NCBI GenBank assembly: GCA_024516035.1
Contig: CM044965.1
Location: 2,705,146 to 2,769,145, forward strand
From: Bactericera cockerelli
Taxonomy: Eukaryota; Arthropoda; Insecta; Hemiptera; Triozidae
Direction: 5' to 3'
Length of the DNA stretch: 64,000 nucleotides
A model generated the notes under the pieces. It ran no database searches. It was not told where the DNA came from and saw only the letters and a program-made list of their open reading frames with translations. Positions 1 to 64,000 of the stretch are shown in pieces. Numbering within the stretch: the stretch's first letter is position 1; each line of letters begins with the position of its first letter. The position numbers and the translations under genes are program-made.

Positions 1-1295
1 AAGAGAGAGAGAAAGAGAGAGAAAAAAAATTATCCGGCACTGATTTAGAAGAAATAATCTTCATTTAATTTCGCATTTAGTTATGTTAATTGAAGTATTA
101 TTCCCTTATTAGGTATTATTTATTTTCTATGCCAATTGTGTTTCCTCAACAAAAAAAAATCCAATACGAAATTCACCCACTTTACCGGACACTGTCGTGA
201 AAAAACTAGCAGGTTAAATGGCTTTTTTTATGATCTTAATCGCTTCTGCGTTAAGTTTTCTTTCGATTTTAAGCATAAAAAACATATGTCATTGCAGACT
301 TTCACCTCTAAAAATGGCAATTTCGAGAACACCATTAATTTACGGAAAAATTGACGTGAGAAAAAAAGTACTTTTACAAAAACCTTACTATGACCCTGAT
401 TAGAAGTAAACAAGAATATTTTTTTGATTTCATATGGTGTAAAACAATATTTTGAACCTATGAACATAAAAAGAATACTAAAAAATCTAACTAACGCTGT
501 AATACAGGGTGTAACAATCTTGAAACTTTCACCCTACTAGCTCCGCCCCTGATAAGGTTTTTGAAAATTTTAAAAGCTCATTATACTCAGCCTAACCTGG
601 AATTGAATTAACAGGAATAAAAAATATAGCATTCTATTTAAAATTCGCGAGAAAAATGAAAAAATATGGCCTAAAAGCTGGAAGGGCCGACCGGGGTCAA
701 AAATAAATATGACCACAGGATGGGCCATAGGGCACTTCCTATACCTAGGACTTTACAGAATTGAAAAATTCCGTCGCGTTCAAAAGTTACGAGGGGGTGG
801 CCACCTTTTCTGAAACATACTGTATAAAAACAACACCTGAACAAAACATCGAAAAAAAAGGAAAAACATACGTAAAAAAAGAAATTCATCCACCATTATA
901 AATGTTCAAATCACCAAACTATGTACTACTGTGTCTATAGGCAAACATCATGAGATGTCAGTTGTTGTTATTAATATATTCAACGTTTATTATTATTATT
1001 AGGTATAACATATAAAAGGAAACATTTATCTTCAAACGCGTGATTCTACCCTGTAATCGACTTTTACGTGATTTCAAGTAACGAAATTTTCAAGTAACCC
1101 AATTTGGGACAGCACCTTCCAGTTAAAAAGCTTCTTTTACATTTTAACAAAGTTACCTTTTGTGATAAGGGGTGAGATGTCAACTTTGAACCAATTAACG
1201 CTGTGTCTTCATTTATGAGAATTATGATGAACTCTGTTAAAGTGAAAATGAGACCCGAGACCTTTTCATGTACAGGGTGTAACCGATCTTAACCG
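1..1295. other. No gene recognised at the left edge (SERT intron or upstream)
   Basis: AT-rich, starting in a GA microsatellite. Fragments ACAGGGTGTAAC at 505 and 1273 are mobile-element ends. The SERT TM1 exon was looked for here and not found. Confidence 0.6.
655..835 (-). repeat. Dispersed repeat, inverted relative to 23186-23350
   Basis: Contains the reverse complement of ACAGTATGTTTCNGAAAAGG and TCGTAACTTTTNAACGCGA, found again at 23186-23350 on the plus strand. Probably a fragment of a mobile element ending in a TACAGTATG-like terminus. Confidence 0.7.
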
Positions 1296-1435
1296 ACCTT
1301 ATTGTGACACTTCTCGCCCATCAGAGGGGAGGCATACTACGGGATGGGCAGGCTACAACACAGACCACAAGCGTCTACAGTAGCTTCTGTTTCATGGCTA
1401 CGAAATAAAAAAGGCTGTAAAACACTCATCTTTTA
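1296..1435 (+). mobile_element. Tail of SINE family E (3' part only)
   Basis: Matches the last 140 bp of the full copy at 16775-17070: TCTCGCCCATCAGAGGGGAG, GGATGGGCAGGCTACAACAC, GTTTCATGGCTACGAAATAA, AACACTCATCTT. The tRNA-like head is missing. Confidence 0.8.
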
Positions 1436-1441
1436 AAAAAA

Positions 1442-2037
1442 TATATACAGGGTGGGGCAAAAGTCTGGAAACCCCTGAATATCTTTCGAAGGGGCTTTCT
1501 TAGTAAATTTAAAATTGTGTACGGTAATCCTTGGTAATTAGACCTTATTTTAGAATGGGAACAATTTTTTGTACTGGCCCCCATGTCGGGGCCTGGGAGG
1601 CCAACTTCATTTTTTAAAATACGAAACCCCATCTTGCGATACATTTTTGGAAAGGTCTAATTACCCCAACTTACCGTGCACAGCTTTAAATTTCCTGAGA
1701 AAGCCCTTTCAAAAGATATTCAGGGGTTTCCAGACTTTACTGCATACACAAAGTTGGACGCCATTTGCAAACAGTTAATATTAAAAAAATAAAATTTGCA
1801 CCAATGTATTTCTTATTTAAAGAGCTTTCCAAAAATGTATCGCAAGGTGGGGGTTCGTATTTAAAAAAATGAAGTTGGCCCCCCTGGCCCCGACATGGGG
1901 GCCGGTAACAAAAATCGACCCCACTCTAAAAGAAGGTTTTATTAGCCCAGTTCACCATACAAAATTTTAATTTTACCGAAGAAGCCATTCGAAAGTTATT
2001 CAGGGGTTTCCAGACTTTTGCCCCACCCTGTATATAC
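1442..2037. mobile_element. MITE of about 596 bp with terminal inverted repeats of about 57 bp
   Basis: Left end TATATACAGGGTGGGGCAAA and AGTCTGGAAACCCCTGAATA; the right end is its inverse with few mismatches. TA-rich flanks suit a TA target site (Tc1/mariner-like). Internal blocks (CCCCCATGTCGGGGCC, TCCAGACTTTACTGC) repeat the termini in both orientations. No transposase. Confidence 0.85.
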
Positions 2038-2124
2038 ATATATTGGTTATGATGGTTGGTTGGAAATATGATGCAGTAGTAAAAGTTTTCGTCATGTCGA
2101 TGCTACCAACTAAAAATTGTGACA

Positions 2125-2338
2125 TAATAATAACACCGCCTTATTTATACTGCCCGATTAAGACCATTAAGTCCCATTATTCCAGCAGTAACTCCAAGAC
2201 GCATTATTATGTGGTAAAAATCCCAAATGAGAGGATAACTTGTCATGTCCCGGCTGGGCCGGCTGGGTTTCGAACCCGCGACCTCGTGAACCCCTAGATT
2301 CACAGAGTGTCGCCTTTGCCACTGAGCTACTGGGACAG
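2125..2338 (-). mobile_element. SINE family B (tRNA-headed), minus
   Basis: Head on the minus strand: CCCAGTAGCTCAGTGGCAAA, then GGGTTCGAAACCCAGC (B box) and GGGACATGACAAG. The body ends in ATAAATAAGGCGGTGTTATT. The same family occurs at 11318-11493, 21121-21332, 25044-25190, 27183-27441, 40088-40288, 40815-41005, 51796-51982 and 60980-61175. Confidence 0.85.
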
Positions 2339-2627
2339 ACTTTATCTTTTTTTATATAAAGAGATATGAAAGAGAGAGGAAAACGAAAAAGGTAGGGGGG
2401 GTTTATAAATTGTGAGGGGGATATATATATTATATATAGATTGGGAGGGTGGGGGGGTAATTGAGAGGGGGTTATATACTGAGTGGGGGATATTTAGGAG
2501 AGAGGCTAGGTCTTGAACAATACGGAGAGAATGAGAAGATGATTGAATTCCTCTCCCCAGAGAGCTTAGATTGAGCAAATGAAATGTAAAATAATTCCTT
2601 CAGCAAGTAGTACTCCTACCCCTGACA

Positions 2628-2947
2628 ACTTTACTATTGAATTGTAAACTTTACTATTGAATTGTAAACTTTACTATTGAATTGTAAAACTTTACTATTG
2701 AATTGTAAACTTTACTCTTGAATTGTAAACTTTACAATAATTGAATTGTAAACTTTACAATTGAATTGTAAACTTTACAATTGAATTGTAAACTTTACAA
2801 TTGAATTGTAAACTTTACAATTGAATTGTAAACTTTACAATTGAATTGTAAACTTTACTATTGAATTGTTAACTTTACAATTGAATTGTAAACTTTACTA
2901 TTGAATTGTTAACTTTACAATTGAATTGTAAACTTTACAATTGTATT
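2628..2947. repeat. 20-bp AT-rich minisatellite, about 16 copies
   Basis: Unit TTGAATTGTAAACTTTACAA, early copies with CTATTG in place of CAATTG. TTGTAAA and TTTACAA are inverse to each other, so every unit can form a small hairpin. Confidence 0.93.
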
Positions 2948-3153
2948 GTCATTGAATCTGCTTTCATGGTAGGTACCTATCATTATTATTATGAAACTCT
3001 TTATTAGTAGAATATACGTATAGGTATACAAACAAATAATGCTAAAAATTAAAATACAAAATTGACAAATTAAAGTATTTTTAAAGCTACCGGGAAAGTA
3101 TTTTTCGCTTTTCTAAATGTAAAAAAAAACTATGAGTGAACGATAATTATTAT

Positions 3154-3852
3154 TTTTGATGAAAAAGGGCTCTATTTCAGGTGCCTTCCTGGTACTCTTC
3201 TATTTCTTTTTTATGAAAATAATCTCTCTCTCTTTCAGGTGCATTCCTGGTGCTCTACTATTTCTTTTTGATGAAAAAGTTCTCTCTCTTTCAGGTGCGT
3301 TCCTGGTGCCCCACTATTTCTTTTTGATGAAAATATTCTCTTTCTTTCAGGTGCTTTACTGGTGCCCTACTATTTCTTTTTGATGAAAATATTCTCTCTC
3401 TTTCAGGTGCAATCCTGGTGCCCTACTATTTCTTTTTGATGAAAATATTCTCTTTCTTTCAGGTGCTTTACTGGTGCCCTACTATTTCTTTTTGATGAAA
3501 ATATTCTCTCTCTTTCAGGTGCAATCCTGGTGCCCTACTATTTCTTTTTGATGAAAATATTCTCTTTCTTTCAGGTGCAATCCTGGTGCCCTACTATTTC
3601 TTTTTGATGAAAATATTCTCTCTCTTTCAGGTGCCTTCCTGGTGCCTACTATTTCTTTTTGGTGAATTATTCTCTCTCTTTCAGGTGCAATCCTGGTGCC
3701 CTATTATTTCTATTTGATAAAAATATTCTCTCTCTTTCAGGTGCGTTCCTGGTGCCCCACTACTTCTTTTTGATGAAAATATTCTCTCTCTTTCAGGTGC
3801 AATCCTGGTGCCCTACTATTTCTTTTTGATGAAAATATCCTCTCTCTTTCAG
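3154..3852 (+). repeat. Acceptor-derived minisatellite, SERT TM2 exon (13 copies counting the real one)
   Basis: Each unit is a pyrimidine tract, CTTTCAG, the first 18-20 exon bases (GTGCNNTCCTGGTGCCCTAC), then TTTCTTTTTGATGAAAATAT. The exon-like segments start at 3181, 3239, 3295, 3351, 3407, 3463, 3519, 3575, 3631, 3685, 3741, 3797 and 3853. The spacing is 56 bp, except 58 and 54 once each. The last copy is the true exon. Since 56 is not a multiple of 3, most decoys would shift the frame. Confidence 0.95.
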
Positions 3853-3987
3853 GTGCATTCCTGGTGCCCTACTGCATCATGCTGTTCGTGGGAGGCATAC
3901 CTCTGTTCTACATGGAACTTGCCCTGGGCCAGTTTCACCGAAAAGGGGCCATTACGTGTTGGGGTCGCATTGTGCCGCTTTTCAAAG
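3853..3987 (+). CDS. SERT: SERT exon, TM2 and first intracellular loop
   Basis: Starts with two bases that finish a Gly codon, then [20 protein letters not shown] and the SLC6 signature [17 protein letters not shown]. It ends with one base of the next Gly codon before GTAAAG. The acceptor is the last of thirteen nearly identical copies. Only this copy continues into the intact exon; the copies upstream diverge after the first 18-20 exon bases. Confidence 0.95.
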
Positions 3988-6900
3988 GTAAAGAGTTTAC
4001 TTTATTAAACAAGTGAGTGCTCCTCTTGTTCTTATATTATGTATATTTACTTCCGAGAAATTTCTAATATTAGATATAGGAAGTATTGTGTTTGTTTTTT
4101 ATTGTGTTAATATAACACAATAACACATCTATTAAAGTATATTTATATACTTGGTATACTTGGTCCAGTCTAGCTGGGGGACTATAAAGAGGGAGTGTAC
4201 CAACATTGGCTTGGTTCTGGGGGCCCTTGTCAATTATTAGCCTCCTTGTAAAGACAGTGGTAGAAGTGCTGAGCATTCCTCCACTGTCTGGCTCCCATCG
4301 TTCACGATGACGCCACCCACCCTATGATGATGATACTTGGTCCATATCACTGACATGAGGTAGAGTTGTAAGCTGATAATACAATTTTTTGTGTTCTTAT
4401 ACCCACTAAGGGTAGCGGAGAATTATAGTCCTATTTCTTTTCTTTGAATATCAGCGAAGTTAGCTGACCACTATAATCGATTTGGTCGCTACTTGGATCA
4501 ATATTTTGTTGTGCACTAGTAGTCAAGTGGTTAACGCGCTAGTCTTGTAATCCAGGTAGCGTCCGTTGGTTCGAATCTCAACCAGTGCATTCATTTTTCC
4601 TCATTGATGTGAGTTTGTGACCACATAAAAATAAGACTGTGAGGGACCACCAGGCGAGGTCGTTACCTCGCCTGGTGGTTACCTTCCATTTCTTCTTTTA
4701 CTCTGTCATATCCCGCTTAAGCAGGGTCGACGATGTTCAACCTCATGGTTGAGGTTGGTTGGTTTTGGCACATTTTTACGGCTGGATGGCCTTCCTAACG
4801 CCAACGATTCTAATTCAATTTAACGCCCAGGAGTAGACGGGGGATTTGTCCTCTATTTGCAGGGAATCTTACTAGCTACCCACATTAACCTCACCCAGCC
4901 TCGGTAGGGCCGGAAATGCCAGCCTCACATGTACGGAGGGAGCAGAATTTTCTGTGTGAAAATTCTCTTCCTACCGGGGATCGAACTACGCCACGGAGGC
5001 TGTGGTGGGTTACCTTCCACTACAGAGTTTTATTTTATTATATTGTACGGGTTTTGTACAACAGCAAAAAATTGTTTTGTACCACTACCAATCCCGACTA
5101 TCCCGAGATATCCCCCTTAGGTGGTCAGCCAACTTCACGCAGTTTTTTTTTTATGAATATTTATTTTAAGAGAGGTCTAACATTCAGAGTCCTTGCCCCT
5201 CACATCATAGCTAAGGGTTGGGTGGAAGAGATTGCCACAGGCAATAACCCCGCTTTTTAGGTCGGACATTAACTTTATTCTCTTTTTTGTTCTTGTTTCT
5301 TTGTTCAATCTATATATTTTTTCTTTATAATTTCATTCTATTTTACTGTATTGTATATTTTTGTCTTACCTGATAAAGCATACTATAATATTAATAAGCT
5401 TTATATTCCAATATCTTACTTTTGCCCATAATGCCGCTAGGAAATGTGAACAAAATAGAGTATACAGGAATGTGCAAAAGGATTAGAAAAAAGGCGGAAG
5501 AAGATATACAGATTTACAATAACAACTTTTTGAAAAAGACAGTTGAGGCAAATTCTAGTTTGAGAAGAGCAAAAGGAGAGTTAAATACTTTTAAAACTGA
5601 AATTTTGAACATAAAAGGAAAAAATGGGGAAATACTGAGAGATAGAGATTTAATTGTTAAGAGAATAGCAGAATTTTACACAGAATTATACCAGAGTGAA
5701 CAAAGAATACATAAAGTAGACTGTGAGAATCAAGTTGAAAATATTAATGAATCTGAAGTTTTAAAAATACTTTCAAAAATGAAAAATGGAAGGTCTGGAG
5801 GTAGAGACAACATTATTGTAGAAATGATATTTAAAGTATGGAGGATCTCAAATATTGAAAATTATAACAAAACTATTTAATTTATGTCTTGAAAATAAAA
5901 ATGTCCCCAAGGAATGTAGTATATCCAAGGTCTGTTTGCTTTTCAAAAAAGGTGACAAAAGTGACTTAAATAATTACAGACCTATAAGTTTGCTCAATGT
6001 CACTTATAAGCTTTTTTCAAAAATCCTTGTAAGTAGGTTGACATGTATTTTAGATAAGAATCAACCACCCGAACAAGCTGGGTTTAGATGTGGATACTCA
6101 ACCATTGACCACATCCTTGTAGTTAAAGAGGTTTTGAGAAAAGCGGAAGAATATGGAACACCAGTATGCCTCCTATTTGTTGACTACCTTAAAGCGTTCG
6201 ACTCAGTAAGCATCGGGTCTGTTTTTGAAGCCCTCCAAGAACAGGGAATAGGATTGGAGTATATAGAACTCTTACAGATACTCTCCAAGGAGAATAAAAT
6301 GGAAATAGAGGATACGCTGATCAACATTGAGAAAGGCGTTCGTCAGGGAGACCCTGGTTCTCCGAAGTATTTTAATGCACTATTAGAAAAAGTTTTCAAA
6401 AACCTTAAATGGGATAATAAGGGCATAACAATCAATAATAAAAAGCTGCACCATCTACGCTTTGCTGATGACATAGTACTGTTCTCAGAAAATCTAAAAG
6501 AATTGGAAGAAATGTTCAAGGGGTTAATAGTAGAAGGAAGAAAAGTTGGGTTAACAGTAAACATGTCAAAAACAAAATTATTAACAACAAACATAGGGAC
6601 TAGGGTAAATATGAAGATAGAACAAGAAACGGTTGAGGAAGTTGAAGAGTTTGTTTATTTGGGTAGCCTCATTTCAAAGCAAGATGATTGGCCTGAAATT
6701 CATAGGAGAATAAAATTAGCCTGGGGTTCATTTATTAAATATAAAGACTTCTTCAAAAGTAAAAATGTCAAAATTATTTTCAAAACGAGACTTTTTCAAT
6801 CATGTGTGCTGCCAACCTTGCTATACGCTTGTGAAACATGGGTGCTGAAAAAAGAATATTTAACAAAACTAAATTTAGTAATAAGAAGAATGGAGAGGTC

Positions 6901-8118
6901 AATGTTAGGAATTACTTTGAGAGACAGGAAAAGAAACAGTTGGGTGAGGGGAAAAACAAGATTAGAAAACATAGGTCACAGAATATGGTCCCTAAAATGT
7001 AATTGGACAGGGCATGTACTTAGGAGAGAAGATGGGAGATGGTCAAAGGAAATACAATTTTGGAAAATAAATAGGAAAAGAAGAAGAGGAAGACCCAAGA
7101 AAAAGTGGGAAGCCGAGTTTCAAACAATAGAAGGTGATAACTGGAAAGAAGTGGCAAAAAATAGAGATTTGTGGAAGAAGGTTAGGGAAAAAGGTAAAAG
7201 ATTGATGTAATGTTAATTAATTGTAATGTTAATTAGATCAGTATAATCAGTATAAACAGAAAAGTGAGATTATTAATCTTATTGCATCATATGTATATTT
7301 TTATTAGAATTGGCCATGTATAACTTTAGAAGACTTCTAAAGTTATGTAAGTCCAAATCCTAATGGGCACTGCCCCATTAGAGGCCTTCAGCCTAGCAGA
7401 ATTTTAAACTGTAAATATGAGTATAGTGAAAAATAGGTAGTTTATAATATTTTGATAATTATATAAACTTAGATTATTATTTTGTTACTACCTATTTTGC
7501 CACCTAGGCTGAAAAGAGATAACTTTAGTGTATTTTGAAACCCTTATGTTTGTAAATTTCTTTAAATGATTAACTCTTCAATAAAGGCTATTTTATTTTA
7601 TTTTATTTATTTATTTATTTATTAACTTTATTCTCTTTTTTGTTCTTGTTTCTTTGTTCAATCTATATATTTTTTCTTTATAATTTCATTCTATTTTACT
7701 GTATTGTATATTTTTGTCTTACCTGATAAAGCATACTATAATATTAATAAGCTTTATATTCCAATATCTTACTTTTGCCCATAATTCCGCCACTGGTCGC
7801 TGCTCACATTAAGACAGAGCTACTCATTTTTCCATTTTGCACAACCTGTGTACTAGGTGTATGTAGTGAAAATGGACTTTTTTTTATCCCTTCATAATTT
7901 ATTTTATTTCCACTTGTGGATTTCCGTCAACTTTTGCACCCCCTCTTTCCATCTCCCTCTCTCTCCTCCTTTCCTCTTTCCCTCTCTCCCTCTCTCTCTC
8001 CCCTCCCCCTTTTTCCATCTTCTTCTGTCCGTCTTTTTTTCTTCGCCGGCTTAACACAGGGTCATCAGCTCAGAGGAAATTACACCACTTTTCACTTTCC
8101 CTCTTGTCATGTACCATG

Positions 8119-8169
<51 letters not shown>

Positions 8170-11100
8170 CTTTCCGCTTTATAAGAATCATATTTTCTTT
8201 TGTCTGCCCTTTAAATCCCGAAGAAGCGAAAAAGAAAAAGTTATCATACTTGTCTTAATCACTTTTTTCTCTTTTCCTGTCTGGCTACCATCGTTCACGA
8301 TGACGCCACCCTATGATGATGATGATATCATGATGGTTTACTTTTTAATTTTGTAATAATTCATTTTTTGAATGAACCATTTTCAAATGATTTATATAAA
8401 ATCAATTGAATAGTTGTCTAGAAGAACCACCTATGTGTTTTTTTTTTTTTTTTTCTTTTGTGTTTTTGTGTTTTTGGGCACTTTTCAATAGGGTACTTTT
8501 AGTAATACCATTAATGCAGCACCCAAATGTTTGGTCTTTCTTTCACATAGGTGGTTCTTCCATTTGGTTTACAAAAGAAACGTATGTTGTTAAACAATGT
8601 GCCAAGTAATTTACAGTTTATTCAGAAGGCAACTTTGAGTAGAAATCTTTGTGTTTCGAGTTCCTCATGTACGGTATCATACTCTCCAAGTTATTTTTCT
8701 TCTCCTTTTCTACAGACTATCTTCTCAATCTACGGACACCTTTTCTTCTTTTATTTACGTATTCCTGACCTTTATTACGCGCAAGTTGCAATTTTTTGTC
8801 AGTCCAATTATTCACATTAAGATCTTTCTTTTTTGCACTGTTCAAACACTCAATATCTTTACTTGAGAGACTCATCTTTGTAGGTCAGTAATCACACTTT
8901 TAATTTTAGAAATTTGTAATTTTAGAAACGTCAAATAAATCACGCGCAACTACCCTCTTATCCTATACTCGAATGTGGCGAGACTGATTTTAGTATTTTT
9001 AGTTCAACAAGTGCACATAGGTGGTTCTACATGATATTTTTTCTGCTCTGTTTTGACGACGACTTCTCTAGTGATTCAAGATTTACACATGGGTTCCATT
9101 TTTGAAATAAAAAAAAATCGAAATTTTCACATAGGTGGTTCTTCCAGACAACTATTCAATTATTGTTTGTGTTTATCACTTTCGTGATATCACAACTACT
9201 CAAACATGCTTTACTAAGAGCGGAATTAATAGACGTTTTTGTAATACCTCTGTGGCTCTAAGTCACGGATTGCGTACTGTGTAAGATAGGGAAAATTGAC
9301 ACTTACCAACGACCAACGACTTTTGTAATACCACTGTGGCGCTAAGTCACGGATTGCGTACTGTGTAAGACTGTAAGGGCGGAATTAATAGACGTTTTTG
9401 TAATACCTCTGTGGCGCTAAGTCACGGATTGCGTACTGTGTAAGATAGGGAAAACCGACACTTACCAACGACTTAAGTTATTGATGTTGTCTATTAATTC
9501 CGCCCTTAGAATGCGAAAACTGACGCTTAGCAATGACTTGTGATACAGAATTTGTCTATTAAATTCGCCCTTAATCCTGTTTTATTTTCGGCCCTTAATG
9601 TGACTTGGAGTTTCATATTTATACCTAATTTTGCCAGCTTCGATGGCTCGTTGAATGCATCGGCTCTCGTAGGATCATCGAACTTAAGCAACGTCCAGCG
9701 AGTTGAAGACATCGTGATGCTGGCATTCGGGCCCAAACCAGGCTGGGTGAGGTTATTTTGGGTAGCAGGCTTGTGAGTTTCATGCAATGGAGGGTACCGT
9801 CGTGATATGACCATGCAGTTGAAAGCGACGTTAAACTCAAAAAGATTATACCTAAATTTGCTTTGCTTTGCTAACACAGGCCATGGACAATGAAAGGCAT
9901 GTATTTCAGCGGTAGGAAATTTATTGTTCTAAGACCTTTGTGACTTTTTTGAGTAAGTTTCGTAGCTCGGTATTCCCTCTTTTTTCCTCATCTCTTTTTT
10001 TTCTTCTACTCTCTGATCTTTTATGATCAACGCTATTTTTCCATAAAACATAACAGAATAAATATGAATCCAGTATTCTGAGCTAATAATAATTCCATGT
10101 CCGTGAGATAGGCATAGCTACCTACTGGTATTTTTATCAATGTGATGAGATGATTAAAAATAAATAAAAATATATATATGTAGAACATTATTTTCATAAG
10201 TATTTACATTTTTTTGTAATCCGGGCGAAGTTAATGAAACGGGAATTCTTTGCCACTTGACTATCAAATCCAAATCAAATCCAATGATTTTATTATTAAT
10301 AATAATATTATACAACGCTTTATTAGGTATAAATGGACATTATGTACATAAAAATAATTTCAAATAATTTTTTTTATGTACATAATGTCCATTTCTTTTC
10401 GGGGGATAAGGAATGTCGTGTATAGTGTCACACCAGATTTTTTCATTAACCCTTGCATGCCCCGTGTGCAGGAATCGGGTATATTTTTTTTTTTCATTGA
10501 CCATTGCATGCCCCATGTGCAGGAATGGGGTATATTTTTTTCATTAACCCTTGCATGCCCCATGTGCAGGAATTGGGTATATTTTTTTTCATTAACCCTT
10601 GCATGCCCCGTGTGCTGGAATCGGGGGTATATTTTTCATTAACCCTTGCATGCCCCGTGTGCAGGAATCGGGTACGCGGTTGTGATCATCGCCTTCTACG
10701 TAGACTTCTACTACAACGTGATCATTGCGTGGGCTCTGCGCTTCTTTTTCGCCTCATTCACTGACCTCCTCCCCTGGACCACTTGCAACAACCCGTGGAA
10801 CACCAAGAACTGTCGATCCGTAAGTGGTTAATAACTTTAGCGTAACTTTTGTACGAGAAAATAAAATGATAACTGTTAGGTAAACTTATTTTTTTTTTTT
10901 TTACACTTTATTTTTTATACAATACAAACAACAATAAATTACTAACAAAGATAAAAAAAAAAAAAATTATCAATATTTACAAAATAAGATATAGAAAAAA
11001 TAAAATATTTAAAATTATATGTAAGTACAATGTATTGTAATCCGGGGCGAAGTTAATGCCTTAGGCATTCTCTGCCACTTACTTCGTTATTATTATTATT

Positions 11101-14100
11101 ATTTTACACTTTATCAAATAAGGACATATTCAATACAAACAGTTACTTACAAATTAATATACAATATAAGAAGAAGTAAAAACCCCCAAAAAATGGAGAA
11201 AAAATAAATAAATATCTACAAATATCTTAACTAAAGGGCGGGGTTATTGCTTTTGGCAATCTCTTCCACCCTTACTTATTATTCCAGGGACTTTTATTCC
11301 AGAAATAATAATAGTATCATCTTATTTATACTGCCCGATTAGGACTAATGATCTCATTATTTTAGCAGAGAGTTCAAGACACATTATTATGTGGTTGAAA
11401 TCCCAAATGGGAGGGTAACTTGTCACGTCCCGGCTTGAACCCGCGACCTTTGGATTACCAGTCAGCCGCCTTGACCACTGAGCTACCGGGCCAGAATGTG
11501 TAAATCACTTTCGTGATGTCACAACTACTCAAACTGCCTTTACTAGTCGTTCTGTGAACTGTAAACCTCACACAGATTCAACTATCGCATTATAAATGTT
11601 CAATCAAGCATGAATACATCGAGACTTTTCATTCAATAACCCACTCGATGGATTTTAATTAAAAAAATATCAAACGGCCCTTTTTTGGCCCTTTTTCGAT
11701 TTTTTTTTTAACCACAGAGCGGCCCCCTGAGCTTTCACGATCACAAAATTTCCCTACTCAACTTAAATATATTTTCTCAACGACTCTACAAAATTTCAAG
11801 AGCCTTGCTTGTTTCAATAGAAATAGAAGAATCGTTTTCAATTTTCACCAAAACGGCCCCCATTTGACCACTTCGGCCCAAAAAGTATAGGCAAAATTCT
11901 AGGATCTCAATGAACATGTATACTAAATTTCATCAATTTTGAAGAATCCAGTCGGGAGTTATCGCGGAACAGACAGACAGACAAACGAAAGCCAAATTGT
12001 CTAGTATGCAAGTCAAAACAGAACCCCATTTAGTGAGGTCGCTTCGCTCCCTCACTGTGTTCGGTTAACTAAATCTTTGCCTTTAGAGTAAAAACTGGCC
12101 ATTAGGGTAAAAACTGGCGATTAGATTAAAAACTGGCCATTAGAGTAAAAACTGGCCATTAGGGTAAAAACTGGCGATTAGATTAAAAACTGGCCATTAG
12201 AGTAAAAACTGGTCATTAGGGTAAAAACTGGCCATTAGGGTAAAAACTGGCCATTAGGGTAAAAACTGGCCATTAGAGTAAAAACTGGTCATTAGGGTAA
12301 AAAACTGGTCATTAGGGTAAAAACTGGCCATTAGAGTAAAAACTGGCCATTAGGGTAAAACCTTTCCCTCTTTCAGCTGGACCAAACCATCCTAAAGCTG
12401 AACAGCACAGTCGCCCCCTCCACCACTACCATGAGGCCCCTCTTCAACATCTCCTCCACTGGTAACCACTCTCTGGTCGCTGAACCCAAGGTTCCGGTGT
12501 TCGCATCCGCGGCTGGTGAATATTTCAGGTCAGTCAAGCTTTTTCTCCGCTCTTTCTTTCTTCAAAAGGCGCTATACTATAGGAAATAATCAAAGTTATC
12601 ATATTTGTGTTAATCACTTTCGTGATATCACAACTATCTACTCAAACTCGCTTTACTAAATCTACGCTGAAACCGGGACTTGAACCACCGACCTCCAGGT
12701 TACAAGTCCACCACCTTATCGAACAAGCTACTGAGGTTGGTGGAAATAATGAAAAAGAATGCCGTTGGCATTAGCACCGCCCTTGATCAAGTTTTGTTTT
12801 ATTAATGTCAATTTCTATGTATTTTTTTTATTTAAGAAGGTTCCATGTATTTAATTTTACAAATAAACATCTTCAACAAATAATGACGGTATACGTAAAC
12901 CCACCTTCAAAAGATAAAATTCTTGTGCTAAAGGTGGTAGTATACCTATATTCTATGTAAATAAAACTTGATCTAATATGTTTAATAATAAATAGTATTT
13001 AGGGAATTCCAGACATTACTGTCCTCTACCAGACCTTGTAGAATACAAAGGCCTTAGTGCAGAGTCAGACGTAATGGTCTCACAAATATTAATTGACCGA
13101 TTAAGCTTTTTTTGGTAAGTTTCTACTCGAGCGTTAAAATTTGAATTAGCTATTCATAGTTCAAACAATTTTAACTGGCCCTTTAATATTGGTCGGATCA
13201 ACATTAAAGTCAAAAATCAAAATTCAAACAGCTGATTCTATGTAGAATCTCATTTGAAGCAAAAAAAATTGTCTCGAATTAGTAATTTAAGATAAATGTG
13301 AAACACATGCTTTGTATAATAAACATTTGATTGATTGATTTTTAACATTTTAATCATTTTTTAATCAACCAATCAGAGAGCACTTCAATTTAAAACTCCA
13401 ATTACTCGATTAGCACTACACACTGAAATAATCAGTTCATTTCTCAATTAGGCTAAAAGGATCTCTAGTTAACACTCTGATTAGCCTTTGTCTTTTCACT
13501 ACCTCTAGAATCATAGATGTTCATCTCTTTATTTATTATATTTATATATATCTTTATTTGTATTATGATGTTACAATTTTCACCTCTTTATTTTCACAGC
13601 CGCTATATTCTCGAAATGCAGCACAGCACTGGACTACATGATCTAGGCTATATCAAGTGGGACATCGCCCTGTGTCTCCTGGCAGTCTACCTCATCTGCT
13701 ACTTCAGCATGTGGAAAGGCATATCTACTTCAGGAAAGGTAAGTTCTGCAACTTCAGATGGGACATAGCCCTGTGTCTACCTCATCTGTTACTTCAGCAT
13801 GTGGAAGGGCATATCTACTTCAGGAAAGGTAAGTTCTGAAACTTCAGATGGGATATAGCTCTGTGTCGACCTCATCTGTTACTTCAGCATGTGGAAAGGC
13901 ATATCTACTTCAGGAAAGGTAAGTTCCTGCTACTTCAGATGAGACATAGCCCTGTGTCTACTTCATCTGTTACTTCAGCATGTGGAAAGGCATATCTACT
14001 TCAGGAAAGGTAAGTTCCTGCTACTTCAGATGAGACATAGCCCTGTGTCTACTTCATCTGTTACTTCAGCATGTGGAAAGGCATATCTACTTCAGGAAAG

Positions 14101-17100
14101 GTAAGTTCTGCAACTTCAGATGGGATATCGCCCTGTGTCTACCTCATCTGTTACTTCAGCATGTGGAAAGGCATATCTACTTCAGGAAAGGTAAGTTCCT
14201 GCAACTTCAGATGGGACAGCGCCCTGTGTCTGCCTCATCTGTTACTTCAGCATGTGGAAAGGCATATCTACTTCAGGAAAGGTAAGTTCCTGCAACTTCA
14301 GATGGGACATCGCCCTGTGTCTGCCTCATCTGTTACTTCAGCATGTGGAAAGGCATATCTACTTCAGGAAAGGTAAGTTCTGCTACTTCAGATGGGACAT
14401 ATCCCTGTGTCTACCTCATCTGTTACTTCAGCATGTGGAAAGGCATATCTACTTCAGGAAAGGTAAGTTCCTGCAACTTCAGATGGGACATCGCCCTGTG
14501 TCTGCCTCATCTGTTACTTCAGCATGTGGAAAGGCATATCTACTTCAGGAAAGGTAAGTTCTGCTACTTCAGATGGGACATATCCCTGTGTCTACCTCAT
14601 CTGTTACTTCAGCATGTGGAAAGGCATATCTACTTCAGGAAAGGTAAGTTCCTGCTACTTCAGATGAGACATATCCCTGTGTCTACCTCATCTGTTACTT
14701 CAGCATGTGGAAAGGCATATCTACTTCAGGAAAGGTAAGTTGTGCAACTTCAGATGAGACATAGCCCTGTGTCTACCTCATCTGCTACTTCAGCATGTGG
14801 AAAGGCATATCTACTTCAGGAAAGGTAAGTTGTGCAACTTCAGATGAGACATAGCCCTGTGTCTACCTCATCTGTTACTTCAGCATGTGGAAAGGCATAT
14901 CTACTTCAGGAAAGGTAAGTTCATGCTACTTCAGACAGATGGGACATAGCCCTGTGTCTACCTCATCTGTTACTTCAGCATGTGGAAAGGCATATCTACT
15001 TCAGGAAAGGTAAGTTCTGCAACTTCAGATGGGACATAGTCCTGTGTCTACCTCATCTGTTACTTCAGCATGTGGAAAGGCATATCTACTTCAGGAAAGG
15101 TAAGTTCTGCAACTTCAGATGGGACATAGTCCTGTGTCTACCTCATCTGTTACTTCAGCATGTGGAAAGGCATATCTACTTCAGGAAAGGTAAGTTCTGC
15201 AACTTCAGATGGGACATAGTCCTGTGTCTACCTCATCTGTTACTTCAGCATGTGGAAAGGCATATCTACTTCAGGAAAGGTAAGTTCCTGCAACTTCAGA
15301 TGAGACATCGCCCTGTGTCTCCTAGCTATCTACCTTATCTGTTACTTCAGCATGTGGAAAGGCATATTTACTTCAGGAAAGGTAAGTTCAGGAAAGGTGG
15401 TCATATCTGGTAAAACCAGGTCGTCTGGTAAAACTCACAAACCAAGTACTGAAATTAACCTCACCCAGCCTGAGTGGGGTCGAGAATAGTACGAGTGTTT
15501 AAATTTGAATGGTCATTGACAAAATATGTGAGTTCATATTTTATTAAATGTTCATAAATTTGGGGTTACGTAACAAAGAATGCCTAAGGCATAAATTTCG
15601 CCCCGGATTACAAGACAATTGTAAATATAAATTTTATTAATGTTGTTCTATTTACTTCTGATAAATGTCTAATATTGTTCTATATATTAAACAATACTTG
15701 AGTTAATGGTAGTTTATGTAAATTTACAGATAGAACATGGAAGTCAATTTTTCCGATGGTAATGCTCCCAATACCTTTCTGGATTGTTATGCTTATTTTT
15801 TATATTGTTGATTGTTTTTTATATAAAAAATAAATAAACAAATAACTATTATCTCCGTCCATTCCTCAGGTCGTCTGGTTCACAGCTCTGTTCCCCTATG
15901 TGGTGCTGCTGATTCTGCTGATCCGAGGAATTACTCTGCCTGGATCAGCAGAAGGCATCAAGTACTATCTCAAACCCAACTTCGACGCCATCACCAAATC
16001 TGAGGTAAGTAACACCCCCCACCCCGCCAGCCTTCGTGGCGTACCGGTTTTGACTCCTCCCGTTGGTCCAGAGATCCCGAGTTCGACTCCCGGTTGGGGC
16101 AGACTTTTCGAACAGAAAATTCATCTCCAACCACGTGAGTCGAGCATTTCAAAGCTTCTAGTGTGGAGAGGAAGCATTTTTCGGATTTTCGTCTCACAAT
16201 AGACAAAAAATACATGGTAAATATCTGTTTACCATGTATTTTTTGTCGATGGACTTATGCTGCACACTGTTTAATAAATTATAATTATTATTATTATATT
16301 ATTAGGGTCATAATGTTATTACAATTATCACAATATTAATAATATTATGATTGTTATGTACGCATACACAAAAACACATACTTTTCACTCGGTCGCATAT
16401 TTTCTATTGTTTAGACTTCAGAGTATCACACGACAAGCCATCAAGCGTGAGTTGATAAATAATGTGTAATAGACTCGAAGGTGATTGGGGGATGGTAGGA
16501 CGACGAAATGGGGAAGAGAAAGGGAAAAATCACTTGATATAAAAAAGAGGCAAACAAAATCACGAAGGATAAAAAGAGAGAGAGAGGAATAAAAAGAGAA
16601 AGGGAAAATTCACTTGGGATAAAAAAAAATAAGGGAAATCACGGCGGATAAAAAGAGAGAGAAGATTAGAAAGGGAAATATCACTTGGAATATAAAAACA
16701 GAGGGAAATCACGAATGAAAAAGAGAGGGAAAATGTCATGGGATATAAATGATAGGGAGAGAGATAAATGACAAGAGCGCACGAATAGCTCAGTGGTTAA
16801 GCACTAGCTTGCCATGTGGAAGGTCCCGGTTTCGAACACCCGCGGCGACAAAAATTTGTATTCAAAATTAGGTTACAGTTGTTTCTAAGGGATACCTTCC
16901 GGTGCGCTCGTGTTGACCCAGCACCTAAATGGGGAGTATTGTGTCACTTTTCGCCCATCAGAGGGGAGGCATACTACGGGATGGACAGGCTACAAAACAA
17001 ACCACAAACGTAGCTCCTGTTTCATGGCTACGAAATAAAAATGGCTGTGAAACACTCATCTTAAAATAAAAAAAAATGGCAAGTGGGAGAAAATCTCGAT

Positions 17101-20100
17101 AATAAAAAAAAGAAAAAGGAAAAATCACCTAGGTTAAATTAGAGGGAGAGAGAGGGAAATCACGAGAGATAAAAAAGAGGGAGAGGGAAAAGATAGAGAA
17201 AGGGATAAATTACAAGGGATTTAAAATTAATGACGAGAGGGAGGAAATCACGAGAATAAAGAAAAGAGAACGGGAAAAATCATGATACTTGGAGACAGAC
17301 GGATAGTGGGATAAATCACGAGGATTAAAAGAGAGAGAGAAAGAGAGAGGTAAAGGTATAAATTACAAGTGATTTAAAATGGCTAGGGGAGGAAATCACG
17401 AGAGTAAGAAAAAAAGGAAAAATCACTTGGGTTGAGAAAAGAGGGAGAGGGAAAAGATGGATAAAGGGATAAATTACAAGGGATTTAAAATGGCGAGAGG
17501 GAGGAAATCACGAGAGTAAAGAAAAGAGGAAGGGAAAAATCACGAGAGATAAAAAAGAGAGGGAGGGAAAAAAACATATGAAAAAAAAGGAGGGAGAGGA
17601 AAAAGATAGATAAAGGGATAAATTACAAGGGATTTAAAATGACGAGAGGGAAGAAATCACGAGAATAAAGAAAAGAGAACGGGAAAAATCACGAGACATA
17701 AGAGACAGACGGATAGTGGGAGTGGGATAAATCACAAGGAATAAAAGAAAGAGAGAGAGAGAAGTAGAGGGATAAATTACAAGGAATAAAAGAAAGAGAG
17801 AGAGAGAGCGAAGTAGAGGGATAAATTACAAGGGATTTAAAAAAGAGGAAGGAGAAACGTGTGAAGTACACAAGTTCCCCTTGAATAACTTGAACATCAT
17901 AATTCCATTTCATAACCTATTTTTTTCCAAGCTTCTAGTTTTTGACACGTTCTTTTTTTTTCTGACACCATGTCCGTCAAGAGAATAATAATAATGATTT
18001 TAAAATTACTACGGGGTCCACTCACACCTCATGAGGAAAAATGAGTGGCTACTTTAATCTGAGCACCGACCAGTGGCGGAAATATGGGCAGATTAGATAT
18101 TAAGATATTCAATGAGGAAAAAAGAGCACTGGTAGTGGTTAACGCGCTAGTCTGATAATCCAGGTAGCGTAGGGATCCGTTGGTTCGAATCCCACCCAGG
18201 GCATGAATTTTTCCTCATTAATTTGAGTTGGTGATCACATAATAATAAGACTCTACGGGTTAGGTGGTAGAAAATGATTTGAACAACCTCGCCTTGTGCT
18301 GGGGTTACCTTAAACTAAAAAGTGTTGTTGATATTATTATTATTATCACAATCCTACGCTACCCACTTAAATTGTGATATAATACCACCATGAAAATCAT
18401 TTAATTTTAACACTGAGCCGTTAAGAGCATTGTTTGCTAACTCGGAGGTTGCGGGTTCGAATCCTGGCCGGAACAGAAAATTCTGACCAAGTTTTTCGTT
18501 TCCGGAATGGCATGGATGTAAAGGTAAAGTGTCCTGAAGTCATGAGAAAGCGGTTCCGAGGCACACATAACTTAAAATATTAAATTAATTAACCCTTTGA
18601 GTGCCCTGAAGTAATGAGAAAGCGATTCCGGGGCATAAATAACTTAAAATATTAAATTAATTAACCTTTTGATTCCAGGTGTGGGTGGATGCGGCCACTC
18701 AGGTCTTCTTCTCTCTGGGTCCTGGGTTTGGTGTTCTCCTGGCCTACGCCTCGTACAACAAATATCACAACAATGTCTACCAGTAAGTTCCGTGTCGGTA
18801 GCTCTGTGGTCAAGACGTCGGGGTCTGGTAATCCAGATGCCGTGGGTTCGAAACCTAGTCGGGAAAAATTAAACGCGCCATCGACGGTGGTTTTAGGATG
18901 GAAAAAAATCTTCTTTTAAGGACATTCTCCAACAAAATTTTAAATAAGTTATTATTCTTCTTGTTGTAGTCAGCTTGTCTACAGCTGGGGGAGTGATGGT
19001 CCTTATCCAATTTTTTTTTTTTTTAATTTAATATCTCTTTCAACTGGTCAGAATCACGACGGGAGGTTTACCCTTCATTCGCTGAAAAAACACAAACCAG
19101 CTACTCAAATTAAGCTCACCCAGCCTGAGTGGGGCCCGGAATAGCCAGCATCACAAGGGTTCGAATTCGAATGGTCACCCATTCAAATCCTAGCCTCGTT
19201 GGACGTTGTATAACTTCAGTGACTGAATAAGAACTAGTGTATTCACTGTGCCATCGAGTCCGCACTATGGCACTGTGCCACTGTGCCATATCCAGAGAAA
19301 AACAATTTTATACAATAACAAACAAAAACAACTACCAGCCTTTAACTACTTGCTTGACACACAGATTGCTGATCAAAAGAACTGGTCTTCATTTTTTTCA
19401 TTAGTTTGAATTAAAAAAAAAAAATATTATTTATTTTTGTTTTCTTTATTTCTTTATTTTTTTTCTTAACCATGTAGTAATTTGAAAAGTAAGCTCGTTC
19501 TGAAGTACATATTTCTATGTGCGATCAACCATCATAAGTTTCATCTTAACATTTCAGAGACGCAATCCTGACCAGTTTAATCAACTCGTGCACCAGTTTC
19601 ATAGCAGGCTTTGTCATCTTCTCAGTTCTGGGCTACATGGCGCACATATCTGGTGTGCCCATCAACGAGGTAGCGGTGGAAGGTAATCATAAATTGTTCT
19701 TTAATTTGTAATAATTTAAAATTTTATAGTAGCCAGGGGGGTGCACCCCCTCCCCCCCCCTAGAAAATTCCAGGTAGTATGCAACACTAGGTATTATTGA
19801 TTGTTCACTAGGTATTATCCTCATTAGCTGCCCCCCCCCCCCCCCCCTAGCCAAAATCCTGGCTACGCCCATGATAATATATGTAATCTATCTACATCAA
19901 TTGGTACAGTATTAAATTATCGTAAAATGTATCAATTAGAAAGAAGAAAAAAATGAAGTTACATTATTATTACATACAAAACCTGACAAAAATACTTGTT
20001 ATTTATTGTATACTAAAGTTTAGGGCTTGTCTGGAGCCACCCATTTGTGTCGCTTAAATCTTAAAAAAAAAAAGATGAGTGTTTCACAGCCATTTTTATT

Positions 20101-22071
20101 TCGTAGCCATCAAACAGGAGCTACTGTAGACGCTCGTGTTCTGTGTTATAGCCTGCCCATCCCGTAGTATGCCTCCCCTCTGATGGGCGAGAAGTTACAC
20201 AATACTTCTCATTTAGGTGCTGGGTCAACACGAGCGCACCGGAAGGTATCCCTTAAAAACAACTGTAACCATTTTTTTTTTTTTTTTTTCAATACTCTAT
20301 TTTTTGTAATTAATTTTTTAATATTTTTTTATAAATTTAATTAGTTTTTATTTTCTCTGTTGTTCTTCCACGTGTTCGCACCAGGCGAATTCACAACACT
20401 CCCCTCTGATGGGCGAAAAGTGACACAATACTCCCCATTTAGATGCTTTGTCAACACGAGCGCACCGGTATATCCCTTAGAAACAACTGTAACCTAATTT
20501 TGAATACAAATTTTTGTCGGCGCGGGGGTTCGAACCCGGGACCTTCCGCATGGCAAGCGAGTGCTTAACCACTGAGCCATTCCTGAGTATGGTTTTGTTT
20601 TATCACCACAGGTCCGGGCCTGGTGTTCATCGTGTACCCAGCTGCCATCGCGACCATGCCTGGCTCCATCTTCTGGTCCCTCATCTTCTTCATGATGCTG
20701 CTGACCCTAGGTCTGGATAGCTCGGTAAGTCACCACTAGGGTCCATCTTCTGGTCCCTCATCTTCTTCATGATGCTGCTGACCCTAGGTCTGGATAGCTC
20801 GGTAAGTCACCACTAGGGTCCATCTTCTGGTCCCTCATCTTCTTCATGATGCTGCTGACCCTAGGTCTGGATAGCTCGGTAAGTCACCACTAGGGTCCAT
20901 CTTCTGGTCCCTCATCTTCTTCATGATGCTGCTGACCCTAGGTCTGAATAGCTCGGTGAGTCACCACACTCCTGAATGGTTCTAATAGAATAGTAACATG
21001 ATGTCCTATGTTGCAGAATTTGTCATGTAGTATACCAATAAAATGTAAATAATAATAAATTTGTCCTGAAAATTGTTCTCATATACAGTCATATGAAGGT
21101 TTGACAGTATAAATTGTTCTGTCCCGGTAGCTCCGTGGTAAAGGCGGCACTCTGTGAATCCAGAGATTCCAGAGGTCGTGGGTTCGAAACCCAGCCGGGA
21201 CATGATAAGTTATCCTCCCATTTGGGATTTTTACCACATAATAATACGTTTTGGGCTTACTGCTGGAATAATGGGACTTTAATAGTCCTAATCGGGCAAC
21301 ATAAATAAGGCGATATTATTATTATTGTATTAAAAAGGATACAAGATTCTCATGTTGTGATAAAAATCCAAATGGTAAAAATAAAGTGGCACACGAATAG
21401 CTCAGGGGTAAGATACTAGTTTGCCATGTGGAAGGTCCTAGGTTCGATCCTTCGTGCCCACAAAAAATGTGTATCCAAAATTTGATCGAACAGTAGGTAC
21501 ATAATAAATATAGTTATATTATTTTTACTTCCGAAAATTTCTAATATTATAAATTGAAAGTATAACGTAACATGAAGATTGTTATATAAAAAATATAGTT
21601 ATAACCGAACTCAGTTGCGGAAAACTCGATAAGGCGGCGGACTCGTAATCTGGAGGTTGGTGGTTCAAGTTCCAAGTTAAGCAAAGATTTAGTAAAGTGA
21701 GTTTGAGTAATTCATAGTGATATCACGATTGTGAACACAATGTATATACTCGTATGTATACCTATATATATTATTATGATACATCGTTATATTCTTTTTT
21801 TTTAATCTGTTGCCGAACTAATTCCTTCACTATATTCACATCATCTGAATCTTACGTTCACTAACTCTACTCCAGCCATGTGAGGTCTCGAATTTAATAA
21901 AATATAAAGATAAGCAATGCCCTTTTCCACAATGGAAAGCTTTGTCTGGTGCGTGACGGAATTAATTCACCTCCAGCTTTTCCTTCTCCACCTCCACTTC
22001 CATTAGCATCACCTCCATCCTCATCACCGCTCCATTTTGTACACACGAAAAAAGAAAAACTTCCTAAATCT

Positions 22072-22103
<32 letters not shown>

Positions 22104-25100
22104 TCCTAAAATTATAAAAAGTCATCATAGGTATTTGTGTTAAAAAAGAGTTGATAAAAAATATTCCAAATCCGTTTTTAATTTTCAAGTACTATTTTTC
22201 TCCATTTTTTTATTTACTTATTCAATATATTTGTGTTAATCACTTTCGTCACTAGTATACTCAAACTCTAGGCGCTAAATTTTAACCCAAATTGGGTCTC
22301 GAACCACCGACCTCCAGGTTAAAAGTCCGCCGCCTTATCGATCAACCTATGTACTTCCAAAAAATTGTTCTGATTTGGGTGATTATTGGAACAAAATTTT
22401 GCTTTTTGTAGTGTTGAAAGTTGAAATAGACAATAATTTCCTATCAATATGGTGATTTTTTGTACCTTCCGGTGCGCTCATGTTGACCCAGCACCGGGAT
22501 GGGCAAGCTACTTAACAAACCATAAGCGTCTACAGTAGCTCCTGTTTCATAGTTACGAAATAAAAAAGGCTGTGAAACACTCATTTTTTATATAGGTTTA
22601 TATACTATTGTAATTTTCAAGTTTCTTTCAGCCATAGAATTGCCATTCGATAATCTATCATTCTAGAATTGACTTTTTCAGAAACCAATGTAACTTTTCC
22701 CTTTTCGAGTAATAAAATAAATTATATCTTAATAAATAAATTATAATTATAAATATTATAATTATAGAGAGAGGTTTTATCAAGGTTTCCAGGCGTTTGA
22801 CTTTTCCGTTGATTTATCAACAATGAGGTGTCAACTTCATTGTTTTAACCATGAGAGCGAGTGGACTAAATGAACCTCTAATTTTAGAACTCAATAATTT
22901 TCACAGGTCAGATACTAGATAGATCTATGAAATTCTCGTCATAAATAAATAAAAATGAGTATTTCGTAGCCATGATACAGGAGCTATTGTAGACGCTTTA
23001 TGTATACGTACTCACTCATACGTAAAATGTACTATGTATGTATAATATTGGGGTTTAAATTTAGTTTCAAACGGTTACTCTATTTAGTGACTTATTTATG
23101 AATTCTATAATTTTGTAAATTAATAATTTCTTCATTCCACATGAATTTTTCAATCTCTAGAACCGACTTGGTCTAACTTTATCTACAGTATGTTTCTGAA
23201 AAGTTGGCCATCCCCTCGTAACTTTTAAACGCGATGGAATTTTTCAATTCTGTAAAGTTCTAAGGATAGGAAGTGCCCTTTTAGGTTTTAAAGATTTTTT
23301 CATTTTTCTCGCGAAGTTTAAATGAAATGGCACATTTTTTTCTTCTTGTAACTTAAAGCCAATATGTACAGGTTCCACTGAACATAGTACACTGGTAGTC
23401 AAGTGGTTAACGCGCTAGTCTGGTAATCCAGGTAGCGTAGGGATCCGTTGGTTCGAATCCCACTCAGTGCATGGATTTTTCCTCATTAATTTGAGTTTGT
23501 GACCACATAATAATAAGACTCTGAGGGTAAGGTGGTAGAAAATGCTTTGAGCATTAACCTCGCCTGGTGGATGCCTTCCACTAAAGAGTATTATTATTAT
23601 TATTACATATTACGAGAGTTTTAAAAAAGTGTTTCAGTTTTTTTTAAGTGTTTCTGGTGCTTCGTGTGTTTCAGTTCGGTGGGTCCGAGGCCATCATCAC
23701 AGCTCTGAGTGACGAGTTCCCTCTCATCGGGAACAACAGGGAGATCTTCATCGCCTGTCTCTTCTCTCTGTACTTCATCGTGGGTCTTGCCTCTTGCGCC
23801 CAAGTAAGTATAATCATCATCATCATAGTGTGGCGTCATCGTGAACGATGGTAGCCAGACAGGGGAGGATTTTTTGTTGTTGTTGAAAAAAATGAGTGTT
23901 TCATAACCGTTTTTATTTCGTAGCCATGAAACAAGAGCTACTGTAAACGCTTGTGGTCTGTGTTGTAGCCTGCCCATGCCTCCCCTCTGATGGGCGAGAA
24001 GTGACCGATTACTTCCCAATTATGTGCTGGGTCAACACGAGCGTACCGGAAGGTATCCCTTACAAACAATTGTAACCAAGTAATCGCGCGCTCCTAATGA
24101 CTCAGCACTTCTACCACTGTCTTATCAAGGAGGCTAATAATTGACAAGGGCCCCCAGAACCAAGCCAATGCTGGTCTACTCCCTGTTTATAGTTCCCCAG
24201 CCAGAGTAAGTATGAATAGAAGAATAATTTGTATGAGCGCCGTGTAATTTTGTGAGTATGCAATGTGGTATGTATGTTACTTTAGCTTTACTTTAATTGT
24301 TTTTTTTACAAATTAACGGTGTTTACCCATGTTTATTGTTTATAATATGAAAATACAATTGTATAAAGTTGAAAATATAAATAGTAATAAAATAAAGTTA
24401 GGTATAAATATAAAATATAAATGATGCTATCTTTACAATGTTATTATCACTTAGGGTTTCTTTATTCCTTGAATGCAAACACTTGAAACTGACTAGCGCC
24501 CAAGATTGTATACAACAGGATGATCGGAATTAATGCATGGATATTTTTACAATGGATTCAGGAGGTCAAAGTAAGACTAAAAAGTACCCAGAGCATATAC
24601 CCGCAAATGCTTCCAAACCGAGATATCAAGCAAATACCGGTTCTTTAAAATCATACATCTGTGCCTTTACATGCTTTTCTTGATTACCCACCTCTAAACT
24701 GGTAGTAACGCGCTAGTCTAATCATCTAGGTAGCTTAGGGATCCGTTGGTTCGAATCCCACCCAGTGTATGATTTTTTCCTCATTAATTTGAGTTTCTGA
24801 CCACATGATAATAAAACTCTGAGGGTTAGGTGGTAGAAAATGCTTGGGGCATTAACCTCACCTGGTTTTTACCTTCCAATAAAGAGTGTTATTAATAATT
24901 ACTGTGTTGACCTTTTCCTACCTTACAGGGTGGCTTCTATTTCTTTCACCTGCTGGACAAATACGCGGCTGGTTACTCCATCCTGATAGCTGTTCTCTTC
25001 GAGAGCATCGCTGTGTCCTGGATTTATGGTAAGCACTATCGTCTATCCCGGTAGCTCAGTGGTAAAGGCGGCACTCTGTGAATCCAAAGATTCCAGAGTT

Positions 25101-27601
25101 CGTGGGTTCGAAACTCAGCCGGGGCATGACAAGTTATCATCCTCTCTTTTGGGATTTTTACCACATAATAATATGTCTTTGAGTTTTTTTTTTAACTATT
25201 AAAATAAGTACTTTGATGCTGTTATTTTAAATCTAAATATCTTTATATTTTTCCACAAGGTAAAAAAAAGTCAATACAAATCTTATGAGCGCTGTCGAGC
25301 TATGTAGGTATGTAATGTACACAAAAATAAATCTTATGAGCGCCGTGGAACTATGAATAATTATGCAATGTGTTATACAAAACACGGAAGTTCCCTTGCA
25401 AAACATTAACCCTTCAATATCATTTATTAATTTAACCCTTTATTGTCATGATTACTTTCATAGGAACAAAACGCGTGAGTGACGATATCAAGGACATGAT
25501 AGGATTTGCCCCGGGCATCTACTGGCGGCTCTGCTGGAGATTTGTGTGTCCTATCTTCCTCATGGTGAGTACTGGTGGTCAAGTGGTTGACGCACTAGTC
25601 TGGTAATCCAGGTAGCGTAGGGATCCGTGGGTTCGAATCCCACCCAGTGCAAGATTTTTTGCGCATTACATTTGTGTTTTGAACTAGGCACATAAAAATA
25701 AGACTCTGAGGGTTAGGTGGTAGAAAATGTTTCGAGCATTAAACTCGCTTGGTGGTTGGTTACCTTCCACTAAAGAGTGTTGTGTTATGATTATTTTTTT
25801 TATAGCTACATATTTATACTATGAAATATAATTTAAATGTTTCTTCAAGCTAGGGGTTTGGCTGTATGGTTATCCCACACCGTTAAAAACGTACAAGGTG
25901 CTCAAAAACTACCTTTCCTCTGTAATTATCGTTATTTTGATAATTTGATGATGGTGGTGGAGGTTAATTAACCCATTCGCGACTCATGTCCTCAGTTTAT
26001 CATCGTCTACGGACTCACCACGTATGAGCCGCTGTCCTACGAAGGCTACATCTATCCTCAATGGGCTAATATACTGGGTGTAGCCATCGCCAGCTCGAGT
26101 GTTCTCATGATCCCAGGCATGGCCGTGTATCAGATACTCATCACCCCGGGGACTTTCATGCAGGTGAGAGAGTGTCTCCCCCAGGCGTGGCTGGTGCTTA
26201 TTGAATTGAATTGAATTGAATACTTTTATTTATTTGTACAAGAATGATATTATAAACAATACATCTCCTATAAGCTAAGTCTAACTTCTGAGGAGATATT
26301 ATTATTATTAAAACATATTATTATTAAACATATTAGATCAAGTTTCTTTTACATAGAATATATACATACATAGAAATTGACATTAATAAAACAAAACATG
26401 ACCAAAGGCGGTGCTAATGCCAACGGCATTCTCTTCTCAACGGTGCTTAGGAGCTGCGGAACTAAAGCACCCCGAGACGAAAGAGAGAGAGGATTTTCTC
26501 AAGTACTAGCTTGTACACAATGAAAATTATCACATATTTCTAAATTAATATACTATGCATAATAATTATTATGATGGCATGGTACACAAATTCAAATTCT
26601 TTAGATACTGAAAGAACGACCATATTAATCCTTGGTGTATATAACTATAAAGTTGAAAGAATATAGAATATATATAGAAATAAATCCTATTTTAGTCAGG
26701 TTTGTGTAGCAGCACCCCCTAAACATATTCCCACCGGCTGCGCCTGGTCACCACGTTAAAAAACGTTGAGCTGGGCTAAGAAATGGGTCAAATGTATCGA
26801 TCTATTATCGTGCACTGGTAGTCAAGTGGTTAACGCACTAGTCTGGTAATCCAGGTAGCGCGGGGATCCGTTGTTTCGAATCCCAGTGCATGAATTTTTC
26901 TACGTTAATTTGAGTTTGTGACCACATAATAATAAAACTCTCAGGGTTAGGTAGTAGAGAATGCTTTGAGCAATAACCTCGCCTGGTGGTTACCTTCCAC
27001 TAAAGAGTGCTATTATTATTATCAAAATACAATAAAAGCTACAATTTCTGTACAATCGAGCTAATCTTTGAATGACACCATGTTAAGCAACGTGCAACAT
27101 TAAACTAAACTAAGAAATGTCTCAAATTTTACATACAATCGCCCGGTTCGGGCTAATTTGTTCTTGATAATTAATATGTTTTTCCCGGTAGCTCACTGAC
27201 TGGTAATCCAATGGTCGCGGGTTCGAATCCCAGCCGGGACATGACTATAGTTATCCTTTCATTTCTCACTTGACCACAACATAATAATACGTCTGGGAAG
27301 CCGGGACATGACTATAGTAATTATCCTCCCATTTCTGACTTGACCACATAATAATACGTCTTGGGCTTACTGCTGGAACAATGGGACTAGTCCTAATCGG
27401 GAAGTATGAATAAGGCGATACTGTTATTATTATTAATACTGTCCGCCAACCCCCCCCCCCTTGCAGCGAATGCATACCCTCCTCACCCCCTGGAGGGACC
27501 ACCAGACAGTGCTGGCGAGATCCCTCTCCCTCAACGGCGGCATCACGAGTGACCCCGCCCAGATTCGTCTCACGAGCCCGGAGGCGACGGACGAAGTGTG
27601 A
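3853..27601 (+). CDS. SERT: Serotonin transporter (SLC6A4/SERT), 13 exons, 5' partial
   Basis: Na+/Cl--coupled plasma-membrane carrier that returns serotonin to the presynaptic neuron (SLC6 family, LeuT fold). Thirteen exons, all with GT-AG borders and matching phases, encode about 562 residues from TM2 to the stop: 3853-3987, 10665-10819, 12377-12528, 13600-13738, 15870-16004, 18679-18782, 19558-19682, 20612-20724, 23675-23803, 24929-25028, 25464-25564, 25996-26163 and 27467-27601. Diagnostic stretches are [58 protein letters not shown] and [20 protein letters not shown], which fit insect SERT better than DAT or GABA transporters as I know those families. The exons for the N-terminus and TM1, with the amine-binding Asp, are left of the window. 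Four of its junctions are tandemly amplified. Confidence 0.96.
4145..4330 (-). mobile_element. Dispersed repeat family H, minus
   Basis: Contains TGTCTGGCTCCCATCGTTCA, CGATGACGCCACCC and ATGATGATGAT at its 5' end in minus orientation. Other copies: 8278-8330 and 43140-43195 (minus, partial), 23813-24180 (plus, interrupted by a SINE E copy), 46038-46260 (plus). No tRNA head was recognised, so the class is left open. Confidence 0.75.
4511..4688 (+). mobile_element. SINE family A (tRNA-headed), plus
   Basis: Head TGCACTAGTAGTCAAGTGGT, TAACGCGCTAGTC, GGTTCGAATC (B box), CAGTGCAT; the body ends CCTCGCCTGGTGGTTACCTT. Other plus copies at 18124-18348, 23388-23604, 24697-24903, 25566-25793 and 26809-27022; a minus copy at 44220-44425. 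Confidence 0.88.
4690..5010 (-). mobile_element. SINE family G (tRNA-headed), minus
   Basis: Body TTAACGCCCAGGAG..CTACCCACATTAACCTCACC and head (minus) CCTCCGTGGCGTAG..GTTCGATCCCCGG. Relatives at 16022-16160 (plus), 38570-38745 and 41831-42080 (both minus). The 4690-4790 part (CTCTGTCATATCCCGCTTAA) recurs at 41838. Confidence 0.75.
5268..5432. repeat. Left copy of 165-bp perfect direct repeat flanking the LINE
   Basis: Identical base for base, by eye, to 7621-7785: begins ATTAACTTTATTCTC and ends TTTTGCCCATAAT. It is itself part of a dispersed SINE-like sequence (TCCGCCACTGGTCGCTGCT follows the right copy and recurs at 34390). Confidence 0.92.
5433..7620 (+). mobile_element. 5'-truncated RTE-like non-LTR retrotransposon
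   Basis: A reverse-transcriptase-encoding LINE copy of about 2.19 kb. It starts abruptly in the linker between endonuclease and RT and has lost the endonuclease domain. A 3' UTR of about 390 bp ends in an (ATTTT)/(ATTT) microsatellite instead of poly(A). Both sides are bounded by the same 165-bp sequence (5268-5432, 7621-7785). It sits in the first visible SERT intron in sense orientation. Confidence 0.88.
5434..7210 (+). pseudogene. LINE reverse transcriptase ORF, truncated and frameshifted
   Basis: Two frames form one protein. The first (to about 5835) reads through FYTELYQSE to [20 protein letters not shown]. An extra G at about 5836 shifts the frame, and the second frame continues [17 protein letters not shown] to the stop at 7208-7210. 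RT motifs are in order: [20 protein letters not shown] (catalytic Asp), [20 protein letters not shown] (catalytic Asp pair), [15 protein letters not shown]. The C-terminal part, [14 protein letters not shown], is typical of RTE/BovB-like elements. Not functional as read; the frameshift could be an assembly error. Confidence 0.85.
7621..7785. repeat. Right copy of 165-bp perfect direct repeat flanking the LINE
   Basis: See the left copy at 5268-5432. After this copy the interrupted host repeat resumes with TCCGCCACTGGTCGCTGCTC, as expected for a target-site duplication. Confidence 0.92.
7786..8403. other. Low-complexity pyrimidine-rich stretch with (CT)n
   Basis: C/T-rich DNA with about 24 CT dinucleotides at 8119-8166, then the family H fragment. 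No exon seen; the ORFs here are compositional. Confidence 0.8.
8404..9161. mobile_element. MITE of 758 bp with 34-bp terminal inverted repeats
   Basis: Left end AATTGAATAGTTGTCT, then AGAAGAACCACCTATGTG; the right end is the inverse with one mismatch. The inner part of the terminal motif, CACATAGGTGGTTCT, occurs twice more inside (8544 and 9014), both oriented like the right end. No transposase ORF is visible. The spacer is T-rich and not coding. Confidence 0.9.
9215..9509. mobile_element. MITE family 1 (GGGCGGAATTAATAGAC ends), internally triplicated
   Basis: Ends are GCGGAATTAATAGACG and GTCTATTAATTCCGCCC. The core TAATACCNCTGTGGCNCTAA, GTCACGGATTGCGTACTGTG is present three times here and once in the simple copies at 27726-27863 and 57353-57471. 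Confidence 0.85.
9633..9845 (+). mobile_element. 5S-rRNA-headed SINE (SINE3-like), plus
   Basis: The head GCCAGCTTCGATGGCTCGTT, GAATGCATCGGC..TCGAACTTAAGCAACGTCCA follows 5S rRNA in order and spacing, but is shortened before the GGATGGGTGACC box. Body GGCTGGGTGAGGT, GCAGGCTTGTGAGTTT, TTGAAAGCGACGTTAAACTC. Confidence 0.8.
10331..10394. repeat. Perfect inverted repeat, 24-bp arms
   Basis: AAATGGACATTATGTACATA-AAAA at 10331-10354 pairs with its inverse at 10371-10394 around a 16-nt loop. It lies about 50 bp upstream of the acceptor array of the TM3 exon. Confidence 0.9.
10441..10664 (+). repeat. Acceptor-derived minisatellite, SERT TM3 exon (5 copies counting the real one)
   Basis: Units of 47-51 bp carry ATTAACCCTTGCATGCCCC, GTGCAG and the first exon bases GAATCGGGTA. 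Exon-like starts are 10472, 10523, 10570, 10618 and 10665. The fourth copy has CTG in place of CAG and has lost the acceptor. The last copy is the real exon. Confidence 0.93.
10665..10819 (+). CDS. SERT: SERT exon, TM3 and start of EL2
   Basis: Encodes [20 protein letters not shown], the substrate-lining TM3; the second Tyr of YYN corresponds to human Tyr176. It then encodes [20 protein letters not shown], including the EL2 cysteine pair. The incoming phase takes two bases and the exon ends on a codon boundary before GTAAGT. The acceptor is the last of five copies. Confidence 0.95.
10893..11275 (-). mobile_element. Two SINE family F copies, minus
   Basis: TTTACACTTTATTTTTTATA, (A)n, then GTAATCCGGGGCGAAGTTAA, TGCCTTAGGCATTCTCTGCC at 10893-11083. 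A variant copy at 11101-11275 ends GGGCGGGGTTATTGC..GGCAATCTCTTCCACCC. Others: 37266-37452, 42826-43002 and 51988-52182 (minus), and 15569-15650 (plus fragment). Confidence 0.78.
11318..11493 (-). mobile_element. SINE family B, minus
   Basis: Same head and body as 2125-2338; the head reads CCCGGTAGCTCAGTGGTCAA on the minus strand. Confidence 0.82.
11494..12081. other. Retroposon-like debris, no exon
   Basis: A SINE C tail fragment (TCACTTTCGTGATGTCACAA) and, at 11930-12000, AACAGACAGACAGACAAACG, typical of a decayed mobile-element end. Nothing coding recognised. Confidence 0.5.
12082..12360 (+). repeat. 19-bp intronic minisatellite next to SERT EL2 acceptor
   Basis: About 15 units of TTAGGGTAAAAACTGGCCA with few changes (GGCGA, GGTCA, AGAGT variants). 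The array ends about 17 nt upstream of the exon at 12377, and its last partial unit runs into the acceptor pyrimidine tract. No exon bases are copied here. Confidence 0.9.
12377..12528 (+). CDS. SERT: SERT exon, extracellular loop 2
   Basis: Encodes the hydrophilic EL2, with three N-glycosylation sequons (NST, NIS, NHS), ending in AAGEYF plus two bases of a Ser codon before GTCAGT. This loop is variable in length and sequence between insect SERTs. A 19-bp minisatellite ends about 17 nt before the acceptor. Confidence 0.9.
12592..12738 (-). mobile_element. SINE family C (tRNA-headed), minus
   Basis: Minus-strand head ACCTCAGTAGCTTGTTCGAT, AAGGTGGTGGACTTGTAACC, GGTGGTTCAAGTCCCGG. Body TTTGAGTAGATAGTTGTGAT and ATCACGAAAGTGATTAACAC. 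Others: minus at 22229-22351, 30726-30866, 34915-35051, 48204-48352 and 55583-55714; plus at 21604-21745, 45687-45832, 54548-54695 and 58502-58643. Confidence 0.85.
12739..13599. other. Intron with family I repeat, otherwise nothing seen
   Basis: GAATGCCGTTGGCATTAGCA, CCGCCCTTGATCAAGTTTTG at 12757-12800 recurs inverted at 26396-26435 and near 39180. The rest is unique AT-rich DNA. Confidence 0.55.
13600..13738 (+). CDS. SERT: SERT exon, end of EL2 and TM4
   Basis: Encodes [20 protein letters not shown] followed by TM4, [20 protein letters not shown], and ISTSGK. It ends on a codon boundary at GGAAAG|GTAAGT. This donor and the last part of the exon are copied 18 more times downstream. Reading on past the first donor meets TAG after nine codons, so only the first donor gives SERT. 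Confidence 0.95.
13650..15400 (+). repeat. Donor-derived minisatellite, SERT TM4 exon (19 copies counting the real one)
   Basis: Units of mostly 90-91 bp hold the end of the TM4 exon, GGAAAG|GTAAGT, and about 25 nt of intron. Donor GT positions: 13739, 13829, 13919, 14010, 14101, 14191, 14282, 14373, 14463, 14554, 14644, 14735, 14825, 14915, 15010, 15100, 15190, 15280 and 15382. The inner units lack nine exon bases (CCTGGCAGT) present in the true exon. The last unit keeps a related insert (CCTAGCTAT), so it may be the oldest flank. Each unit also holds TTACTTCAG, a possible acceptor 31 nt before the donor. Confidence 0.96.
15401..15869. other. Intron remainder after the donor array
   Basis: 5S-SINE body debris (TTAACCTCACCCAGCCTGAG), a SINE F fragment in plus orientation, and AT-rich DNA. 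At 15414-15428 CCAGGTCGTCTGGT resembles the next exon start (CTCAG|GTCGTCTGGT), possibly an acceptor copy or chance. Confidence 0.5.
15870..16004 (+). CDS. SERT: SERT exon, TM5
   Basis: Encodes [20 protein letters not shown], then [20 protein letters not shown] and ITKSE. Phase 0 at both ends. A tRNA-headed SINE begins about 17 nt after the donor GTAAGT. Confidence 0.96.
16022..16160 (+). mobile_element. SINE family G head, plus, abutting SERT donor
   Basis: CCAGCCTTCGTGGCGTACCG, GTTGGTCCAGAGATCCCGAG, TTCGACTCCCGGTTGGGGC is tRNA-like with A and B boxes. It starts about 17 nt after the TM5 exon. Confidence 0.8.
16203..16249. repeat. Inverted repeat, about 20-bp arms
   Basis: GACAAAAAATACATGGTAAA and TTTACCATGTATTTTTTGTC face each other across a 6-7-nt loop. 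Confidence 0.88.
16480..17870. repeat. Degenerate purine-rich minisatellite, interrupted by a SINE
   Basis: Loose units of GGGATAAATTACAAGGGATT, TAAAATGACGAGAGGGAGGA, AATCACGAGAGATAAAAAAG and GAGAGAGAGGGAAAA, G/A on the plus strand almost throughout. The SINE E copy at 16775-17070 splits the array. Confidence 0.85.
16775..17070 (+). mobile_element. SINE family E, full length, plus
   Basis: Head GCGCACGAATAGCTCAGTGG, TTAAGCACTAGCTTGCCATG, GGTCCCGGTTTCGAACACC (tRNA-like), a long body CCTTCCGGTGCGCTCGTGTT, and tail GAAACACTCATCTT plus A run. Other copies: minus at 20069-20275, 20390-20582, 23870-24080 and 32205-32290; plus at 21388-21480, 22460-22590 and 40515-40740. Confidence 0.88.
18010..18660. 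other. SINE D fragment, SINE A copy and tandem repeat before TM6 exon
   Basis: 18010-18090 holds GGGGTCCACTCACACCTCAT, GAGGAAAAATGAGTGGC (SINE D body). SINE A follows at 18124-18348. At 18414-18480 is another tRNA-like head (TTGCGGGTTCGAATCCTGGC). Confidence 0.75.
18529..18672 (+). repeat. Two-copy tandem repeat ending at the SERT TM6 acceptor
   Basis: A unit of about 72 bp (CCTGAAGTNATGAGAAAGCG to TTAATTAACC) is present twice. The second copy ends in the polypyrimidine tract of the acceptor GATTCCAG. It is intronic up to the junction and copies no clear exon bases. Confidence 0.8.
18679..18782 (+). CDS. SERT: SERT exon, TM6 with unwound core
   Basis: Encodes [20 protein letters not shown] and [23 protein letters not shown] is the unwound TM6 segment; its aromatic residues correspond to human Phe335 and Phe341. 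The exon ends with CA before GTAAGT; the next exon supplies A to make Gln. A retroposon with a tRNA-like head begins 8-9 nt downstream of the exon. Confidence 0.96.
18791..18905 (+). mobile_element. tRNA-headed retroposon abutting SERT TM6 donor
   Basis: CGTGTCGGTAGCTCTGTGGT, CAAGACGTCGGGGTCTGGTA, GGGTTCGAAACCTAGTCGGG starts 8-9 nt after the exon. The body differs from family B. Confidence 0.75.
19015..19260 (-). mobile_element. 5S-rRNA-headed SINE, minus
   Basis: Minus strand: ATGGCACAGTGAATACACTA, CACTGAAGTTATACAACGTC, GGATTTGAATGGGTGACCAT, then the shared body. Confidence 0.82.
19558..19682 (+). CDS. SERT: SERT exon, TM7
   Basis: Encodes [40 protein letters not shown] and E, with a one-base lead-in and a one-base Gly overhang. 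Acceptor TTTCAG, donor GTAATC. The match to insect SERT TM7 and the start of EL4 is clear. Confidence 0.95.
20062..20590 (-). mobile_element. Two SINE family E copies, minus, before TM8 exon
   Basis: One body without head (20069-20275) and one with head (20390-20582: CTTAACCACTGAGCCATTC). The second ends about 22 nt before the acceptor at 20610. Confidence 0.8.
20612..20724 (+). CDS. SERT: SERT exon, EL4 and first half of TM8
   Basis: Encodes [37 protein letters not shown]. The DS pair corresponds to Asp437/Ser438 of human SERT (Na2 and substrate site). The last 60 bases plus the donor form the first unit of a four-copy, 77-bp tandem repeat. Confidence 0.95.
20665..20970 (+). repeat. Donor-derived 77-bp tandem repeat, SERT TM8 exon (4 copies)
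   Basis: Units begin at 20665, 20742, 20819 and 20896. Each contains the last 60 exon bases (from TCCATCTTCTGG to GATAGCTCG), the donor GTAAGT and 11 intron bases. The first unit is the exon end. Copies two and three are virtually identical to it, so the array is young. The fourth has GAATAGC and GTGAGT. Confidence 0.95.
20971..23674. other. SERT intron after TM8, retroposons only
   Basis: SINE B plus 21121-21332; SINE E head 21388-21480; SINE C plus 21604-21745; a run of more than 25 T at 22073-22102; SINE C minus 22229-22351; SINE E fragment 22460-22590; terminal repeat fragment 23186-23350; SINE A plus 23388-23604. No further exon seen. Confidence 0.7.
23675..23803 (+). CDS. SERT: SERT exon, end of TM8 and TM9
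   Basis: Encodes [40 protein letters not shown] and CAQ, phase 0 at both ends. Acceptor GTTTCAG; a second GTGTTTCAGTT about 40 nt upstream may be an older acceptor copy. A dispersed repeat (CATCATCAT head) begins about 10 nt after the donor. Confidence 0.95.
24929..25028 (+). CDS. SERT: SERT exon, TM9-TM10
   Basis: Encodes [20 protein letters not shown] and [13 protein letters not shown], plus one base of Gly. Donor GTAAGC is followed about 15 nt later by a SINE head. Confidence 0.96.
25044..25190 (+). mobile_element. SINE family B, truncated, abutting SERT TM10 donor
   Basis: CCCGGTAGCTCAGTGGTAAA, GGCGGCACTCTGTGAATCC, GTGGGTTCGAAACTCAGCCG; begins about 15 nt after the exon. Confidence 0.85.
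25464..25564 (+). CDS. SERT: SERT exon, IL5 and start of TM11
   Basis: Encodes [20 protein letters not shown] and [18 protein letters not shown] with a tRNA-like head abuts the donor: GTGAGT runs straight into ACTGGTGGTCAAGTGG. Confidence 0.95.
25566..25793 (+). mobile_element. SINE family A abutting SERT TM11 donor
   Basis: The head runs directly from the donor GTGAGT into ACTGGTGGTCAAGTGGTTGA. The body ends AAAGAGTGTTGTGTTATG. Confidence 0.88.
25996..26163 (+). CDS. SERT: SERT exon, TM11-TM12
   Basis: Encodes [20 protein letters not shown], then [20 protein letters not shown] and the start of the cytoplasmic tail, [11 protein letters not shown]. Phase 0 at both ends. Confidence 0.95.
26164..27466. 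other. Last SERT intron: GAATT microsatellite, SINE I, SINE A and SINE B
   Basis: Four GAATT units at 26199-26220; SINE I in minus orientation 26270-26435; SINE A plus 26809-27022; SINE B plus 27183-27441 with an internal duplication (CATGACTATAG twice); then a C run and the acceptor. Confidence 0.7.
27467..27601 (+). CDS. SERT: SERT last exon, C-terminal tail and stop
   Basis: Encodes [20 protein letters not shown] and about 24 more residues ending TDEV, then TGA at 27599-27601. LTPWRDHQ is the conserved start of the insect SERT tail. The acceptor follows a run of ten C residues. The stop codon lies inside the first unit of a roughly 33-bp repeat. Confidence 0.93.
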   Translation, partial: RMHTLLTPWRDHQTVLARSLSLNGGITSDPAQIRLTSPEATDEV

Positions 27602-27676
27602 ACGGGCCCTGCCGTCAGACGCTGCGAAGTGTGAACGCGGCCTGCCGTCTGACGTTGCGAAGTGTGAACGCGGCCT
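27590..27676 (+). repeat. Repeat across the SERT stop codon (3 copies)
   Basis: GCGAAGTGTGAACGCGGCCT with small changes occurs three times at about 33-bp spacing. The first copy supplies the last codons GAA GTG TGA of SERT. The motif resembles the ends of some cut-and-paste transposons, so the SERT C-terminus may have been built or replaced by a mobile-element edge. The spacer CTGCCGTCNGACG is shared between units. Confidence 0.75.
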
Positions 27677-27725
27677 GAAAGCGGGGACGATCACGAAAGC
27701 TGTGGAAAGTGACGATTCCCGCGAC

Positions 27726-27863
27726 TAAGGGCGAAATTAACAGACAAATTATGTATCACAAGTCATTGCTAAGCGTCGGTTTTCCCTATATTACACAGTA
27801 CGCAATCCGTGACTTAGGACCACACTGAGGTATTACAAAAACGTCTATTAATTCCGCCCTAAG
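27726..27863. mobile_element. MITE family 1, simple copy
   Basis: 138 bp, TAAGGGCGAAATTAACAGAC at left and GTCTATTAATTCCGCCCTAA at right. It lies about 125 bp after the SERT stop codon. Confidence 0.85.
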
Positions 27864-28116
27864 GAATTAGGTGGTAGAAAGCGCTTTCAGCATTGACCTC
27901 GCCTCGTGGTTACCTTCCACTAAGGGGTGTTATTATTATTAAGAAATGGTGTGTATGACCTGACGATAGAAGTTGACATACACCACTATAATCTAATAAA
28001 AGATAGGTAGATTATTATTAAGGAATGGTGATAGACTCGAGAAATCCCACTGAGTTGAAAAAGTTTGTATCGCAACTTTGGGAACCGTTTTGCAAAGTTT
28101 CAAGCTCCTCTCTTCC

Positions 28117-28546
28117 TTTAGGTCTGCATTATAAAACAGGATTAGATTAAATTTTAATCTAAGGGTTGGCTGGAAGAGATTGCCAGAGGCAATAACCCCA
28201 CCCTGCTGTTAGGACGTGTGTATGTATATTTATCTGTTACTTCCGAGAAATTTCTAATATTAGTTTTTTGTAAAAAAAAATATGTAATTTTTGCTCCGAT
28301 TTCAATTTTTTTTTTAATTTTTTTTCTTTTTATTGTTTGTTTTCATTTCTTTGTAGTCATTATTTGTACTGTACATAATATGTCTTATTATCTAATAAAT
28401 AATTTAATAATAATAAGAAGTGGACACTATACCGTAACACTTCCTCTGGTGGACTTTCAGCCAATCACAGAGCACTATAGCCTGAATCAGCTGATAGTGA
28501 CCACTTGGATTAAATCTAATCCTGTTTCATAATTCGGCCCTTAAAT
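28117..28546. mobile_element. MITE family 2 (AAACAGGATTAGATTAAA ends)
   Basis: Left TTATAAAACAGGATTAGATT; right end AATCTAATCCTGTTTCATAA, its inverse, followed by TTCGGCCCTTAA. Fragments recur at 9570-9600, 57472-57500 and 61757-61840 (CCAATCACAGNGCACTATAG). Confidence 0.75.
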
Positions 28547-28697
28547 ATTATTATTATTATTATTAGAACCAAATGAGATCGAATCCTATGGTCTCATAAA
28601 GTCGCAACAAAATCAACCATGTTTTAATGTCTTCCTAACCCTACACACTTCCATTTACTCCATATACCCTAAACCCTAAAGGGACTATTCCTCCTAC

Positions 28698-28865
28698 GCG
28701 TCTCGCGACCCTTATAATCAATAAAGTCTCGCGACCATTATAATCAATAAAATTTCGCGACCCTTATAATCAATAAAGTCTCGCGACCCTTATAAGCAAT
28801 AACTACTTGCGACCCTTATAATCAATAGTTTTGCGACCCTTATAATCAAAAAAGATTGTCGACCC
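28698..28865. repeat. 30-bp minisatellite, about 6 copies
   Basis: Unit TCTCGCGACCCTTATAATCA-ATAAAG with increasing divergence to the right. It is followed at 28960-29062 by a second array, about 28 bp x 4 (GAGTTATCTGCGGCTAGCCT). Confidence 0.88.
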
Positions 28866-29232
28866 TTTTTCTTTAATAAAAATGGTAATTGTACTACTGA
28901 ACCGCTTTCGCATTACTTCAAGGCACTTTACCTTTACATGTATGCCATTCCGGATATGCGGTTATATGCGGCTAGCCTCGAGTTATCTGCGGCTAGTCTC
29001 GTATTATATGCGGCTATCCTGGAGTTATCTGTGGCCATACTCGAGTTATCTGCGGCCAGCCGCGTAGGAGCAATAATGCCTTCATGGTAAGGTCAAGAAT
29101 CTGCTGGCTATTGAGACACAGCCGGCAAGGAATTTATACCAATCACTTCTTTTACTTTCGAAAAATTTAATATTACAAATCGGAAGTATGTGGTTCGTTT
29201 TTGTAAAATAAATAAATATTTTTTTGCTCTGA

Positions 29233-29494
29233 TTTTTTTTTGGTTTAAACTCGCTTTCAACTGGCTAGTTGAAAGCTAGTAGTCATATCAGGCCGGGGAT
29301 TTCACCCTCCATTCGGTGGAAACTCACAAACCAGCTACTCAAATTAACCTCACCCAGCCTGAGTGGGCCCAAGAATAGCTCGCATCATGAGGGTTTCAAT
29401 TTGAATAGTCACCCATCGATATCCTAACCTCGCTGGACGTTGCTGAACTTCAGTGACCGGACGAGACTTGGTGTATTTAGCGTGCCATCGCTGG
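29233..29494 (-). mobile_element. 5S-rRNA-headed SINE, minus, near full length
   Basis: The minus-strand head GCCAGCGATGGCACGCTAAA, CTGAAGTTCAGCAACGTCCA, GCGAGGTTAG and GATGGGTGACTATTC follows the 5S gene including the internal promoter boxes. The body ends in GCTTTCAACT..GTTTAAACC and an A run. Confidence 0.88.
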
Positions 29495-32426
29495 CCAAAC
29501 CAGTCAGTGATCACAGTGGCTTCTTTAGCCCTCGTGATTGGTGTTAAGTCCTAGCTTGCTCTCAGCTGATAGCCAGCATTAGAATCTGCAACCAGCCATT
29601 TATTATTTTCTCTTTAATGAATTTATCTACTTATTTGCTATCTTGACAATACTCACATTGTATTATTATTATTGTAGATAAATAGTATTGTAAGTACTAC
29701 GGTCGAACCGGGATAACCGGGACTTGTGTAAGCAGGATACCTGTATAAACTGGGGGAAAAAAATCAAAAAGCAAAACAGTACCAGCCCTTATCCACGCAC
29801 CCACGCTTGCTAAACAGTACCAGCCCTAACCCACGCACCCACGCTTTCAAAACACAGTCAAGAAAGAGACACACTGAACGGACCTTGTGCTGGGTTCCAC
29901 AGCGGTAACTCAAGACTGAGTTTTGCAGACCCTAATACGCGTAGGTTAGCGTGTGCTGGGTTTAATTTACGGCTAGGTGCCGCTGTCCATTGACCCGAAG
30001 GTTACAGCTTCAAATCCCGACAAGAGAAAATTTTCCAACGGAAAATTCGTGCTGTCCGGTTTGACTGTACCTACTTGGGTTGTACCTACCCTATCAACTT
30101 GGGTTTGTACCTACCCTAAAATGGTGCTAGCATGGTTGGAAAACCCCGAGAAAAAAACTTTTAGAACACATTTTTCTGAACATATTAGTTACCAAAGATG
30201 TCCAACCATTTTAGCAACACAATTACTCCCTAACTAAACAAAACTGAGCCAATATTTAGGATAATTTAGTTTAGAAACTAAAAGTTAAGTAAATTTTGTT
30301 TCAATTGATTACCTATGCTTTTAGTTTAGTAGGTAATATTGTTTATATCTAGTACCTAGAATCTAGTATTTTTAGTTTGGTGCAATAACCTCACTCTAGT
30401 CCAATGAATTTATCATGTACATAGATATATTAGTGTAGATTTTATTACATATGACGTACCTATATGTACTTATGTATGTATGTGTTTACAACTTTAGTGC
30501 GTAGCTCAGCTTTACGAATCTCCAAATTTTATTATTTTCATTGATAATTTTTTGATTTTTATTTATTTATTATTAAATAAAATATTCTACGGATCTCCAA
30601 ATTTCATCATTTTCATAGATAATTTTTTGATTTTTTTTGTGACGGTTGAAAGGAAGATTTGGGGATCATGAGAGTGAGAGTTCTTTCTGGAATAAGAGCC
30701 TGGTGTACTAATAAAAGTTAAGTTAAGTTATCATATTATTTTGTGTTAATCACTTTCGAGATATCACAACTACTCACTCTTCCTTTACTATATCTATTCT
30801 GGCGCTGAAGTTAGGACTTGAACCACCGACCTCCAGACTTATCGATCTAACTACTGAGGTTGGTTGGTGTTCTCATGTCCATCAGTAATATTGTTTAGTG
30901 TACACTGTACATCGATTGTGAGCGTCCACTGAATTTGTCAAAATCAAGTGAAGATCTGGTTTCTCCTTTTAATACGTGGGGCAAAAGTTACCAAATCAGC
31001 CATTTTGGTAACTTTTTACCAACTGAATTACGAGATAGAAAACAGTTGTCACGAGTTACCTCCTGTTCAAGTTGGGAATTTTTATTTTAATTTTAACTTT
31101 ACAATGACAATGTTTCAGAATTTATTTTTTCTGTGCGATAATTGATCGAAAATCGATCTATGTTACATTTTTTGTAAACCATTTTCCTTTGAAAATAATG
31201 ATTTGAAAGATGTTTAATTTTTTTTTTTTTTGGAAAAATCTTTTCGAGATAAATCATCATTTTTCTAAAAAAAAAAAAAAAAAAAAAAAAATTGAAGCTA
31301 AGTATTATGAACCATTGAACCCCCTTCAGATAATCATTTTCAAGTAAAACCGATTTCCAAAATTTGTACAACAGATTGTTTCTCGAGACACGCAATTATT
31401 TATCAATAATAATTTATTATTGATTACATCACCGGAATTTCATGTTTTCGTGAAAAAAGAAAAATATTTTCCAATAGCGAATTAAGGATCCATAGTAGTT
31501 ACCTGTTAGTTTAATTTTTTCAACGAAACATTTGAAAATATTCTATAGTTTTAAATGAACCAAGTTTTTCGAATTTAACAATTAACATAAGGTATTTTAT
31601 AAGCAATTAAAATTGTAAATAATAATATATGTAGTTCATATTTTGTTTGAGTTAAATCTGTAAGTTATACAAATTTAAAAATGTTCTAGAAAGAAAGTTT
31701 TTTTTTTTTAATCGGACAAGCATACTAGAGGTTCACAGACATATGTAGGTGTTCAGCTTTTTTTTAAATGGTATTTTCTTTTAAACAATCATCCCTATGT
31801 TGATTTAGAAAGAAAGAAAGTTGTACAGAAAGAAATAGATATTGGATTGATATAAAATAGTTAGGTATAAGTTAAAAATAAAACAAGTACATATTTGGAA
31901 TTTAACCATTCATTATTTGTAGATATTTTTAAGAATTGAAAATTGTAGGTATCTTTTTTTATGAATAAAACACCCATTAATTTTTAATAACTTTTATAAA
32001 CATCATAGGCAGCAGGTGTACATTTGTAACATTTATAAATGAACCAAGTAATTCGAATTTAACCACTTACAAATTTATCCTTTAAATTACATTTAAGTTG
32101 TAAGTAGTTCATAAGTTTTTTTTTATTATTATGATATAGGTAGTAAGGGATCCTAATGTTTTTTTGTAATACAGGCATGCAGACCCCTTGCGTGGGTTTT
32201 CTTTTAATTTCGTAGCCATGAAAAAGGAGCTACTGTAGACGCTTGTGGTCTGTGTTGTAGCCTGCCCATCCCGTATTATGCCTCCCCTCTGATATTATGC
32301 TGTTTTATGATGTGCCCATTAATTATTTATTAGTCTTAGTATTAATTAGTTTTAATATTGATTAGTTTTAGCATTGATCTTAACTCAAAGCAGTACCAGT
32401 GATAATTTAGTTTAGCCTTGAATTTA
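29495..32426. other. Intergenic DNA between SERT and PRC1, little recognised
   Basis: Two copies of ACAGTACCAGCCCT..CCACGCACCCACGCTT at 29773-29850, SINE C minus 30726-30866, a T run at 31220 and an A run of 26 at 31267. The remainder is AT-rich and unassigned. Confidence 0.55.
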
Positions 32427-32764
32427 TTTTGACATTTTCATGTCTTTGCTCTGGCACATAACCAAAATTATGTGACGAAATTATGTAACGAAATTATGTA
32501 ACGATATTATGTAACGATATTATGTAACGAAATATCGAATTGTAAAGGGAGAGAAGTCTTCTAATATCGGATATCGATATTATGGTTTCGATATTATCGA
32601 TATACCTAATATCGATATTTTCGTTTCGATATTGCAACCCTAAGAGAAGAGAGAAGGTATGTGTCATGCGCACAATACGAAATTTGGTCAGTTGGGTTTT
32701 GGACCTTGAATAGTAAAGATGAAAATGTCGAAATGGTTGCAGACTCGTATGCAAGCGTTTTTTT
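32427..32764. repeat. Direct repeat, copy 1 (about 338 bp)
   Basis: Starts TTTTGACATTTTCATGTCTT and holds four GAAATTATGTAACG-type units, the self-complementary ATCGATATTATCGATAT region and GGTCAGTTGGGTTTTGGACC. Ends GCAAGCGTTTTTT. Confidence 0.9.
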
Positions 32765-32810
32765 AAACAAAAATTTAACATCGCTTTCAACTGCATGGTC
32801 ATATCAGTAG

Positions 32811-32890
32811 TCACCATGGCAGAGTGAGTTAGCGCGCTAGGCATTGTACGCATGGTGACCTGGGTTCGATTCCCAGCGGGGCAGGAATTT
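32811..32890 (+). mobile_element. SINE family D head (tRNA-like), plus
   Basis: GTCACCATGGCAGAGTGAGT, TAGCGCGCTAGGC, GGGTTCGATTCCCAGCGGGG. A fuller minus copy is at 34370-34564; plus copies at 52670-52840 (body) and 56337-56535. Confidence 0.8.
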
Positions 32891-33726
32891 TTTTATTATT
32901 ATTTTTACATGATAAATTGTATATTAATTTGTAATCATCTGTTTGTATATATGTCCTAATTAATAAAGTGAAAAATAATAATAATAATAAAACGTATCTT
33001 TTTGTTATAGTGTTTTTCCCCGCTAGACCGTTTTGCCCCATGTTTCCCTACAGTGATAAATTATTACGGATCAATGAATGTTCTGTGACGTTGGGTGTTT
33101 AGACCTTTGACATGACAACTGTTAGGTGTCATATCAGATGCTTGGGAAAACATGGTACTGTTGACTATCATCATCTGCTAGAAACTAGAATAGAGATGAT
33201 CCACATGCATTATTTGTTTTAAGATTGTTCTGTTGTATTTTACCATGATTGTTACATTTAAATATCCCACCTTGTATTCATTTGCTTCCCTTTATAGAAA
33301 ATAATAGATACAGCTCTTCTTGAACATATCTGGAAATCTCGTCGTCAAAGCAGCCATATTGATGACGAAATTTTCAGAATTCTTGAAGATGCAAAATCAT
33401 AGGAATATTTTTAACTTTTCTTTTTTCGTTACCATGAAACCTTTTCAAAATAATTGAAATTAAGAAAAATGTTACCAAATCAGCCATGTTGGTAATTTTT
33501 TGACTTTTTTCAAACACGTCTTGCTTTTTAAACACTTGGAAAATGTTACTAATTCAGCCATTTTAGTATCATTTTCTACAGTTTTAGTATCATTTTCGTT
33601 GTAGGGCTCTCTCCCATTTCTCTCTTTTATTATTATTATCTCTCTCGCCGTTTTCTCTAATCTATCTGTGAATTTCCTAAAATAAGTGTTACTAAAGCAG
33701 CCATATTAGTAACACCTATTTCAGAT

Positions 33727-34108
33727 TTTTGACATTTTCATGTCTTTGCTCTGGCACATAACCAAAATTATGTGACGAAATTATGTAACGATATTATGTA
33801 ACGATATTATGTAACGAAATATCGAATTGTAAAGGGAGAGAAGTCTTCTAATATCGGATATCGATATTATGGTTTCGATATTATCGATATACCTAATATC
33901 GATATTTTCGTTTCGATATTGCAACCCTAAGAGAAGAGGGAAAGTGTGTGTCATGCGCACAATGGCGAAGTATTGAATTGCAGAGGGAGAGAAGAGAGAA
34001 GGTATGTGTCATGCGCACAATACGAAATTTGGTCAGTTGGGTTTTGGACCTTGAATAGTAAAGATGAAAATGTCGAAATGGTTGCAGACTCGTATGCAAG
34101 CGTTTTTT
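33727..34108. repeat. Direct repeat, copy 2 (about 382 bp)
   Basis: Same start and end as copy 1, but one ATGTAACG unit fewer and an extra segment of about 60 bp (GTGTGTCATGCGCACAATGG). Confidence 0.9.
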
Positions 34109-34369
34109 CATTAAGTGTTTGTTAGAATTATTATTGCTGCTTGATATACCAATTTATTATATTTAAAAAAAATCCTCAATGTTTTTACCAATAAAGTTAA
34201 TACTGTTTTGATTTATTTATTTAAAAAAATGTGTTTTTCATTATTATAATTTATTTTATTTTTTCAAACAGACTTTGAAATCGAAATTTAGAGTTACTTT
34301 GTGTTATTATATAACAATTTTATTGGGTAGCGTAAAATTATAGGACTTTTCTGTATCTTTAATATCCCT

Positions 34370-34564
34370 ATACCTTATTTTTGCCTATAATTCCGCCACT
34401 GGTCGCTGCTAACATTAAAGCAGCTACTCATTTTTCCTTACAAGATATGAGTGGACCCCGAACATCCAAGTACAGACCAGAAAAAATCCTGCCCCGCTGG
34501 GATTCGAACTCAGGTCACCGTGCGTGCAATGCCTAGCGCGCTAACTCACTCGGCCACGGTGACT
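34370..34564 (-). mobile_element. SINE family D, minus
   Basis: Minus head GTCACCGTGGCCGAGTGAGT, TAGCGCGCTAGGCATTGCAC, GAGTTCGAATCCCAGCGGGG; body GGGGTCCACTCATATC, GAGTAGCTGCTTTAATG.. to GACCAGTGGCGGAATTATAG. This body is the target into which the LINE at 5433 inserted. Confidence 0.85.
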
Positions 34565-35483
34565 ACTTTTTTTTACTAGTTTTTACTTCCGACAAATTTC
34601 TAATATTAGAAATCAGCTATTTTTTCATTTTCTTAAAAAAATTAAATGAATACACTAGTTTTGTATAATTTATTCAGATTTGAGAGACATCTAAATAAAG
34701 CATTATTTATTCGATACACAAACAGAAGATACATGTAAGAAAATAATCTTATACGTTTAAAGTTGAGCTTTGATAAAAATAGAAAAATAATGTACAAAGA
34801 AATATCAATAATATACAAAAGGTCATAGGCATAAAATTTGAGCTTGTCTTTGTTAAAATTTGTTCACAAACTGTTTTTCAGAGCACAAGAGAAAGATAAT
34901 AAAGTTTAAAAAAAGCTATCATATTTGAGCACTTTTGTGATGTCACAACTACTCAAACACGCTTTACTAATTTTTTGCTGAACTTGGGACTTCAACCACC
35001 GACCTCCAGGTTACAAGTCCGCCGCCTTATCGATCAAGCTACTGAGGTCGGTAAAAAAAAGATACTAAAGTTTGTAACTCTTGTATCTAAGAAAGTCATG
35101 GAAATTTTGATTTTCTATTTACAGAAATTTAAATTTTAGTCCTAGCTTCTTATTGCACAAAATTATTTAAAACTTGTTAAAGTTCTTTGTTTCCAGATGT
35201 GATAGAATGATAGGCCATTAAATTTTGATTTTGGACTGATGAGATTTTAGACTGATGGGCCATTGACTAAAGAAGGAAGAAACTATAACTAGAACGGTTT
35301 TCTGTACACAAAATAAAACTGGTTGCTCACCACTATTACTACCAAAGAAAAGATAGCAGGGATTTTTCACTTAAGTATAAAATTAACATAACTTAAGCTT
35401 TTTGTAGCGAAAATATGTGCATCTAAATTAAAAGAAAACTAGTCGTAGACTGAAAATATTTTGACATCATATTAAACATAATT

Positions 35484-35692
35484 TTGAAACACTTTTATAT
35501 GACTGGGATTCAAATTTTGATTACTTCCTTTTCCCAACTTAAGTTTCGTCTATTTCATAGGCATTATGAAATTCAGTACACCAATAACATTTTTCAGTTC
35601 CCTTGATAATGTCTCTGAAATAGACGAAACTTAAGTCGGGAAAAGTAAATCATCAAAATTTGAATCCTAGACATATAAAAGTGTTTCAAAAT
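35484..35692. repeat. Foldback element with arms of about 75 bp
   Basis: TTGAAACACTTTTATATGAC..CAAATTTTGAT..CTTTTCCCAACTTAAGTTTC, GTCTATTTCA on the left; the right arm (35618-35692) is the inverse with few mismatches. The loop is about 59 bp. Confidence 0.88.
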
Positions 35693-36598
35693 ATTCACAT
35701 TAGGATGTCTAATATAAACAATATGTGTAAAAAAATTATATTAAACCCAAAAAAAGGCTCTTTTAAACTATTTTGGGGAAAGGTCCCACAATGGGACTTG
35801 ATACTAAAAACAAACAATCGTGCATGGAGCTATCTACAAATTTTTCGTCAACACAAAAAACTATTGTTGTAAAAAATAAAACTTTCGAATCACTAACAGT
35901 TAATATTCACAATTACTTCAAGAATTCTCAACTTCAAAATAAAAGGTTAATTTACAATGTGTATTATTGATTTACACCAATAAAATGACAGGGCATAGCA
36001 TAGCAGAATTGGATAAATGGTTATAATAAAGCACTGTATAAGCCATCCTTCTCAGCCAGCAAAATATAGAGTAAAAAACCCCCAACTTCAACCCCCCCCC
36101 CCCCCAAATCTACCTATAGCCTTTAAGATTTAAAAACCAACTAAAACATCCCTTGTCACTTATTGTATGTTGGCGTAGCTACTTGGCTATGCCAACATGT
36201 GTAGACAGTACCTTAAAAAAAAAAAAAAACACTTTGAACTTACTCAAAAAAAACTTTTTAATTAACTAACAATGGACCCCGCATTTACATTGATCGTATG
36301 AGTTTATAAAAAAATTAAAAAAAAAAAAAAACAGACAAAACACAACAGCAGACTGACCAACTAGCTAAAGCTTAAAAAATTGTCTCAGATCATTAACGAA
36401 CTGTGTAAATGATGTAAAGTTTAGCTTTCTTTTGCCTCGAAACCATAAAAAAACAATAGGGTAAAGGTGCCATTTAAAAGATGAATGACAGTGACTGGTC
36501 GAATAGCAATAGCTTAAAAAAATGTCTCACATAATAAAAAAAACAAATTGGACAACTGACCCCTCACTTGGTAAATGGCATAGTTTTTTTTTTTTAAT

Positions 36599-36644
<46 letters not shown>

Positions 36645-36976
36645 TGGGGTTTAACGTCGCTTTCAACTGCCATGGTCATATCACGACGGGGGTTTTACCC
36701 TCCATTCGCAGGAAACTCACAAACCTGCTACTCACATTGACCTCACCCAGCCTGAGTGGGGCCTTCAGATCTTAAAAAAAGACTAAATGGTAATAGCTTA
36801 GCTGATTGCAGATCAGACCATAGCTTGAAAAAAATTGTCTAAGATCTGGAAAAAAATGGGACAACTTTACTTCAAACCATAATAAATTATGGAATGACCA
36901 TGCCTACCAATTCCAAAAAATAAAAAAATAAAAAAAAACTTAATAAAAACACAACAGGGTAACAAGCGCCGCCCGT
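35693..36976. other. AT-rich intergenic DNA with homopolymers
   Basis: C run at 36092-36106, A runs at 36213 and 36320, and a T run of about 43 at 36600-36642 leading into a 5S-SINE body (minus). Nothing coding. Confidence 0.6.
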
Positions 36977-37173
36977 CTAGAAGATGAAGGGCAGCTTGTG
37001 TCGCGGGGTGTGGGGGGTCAGCGTGGCCTGGGTTCGACTCCGGGTGAGGGTGGCATTGCCCCCGCGGGGGGTGAGACAGGCCTGGGAGCGGGAGCGGGTG
37101 AGGTGGGGGGCGGGGCTGGGGGGTGGGGGAGCTTGCGGGCGGAGGAGGGCGCGGTGGGGGGCTTGGTGCGAAT
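36977..37173 (-). CDS. PRC1: PRC1 candidate last exon with stop
   Basis: GC-rich island after CTCCCACCAG. Entering in phase it reads IRTKPPTAPSSARKLPHPP and reaches TGA at 37018. A shift of one base within the C runs reaches the more natural end LTRSRTQATLTPHTPRHKLP-FIF with TAG at 36979-36977. The theme K-x-R-x-P/S continues exon 10. Which end is real is not decidable from the sequence. Confidence 0.6.
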
Positions 37174-40100
37174 CTGGTGGGAGAGACAGAAAATTAAAGT
37201 GGCATTTTTTTATACTCTTTTTAGTTATTAAACATTACAACTTCAAGAGATTGTCAATATTTATTTTATTTATTTATTTACACTTTATTTTTTTACAAAA
37301 CAATCATCAACAACAAAAAAATAACAATAGATTAAAAAAAAAACTTAGAAGTATGTACAAAAAGAAATAAAAATCAATATTTATTAATTTTTATTACAAT
37401 TGTTTTGTAATCCGGGGCGAAGTTAATGCCTTAGGCATTCTCTGCCACTTGACCCATTATAAAAGAGACATTCAAATATTTCGAGAACTACTGACGATAG
37501 AAAAAATCTGTCAAAGGATCATTCTCATAGCTCTAACGGGGACACTTAATGGTGACCTTGAAAAGTTTCTTAGATGACTCCTTCAAGGTTATTCAAGGTC
37601 AACTTTAAAAGCCAGCGTCGATGGCATGTTGAATACACCGGTTCCCTTCAGAACACCGAAGTTAAGCGACATCCAGCGAGGTTAAGACTTGGATGGGTGA
37701 CCATTCAAGTTCTAATTCTCGTGACGCTGGCTTTTCCCGGCCCCACTCAGGCTGGGTGAGGTCAATGTGAGTAGCAGGTTTGTGAGTTTCCTGCGAATGG
37801 AGGGTAAAACCCCCGTCGTGATATGACCATGGCAGTTGAAAGCGACGTTAAACCCCACAAAAAAAAAGGTCAACTTTGGATTTTAAATGGAATTTTTTTT
37901 TTTTAATTCTTAAAAAAAATTTGAGTTCAAAAAAATTCCTTCTTTTAATTTTAATCACAGCCTCACACACTTTAGGAAATGTGATATTTTTTTTATATCT
38001 TAGACTATGAGTGCGTCATATCAAATCAGTCTAATTTTAGTTGCTGTACGTGATAGTAATATTAGTTTTTAATTTTACTTGGTTTTTTTTGTATCATATG
38101 AGTAAAGTGAAAAAAAACAAAAGTTGTAGTAACCATGCTTAGAGCACTCAGCAGCCGGGCAATTCATGCAGAAAGATTCTATATTTTTTTTGTATTTATC
38201 TTTTAGCAAATAAAATTCACGAACAAATAGTGAGGGTATACCCACCTTTAAAAGATAAAATCTTGTGCTGAAGATGGGGAGTTCAAAATAATAATTTGTA
38301 TATAAAAAAAAATTCAATTAATTTTGCGGGGTTGTACGGAATTGATTTTTTTTTTTTTTTTTCTTGTTGGGAATTAATTCATTGTTTGAACCGTGCATAT
38401 TGACAAACTAATGCTTTTACAAAAACTATCACACAATAACAAAACAAAACCTCTATTAACAATTTTATTATTATTATCTGATCTGGTAGCAGGGTTTTCA
38501 GTGAAACCCTAACAATTAACACTGCGACCTAATTAGATCTATTGTGACCAGTTGATTCTATTTAGTTTTAACGTCCAGCTACCCACATTAACCTCACCCA
38601 GCCTGGGTCGGGTCAGAAATGCTAGCCTCACGTGTTCGGAGGGAACAGAATTTTGTTCGAAAAGTCTGCTCCAACCGGGGATCGAACTCGGGATCTCTGG
38701 ACTACGGGCAGTAGTCACTACCATTACGCCAAGGAGGCTGGCTCTATAAACAAATACTTTTACAAAAACTATCACACGATAACAAAACAAAACAAGAGGA
38801 AACAAATGCTTTTACAAAAACTCTCACGAAAAACAAAACAAAACCTCTATGGACTAAGAAATGAAAAATTACCACGTGAGTTTGGAAGATAATGCAGATG
38901 TAAAATTACACAGCCCTTCGTCTGCCCTTTATCTAGAACATAGAAATCATTGAAAAAATAGTTTTATTTAAATTGCTTTTTTTTTCAATCCACACGGAGA
39001 ACCTAGAGCCCGCAGTTTCCTCATGCAGAAGATCAGCATAGATATAGAGAGAGGAAATTCGAGGTGTCCAACTTTATTATTATTATTATTAAACAGATTT
39101 AATCAAGTTTTATTTACAAAATAAAGTATATACAATTTACAAGAAAAAAAGTTGATATTATTAAAACAAAACTTGATCAAGGGCAGTGCTAAATGCCTAC
39201 GGCAACTTTGGTGGGACACCCTGTATAATTAATTAATTATTTATTCATAAAAATAAATTTTGAATGATAGTTAAAAATACCATTGATTTCAAAAATGTAA
39301 TTGCCATTTAGGATGAGAATCTTTCAGACTTATAAACTGTGCAGCCATTCGGGTGACTTTTTTAATTAAATGTGGAAAAAGCAACTACTAACTATGTGGG
39401 AATTATCCAAACTCCCCGTCTTCTTTTTTTGTAAATAGGTTTTGCTGTACCGTAAAATAAACAATACCTAACGATACTATTTTTATTTTATTAAAAAAAA
39501 AATGTAATCATTATTTGTACTGCACATATGTCTATTATCTCATAAAGATTTCAATAATAAAACCTTGGGAGACAGCAGTTTGCTGCGAGCGGGTAGTTTG
39601 GTTTTTAATTTAAATTTTTTTTTAAATTTAATTAAAAAAAACCATTTTCAATTTTTTCAAAAAATTGTAATCATTATTTGTACCTACTGCACATCTGTCT
39701 ATTATCTAATAAAGATTTCAATAATATTACCTTGGGAGACAGCAGTTTACTGCGGGCGGGTAGTTTGGTTTTTAATTTTAATAAAAAAACTATTTTTAAT
39801 TTTAAAATAAACCATTTTTAATTTTAAAAAAATATTTTTTTTTTAATGTATCTGTACTGCACATATTTCGTTATTTCTACTGCACATATGTCTATTATCT
39901 ACTAAAGATTTCAATAATAATACCTTGGGAGACAGCAGTTTGCTGCGGGCGGGTAGTTTGGTCTTAGCGGCGGGCACGGGGGTACTCCTCACGGTGCTAG
40001 TCTTCTCCTTGGTGCTCCCTGCCTTGGATCTGTAGGTGGAGTTCAGACCCTCGTCCACGTCCAGTTGGTTCTGAAACACGAGAGTTAATAATAATAATAA

Positions 40101-43100
40101 TATCGCCTTATTTATATTGCCCGATTAAGACTATTGAAGTCCCATTATTCCAGCAGTAAGCCCAAGACATATATTATTATATGGTAAAAATCCCAAATGG
40201 GAGGATAACTTGTCATGTCCCGGCTGGGTTTCGAACTCGCGACCTCTGGAATCTTAGTGCCGCTTTTACCACTGAGCTACCGGGACAGACTAATAAACTG
40301 GTGTGAACATCGCACGACTTTCTATTACCTAAACTAGGTTAGGATTTTATTTTTTGAAATTTCTGAATATAAATCAGACTGTAAAAAAAATGTAACTAAA
40401 AGAAGAAACAAAATATTTAGAAGAAACAAAAATATTACAAAAATAAACTCGCTTTACTAATTCTACAGTATCTATACTGACACCGAGACTTGAACCACCG
40501 ATTAAGCTAATGATGTCGGTTTCAAGAGTTAGACACTCGCTTGTCATGCGGAAGGTCCCGGGTTCGATCCTCGGAGCCGACAAAAAAATTGTATTCTAAA
40601 TTTGGTTACAGTTGTTGCAAGGGTTACCTTCAGGTGCGCTCGTGTTGATATACCATCTAAATGGCAAGTAGTATGCCACTTGTGGCTCCTGTTTCATGGC
40701 TAAGAAATAAAAAAGGCTCTGAAACACTCTTCTCTGAATAAAAAAAAAACGTTACGGTGACCTGAGTTGGATGTTGCGGTGTTTACTCATACCTCGTGAG
40801 GAAAAATAAGTAGTATATCCCGGTAGCTCAGTGTGGTCAAGGCGACAGTCTGGTAATCCAGAGGTCGCTGGTTCGAAACCATGCTGGGACATGACAAGTT
40901 ATCCTCCCATTTGGGATTTTGACCACATAATAAATAATACGTCTTAGCCTTACTGCTGGAATAATGGGACTTTTCAGTCCTAATCGGGGAGTACAATTAT
41001 TATAATAATATTAGTAACGGAATCATGGGCAAAAATAAGATATTGGGGTGTTCAACAAAAACCACATGGAGAACCCACAGAAATCCAAAAGAGAAAATTT
41101 GCAATAAAAAAAACACTCAGACAGTCCAAAACCAAACCCACAGAAAATCAGAAAACAAACTACCACAGAAAATCACGAACAAACTACCACAGAAAATCAC
41201 GAACCAACTACCACAGAAAATCACGAACCAACTACCACAGAAAATCACGAACCAATTACCACAGAAAATCACGAACTAAGTACCACAGAAAATCACGAAC
41301 AAACTACCACAGAAAATCACGAACCAATTACCACAGAAAATCACGAACCTATTACCACAGAAAATCACGAACCAACTACCACAGAAAATCACGAACCAAC
41401 TACCACAGAAAATCACGAACCAACTACCACAGAAAATCACGAAAAAACTACCACAGAAAATCACGAAAAAACTACCACAGAAAATCACGAACGAAAACTT
41501 ATAGAAAATGTAGCTGCAGGGCGCTAAAAGAACGAACCAGGAACAATTTCATGAAAATACGCCATTTTCTTTTTTGGTCATATCTCGAGAGAAAAAAACC
41601 TCGTAAACCATCAAAAAATAACAGAATAAAATCGTCTTAATGGTGATCTTAAACACATATTTTGAATGTCAATGTCTGACATTTTCTCCATTAGCCCGTG
41701 GTGGGTTAAATTTTTTTACAGTAATGAGATATGTGCAAATATCTCGTAAAAGATAAGAGATATTGAATTTTTTTTACATGATAATATCGATTTCAATGGT
41801 AATTTTGCACACATTTTCAATCTTCTTCTTCTTTTACTCTGTCTTATCCCGCTCAAGCAGGGTCGACGTTGTTCAACCTCATGGTTGAGGTTGATTGGTT
41901 TTGGCACATTTTTTTTTTACGGCTGGATGCCCTTCCTAACGCCAACGATTCTATTTGATTTAACGTCCTGGATTAGGACGGGGGTTTTACCCTCCATTCG
42001 CTGGGAATCGTACCAGCTACCCACATTAACCTCACCCAGCCTGGGTAGGGCCGGAAATGGCAGCCTCACGTGTTTGGATGGAACAGAATTTTCATTTCTA
42101 CTTCTAATATACATTTTCGACATACTCGTATATGAAAATTTAACCTGAAACTTGATATCAAGTATAAACGTGTTGTATATATAAACTTACTCAATGATGA
42201 TGATGATGAATAATTGAAACACCTCAAATCTAAACCCACACCAAAACCCTTCTTCCAACACACACAACTTACCCCTCTCGGGGGGGGGGGGGGGGGGGGG
42301 GGAAGCGTCGACAACACCAAAACCCTTCTTCCAACACACACAACTTACCCCTCTCGGAGGGGGGAACGTGAGGGGAGCGTCGACAATCGGCTCACCAAAG
42401 TATAAGCGGTCCAAATATTCGTCCCCGCCCGGTGGTCAAGTCCCGGGGAGGAAGGGTGCCGTTTTGGGACCCCACGAGTACCGAGTTGACAGGAAGGGTG
42501 CCGTTTTGGGACCCCACCAGCACCGAGTTGACCATGAGAAGGGGCGGGGTGTCTTGGAGGACTCGTTTGTCTGGGGTGTCTTGGACTCGTTTGTCCGGGG
42601 TGTCTTGGAGGAGATTGTTGGGCAGAGACTCGTGAGAGAGAGAAGATCTCAGCACGGAGGAGATTGACAAGGAGGAAGAGTCCGTGTGAGAGATTTTGGA
42701 GAGCGAGGAGCTTCGTTTGAATTTCCTCTGAGTGATGTTACGCTAGTGACACACGACCGAAAATATTTTTGAAATTTTTCAAAAAAAAAAATTTTTGGGG
42801 GTCTTTCTTTTTTCTGTTTTTTTTTATTATTATTATTTACACTTTTTTATACAAAACAATCAACAATAAATTATTAACAGAGATAAAAAAAATTAACAAT
42901 ATTTACAAAATAAAATAGAAAAAAATATTTAAATTTAAAGGTACAGTTGTCTTGTAATCCGGGGCGAAGTTAATGCCTTAGGCATTCTCTGCCACTTAAC
43001 CCCGACTGTTCTCTGTGGCAAGAATGGATGGCCGACCTCTGTGCCTCAGTGGTTAAGAGTTACTGTAAAGACAGTTGTAGACATTGGTTACTGTAAAGAC

Positions 43101-46100
43101 ATTGGTTACTGTAAAGACAGTTGTAGAAATGCTGAGTCATTCCTCCACTGTCTGGCTACCATCGTTCACGATGACGCCACCCTATGATGATGATGATCTT
43201 TGTTCAATCTTTTTATTTTTTCTTTATTATTTCATTGTACTTTACTGTATATATTTTACTTTGTCTTACCTAATAAAGCATAATATAATAGCCTTATTAT
43301 CTTTTTTGTTCTTCTTTCTTTGTTCAACCTATGTATATATTTTTTCTTTATAATCTCACAAGCGGGCTGTCGCCCGCTTTGCGGGCCGAGGCATGGCCGT
43401 GAAAGCAAAAAATCCTTTTTCGCCAATTGCAGGTGTTGTAGTGGGAGTTTCGAAAAATCCCGTCTTATTGCACATCTAGACTATAAGACAAAGCTACCTA
43501 CCAAATTTCAGCTTCCTAGGACTTACGGTTTGGGCTGTAGAGCGATGATCAGTCAGTGGTCAGTGGTCAGTGAGTGTCTTTGACATTTATATATTAAGAT
43601 TGTATTTTACTGTATATATTTTACTGTATATATTTTACTTTGGCTTACTTAAGAAAGCATACTATAATAATAATAATGGGTTACCTGGAACAGTGAATAT
43701 GAGAGAACGGAAGAGGCAGGGCTCGAACCCACAACCTGGGGCTTCCTGGCTGCAGACCCGATGATGCGACTCTGAGCATTCTGGAACAGAGGTGAGGAAA
43801 CATTAATAATACTAATTATAACAACCTACTTGTGTAGGTCATATGATGTCAAAATTAACGAATAGGACTGAATTGTCCCTTCTAATGTGTCAAATGTAAA
43901 AACAAAAATAAATTTTCATAATAACACTCTTTGGTGGAAGGTAACCACCAGGCGAGGAAACATTAATAATAATAATTATAACACATAATTCATATGACCT
44001 ACTTGTGTAGGTCATATGATGTCAAAATTAACGAATAGGACTGAATTGTCCCTTCTAATGTGTCAAATTAATGTAAAAACAAAAATAAATATTCATAATA
44101 ACACTCTTTAGTGGAAGGCAACCACCAGGCGAGGAAACATTAATAATACTAATTATAATAATAATAAAACTCTTTAGTGGAAGACAACCATCAGGCGAGG
44201 ATAATAATATTAATAATAATAACACTCTTTAGTGGAAGGTAACCACAAGGTTTGATAATGCTTAAAGCATTGTCTACCACCTAAAAAAAAATCTACCATT
44301 TTCTACCACCATTCTCAGAGTCTTATTATTATGTGGTCACTAACTCAAATTAGTGAAGAAAAAATCATGCACTGGGTGGGATTCGAACCCACAGATCTTT
44401 TACTACCTAAACTAACACACCAGAGCCTTAAACAAACATCTTTTTAAAAAATCATGCATTGGCTGGGATTGGAACCCACGGATCCCTCACTACCTGGATT
44501 ACCAGACCAGCGCCTAAACCACTTGACTATCAGTGCACATTTTTTTTTTTTATGAAAAAAAAAAATGCATTGGCTGGGATTCGAACCCACGAATCTTTTG
44601 CTACCTAAACTAACAGACCTTAAACAAATATCTTTTAAAACAAATATCTTTTAAAAAAACCTGCATTGGCAGGGATTCGAACCCACGGATCCCTCACTAC
44701 CTGGATTACCAGACTAGCGCGTTCACCACTTGACTATCTCAGTGCACATTTTTTTTTTTCTGGATCGCTACCTGGATCACCAGAGCAGCGCCCCAACCAC
44801 TTGACTATCAGTGCACATTTTTTTTTTAATGAAAAAAAAATAATAATAATGCATTGGCTGGGATTCGAACCCACAGATCCCTCGCATCCTGGATCACCAG
44901 ACCAGCGCCCTAACCACTTCGACCTTTCTTTCGACCAGACCTAACTTTCCTACCTAATTTCTTCTTCTCCTCCTCTTTCTTCTCCTCCTCCTTCTTTTTC
45001 TCCTTCTTCTTCTTCTACTCTTTCTTCTCCTTCTTCTTCTTTTTCTTCTTCTTCTCCTCTATTTTCTATACTTTTCATTGTACCTTCAAATTTTTCTTTT
45101 CTCTTTTTTTTTTGTCAACTTTTGTTTCCTTCTACTTTTTTACAAGTATTTATTATTATACAATATACATATATTTTTTTCATTATTTTTTATATCCTAT
45201 GGGGTTCGGTGGAAGAGAAAGCGACAGACTTTCTTTAACCTCGCCCCTTGGTTCACTACATATTCTATTTTTTTTATATATATATATTTTTTTTTTTTTT
45301 AAAGCATGTCCTATTTTGTTGAATGTATGTAGTTGACCAATAAAAAGTTAAATAATAATAATAATGACCACACTCACGGGCGTCCTGGTTGCAGACTCGA
45401 GCAGGCGGCCCCTCTTCACTTCCAGGGCGGGCGTGGCGTCCCCCTTCCTCTTCAGGGTGCCGTTCCTCCCGGGGGTGTTGTGCCGGGTGGCGGTCTGGTT
45501 GGGACCCAACAGTTTAGACTTCTGGGCGGCGGCTGCTTGAGATGATGAACTGGCGACGTTTTTTCTGGGGGAAAGGGAGCAAGATAAAAATAGTTTTGTT
45601 TAATAATTTCAAGTTTTGATCAAGTTTTGTTTAATAATTTCAACTTTGTTTCTTGTAAATTGTATAAACTATATTTTGTAAATAACCGACCTCAGTAGCT
45701 TGATCGATAAGGCGGCGGACTTGTAACCTGGAGGTCGGTGGTTCAAGTCCCGGATTCAGCGTAGTTTTTAGTATAGAGCGAGTTTGAGTAGTTGTGATAT
45801 CACGTAAGTGATTAATACAAATATGATAACTTTAGTTTAGTATTGAGCTGTTATACACAAGTGGATCAACGGTGATACTCAAGGCTTGGATAGAGCATAC
45901 ACTGTTAATTGGCAGAGAATGTTTCAGGCATTGACTACGCCATGGATCACAAAACAATGGTAAATAAAAATTAAAAATGTTCTATTTTTTTAGTTTTTTT
46001 TTTTAATTTATTGTTATTGATATACTGTTCATTTTTTTATCATCATCATAGGGTGGCGTCATCGTGAACGATGGTAGCCAGACAGTGGAGGAATGACTCA

Positions 46101-49100
46101 GCACTTCTACTACTGTCTTTACAAGGAGGCTAATAATTGACAAGGGCCCCCAGAACCAAGACAATACTGGTCTACTCCCTGTTTTTAGTCTTCCAGCCAG
46201 ACTGCTGGTCTACTCTTTGTTTATAGTCTCCAACCAGACAAAGATACAAGAACAAAAAAGAGAGTAAAGCTAATGTCCTACTTAAAGGGCGGGGTTATTG
46301 CCTGTGGCAATCTCTTCCACCCAACCCATCGTTTCTCTTTATGTTATGTTTTGGAGTTCAACCGTCAACGTCCCTTTTAAGTGCTAAGGCCAGGTAAAGC
46401 GGGGATTTCGTCCTCCATTCACTGGAAACTCACAAACCAGCTACTCAAAATTAACCTCACCCAGCCTGGGTTGCGCCGGGAATAGCCAGCATCACGAGTG
46501 TTCAAAACATAATTTGGTCAGTCATCCAAGTCCCTGTTTATAGTCCCCCAACCAGACTGCTGGTCTACTCCCTGTTCATAGCCCCCAGCCAGACTTTTTT
46601 TTTAAATACACATAATATATAAACAAGACGATCTAATTCTCAATAGATATATTCTCAAATAAATCCGATCTGAGGCCAAACAATCACCGTGTAAATGCAG
46701 CACGAATTGGTCCTAACTACTTTGCAATCTCAATGTTTAATAAAATCCCACTTCATATCAGAGACATACCGTGTGAGACTTTTAAAACCATAATTTCCTG
46801 TTTTCTAAAGAAAAAAGCATTCTATTTCATTCAGGACTTCTTGTCCTGCGATTAAGATGAAATCTAGTATGATCTTATTTAATTTTTTTTTATTTTTTTT
46901 CTATGTAATAATGTATTTATTGTAAAATTCAACTATGGAATTTTTGGCTCAATGGTAAACATGTGGTACCATTGATCCATGGGTCTCAGGTTCAAACCAT
47001 GGGCTCGGCAAGAAATTAATAATCAGCTATGCCTAACTGATGAGTTCAAATAAGAACGAAACGATCGTCTTAGGCTGCTTGGGGGTTGAATATCACATAT
47101 ATAAAATTGTAGTGATGAAAATTGAGCTAAATGTAATAAAAATATATAAATTTGATTTGTATTTATTGTATTTATTAACTCCCTTGTACAGTGTTAACAA
47201 TTTATTAATTGATGCACATTAAATAAAATTAAAAAAAAAATAATAATAATAAATTACCCTGGCGTTCTTCAGATTCTCCTTGGCGCAGGATCTCTCCTCC
47301 CACTGCGCAGCTATGTATGCGCGTGCATCCTGTCCATCATACAGGAACACGTGACCTGTCCGCGCCTGGAACTTGTCCAGCAGTTTCTCCAGGCGCTTCT
47401 CCAGCTTGGGCAGCTCCTTCTGGAGAAACTTGCGTTGCTTCTCTTCCAGCAGCAGTTGGCCACCGCGGTTTTTGAATAGTCTATAAAAAAAATCATCATA
47501 TGATAGGGTGGTGTTGTTGTTGTAGCCAGTTTGGCTACAGCTGGAGGGGTGAGTGATGGTCTCCAGCCAACTTTATTTCAAAGTTGACTCTTCCTGAACC
47601 ACATATTTCTATGTGCGATTAACCATCATGAGAACTTGGACTTTTCTTTTTAAGCCACTAGCGGGCTGTCGCCCGCTTTGCGGACCGAGGCATGGCCGTG
47701 AAAGCAAAAAGTCCTTTTTCGCCCATGGCAGGTGTTGTAGTAGGAATTTCGAAAAATTCCGTCTTATTGCACATCTAGACTATAAGACAAAGCTACCTAC
47801 CAAATTTCAGCTTCCTAGGACTTACCAGTTCGGAGAAACAGTGATGATCAGTCAGTCAGTGACTTTGACATTTATATATTAAGATTAAACCCTTAGGAAA
47901 TTGCAAGCTAGCCTGGCTTGTAAGGGTTGGCTAGTCTGTTCTCTGTTTATAGTCCTCTAGCGGGACACTGGTCTTCTCCCTGTTTAACACTTAGACGACC
48001 GGCATGGTTTTTAGTGAATTCTCCCGTGGGACCGGCGATGTTTAGACGTAGTGCATTTGTGTACCACCGGTGGTACACCCGGTCCATTCCGCACAGACAC
48101 GCGTGTACCACCGGTGGTACACGCGGTCGTCTAAGTGTTAACGTCCCCCAGCCACACTACCACAATAATTGTGATTAACTAAAATAGTAAACCTAATAAT
48201 AGTAGTTAGTTATCATATTTGTGTAAATCACACTCGTGATATCACAACTACTCAAACATCGCTTTACAAAATCTACACTGAAACCGGGACTTGAACCGCC
48301 GACCTCCAGGTTACAAGTCCGCCGCCTTATCGATCAAGCTACTGAGATCGGTTAAACTAATAAAATACAGCCAATAAAATTATGCACACAATACTTCCTC
48401 GTGATTGTTTCACATTGTACACACGTGGCAATTTTGAGATTTTATCCTAATCACCTGTATCTCCAAAATCGCTTAACCGATTTTCTTCAAATTTGATTTA
48501 TATGGTAGAATACTATTTTTCCTACATTCTAGATTCTACAAAAAAAAATCTGTATCGGCAAGTCGTTGACCTTATTTTTTGACTTTTTTGTCCAAAATTT
48601 CGGATTTTCTTAAATATCAGAGTTATATACCTGTCTTTATCATTGGCCTTGTCCTCTAGTTCCACCATCTCCCGCCAGAGTTCAAACCTCTTGCCAAGCA
48701 GATCCAGGATGTCCCTGTTTTCTTCATAGTACTGTTTCACATTCTCCACCTCTCTCTCATGTGCCTCTAGCACCTGGGGGAATTAATAACACAAGTTAAG
48801 CTACACCCAGCATGGATAGGATTTGTTTTCTTCATAGTACTGCTTCACATTCTCCACCTCTCTCTCATGTGCCTCTAGCACCTGGGGGAATTAATAACAC
48901 AAGTTAAGCTACACCCAGCATGGAGAGGATTTGTTTTCTTCATAGTACTGCTTCACATTCTCCACCTCTCTCTCATGCGCCTCTAGCACCTAGGGGAATT
49001 AATAACACAAGTTAAGCTACGCCCAGCATGGAGAAGATCTGATTTGTTCATAGTACTGCTTCACATTCTCCACCTCTCTCTCATGCGCCTCTAGCACCTG

Positions 49101-52100
49101 GGGGAATTAATAACACAAGTTAAGCTACGCCCAGCAGGGAGAGGATTTGGTTTGTTCATAGTACTGTTTCACATTCTCCACCTTTCTCTCATTCGCCTCT
49201 AGAACTTGGGGGAATTAATAACACAAGTTAAGCTACGCCCAGCATGGAGAAGATTTGGTTCCACCTCTCTCTCATGCGCCTCTAGCACCTGGGGGAATTA
49301 ATAACACGAGTTAAGCTACGCCCAGTATGGAGAGAATTTGGTTCCACTTCTCTCATGCGCCTCTAGCACCTGGGGGAATTAATAACACAAGTTAAGCTAC
49401 GCCCAGCATGGAGAGGATTTGGTTCCACCTCTCTCTCATGCGCCTCTAGCACCTGGGGGAATTAATAACACGAGTTAAGCTACGCTCAGCATGGAGAAGA
49501 TTTGGTTCCACCTCTCTCTCTCATGCGCCTCTAGAACCTGGGGGAATTAATAACACGAGTTAAGCTACGCTCAGCATGGAGAAGATTTGGTTCCACCTCT
49601 CTCTCTCATGCGCCTCTAGCACCTGGGGGAATTAATAACACAAGTTAAGCTACGCCCAGCATGGAGAAGATTTGGTTCCACCTCTCTCTCTCATGCGCCT
49701 CTAGAACCTGGGGGAATTAATAACACAAGTTAAGCTACGCCCAGCATGGAGAAGATTTGGTTCCACCTCTCTCTCATGCGCCCTAGCACCTGGGGGAATT
49801 AATAACACAAGTTAAGCTACGCCTAGTAAGGAGAGGATTTGGTTCCACTTCTCTCTCATGCGCCTCTAGAACCTGGGGGAATTAATAACACGAGTTAAGC
49901 TACGCCTAGTAAGGAGAGGATTTGGTTCCACTTCTCTCTCATGCGCCTCTAGAACCTGGGGGAATTAATAACACGAGTTAAGCTACGCCCAGTATGGAGA
50001 GAATTTGGTTCCACTTCTCTCATGCGCCTCTAGAACCTGGGGGAATTAATAACACGAGTTAAGCTACGCCCGGCATGGAGAGGATTTGGTTTCTTCATAG
50101 TACTGTTTCACATTCTCCACCTCTCTCTCATGCGCCTCTAGCACCTGGGGGAATTAATAACACAAGTTAAGCTACGCCCAGCATGGAGAAGATTTGGTTC
50201 CACCTCTCTCTCATGCGCCTCTAGCACCTGGGGGAATTAATAACACGAGTTAAGCTACGCCCCGTATGGAGAGAATTTGGTTCCACTTCTCTCATGCGCC
50301 TCTAGCACCTGGGGGAATTAATAACACAAGTTAAGCTACGCCCAGCATGGAGAGGATTTGGTTCCACCTCTCTCTCATGCGCCTCTAGCACCTGGGGGAA
50401 TTAATAACACGAGTTAAGCTACGCTCAGCATGGAGAAGATTTGGTTCCACCTCTCTCTCTCATGCGCCTCTAGAACCTGGGGGAATTAATAACACGAGTT
50501 AAGCTACGCTCAGCATGGAGAAGATTTGGTTCCACCTCTCTCTCTCATGCGCCTCTAGCACCTGGGGGAATTAATAACACAAGTTAAGCTACGCCCAGCA
50601 TGGAGAAGATTTGGTTCCACCTCTCTCTCTCATGCGCCTCTAGAACCTGGGGGAATTAATAACACAAGTTAAGCTACGCCCAGCATGGAGAAGATTTGGT
50701 TCCACCTCTCTCTCATGCGCCTCTAGCACCTGGGGGAATTAATAACACAAGTTAAGCTACGCCTAGTAAGGAGAGGATTTGGTTCCACTTCTCTCTCATG
50801 CGCCTCTAGAACCTGGGGGAATTAATAACACGAGTTAAGCTACGCCTAGTAAGGAGAGGATTTGGTTCCACTTCTCTCTCATGCGCCTCTAGAACCTGGG
50901 GGAATTAATAACACGAGTTAAGCTACGCCCAGTATGGAGAGAATTTGGTTCCACTTCTCTCATGCGCCTCTAGAACCTGGGGGAATTAATAACACGAGTT
51001 AAGCTACGCCCGGCATGGAGAGGATTTGGTTTCTTCATAGTACTGTTTCACATTCTCCACCTCTCTCTCATGCGCCTCTAGCACCTGGGGGAATTAATAA
51101 CACGAGTTAAGCTACGCTCAGCATGGAGAAGATTTGGTTCCACCTCTCTCTCATGCGCCTCTAGCACCTGGGGGAATTAATAACACGAGTTAAGCTACGC
51201 TCAGCATGGAGAAGATTTGGTTCCACCTCTCTCTCATGCGCCTCTAGCACCTGGGGGAATTAATAACACGAGTTAAGCTACGCTCAGCATGGAGAAGATT
51301 TGGTTCCACCTCTCTCTCTCATGCGCCTCTAGCACCTGGGGGAATTAATAACACGAGTTAAGCTACGCTCAGCATGGAGAAGATTTGGTTCCACCTCTCT
51401 CTCTCATGCGCCTCTAGAACCTGGGGGAATTAATAACACAAGTTAAGCTACGCCCAGCATGGAGAGGATTTGGTTCCACCTCTCTCTAATGCGCCTCTAG
51501 CACCTGGGGGAATTAATAACACAAGTTAAGCTACGCCCAGCATGGAGAGGATTTGGTTCCACCTCTCTCTCTCATGCGCCTCTAGAACCTGGGGGAATTA
51601 ATAACACAAGTTAAGCTACGCCCGGCATGGAGAAGATTTGGATACTTCATAGTACTGTTTCACATTCTCCACCTCTCTCTCTTGCGCCTCTAGAACTCGA
51701 AGGAAGTATTTATCTATTTAAAAAAAAATTATGTACAAAACAATCTACAAGAAATGAATACCACGAAAAATACATAACAAAATTAATGACAGACGAATAA
51801 CAGCTTATCTCTAGTGCCTGACTAGGACACTCAAGTCCAATTATTCTAGAACCGAGCCCAAGATGTATTATCTTGGGGTCAAAATCTCAAATGGGAGAAT
51901 AACTTGTCAAAGTCCTACTGGGGGTTACAAACCGGAGATCTCTGAATTACCGAACCGACGCGACGCCTTGGCCACCAGGATCGATTTTTTATTTTTTTTT
52001 ATTTACACTTTATTTATTTTTACAAAACAATCATCAACAAAGAATTAATAACAATAATTTTAAAAAAACTTAGAAGTATGTACAAAAAATAAAATAATAA

Positions 52101-52576
52101 TAAAGATCAATATTTAATTTAATTACAATTGTTTTGTAATCCGGGGCGAAGTTAATGCCTTAGACATTCTCTGCCACTTAACCCCGAATCGATAAACATT
52201 TTTTTCCCCCCATCATCTCACCTCCTCGGTAATGTTCTCCTCCAAATCGAACTGGGTGAACAGTTCCCGCTGCGGTCGACCCACATGGGCTCGGTCCCAC
52301 CAGTCGCTCAGTTCGGCTCGTATCGCGCCGACTATCTCCCGGATGCGTTTCAACTTGAGCGCCGTACAGGCGGCGATCTCCCGGTGCCACGCGGACAGGG
52401 AAGACACACAGAGGCGATCATGAGTCGTGAGGAACGCCTCGCGCTCCCGTGCGTCAGTGTTGAGGCGATTCCACAGGGTGCTCAGTTTGTAGCGGAGAGA
52501 TTCCATTTCCTTCTCCATCTAAAATACAGAAGAGGGGCAAGGACTCTGAATGTTACAGACCTCTCTATAAATATTC

Positions 52577-52609
<33 letters not shown>

Positions 52610-55600
52610 AGAAAAGACAAAGAAATGTTGAGACACTTTATGCTATATTTTGTCTATTTTCAATAATGTAAAACGGGGTCCACTCATACCTCGTGAGGAA
52701 AAATGAGTAGCTGCTTTAATGTGAAGCAGCGACCAGTGGCAAAATCTTAGGCAAAAAAATAATACAAGATATATTGTAAATTAAAGTGGTAAAGTCCTAT
52801 GATTCTGCGCTACCCACTAAAATTGTGACATAATAACACAAAGAAAAAGCATTATTATTATTATAATGTAAAATCATGTAAAAAAAATCCGTTGAGTAGT
52901 TTTTAAGATTTGCGCGTTACAAAGAATATTTTTAACAGACCGACAGACGGACACAAAACCAAAGTTGCTCAGGAGGTTATGAAACGTCCAGAAATATGAA
53001 AAATACAGTAAATAAAGAGGTGCTATTTTAACTGTTAGTGTAATGGGTCTTCTTGTATCGAGCTGACAGTCTAAATACTCTAAATAAACCACTATTATAC
53101 TATACTATACTGCCGGATACTGTCGTTTTGTCTAAACAGTTGCAGATATCGAAAAATCTATATGAATGGACAGTCCATAAACCATACATAAAACCTATGC
53201 ATCCATGAAAATTATATCTAAGAAGTGGTTCTTGGAGGCGCCAGTGGCGGAATTTGAATGCCGGTGGTGGACTTATGAAGCTGCCTGACCAGGGTTTTGC
53301 CCCAGAAAAAAAAACGTCTGACTTTGAGAATTGGGCTCAAAACGTAAGAAATCAAGGGATAGCTCCCCTACTGTTTATTTATAGTATACAAACAAAAGTT
53401 TGTCTTTATTTATTTATACAACAAAATAGGGGCGGACCCATTGCTAACTATACAATAATTAGTTCCTAGCGATAAAAAAAAACCTATTGAAGTTAAATTA
53501 TTCATGTAATATAACTAATTAATAACTATAATTGATATTAATACTAAAATGGTGAAAAAATAAATAAATAAATAAAATAATAATAAAAAAAAATCTTACC
53601 TCACTTCGAGTATCCTCCAAATGCAATGCAAGGGCTGCCAGTTTCTCCAAGTGATCCGTACCAAGCATATTCTCCAAACTATTCTCATGCACTTTCACTT
53701 CGAAGCTCGTGGTTGGCTTGAGTTCGAGCGAGGACCAAAGTTTCATAACTTGATCCCGCAGTGTTGTGTATCGGGTGAGGCGAGATTTAAGTTCCGTCTG
53801 AAGAGTCTCGTTGTGGTGCCGGATCTCAGAGAGAGTGGACTGCGAGGGTACAGTGATGATGTGGGAGTATTGTGAGCTCTGCTGCAGCTTGGTGCACAGC
53901 TCTTTTTCCTGCCAAAAAGAGAGTAAGAATTACCATTTATAAATTTACTAGCGAGCTGTCGCCCGCTTTGCGGGCCGAGGCATGGTCCGAAAAAAAATCC
54001 TTTTTCGCCAATGGCAGGTGTTGTAGTGGGAATTTCGAAAAATCCCGTCTTATTGCACATCTAGACTATAAGACAAAGTTACCTACCAAATTTCAGCTTC
54101 CTAGGACTTACCAGTTCGGAGAAACAGTGATGAATCAGTCAGTCAGTCAGTGAGTGAAACTCTCTTTTATAAGTATAGATTCAAATTAAACATGCCAAGT
54201 TATTCTCCCATTTGGGATTTTAACCACACACAATAATGTTTTGGGCTTACTGCTGGAATAAAAAGACTTATTAGTCCAAGTCTGGTCGGGTAATATGTAT
54301 TATAATTATTATTTTTAAAAACAACAAAAAAGCATTTACTGCCTGACTGACTAGTTTTTTATTCCAGCAGTTGTTTGGGTTCTATTATTAGGTGGTCAAA
54401 GACTGAAAATATATGCAGATAAATTCATGCATTGGGTGGACCCCAGACATCCAAGTACAGAGCAGAAAAATTCCTACCCTGCTGGGGATTGAACCCAGGC
54501 CACCATGTGTGTATTTATAATACAATGTTACTCAAAGATGTTCCAAAAAAACCAACCTTAGTAGCTTGATCAATAAGGCAGTGGACTTGTAACCTCAATC
54601 AGTGGTTCAATTCAGAAGTTCAGCAAAGATTTAGTACAGTGAGTTTGAGTAGTTGTAATATCACAAAAGTGACTAACTCAAGTATGATAACTTTTTTTAG
54701 TATGTTATAAAATTAATTTCTATTAATTACCTCATTCTGCAGTTCCTTCAGCAACTCCAGTCTCTCGCTTCTCACTCTCCGATGATCTTCCAGGTCTTTC
54801 TCGAGGCTACAGATCTTCACGCACAGCGGCTCATTGACCACCTCAGTGCGAGTGACGACAATACTCAGCTCCTGCTCCAAAGTGTTGGCCTCTACAAGCA
54901 GAGCGTTGTACTTCATGTTGTACTCCGCTTTGTTATCTTGTTCCTCGCGAATCATCTCATCCACCAGCGCGGTTATGACTCCTGGAGAGAACAAACAAAT
55001 AACAATAATGTTGCCTTATTTATACTGCCCAATCAGGAATAATGAGTCCCATTATTCCAGCAGCAAGCTCAACAGAGTATGTGGCCAGAATCCTAAATGG
55101 GAGCATAATTTGTCATGATATGGTCCAAAAGTTTTGGACCATATCATGTAAAGTTTTGAGGCTAAGAAACAGATCACAACTAGCAATGTAACGCTATTAA
55201 AGAGTAAACTGAAATTCCCCTTCCTTTAAAAACCTGCTATTAACAAGTATCAATTCAGAGGTTCCAGTAATCAATATATGTACATTTTTTTTTTTTTTTT
55301 ACTATTGAACATTTTTTCTATATTTTTTAGTTTCCCAAAAAAGTTAAACTCCTATTTCATAAGTCCTTGCCAAAGCACATATTATTGCACTCATTTCTTA
55401 TGTGCTTCTGTCAAAAGAATAAAGTGAAATCTTACCCTGTATAGTATCACATCTCTCGTCAATAATTGCGCTATTGCCGTACATCTCAAGCCACATTGGG
55501 AACATTTGATTCACTATGTTTTCACCAGCAGATTCAAATGCTTTTACTAGTTTCTTTGAACTGAAAATAATACACATGAAAATAGTTATCACTTATCATA

Positions 55601-56169
55601 TTACGTCACAGTCACTCAAACTCACTTTTTTTATTTATTTTTTTTACTTGGGATTTGAACCACTGACCTCTAGATTAAAAGTGCATTGCCTTGTTCATCA
55701 AGCTACTGAGTTTGGGGTATCTTAAATAAATTGCTCTTCATGGAGTTGCATGCATTGTGACCATAGTTTGAATGCCCAGCTGTGTAGGAAATCTTCTGCT
55801 CTGTACTTGGATGTCTAGAATTCACTGAAGAGTTGAATTGTCTTCATTGTACATAATAATAATTTACTTAGGTAATTCTTTAATAAAATTATTACATTAT
55901 AAAAATGAGGAAAAGTGTAGCTGCTTTGAGTGAGCAATGACCGATGTCAGAATTATGGGATAATCAATACACAAAATAAAATAAAAAATATGTGCTACCC
56001 AATAATTTGATAAAATTACACAAAGAAACACATTTATTTATTGACTTGACTGCCCCCTTATGTTATACATTTAGATGTACATGAAATGTCATTAGGATAT
56101 ATTTTTATTAATTAAGAGAACTTACAGTGGATGGGTTGGTGCTTTCATTTTAAGAGGTAAATCTGCCAT
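36977..56169 (-). CDS. PRC1: PRC1/fascetto-like cytokinesis regulator, 11 coding exons
   Basis: Microtubule-associated protein that crosslinks antiparallel microtubules at the anaphase midzone and recruits kinesin-4 and Polo. Exons in transcription order: 56126-56169, 55436-55560, 54731-54981, 53600-53908, 52222-52518, 48631-48773, 47258-47480, 45378-45564, 42349-42727, 39924-40070, 36977-37173. The first seven sum to 1392 nt, exactly 464 codons, and follow human PRC1 through the coiled-coil rod and the spectrin-like microtubule-binding domain (for example KLKRIREIVGAIRAELSDWW and FKNRGGQLLLEEKQRKFLQK). The last four exons encode a basic, Ser/Thr-Pro-rich tail (HNTPGR, DTPDKR, STPVP, LTPHTPR) suited to Cdk and Polo regulation. 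Three one-base phase conflicts occur in this tail. Confidence 0.93.
37266..37452 (-). mobile_element. SINE family F, minus, in PRC1 last intron
   Basis: TTTACACTTTATTTTTTTAC to GTAATCCGGGGCGAAGTTAA, TGCCTTAGGCATTCTCTGCC. It lies less than 100 bp from the PRC1 last-exon acceptor. Confidence 0.8.
37611..37868 (+). mobile_element. 5S-rRNA-headed SINE, plus, full length
   Basis: A 121-bp head (37611-37731) resembles animal 5S rRNA end to end: GCCAGCGTCGATGGCATGTT, CACCGAAGTTAAGCGACATC, TTAAGACTTGGATGGGTGAC, closing stem GACGCTGGC. It is followed by a 130-bp body (GGCTGGGTGAGGTCAATGTG..TTGAAAGCGACGTTAAACCC) and an A run. The closing stem pairs with the start, as in 5S RNA. Confidence 0.92.
38400..38870. 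repeat. SINE G (minus) between copies of a CTTTTACAAAAACTATCAC repeat
   Basis: TGCTTTTACAAAAACTATCA, CACAATAACAAAACAAAACC occurs at 38411, 38757 and 38808. SINE G at 38570-38745 lies between the first and second copies. Confidence 0.7.
39541..39960 (-). repeat. Donor triplication, PRC1 exon 10 (3 copies)
   Basis: The exon end (CCCGCCCGCAGCAAACTGCT, GTCTCCCAAG) with its donor, plus a piece of SINE tail (TAATAGACATATGTGCAGTA), recurs at about 39565-39605, 39732-39770 and 39922-39960. The spacing is 165-190 bp. Donors read GTATTA in the true copy, GTAATA and GTTTTA in the copies. The unit therefore joins exon, donor and an older retroposon. Confidence 0.88.
39924..40070 (-). CDS. PRC1: PRC1 exon 10, tail with STP motif
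   Basis: Encodes NQLDVDEGLNSTYRSKAGST, KEKTSTVRSTPVPAAKTKLP and ARSKLLSPK, 49 codons, phase 0 at both ends. VRSTPVP has the S-T-P form of a Polo-box docking site. The donor region occurs twice more downstream in the transcript. Confidence 0.85.
40088..40288 (-). mobile_element. SINE family B, minus, next to PRC1 exon 10 acceptor
   Basis: Tail ATAATAATAATATCGCCTTA begins about 15 nt from the exon; head CGGTAGCTCAGTGGTAAAAG on the minus strand. A plus copy follows at 40815-41005. Confidence 0.85.
41150..41505. repeat. 24-bp minisatellite, about 14 copies
   Basis: Unit CACAGAAAATCACGAACCAA-CTAC with AACAAA, AATTAC and AAAAAA variants. A length of 24 keeps reading frames open on both strands, giving 8-residue repeats KITNQLPQ (plus) and FVIFCGSW (minus). 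Located in the intron between PRC1 exons 10 and 9. Confidence 0.93.
42241..42395 (-). repeat. Donor duplication, PRC1 exon 9 (2 copies)
   Basis: On the minus strand, GTCGACGCT, a C-rich run, GAGAGGG|GTAAGTTGTGTG and GGAAGAAGGGTTTTGGTGT occur twice. The copy at higher coordinates is the exon end. The second, 60-70 nt further into the intron, has its C run grown to more than 20 bases. Confidence 0.85.
42349..42727 (-). CDS. PRC1: PRC1 exon 9, Ser-rich tail with internal repeats
   Basis: Opens RKFKRSSSLSKISHTDSSSL in phase with exon 8, passes two copies of QDTPDKRV and two of VNSVLVGSQNGTLP, and ends in another frame as DEYLDRLYFGEPIVDAP..PPPRG before GTAAGT. At 379 nt it has one base too many; a GGGG at about 42435 is the likely site. 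Without the shift the first frame stops at TGA near 42403. The donor is followed by a second copy of the same junction. Confidence 0.72.
43365..43600 (+). mobile_element. Unclassified short element, copy 1 (CGGGCTGTCGCCCGC head)
   Basis: Starts AGCGGGCTGTCGCCCGCTTT, GCGGGCCGAGGCATGG and ends in CAGTCAGTGACTTTGACATT-like repeats and TATATATTAAGATT. About 235 bp. The same open frame (CRPLCGPRHGRESKKSFF, LIAHLDYKTKLPTKFQLPRT) exists in all three copies. Confidence 0.85.
43790..44935 (-). repeat. Cluster of SINE family A pieces, tandem tails then tandem heads
   Basis: A unit of about 175 bp (GAGGAAACATTAATAATACT to GGAAGGTAACCACCAGGC) is repeated at 43790-44140. A normal minus copy lies at 44220-44425. 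Then head-only copies (GCATTGGCTGGGATTCGAAC, CCACGGATCC) follow about every 110-120 bp at 44455, 44570, 44662, 44760 and 44848, each followed by T and A runs. Confidence 0.82.
44955..45062. repeat. (TTC/TCC)n pyrimidine microsatellite
   Basis: Imperfect TTCTTCTCC repeats over about 105 bp, followed by AT-rich DNA to 45350. Confidence 0.9.
45378..45564 (-). CDS. PRC1: PRC1 exon 8, basic Ser/Thr-Pro tail
   Basis: The coding frame that fits the downstream exons reads NVASSSSQAAAAQKSKLLGP, NQTATRHNTPGRNGTLKRKG and VKRGRLLESATRTP. Exon 7 ends on a codon boundary, but this frame needs one fewer base after the acceptor. The exon begins with six A residues where five would fit. A homopolymer error or an unseen microexon would explain it. 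Confidence 0.8.
46038..46260 (+). mobile_element. Dispersed repeat family H, plus
   Basis: ATCATCATCATAGGGTGGCG, TCATCGTGAACGATGGTAGC, CAGACAGTGGAGGAATGACT, ACAAGGGCCCCCAGAACCAA. The most complete copy in the window. Confidence 0.8.
46350..46530 (-). mobile_element. 5S-headed SINE, partial head, minus
   Basis: Body CTCACAAACCAGCTACTCAA and AACCTCACCCAGCCTGG plus a remnant of the head (AGTCATCCAAGTCC). A body-only copy is at 36655-36765. Confidence 0.65.
46880..47250. other. tRNA-headed retroposon ending in (ATA)n beside PRC1 exon 7
   Basis: TTTTTGGCTCAATGGTAAAC, GGGTCTCAGGTTCAAACCAT is tRNA-like. The body runs to AATAATAATAAA, which touches the exon 7 donor. Confidence 0.6.
47258..47480 (-). 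CDS. PRC1: PRC1 exon 7, end of spectrin domain
   Basis: Encodes LFKNRGGQLLLEEKQRKFLQ, KELPKLEKRLEKLLDKFQAR and so on to KENLKNAR, starting with the A that completes Arg. It ends in phase 0 at codon 464. FKNRGG..LEEKQR is the family hallmark. Confidence 0.94.
47653..47886 (+). mobile_element. Unclassified short element, copy 2
   Basis: Same start and end as 43365-43600, with GGAGAAACAGTGATGATCAG before the CAGT repeats. Confidence 0.85.
47984..48141. mobile_element. TTAA-flanked MITE with palindromes, copy 1 (158 bp)
   Basis: Ends TTAACACTTAGACGACCGG and CGGTCGTCTAAGTGTTAA, piggyBac-like TTAA. Inside, the perfect 20-bp palindrome GTGTACCACCGGTGGTACAC occurs twice, 50 bp apart. Confidence 0.93.
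48631..48773 (-). CDS. PRC1: PRC1 exon 6, spectrin-like microtubule-binding domain
   Basis: Encodes VLEAHEREVENVKQYYEENR, DILDLLGKRFELWREMVELE and DKANDKD plus AG of Arg. VKQYYEENRDILDLL corresponds to LKNYYEVHKELFEGV of human PRC1. Acceptor CCCCCAG|GTG is the last, in transcription order, of about 34 copies. Confidence 0.93.
48774..51700 (-). repeat. Acceptor-derived minisatellite, PRC1 exon 6 (about 34 copies)
   Basis: Unit on the minus strand: GTAGCTTAACTTGTGTTATT, AATTCCCCCAG, then the exon start GTGCTAGAGGCGCATGAGAG-AGAGGTGG. Units are mostly 83-86 bp; a few are longer and retain more exon sequence (ATTCTCCACC..TTCATAGTACTG on the plus strand). The true exon is the lowest-coordinate copy, so the decoys lie upstream in the transcript. 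The far-end copy near 51690 has lost the acceptor. Confidence 0.96.
51796..52182 (-). mobile_element. SINE family B then SINE family F, minus
   Basis: B: 51796-51982 (head ATCCTGGTGGCCAAGGCGTC on the minus strand, diverged). F: 51988-52182 (TTTACACTTTATTTATTTTT to GCATTCT-like end, here GACATTCTCTGCC). Confidence 0.72.
52222..52518 (-). CDS. PRC1: PRC1 exon 5, rod to spectrin domain
   Basis: Encodes MEKEMESLRYKLSTLWNRLN through LFTQFDLEENITEE, 99 codons, phase 0. RYKLSTLWNRL and IREIVGAIRAELSDWWDRAH are the paired PRC1 signatures of this region. The internal ATG at 52518 is not a start; upstream exons join in phase. Confidence 0.95.
53600..53908 (-). CDS. PRC1: PRC1 exon 4, coiled coil
   Basis: Encodes EKELCTKLQQSSQYSHIITV through LEKLAALALHLEDTRSE, 103 codons, phase 0 at both ends. 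EKELC aligns with DQELC of human PRC1; IITVPSQSTLSEIRHHNETL matches the following linker and helix. Confidence 0.92.
53948..54180 (+). mobile_element. Unclassified short element, copy 3
   Basis: Same family, starting 40 nt from the PRC1 exon 4 acceptor side; ends with three CAGT units and TATAAGTATAGATT. Confidence 0.85.
54548..54695 (+). mobile_element. SINE family C, plus, next to PRC1 exon 3 donor
   Basis: CAACCTTAGTAGCTTGATCA, ATAAGGCAGTGGACTTGTAA, body GTGAGTTTGAGTAGTTGTAA. Ends about 35 nt from the exon. Confidence 0.8.
54731..54981 (-). CDS. PRC1: PRC1 exon 3, coiled coil
   Basis: Encodes VITALVDEMIREEQDNKAEY through LELLKELQNE, heptad-rich and highly charged. Acceptor TCTCCAG, donor GTAATT, ending on a codon boundary. 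A SINE tail starts about 15 nt from the acceptor side. Confidence 0.9.
55114..55148. repeat. Near-perfect palindrome, 17-bp arms, 1-nt centre
   Basis: CATGATATGGTCCAAAA, G, TTTTGGACCATATCATG, at the broken end of a SINE B body (minus). Confidence 0.92.
55436..55560 (-). CDS. PRC1: PRC1 exon 2, N-terminal dimerisation region
   Basis: Encodes SKKLVKAFESAGENIVNQMF and PMWLEMYGNSAIIDERCDTI, with one base at each end in split codons. It aligns with the human stretch around LREIWELIGIPEDQR. Confidence 0.85.
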
Positions 56170-56183
56170 TTTCTTTGATATGA
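56126..56183 (-). CDS. PRC1: PRC1 exon with start codon
   Basis: Spliced from TTCACAG. ATG at 56169-56167 opens MADLPLKMKAPTHP plus CT before GTAAGT; the bases 56183-56170 are 5' UTR. An alternative in-frame Met lies seven codons later. The next exon supplies T to give Leu, and the phase fits. Confidence 0.85.
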
Positions 56184-56972
56184 CTGTGAAAAGAAGAAAA
56201 TTATTTTATTTTACATGTTAAAATTTAACTGTCTTTTGTTTAATGTATTGTAAAGTGTTGTACCTACCAGATAACGTTTCAACTAAGCCACCTTCTTAAA
56301 AAAACTTCTTTGTTACAATTAAGGGCTAACTGAGAAGTCACCGTGGGCAAGTGGGTAACTCACTAGGCTTGCACACACAGTGGCCTGGGTTCATTATCCA
56401 GCAGGGCAGGATTTTTTCTACTCTTTACTTGAACTTGGAACTCCATTGTCAACTTATACCTCATAAGGAAAAATGAGTAGCTGATTTAATGTGAGCAGCA
56501 ACCAATGGTGGGATTATGAGCTAATGATACACAGGAAGAGAGAGAAACAATTTTATTTCTTTATTAAACAAGCAAAATGAACTGCCAGCTTTTAACTGGT
56601 TACTTGATACACAGCATACTCATCAAAAGATATTAAAGTAAAATTGCTATAATTCTGTGCTGCCCACTAGATTTGTGATGAATATAGTAACACATATTTA
56701 CAGGCAGACTGTCTAAACTGAATACTTACCCTCTATGGTCCTAATTAAGCAGTATAAATAAGTGTTGACTATTATTAAAGTAGTAGGTTGCATGCCAATA
56801 TTATCAACATTCCTCTTTTACACAAAACCAAAGTAGACTAATAATAAGTAGGTATTTTAAGGGACTACTGGAAAGTTTTCAGTGTATGAATTTTCAAAGG
56901 AATTCATTCTACCTATATCCAATAAAAAATGCCTCGAGATTTGAGCTAGGGTTCCATGAAACTTGGACTTAC

Positions 56973-57240
56973 CTTGACTTTTTTCAGTAATAGTTAAAAC
57001 ATTAGCGCCGTTGAATATCTAGAATAAATGCACAATTTTGAATTCAAAGTACTAAAGTTGAAACAGATCGGTTATCTTAATTTTAATTTAAATGATTTTC
57101 TTCATTTTCTTTTGTTCTAAACTTTTCTTTTACTTTTTAACTTGAGTCTTGTATTTCTTGAAACTTGAAAATCTTGAACTGTAACGTTTTTTCTTGTTCT
57201 GGATTTTTCAAAAATGCAATGTTGCCAAATAAAAAATGAG
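56973..57240 (-). other. Possible PRC1 5' untranslated exon and promoter side
   Basis: A good donor in minus orientation, AAGTCAAG|GTAAGT, ends at 56973. The sequence upstream in transcription has no long ORF. The transcription start cannot be seen; it should lie between here and the CRE at 57244. Confidence 0.4.
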
Positions 57241-57243
57241 CAA

Positions 57244-57251
57244 TGACGTCA
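57244..57251. promoter_or_regulatory. CRE palindrome TGACGTCA
   Basis: Perfect cAMP-response/ATF site about 1.1 kb upstream of the PRC1 ATG and about 270 nt from the proposed 5' UTR donor. It lies in the only clearly divergent intergenic region. An 8-bp palindrome can occur by chance. Confidence 0.4.
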
Positions 57252-57352
57252 CATCACAAGGAGGTTACATTATACGTAGAGAGTAGGCATTTATGAGTGA
57301 AGCCAAATCACCCCAGCCGACAATTATTACATATGTATATAGAATTATAGAT

Positions 57353-57471
57353 TAAGGGAGAAATTAATAGACTCACAAGTCATTGCTAGCGTCGGTTTTC
57401 CCTATCTTTACGCAATCTGTGACTTAGCACCACAGAGGTATTATAAAAACGTCAATTGATTCCGCCCTAAA
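57353..57471. mobile_element. MITE family 1, diverged copy
   Basis: TTAAGGGAGAAATTAATAGA to TTGATTCCGCCCTAA, in the PRC1/NPEPPS intergenic region, 100 bp from the CRE. Next to it (57472-57500) is an end fragment of MITE family 2. Confidence 0.8.
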
Positions 57472-57807
57472 TCTGATCCTGTTTTATAACCAGGCCCTAA
57501 ATAAACTCAGAGGATTTTAATGCTTACTATTCAGCTGTTGTATGATGACACAATAATTAAATTAAATTGTCCTTATCGGTAGGTGTACCTACATGAAGAG
57601 AAAAAAATCATTAACAAAAATCCAAAAATGGTCCTCAATCTTATTAAATGCATCACGATATTTACGCAATGAAAGGAAAAATAAAATCAAGGGATAAATA
57701 CCTAATAGACCTCGTTACCACAGTCATTTTTGTATCTAAACTTATTTATTTTATTCTTGATGATCGATGGGTTCAAAAAATATTTTCTTAACTCATGAGT
57801 TTGCTCG

Positions 57808-58053
57808 TTACGGCATTTGTTCGTAAATGCATCATAAACTGCATTTTGCAATATTCCTTCTGTTTGATTGGTTGAAAAAAAATATTTTCATTTCTTCTTA
57901 TATTCACTCACTACGGTAGTTGTTCGTAAATGCATCAAAAACTGCATTATTCCTGCTCTCTCATTGGTTAGAATTATTTTAAGTTTACCCCTTCCGGCAA
58001 TTGATGCTAAATGCATCGAAAACTGCATTATTCTTGCTCTCTAATTGGTTAAA
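57808..58053 (+). promoter_or_regulatory. Three repeated CCAAT-type modules upstream of the aminopeptidase
   Basis: A module of about 62-66 bp occurs at 57808-57873, 57910-57971 and 57988-58053. Each has a TACGG or TTCCGG start, TTGTTCGTAAATGCATC, AAACTGCATT, a pyrimidine-rich stretch and GATTGGTT or CATTGGTT or AATTGGTT (inverted CCAAT). They are diverged from each other, yet the blocks ATGCATC, AAACTGCATT and ATTGGTT are kept. A proximal promoter for the downstream gene is the simplest reading. Confidence 0.55.
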
Positions 58054-58089
58054 AACGAACTAGCCGCACATTTCACTGTCGGCTTTTCG

Positions 58090-58412
58090 TTTTCTGTTTA
58101 TATTGGTGGATAATTTAGAAATTGTTTCAAATTCTTGGGAAGAAACGTGTGATCCTGTGAATCCTGATTACTGTTCAAGAATTTTCATTTTCCAGATTTC
58201 CAGATTTCCACTCCTACATCCCTCTTCTTGTTTCAATTTTCAATGCCTTTTCAACTGCAATTGCTGAAGCTGACCTAAATTGTTGAAACTCTCGACTTTT
58301 TAACTATTGGCTTATAAAGTTTGTTCAAATAGAACTCCAAAATTAAACTGCTAAAACTAATAAATCTCTACTATCTGAAGACATTTAGTTCTGCCTACAC
58401 TACCTTCTTCAA
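58090..58412 (+). other. Possible 5' untranslated exon of the aminopeptidase gene
   Basis: The stretch between the CCAAT modules and a strong donor (TTCTTCAA|GTAAGT at 58413) has no long ORF. A second copy of the donor context, AAGTAAGTTNAATATTT, follows 33 nt later at 58444. The first coding exon begins at an acceptor, so at least one upstream non-coding exon must exist. Confidence 0.4.
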
Positions 58413-58453
58413 GTAAGTTGAATATTTTACCTACCTTTTTTTAAGTAAGTTCA

Positions 58454-59273
58454 ATATTTCACTGATGAAAGTTTGTACCTATATTTTGGAATATACTTCA
58501 TTGATGCACCTCAGTATCTTTATCAATAAGCGTAAGGCAGCAGACTTGTAATATGGAGGTTTTTGGTTCAAATCCCTAGTTGAGCAAAAATTTGAGTAGT
58601 TGTGATATCACAATTGTTATTAACACATATATGATAACTTAATATAATTTATTGAGGTCCTTGCATTGATTTCCTCACTTGGACACTCAGCTTCATTGGA
58701 ACTTAGGTTGAATTAAGAAGTAACCTAATTATGACATACTCCCAATACCTTTAATATTATTCTATGTGCAAAGAACATGTACACACTATAATCATACTGT
58801 TCAAGAGGCTTTTCAAAATTTTAGGCCAATTTTAATATTTCAAAGAAAAAAATGTCAGAATTTGGACAGTACTAACAAATGGGTAAATGTTTAGTTTAGA
58901 TGGCAATCTTAATACATCAATTTTTGCAAGAGTTATATTTAACTATCTTCTATGTGGAAGACTGATTGAGCAGTCTCCAACAGCAGTCCAGCATAGTCTC
59001 AAAAAAATTGTTTTATTATTTTTAAACTAATCTAGAAATAACTTTAAAAAAATGTTGTTTGTCATTCTTCTAATGGTGATTTAAATTAATTTCAAAAGAA
59101 TTTATTTATACTGTGATGGTACTTAGGGCTCTGGTGTTATCTGAGTGTATTCAGAGTGATCCCCATTTTTAAAAAAATCTAACTTAAAAAAATAAATGCA
59201 TTTTCTTTTAATATAGAGATAAAATAAAACCAATGTCTAAGAATTCCACCACCTAACACATTTTTGGTTTCAG
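58454..59273. other. Intron before NPEPPS coding exon 1
   Basis: SINE C plus at 58502-58643 (diverged head, no clear B box change), otherwise AT-rich and unassigned. Confidence 0.6.
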
Positions 59274-59403
59274 ATTCACCATGCCCGAGAAGAAGCCATT
59301 TGAAAGGTTACCAAAGTATGCTGTTCCTGTTCTCTATGACCTGTACCTAAAACCAAACTTAAAAGCATACACCTTTGAGGGAATCACTAAAATTAAAATA
59401 AAT
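59274..59403 (+). CDS. NPEPPS: NPEPPS first coding exon
   Basis: Acceptor GGTTTCAG, seven untranslated bases ATTCACC, then ATG at 59281. Encodes MPEKKPFERLPKYAVPVLYD and LYLKPNLKAYTFEGITKIKI-N. Donor GTAAGT, phase 0. Confidence 0.96.
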
Positions 59404-62400
59404 GTAAGTTGCTCAACTCAAGCTAAAATGAAGTTTCGAGAATTTAGTACCTAGAGCAGATCATTATTATTATTATTTTCAATTAAAAAATATTGGAAGA
59501 GAATGTCAATGACATTATCACCTCCTTTGATCATGTTTTGTTTACTAATACATAAATATACCTTTTCACTGTACCTATATAAAAAATGTAAATAAAGTTT
59601 GATTGAAAAAAAAATTGTTGAATAATGGTTGTGGGTGATATTATGGTGCCAACTGGTACTTACAAAAACTCATATCTTTGTGTCATTTAAATGTTATTCT
59701 AATAGAGACATGATTCTTGTGAAATGTTGGTTGGCATGACATTGAGCATGTTAAAAATTCTTTAACACTTAGATGACCGGCATGATTTTTCGTGAATTCT
59801 CTTGTGGGACCGGCGATAATACGGCTCTCTGACATTGTGTACCACCGGTGGTACACCCGGTCCATTCAGTACGAACGTGCGTGTACCACCGGTGGTACAC
59901 CCGGTCGTCTAAGTGTTAAGCAAATATTATTGACTTATAGTGCCTCATAAGTGATTGGTGAGGGCCAATCATGCTAATGGTAATTGACATAAATTAAATA
60001 CCTCTTTCATTTTGAACTTCTCCAGGTTGTATCAGATACTCACGAGCTTAAGTTACATGTGATAGACTTGGAATTCAAGAAAGTCCAGCTAGAACTCCCA
60101 GGAGGCAAAGTGTTGACCCCAGAAACAAAGATCTCGTCTGAAGATGAAACCATCACTCTCACATTCAACGAAATTATTCCTGTGGCAGAAGCGGACCTCC
60201 TGTTTGAGTACACCGGAGAACTCAATGATAAGATGAAGGGGTTTTACAGGAGCAAGTATAGAAGGTAAAGATAATTGATTATTTAAAATTTCATTTAGAT
60301 TTCATAATGATTTAAAAAAATAAGTGCACGAAGGAAATATTTTACCTTTTGTTGACTTTCCAAAGTAAAAATTTGAATAAATAACATTTTTAGTGCTTTC
60401 ACAAATATATTTTGTAAAATACTGTTTTCTGTTAAATTTTAAAAGGGGGACTCCAAAATAGAAGCTCAATTATTGTTTGCTTGGCTAGTAACAGGTACCT
60501 ACATTATGATTTTAAACAAAAGGCTTGATCCAGATTCTGAATTTTCCCTTCAGAAATTATCCCAACAAGAAGTAATTGCTTTTGAACATAAATTTGTGTA
60601 CCCAATACTAAGATATCTTTTGGTTCAAGTAGTGAATGAATAAGTATCACTTCTTAACACGTTCGTTACCAAGCCAATTTTTTCAAGTTTTACGTAGGGA
60701 CCAGGCGGTAAAGCCGCTGTTGCATCCTGGGTACCAAAATGATTTTTTTTTTTTTGCATATTTGGCATCGTATTTGTACAAGAATCGATCCTATATCTGT
60801 TCTAATACTAACAACCTACATCAAAAAGGCCATATATGGATGTCCGGTCCCTCGTTAAAATTTTGATAATGGCCACATGTGTGTTTTGGTCCCAAAGAAA
60901 AAACACAAAAACATCCACATATGGCCGTTCGGTAACGAACGTGTTAAACATATGCGTAAAATTACTTTAAAAAACTAAATGATATAATAATTGCCTTATT
61001 TATACTGTCCAACTAGGAATTTTATAAGTCCCATTATTCCCACACAGTAAGCATATCATTATATGGTCAAAATTCTAACTAAGAGGATAGTAATAAAATA
61101 TGATATCTCATCTATGTTTTGAACCTACAACCTCTGAATTACCAGAACAATGCCTTGACCACTGAGCTTGGTAGTTTGTACATGCCAGACATGTTTTTAT
61201 TGCTCAATGTAGCACAATAAAGCTCATTTTATCTCGAAAATAATGTGTTCTTGTCACAGTGCTTTGGACGATGAGGACCGATACATGGCTGTCACGCAGT
61301 TTGAGTCAACTGATGCCAGGAGATGTTTTCCGTGCTGGGATGAACCTGCTGTCAAAGCCAAGTTCAGTATTAGTCTGAGTGTTCCGAGCAACAAGGTGGC
61401 TTTATCTAACATGGTGAGTGATGGCTTCTTTTTTTAAGTTAGATTTTTCTTTTTTAAAATATTCCGTCAAACCTAGAAATAAGAGAAAATAATTTTGGTC
61501 CCTTGAGTTCTCTTCTATCCAGGTTCCACTGTAATTTCATTTTTGAAATACCTATAATAAATACTAAAATTACATTTAAAAAGTTACGTACATATTTTGC
61601 TTTTATCAAGTTGGGGGGTGTAATAATGTATTAAAATGTATATTTATTTTAGTTTTTTTTTTCAATTTTTGTGGCTCTCTGCCTAAGGAATACTTCATTA
61701 TTCATTAGGGTTTCATTAAAATTCAGGATTACAACAATGATAATGAACCAGACCTCAAGTCAGATTTTCAACCAATCACAGTGCACTATAGATCAACTTG
61801 AGTGATAGTCTTATCCTTGTTTTAATGCCATTTTGTAGGCAAGCATTTGACACTCCATTTGTTGGAAACTCACAAAGTAGGTACCCCCACATTGGTTAAT
61901 GTGGATACCCAGCCCAAGAATAGCCATCTCAAAGATTTGAAATTGGGTGGTCTCAACAAATCAAACAGATTTTGGGAATAAGTTCGACGGAATTAATTTT
62001 CACGTTTTACATACTATATTTCTCTTTCAATTTTTCTCCTTGTCTCCTCAGCCAGTGAAAACAGAAGGACCTGACTCCTCCGCAGAAGGAAATCGCCTCA
62101 TCCACTTTGCCACATCTCCTATCATGTCCACCTATCTGGTAAGAACTATTTATGTCCACATTTATATGTTAAAAAAATCTTGTTCTCCACAAAAAAATTA
62201 TAGGTACTAATAAATATCTAATGGCTGAAAGTACATGAAATGCATGGGAACTATGTTTTCCGTAACCTTACACTCTGCCGGGCTGTCTCTTTCTTTGTAT
62301 AGGCGTTCTTCACACCTCGGCCGAGGTGTTTGATCTACATTTTTTATTATAAATTGTAGTGATAAAAAATTGTGCAAAATGTAAAAAAAAAAAATGTAGG

Positions 62401-64000
62401 TTTGATTTGATTCAACATTGCTACTATATGGATGGTCCTCAGAAATTAAAGAGATCCATAACTTTTTTTTTCCAATAACTTTATCATATTTTATATTAAC
62501 ATTAACCCTTTCACTGAATTTGTCCTTGCTCAGGGACATCAATTGATTTTGCAAATACTAGTGCTGCATTCTATGATTTTGTTTCTGTACTTTTTGGAAT
62601 TGTTTCTTTGTTCTCTTATCTCTCGATTTTTTCAGTAAAAACTGTTTAGTCTATAGTTTGAACTTCTGTTTGTAAACAAAAGATTTTTCAGTTTTGAAGA
62701 TTTGAAAATTTAGAAAAATTGACTGTTTTGAAAGTTTAATTTGAGGTCGAAAATAGTGCAAAGGCTGGCTTTAGAAGTTCATTTGGGTAAGTAAAAGAGT
62801 TATATTTCACGTAATTACATTGCTTTTTTAGGGGAAAAAAATTACAAGTCCGTAAATTGACTGTAAAGTTGGGTGTCCCTCAGCAGGGACTAATACACTG
62901 GGAGGATTTTTCTGGTACAGATGTGTTTATTTATTTTTTCTACTAAATAGCTGTACTTAGGGTAGTAAATTCAAGGAAACAGTAAAGTGAGTACATAATT
63001 ATTGTATTTGGGTCGGCATTTGTTCCATGAATCCTTTCTTTCCATACCTCATCCCACACACACCCCACCACACACCCCACACACACACACCCCCCACACA
63101 CACACACCCCCCCACACACACACCCACAACCCCCCCCCCACACACACACACCCACCCCCCCCCCCCACACAGAAACACCAACACACATATTTTCTATTTT
63201 TTTTAGTTAAAAAAATTAAGTAAAACAAAAAAAGCCAAGTTTTTTCTATCTTCAAATTATTTCGATGTTTATTTGTTTTATAAACCAAGTGTTGTGTGTA
63301 ATTATAAGTTTTTCCTGAGAACTTATAAATTTCATTTTTTTTCTCTGCACTGCATTTGTCCTTTCTCAGGGACATCTCATATCTTGGGGTTCGAACCACT
63401 TTTAAGAAAAAATTTTTTTGGTAACATCATCTATGGACTCCAACAAACTCAAAAAAACATGGTTCATATTTTTTTTCCAACTAATTCATGGATGTACAGT
63501 GAAAGGGAACATTAATACACATCCTTCATTTGATATTAATTTAATAGTTCCTGCAGTCCATTGTACTTTTCAGTATGTGGTGAATTAATAATAATAATAA
63601 TGCCCGGTACTCGTACATTTATTAACGGTACAATACCTTTTACAAATTATACATATATATCATAAAAACATTAAATTCTAAAGAAACAATGGTGAACAAT
63701 TTAAATCTGGTGAAAAATTAAACATAAGAAATGTAAAATATGAAGAAGAAAAAGCAGCAGAATATGTTAAATATCATTTGCATGTCTCATCATGCGGTTG
63801 AGAGGGGCATAGTAGGTGTAATTGGTTGCACATTTGATTACATAAAAAAAATTACCTCTCAAACGGCGATGACAATCAAGTGTGACAAGTCCCAAATAGT
63901 ATTATCTTCTTCTTTTTTTTTTCATGTTTTTTATCTGTCCTCACTTCCCAGGTAGCAGTAGTAGTGGGTGAATTCGATTACGTAGAAGAAACCTCATCGG
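59281..64000 (+). CDS. NPEPPS: Puromycin-sensitive aminopeptidase (M1 family), first five coding exons, 3' partial
   Basis: Cytosolic zinc aminopeptidase that trims N-terminal residues from peptides. Coding exons: 59281-59403, 60026-60264, 61260-61413, 62052-62138 and 63952-64000 (cut by the window). The phases join without a break to about 217 residues. MPEKKPFERLP is the family start; GELNDKMKGFYRSKY and TQFESTDARRCFPCWDEP are the N-terminal M1 signature, and PIMSTYLVAVVVGEFDYVE follows. The substrate-recognition GAMEN motif and the zinc site HExxH lie to the right of the window. Another M1 enzyme is unlikely, because the N-terminus is so close to PSA. Confidence 0.96.
59762..59919. mobile_element. 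TTAA-flanked MITE with palindromes, copy 2 (158 bp)
   Basis: Same length as copy 1, in NPEPPS intron 1. Both GTGTACCACCGGTGGTACAC palindromes are intact while the spacer has about 20 changes. Confidence 0.93.
60026..60264 (+). CDS. NPEPPS: NPEPPS exon 2
   Basis: Encodes VVSDTHELKLHVIDLEFKKV through LLFEYTGELNDKMKGFYRSK and YR, with AG of a Ser codon. N-terminal beta domain of M1 peptidases. Confidence 0.96.
60654..60947. mobile_element. TTAA-flanked MITE (294 bp), second family
   Basis: Left TTAACACGTTCGTTACC, right GGTAACGAACGTGTTAA: 17-bp perfect inverted ends including TTAA. Internal GGCCATATATGGATGTCCGG and CCACATATGGCCGTTCGG. No transposase. Confidence 0.9.
60980..61175 (-). mobile_element. 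SINE family B, minus, in NPEPPS intron 2
   Basis: ATAATTGCCTTATTTATACT to GCCTTGACCACTGAGCTTGG. Older than other B copies by eye. Confidence 0.75.
61260..61413 (+). CDS. NPEPPS: NPEPPS exon 3
   Basis: Encodes ALDDEDRYMAVTQFESTDAR, RCFPCWDEPAVKAKFSISLS and VPSNKVALSNM. FPCWDEP is the M1 hallmark. Donor GTGAGT, phase 0. Confidence 0.97.
62052..62138 (+). CDS. NPEPPS: NPEPPS exon 4
   Basis: Encodes PVKTEGPDSSAEGNRLIHFA and TSPIMSTYL, 29 codons, phase 0 at both ends. SPIMSTYL aligns with TPVMSTYL of the human enzyme. Confidence 0.95.
62502..63515. mobile_element. Possible TTAA-flanked element of about 1 kb
   Basis: TTAACCCTTTCACTG at left; the inverse CAGTGAAAGGGAACATTAA at right has four extra bases. 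TTGTCCTTNCTCAGGGACAT occurs near both ends in direct orientation. It lies between NPEPPS exons 4 and 5. Confidence 0.45.
63056..63190. repeat. (CA)n/(C)n low-complexity tract
   Basis: ACACACACCCCCC runs over about 130 bp. The minus-strand Gly/Cys/Val ORFs across it are compositional. Confidence 0.95.
63952..64000 (+). CDS. NPEPPS: NPEPPS exon 5, cut by window edge
   Basis: After CTTCCCAG it encodes VAVVVGEFDYVEETSS and continues past the window end. Confidence 0.92.

Follow-up and report, generated by a model that had tools for sequence, protein, structure and literature searches.

Tandem arrays spanning splice junctions in the dopamine transporter and PRC1 genes of Bactericera cockerelli

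The DNA analysed here, a stretch of 64,000 nucleotides from Bactericera cockerelli (hereafter the window), raises the question of why tandem arrays in two neighbouring genes repeatedly contain a splice junction, and of whether such arrays call for a mutational process that is itself linked to junctions. Three genes lie partly within the window, namely one for a monoamine transporter (+ strand), PRC1 (- strand) and an M1 aminopeptidase gene of which the start is present, recognised by a match to the Peptidase_M1_N domain. Twelve exons of the transporter gene were found between 3853 and 26163, and after splicing these form one unbroken frame that runs via the array-bearing junctions. An earlier note on this DNA had named the gene SERT. 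It is a dopamine transporter (DAT) instead, the query scoring 848 bits against Drosophila DAT versus 563 bits against human SERT. Among the 120 best of 4923 protein matches, most are insect DAT by name, one is a noradrenaline transporter and the remainder are unspecified, the top match being from Diaphorina citri (85% across the full query). An open reading frame for a reverse transcriptase (5828-7210, +; RVT_1, E 1e-34) lies in the intron separating the first two DAT exons found. PRC1, which runs from about 55.6 to 37.0 kb on the - strand, matches PDB entry 4l3i (E 1e-50) and has its best protein matches in D. citri and Cyamophila willieti (Psylloidea); its last exon was recognised by comparing open reading frames of the window with D. 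citri proteins.

Arrays were found by TRF, by repeat search and by reading, and all copy counts given below include the true splice site. Six arrays span a junction, four of them in DAT (+ strand) and two in PRC1 (- strand). Array A (3153..3873) consists of 13 copies of a 56-bp unit made of the intron end and 21 exon nt, the last copy being the true acceptor of DAT exon 3853-3987. Array B (10438..10674), at the acceptor of DAT exon 10665-10819, has 5 copies of a 47-51-bp unit comprising the intron end and 10 exon nt; one of its decoys, i.e. of the copies other than the true site, has lost the AG. Array C (13658..15389) repeats the donor of DAT exon 13600-13738 in 19 copies of a 90-bp unit, of which the first and last are full-length (about 101 bp, 81 exon nt) while the inner ones hold 70 exon nt. 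Array F (20665..20967), at the donor of DAT exon 20612-20724, has 4 copies of a 77-bp unit with 60 exon nt. In PRC1, array E (48716..51697, -) repeats the acceptor of exon 48773-48631 in 34 copies, with long units of 108 bp and short ones of about 84 bp whose exon part is 58 or 29 nt, and array P (39518..39962, -) repeats the donor of exon 10 (40070-39924) in 3 copies spaced 167 and 193 bp apart, each with about 39 exon nt. Array P was missed by TRF.

When each of 48 junctions was checked for a nearby copy of the 40-mer centred on it (same strand, at least 30 of 40 positions identical, no more than 3 kb away), exactly these six had one, and at the same six the repeat unit combines sequence from both sides, exon and intron, of a single true junction. 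The arrays have the head-to-tail copies, the units of about 10-100 bp or somewhat more and the variants among copies that characterise minisatellites, array P, at 3 copies of around 180 bp, being a borderline case. The junctions at 3853, 10665, 13739, 20725 and 48773 that the earlier note had singled out prove exact to the base, and the four in DAT are used in the continuous 12-exon frame. Its picture of two neighbouring genes with several junction-spanning arrays that do not resemble one another is likewise borne out, as unit length and sequence differ from array to array. Two of its statements need trimming. Firstly, of the seven junctions that it listed, six are copied in tandem (3 to 34 copies), while at the PRC1 exon 9 donor we find only a donor-like repeat of two copies. 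Secondly, each unit was said to contain the splice site plus 10-60 exon bases: the exon part ranges from 10 to 81 nt, and AG or GT is kept by 69 of the 72 decoys. Many other columns of the units are equally conserved, and hence the retention of decoy splice sites says nothing about selection.

Three more repeats come close to an acceptor and leave the junction out: a 19-bp x 14.8 array (12079..12360, +) that stops 16 nt short of the acceptor of DAT exon 12377-12528, a 72-bp x 2 duplication (18528..18672, +) that stops 6 nt short of that of DAT exon 18679-18782, and a repeat with 160-177-bp spacing (43790..44165, -) that stops about 10 nt short of that of PRC1 exon 43780-43685. Thus, repeats extend right up to the minimal splice signals. 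In the junction-spanning arrays, the true site always lies on the exon side, as had been claimed. This position is a geometric necessity: in a series of n x [exon end + intron start] only the first copy joins the exon, which forces the true donor to the exon side, and in acceptor arrays only the last copy does, with the same consequence for the true acceptor. It is therefore no evidence of directional growth. The further idea that the arrays grow only into introns, owing to selection against growth into exons, falls away, since geometry suffices and leaves no directional growth in need of explanation.

What does call for explanation is how splicing escapes ruin, for the decoys closely resemble the true sites, and when decoys were translated, 12 of 12 (F02 and F03 included) ran into a stop or a frameshift. 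The proteins of related genes are continuous across the same places. A D. citri DAT protein has no insertion at any of the four array-bearing DAT junctions, the acceptor of PRC1 exon 48773 is crossed by four PRC1-like proteins, and the exon 10 donor by three of those four. The introns flanking the arrays measure at least 0.9 kb wherever both intron ends fall within the window. According to extracts of PMC9225289, splicing favours the site that lies nearest across the exon where introns are long, and the opposite holds where they are short, and the intron lengths beside our arrays fall in the range that those extracts assign to exon definition. Decoys are probably tolerated, then, because long flanking introns favour the pairing of splice sites across the exon. 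Judging from the integrity of the genes and from published splicing rules, the exon-side site would be the one used in Bactericera cockerelli.

The copies themselves carry traces of how the arrays arose. An 11-bp segment present in the exon copy and in the outermost copy of array C is missing from the inner ones; since this deletion is confined to inner copies, growth was internal. The joint of the array C unit contains 13 nt identical to part of its own exon, a match equalled by 1 of 20000 shuffled fillers. Template-switching repair or replication, followed by internal amplification, is expected to leave marks of this kind. The short units of array E derive from the 108-bp unit through a deletion in its exon part, and then spread; a block of 11 copies, about 940 bp long, was itself duplicated (E08-E18 and E19-E29), and the outermost copy is without its intron part, which was either lost or never present. 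That outermost copy, at 51697 (-), starts at the exon boundary and is preceded by another acceptor-like sequence (CTTCCTTCGAG), as though an older acceptor had once stood there. Neighbouring copies have an identity of 0.962 in array C, 0.919 in array E and 0.875 in array A, versus mean pairwise identities of 0.943, 0.894 and 0.870, respectively. Along arrays A, C and E, likeness to the exon copy shows no significant gradient (Spearman P 0.69, 0.43 and 0.20, respectively), so that steady conversion from the exon is unsupported, even though copy E33 shares 98.7% identity with the exon copy. Array F is very young, with 99% matches among its copies. Such near-identity is also what one might see if misassembly had created or lengthened the arrays; we consider an artefact of this sort very unlikely, given the private variants, derived deletions and nested block duplication among the copies of A, C and E and their mean pairwise identities of 0.87, 0.94 and 0.89.

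Together, these observations lead us to a reading that we hold to be probable: the arrays are ordinary minisatellites that arose from tandem duplications spanning splice junctions and were tolerated through exon definition. In a first step, of which array C alone bears direct signs, an error of break repair or replication would duplicate a segment of about 50-190 bp, consisting of intron end plus exon start at acceptors or of exon end plus intron start at donors, with a templated filler in one case. The unit is then amplified, a step that can be read from the copies, in which deletion derivatives have spread (C and E) and a block has been duplicated (E). Finally, the spliceosome would pair the nearest sites across the exon, that is, it would take the exon-side copy and leave the mRNA unchanged, as gene integrity and published splicing rules suggest. 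Duplicates would thereby be near-neutral and free to accumulate. For no single array is a junction-directed mutation process necessary; the number of arrays is a separate matter, which one window cannot settle.

Could mobile elements inserted at exon edges have carried or provoked the duplications? The intron parts of arrays A, B, C, F and E have no match longer than 14 nt elsewhere in the 64-kb window, which leaves the retroposon insertion at exon edges proposed by the earlier note unsupported for these five. Array P is different in that its intron part, starting 1 nt into the intron behind the PRC1 exon 10 donor, is 81% identical over 59 nt to 28357-28415. An element at the edge of PRC1 exon 10 is thus possible, and a start beside a dispersed repeat counts against the view of array P as an ordinary minisatellite. 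A dispersed repeat also lies no more than 33 nt away on the intron side at 17 of the 48 junctions; dispersed repeats make up 29% of non-exonic DNA, so this figure is not clearly high. As a general explanation, mobile elements seem to us highly improbable. Among the dispersed repeats, four at 16005-16100, 18783-18870, 25029-25120 and 25565-25660 have a tRNA-like box of the GGTTCGAA type, their likeness to tRNA having been judged by eye; they begin 0 to 21 nt past four DAT donors.

We therefore return to the ordinary-minisatellite reading and to the number of arrays, which bears on its main competitor, a putative process linked to junctions (R-loops, polymerase pausing or exon-edge breaks) that would seed or amplify repeats and produce a true excess of arrays there. 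For the main count we took 17 arrays (at least 2.5 copies, unit of at least 15 bp), two of which (E and P) were added manually, and 53 junctions, namely the 48 above and five more (PRC1 exon 8b, exon 9 and last exon) used only in the array nulls. Six of the 17 arrays span a junction. When seeds of unit length were placed at random, 0.58 were expected (P 5e-6), and when whole arrays were placed with no more than one unit of exon overlap, 0.63 were expected (P 1e-5); plain neutrality predicts no such roughly tenfold excess, and these two nulls accordingly count against the ordinary-minisatellite reading. A GC-matched null applied to a separate, hand-made list of 20 arrays gave 0.77 expected (P 2e-5). 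Free shuffling of whole arrays gave a different answer, with 3.54 expected and P 0.09. The earlier claim that junctions are too small a target to be hit so often therefore stands under random seeding and fails under position shuffling, which is the comparison that the earlier note had proposed, run here within the window. Over five sets of cut-offs, P ranged from 7e-7 to 1e-3 for seeds and from 0.006 to 0.30 for freely shuffled arrays. TRF loci alone, from which E was lost in row merging, give 4 of 16 spanning a junction (seed P 5e-4, shuffle P 0.41), and TRF loci plus P, still without E, give 5 of 17.

Whether junctions exceed chance thus depends on the null chosen, and the three nulls disagree. 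We regard random seeding and limited exon overlap as nearer to biology than free shuffling. The test was post hoc, with nulls picked after seeing the data and a single window selected for this very feature; two of the six arrays had been added manually, array P was found by inspecting a junction, and non-junction arrays missed by TRF were sought equally only in 37000-48700, so that the counts lean toward an excess. Counted per site, junctions are duplicated no more than other non-exonic DNA: a local copy exists for 6 of 48 junctions (12.5%) and for 1500 of 13218 non-exonic 40-mers outside the six arrays (11.3%). In our judgement the excess of arrays at junctions is suggestive but unproven, and a junction-linked process behind it is unlikely. 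One further observation, which also counts against the ordinary-minisatellite reading, speaks for such a process: among arrays with units of at least 40 bp, a junction is spanned by 6 of the 8 that reach 2.5 copies and by 0 of the 8 that do not (Fisher P 0.007, post hoc), i.e. the association is confined to arrays of higher copy number. Preferential expansion of junction-containing units is a lead, not a result. Its bolder form, a conjecture that we rate as rather improbable, would be that junction duplications are preferentially amplified and not merely born, that exon-intron boundaries drive copy number, and that decoy arrays fill the introns of many genes, neutral by virtue of exon definition.

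The elementary event, a duplication across a splice junction, is already known, as extracts of PMC4974935 and PMC2812944 indicate. In the former, a tandem duplication across an intron-exon boundary gave potato RdRp a new intron; what was duplicated ran from the 3' end of an intron into the 5' end of the following exon, a composition shared by arrays A, B and E. Potato RdRp, as described there, gained one extra copy, with both exon pieces taking part in a new intron, whereas here there are up to 34 copies and, judging from the protein, no new exon. The extracts of PMC2812944 concern human segmental duplications with internal tandem repeats at exon-intron boundaries, where, as here, minisatellite expansion overlaps the boundary. 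Those repeats have a mean unit of 30 bp and 4 copies and often change the transcript, whereas ours have units of 48-180 bp and up to 34 copies with the true site on the exon side. Near-identical sites competing within each transcript also recall the duplicated splice-site constructs of Reed and Maniatis 1986, as described in the extracts of PMC9225289, and those made in PMC9225289 itself. Unlike these constructs, the present arrays are natural, have many more copies, lie in long-intron insect genes and are known from sequence. The present arrays stand out by their size (up to 34 copies) and by recurring six times within 64 kb, in two genes. A partial search of the literature found single junction duplications and boundary repeats, and no comparably large arrays recurring at splice junctions.

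The arrays amount to a natural duplicated-splice-site experiment, in which 5-34 acceptors or 3-19 donors compete and the correct site is known from the protein, so that splice-site choice by position can be measured while sequence stays nearly constant. In donor arrays, the true site is favoured both under "first made, first used" and under exon definition, so that the two cannot be told apart; in acceptor arrays they can, as the true acceptor is the last to be transcribed. If an excess at junctions held true genome-wide, such arrays would be one way in which introns grow and new splice variants arise.

The seventh junction of the earlier note, the PRC1 exon 9 donor, lies in a region with repeats of its own. 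After exon 9, a 62-nt repeat (42238..42375, -) occurs in two copies 76 bp apart and carries GAGAGGG|GTAAGT; the frame that resembles exon 9 of D. citri PRC1 meets a stop about 45 nt ahead of this donor-like GTAAGT site. Within the exon 9 region, two repeats lie at 42449-42612 (-), one with a 24-bp and one with a 42-bp unit, both multiples of three, which read in frame as QDTPDKRV and VNSVLVGSQNGTLP; the TRF consensus of the 24-bp repeat is 27 bp. Cyamophila willieti PRC1 has an unrelated 35-residue repeat, present three times, in the part that matches the exon 9 region.
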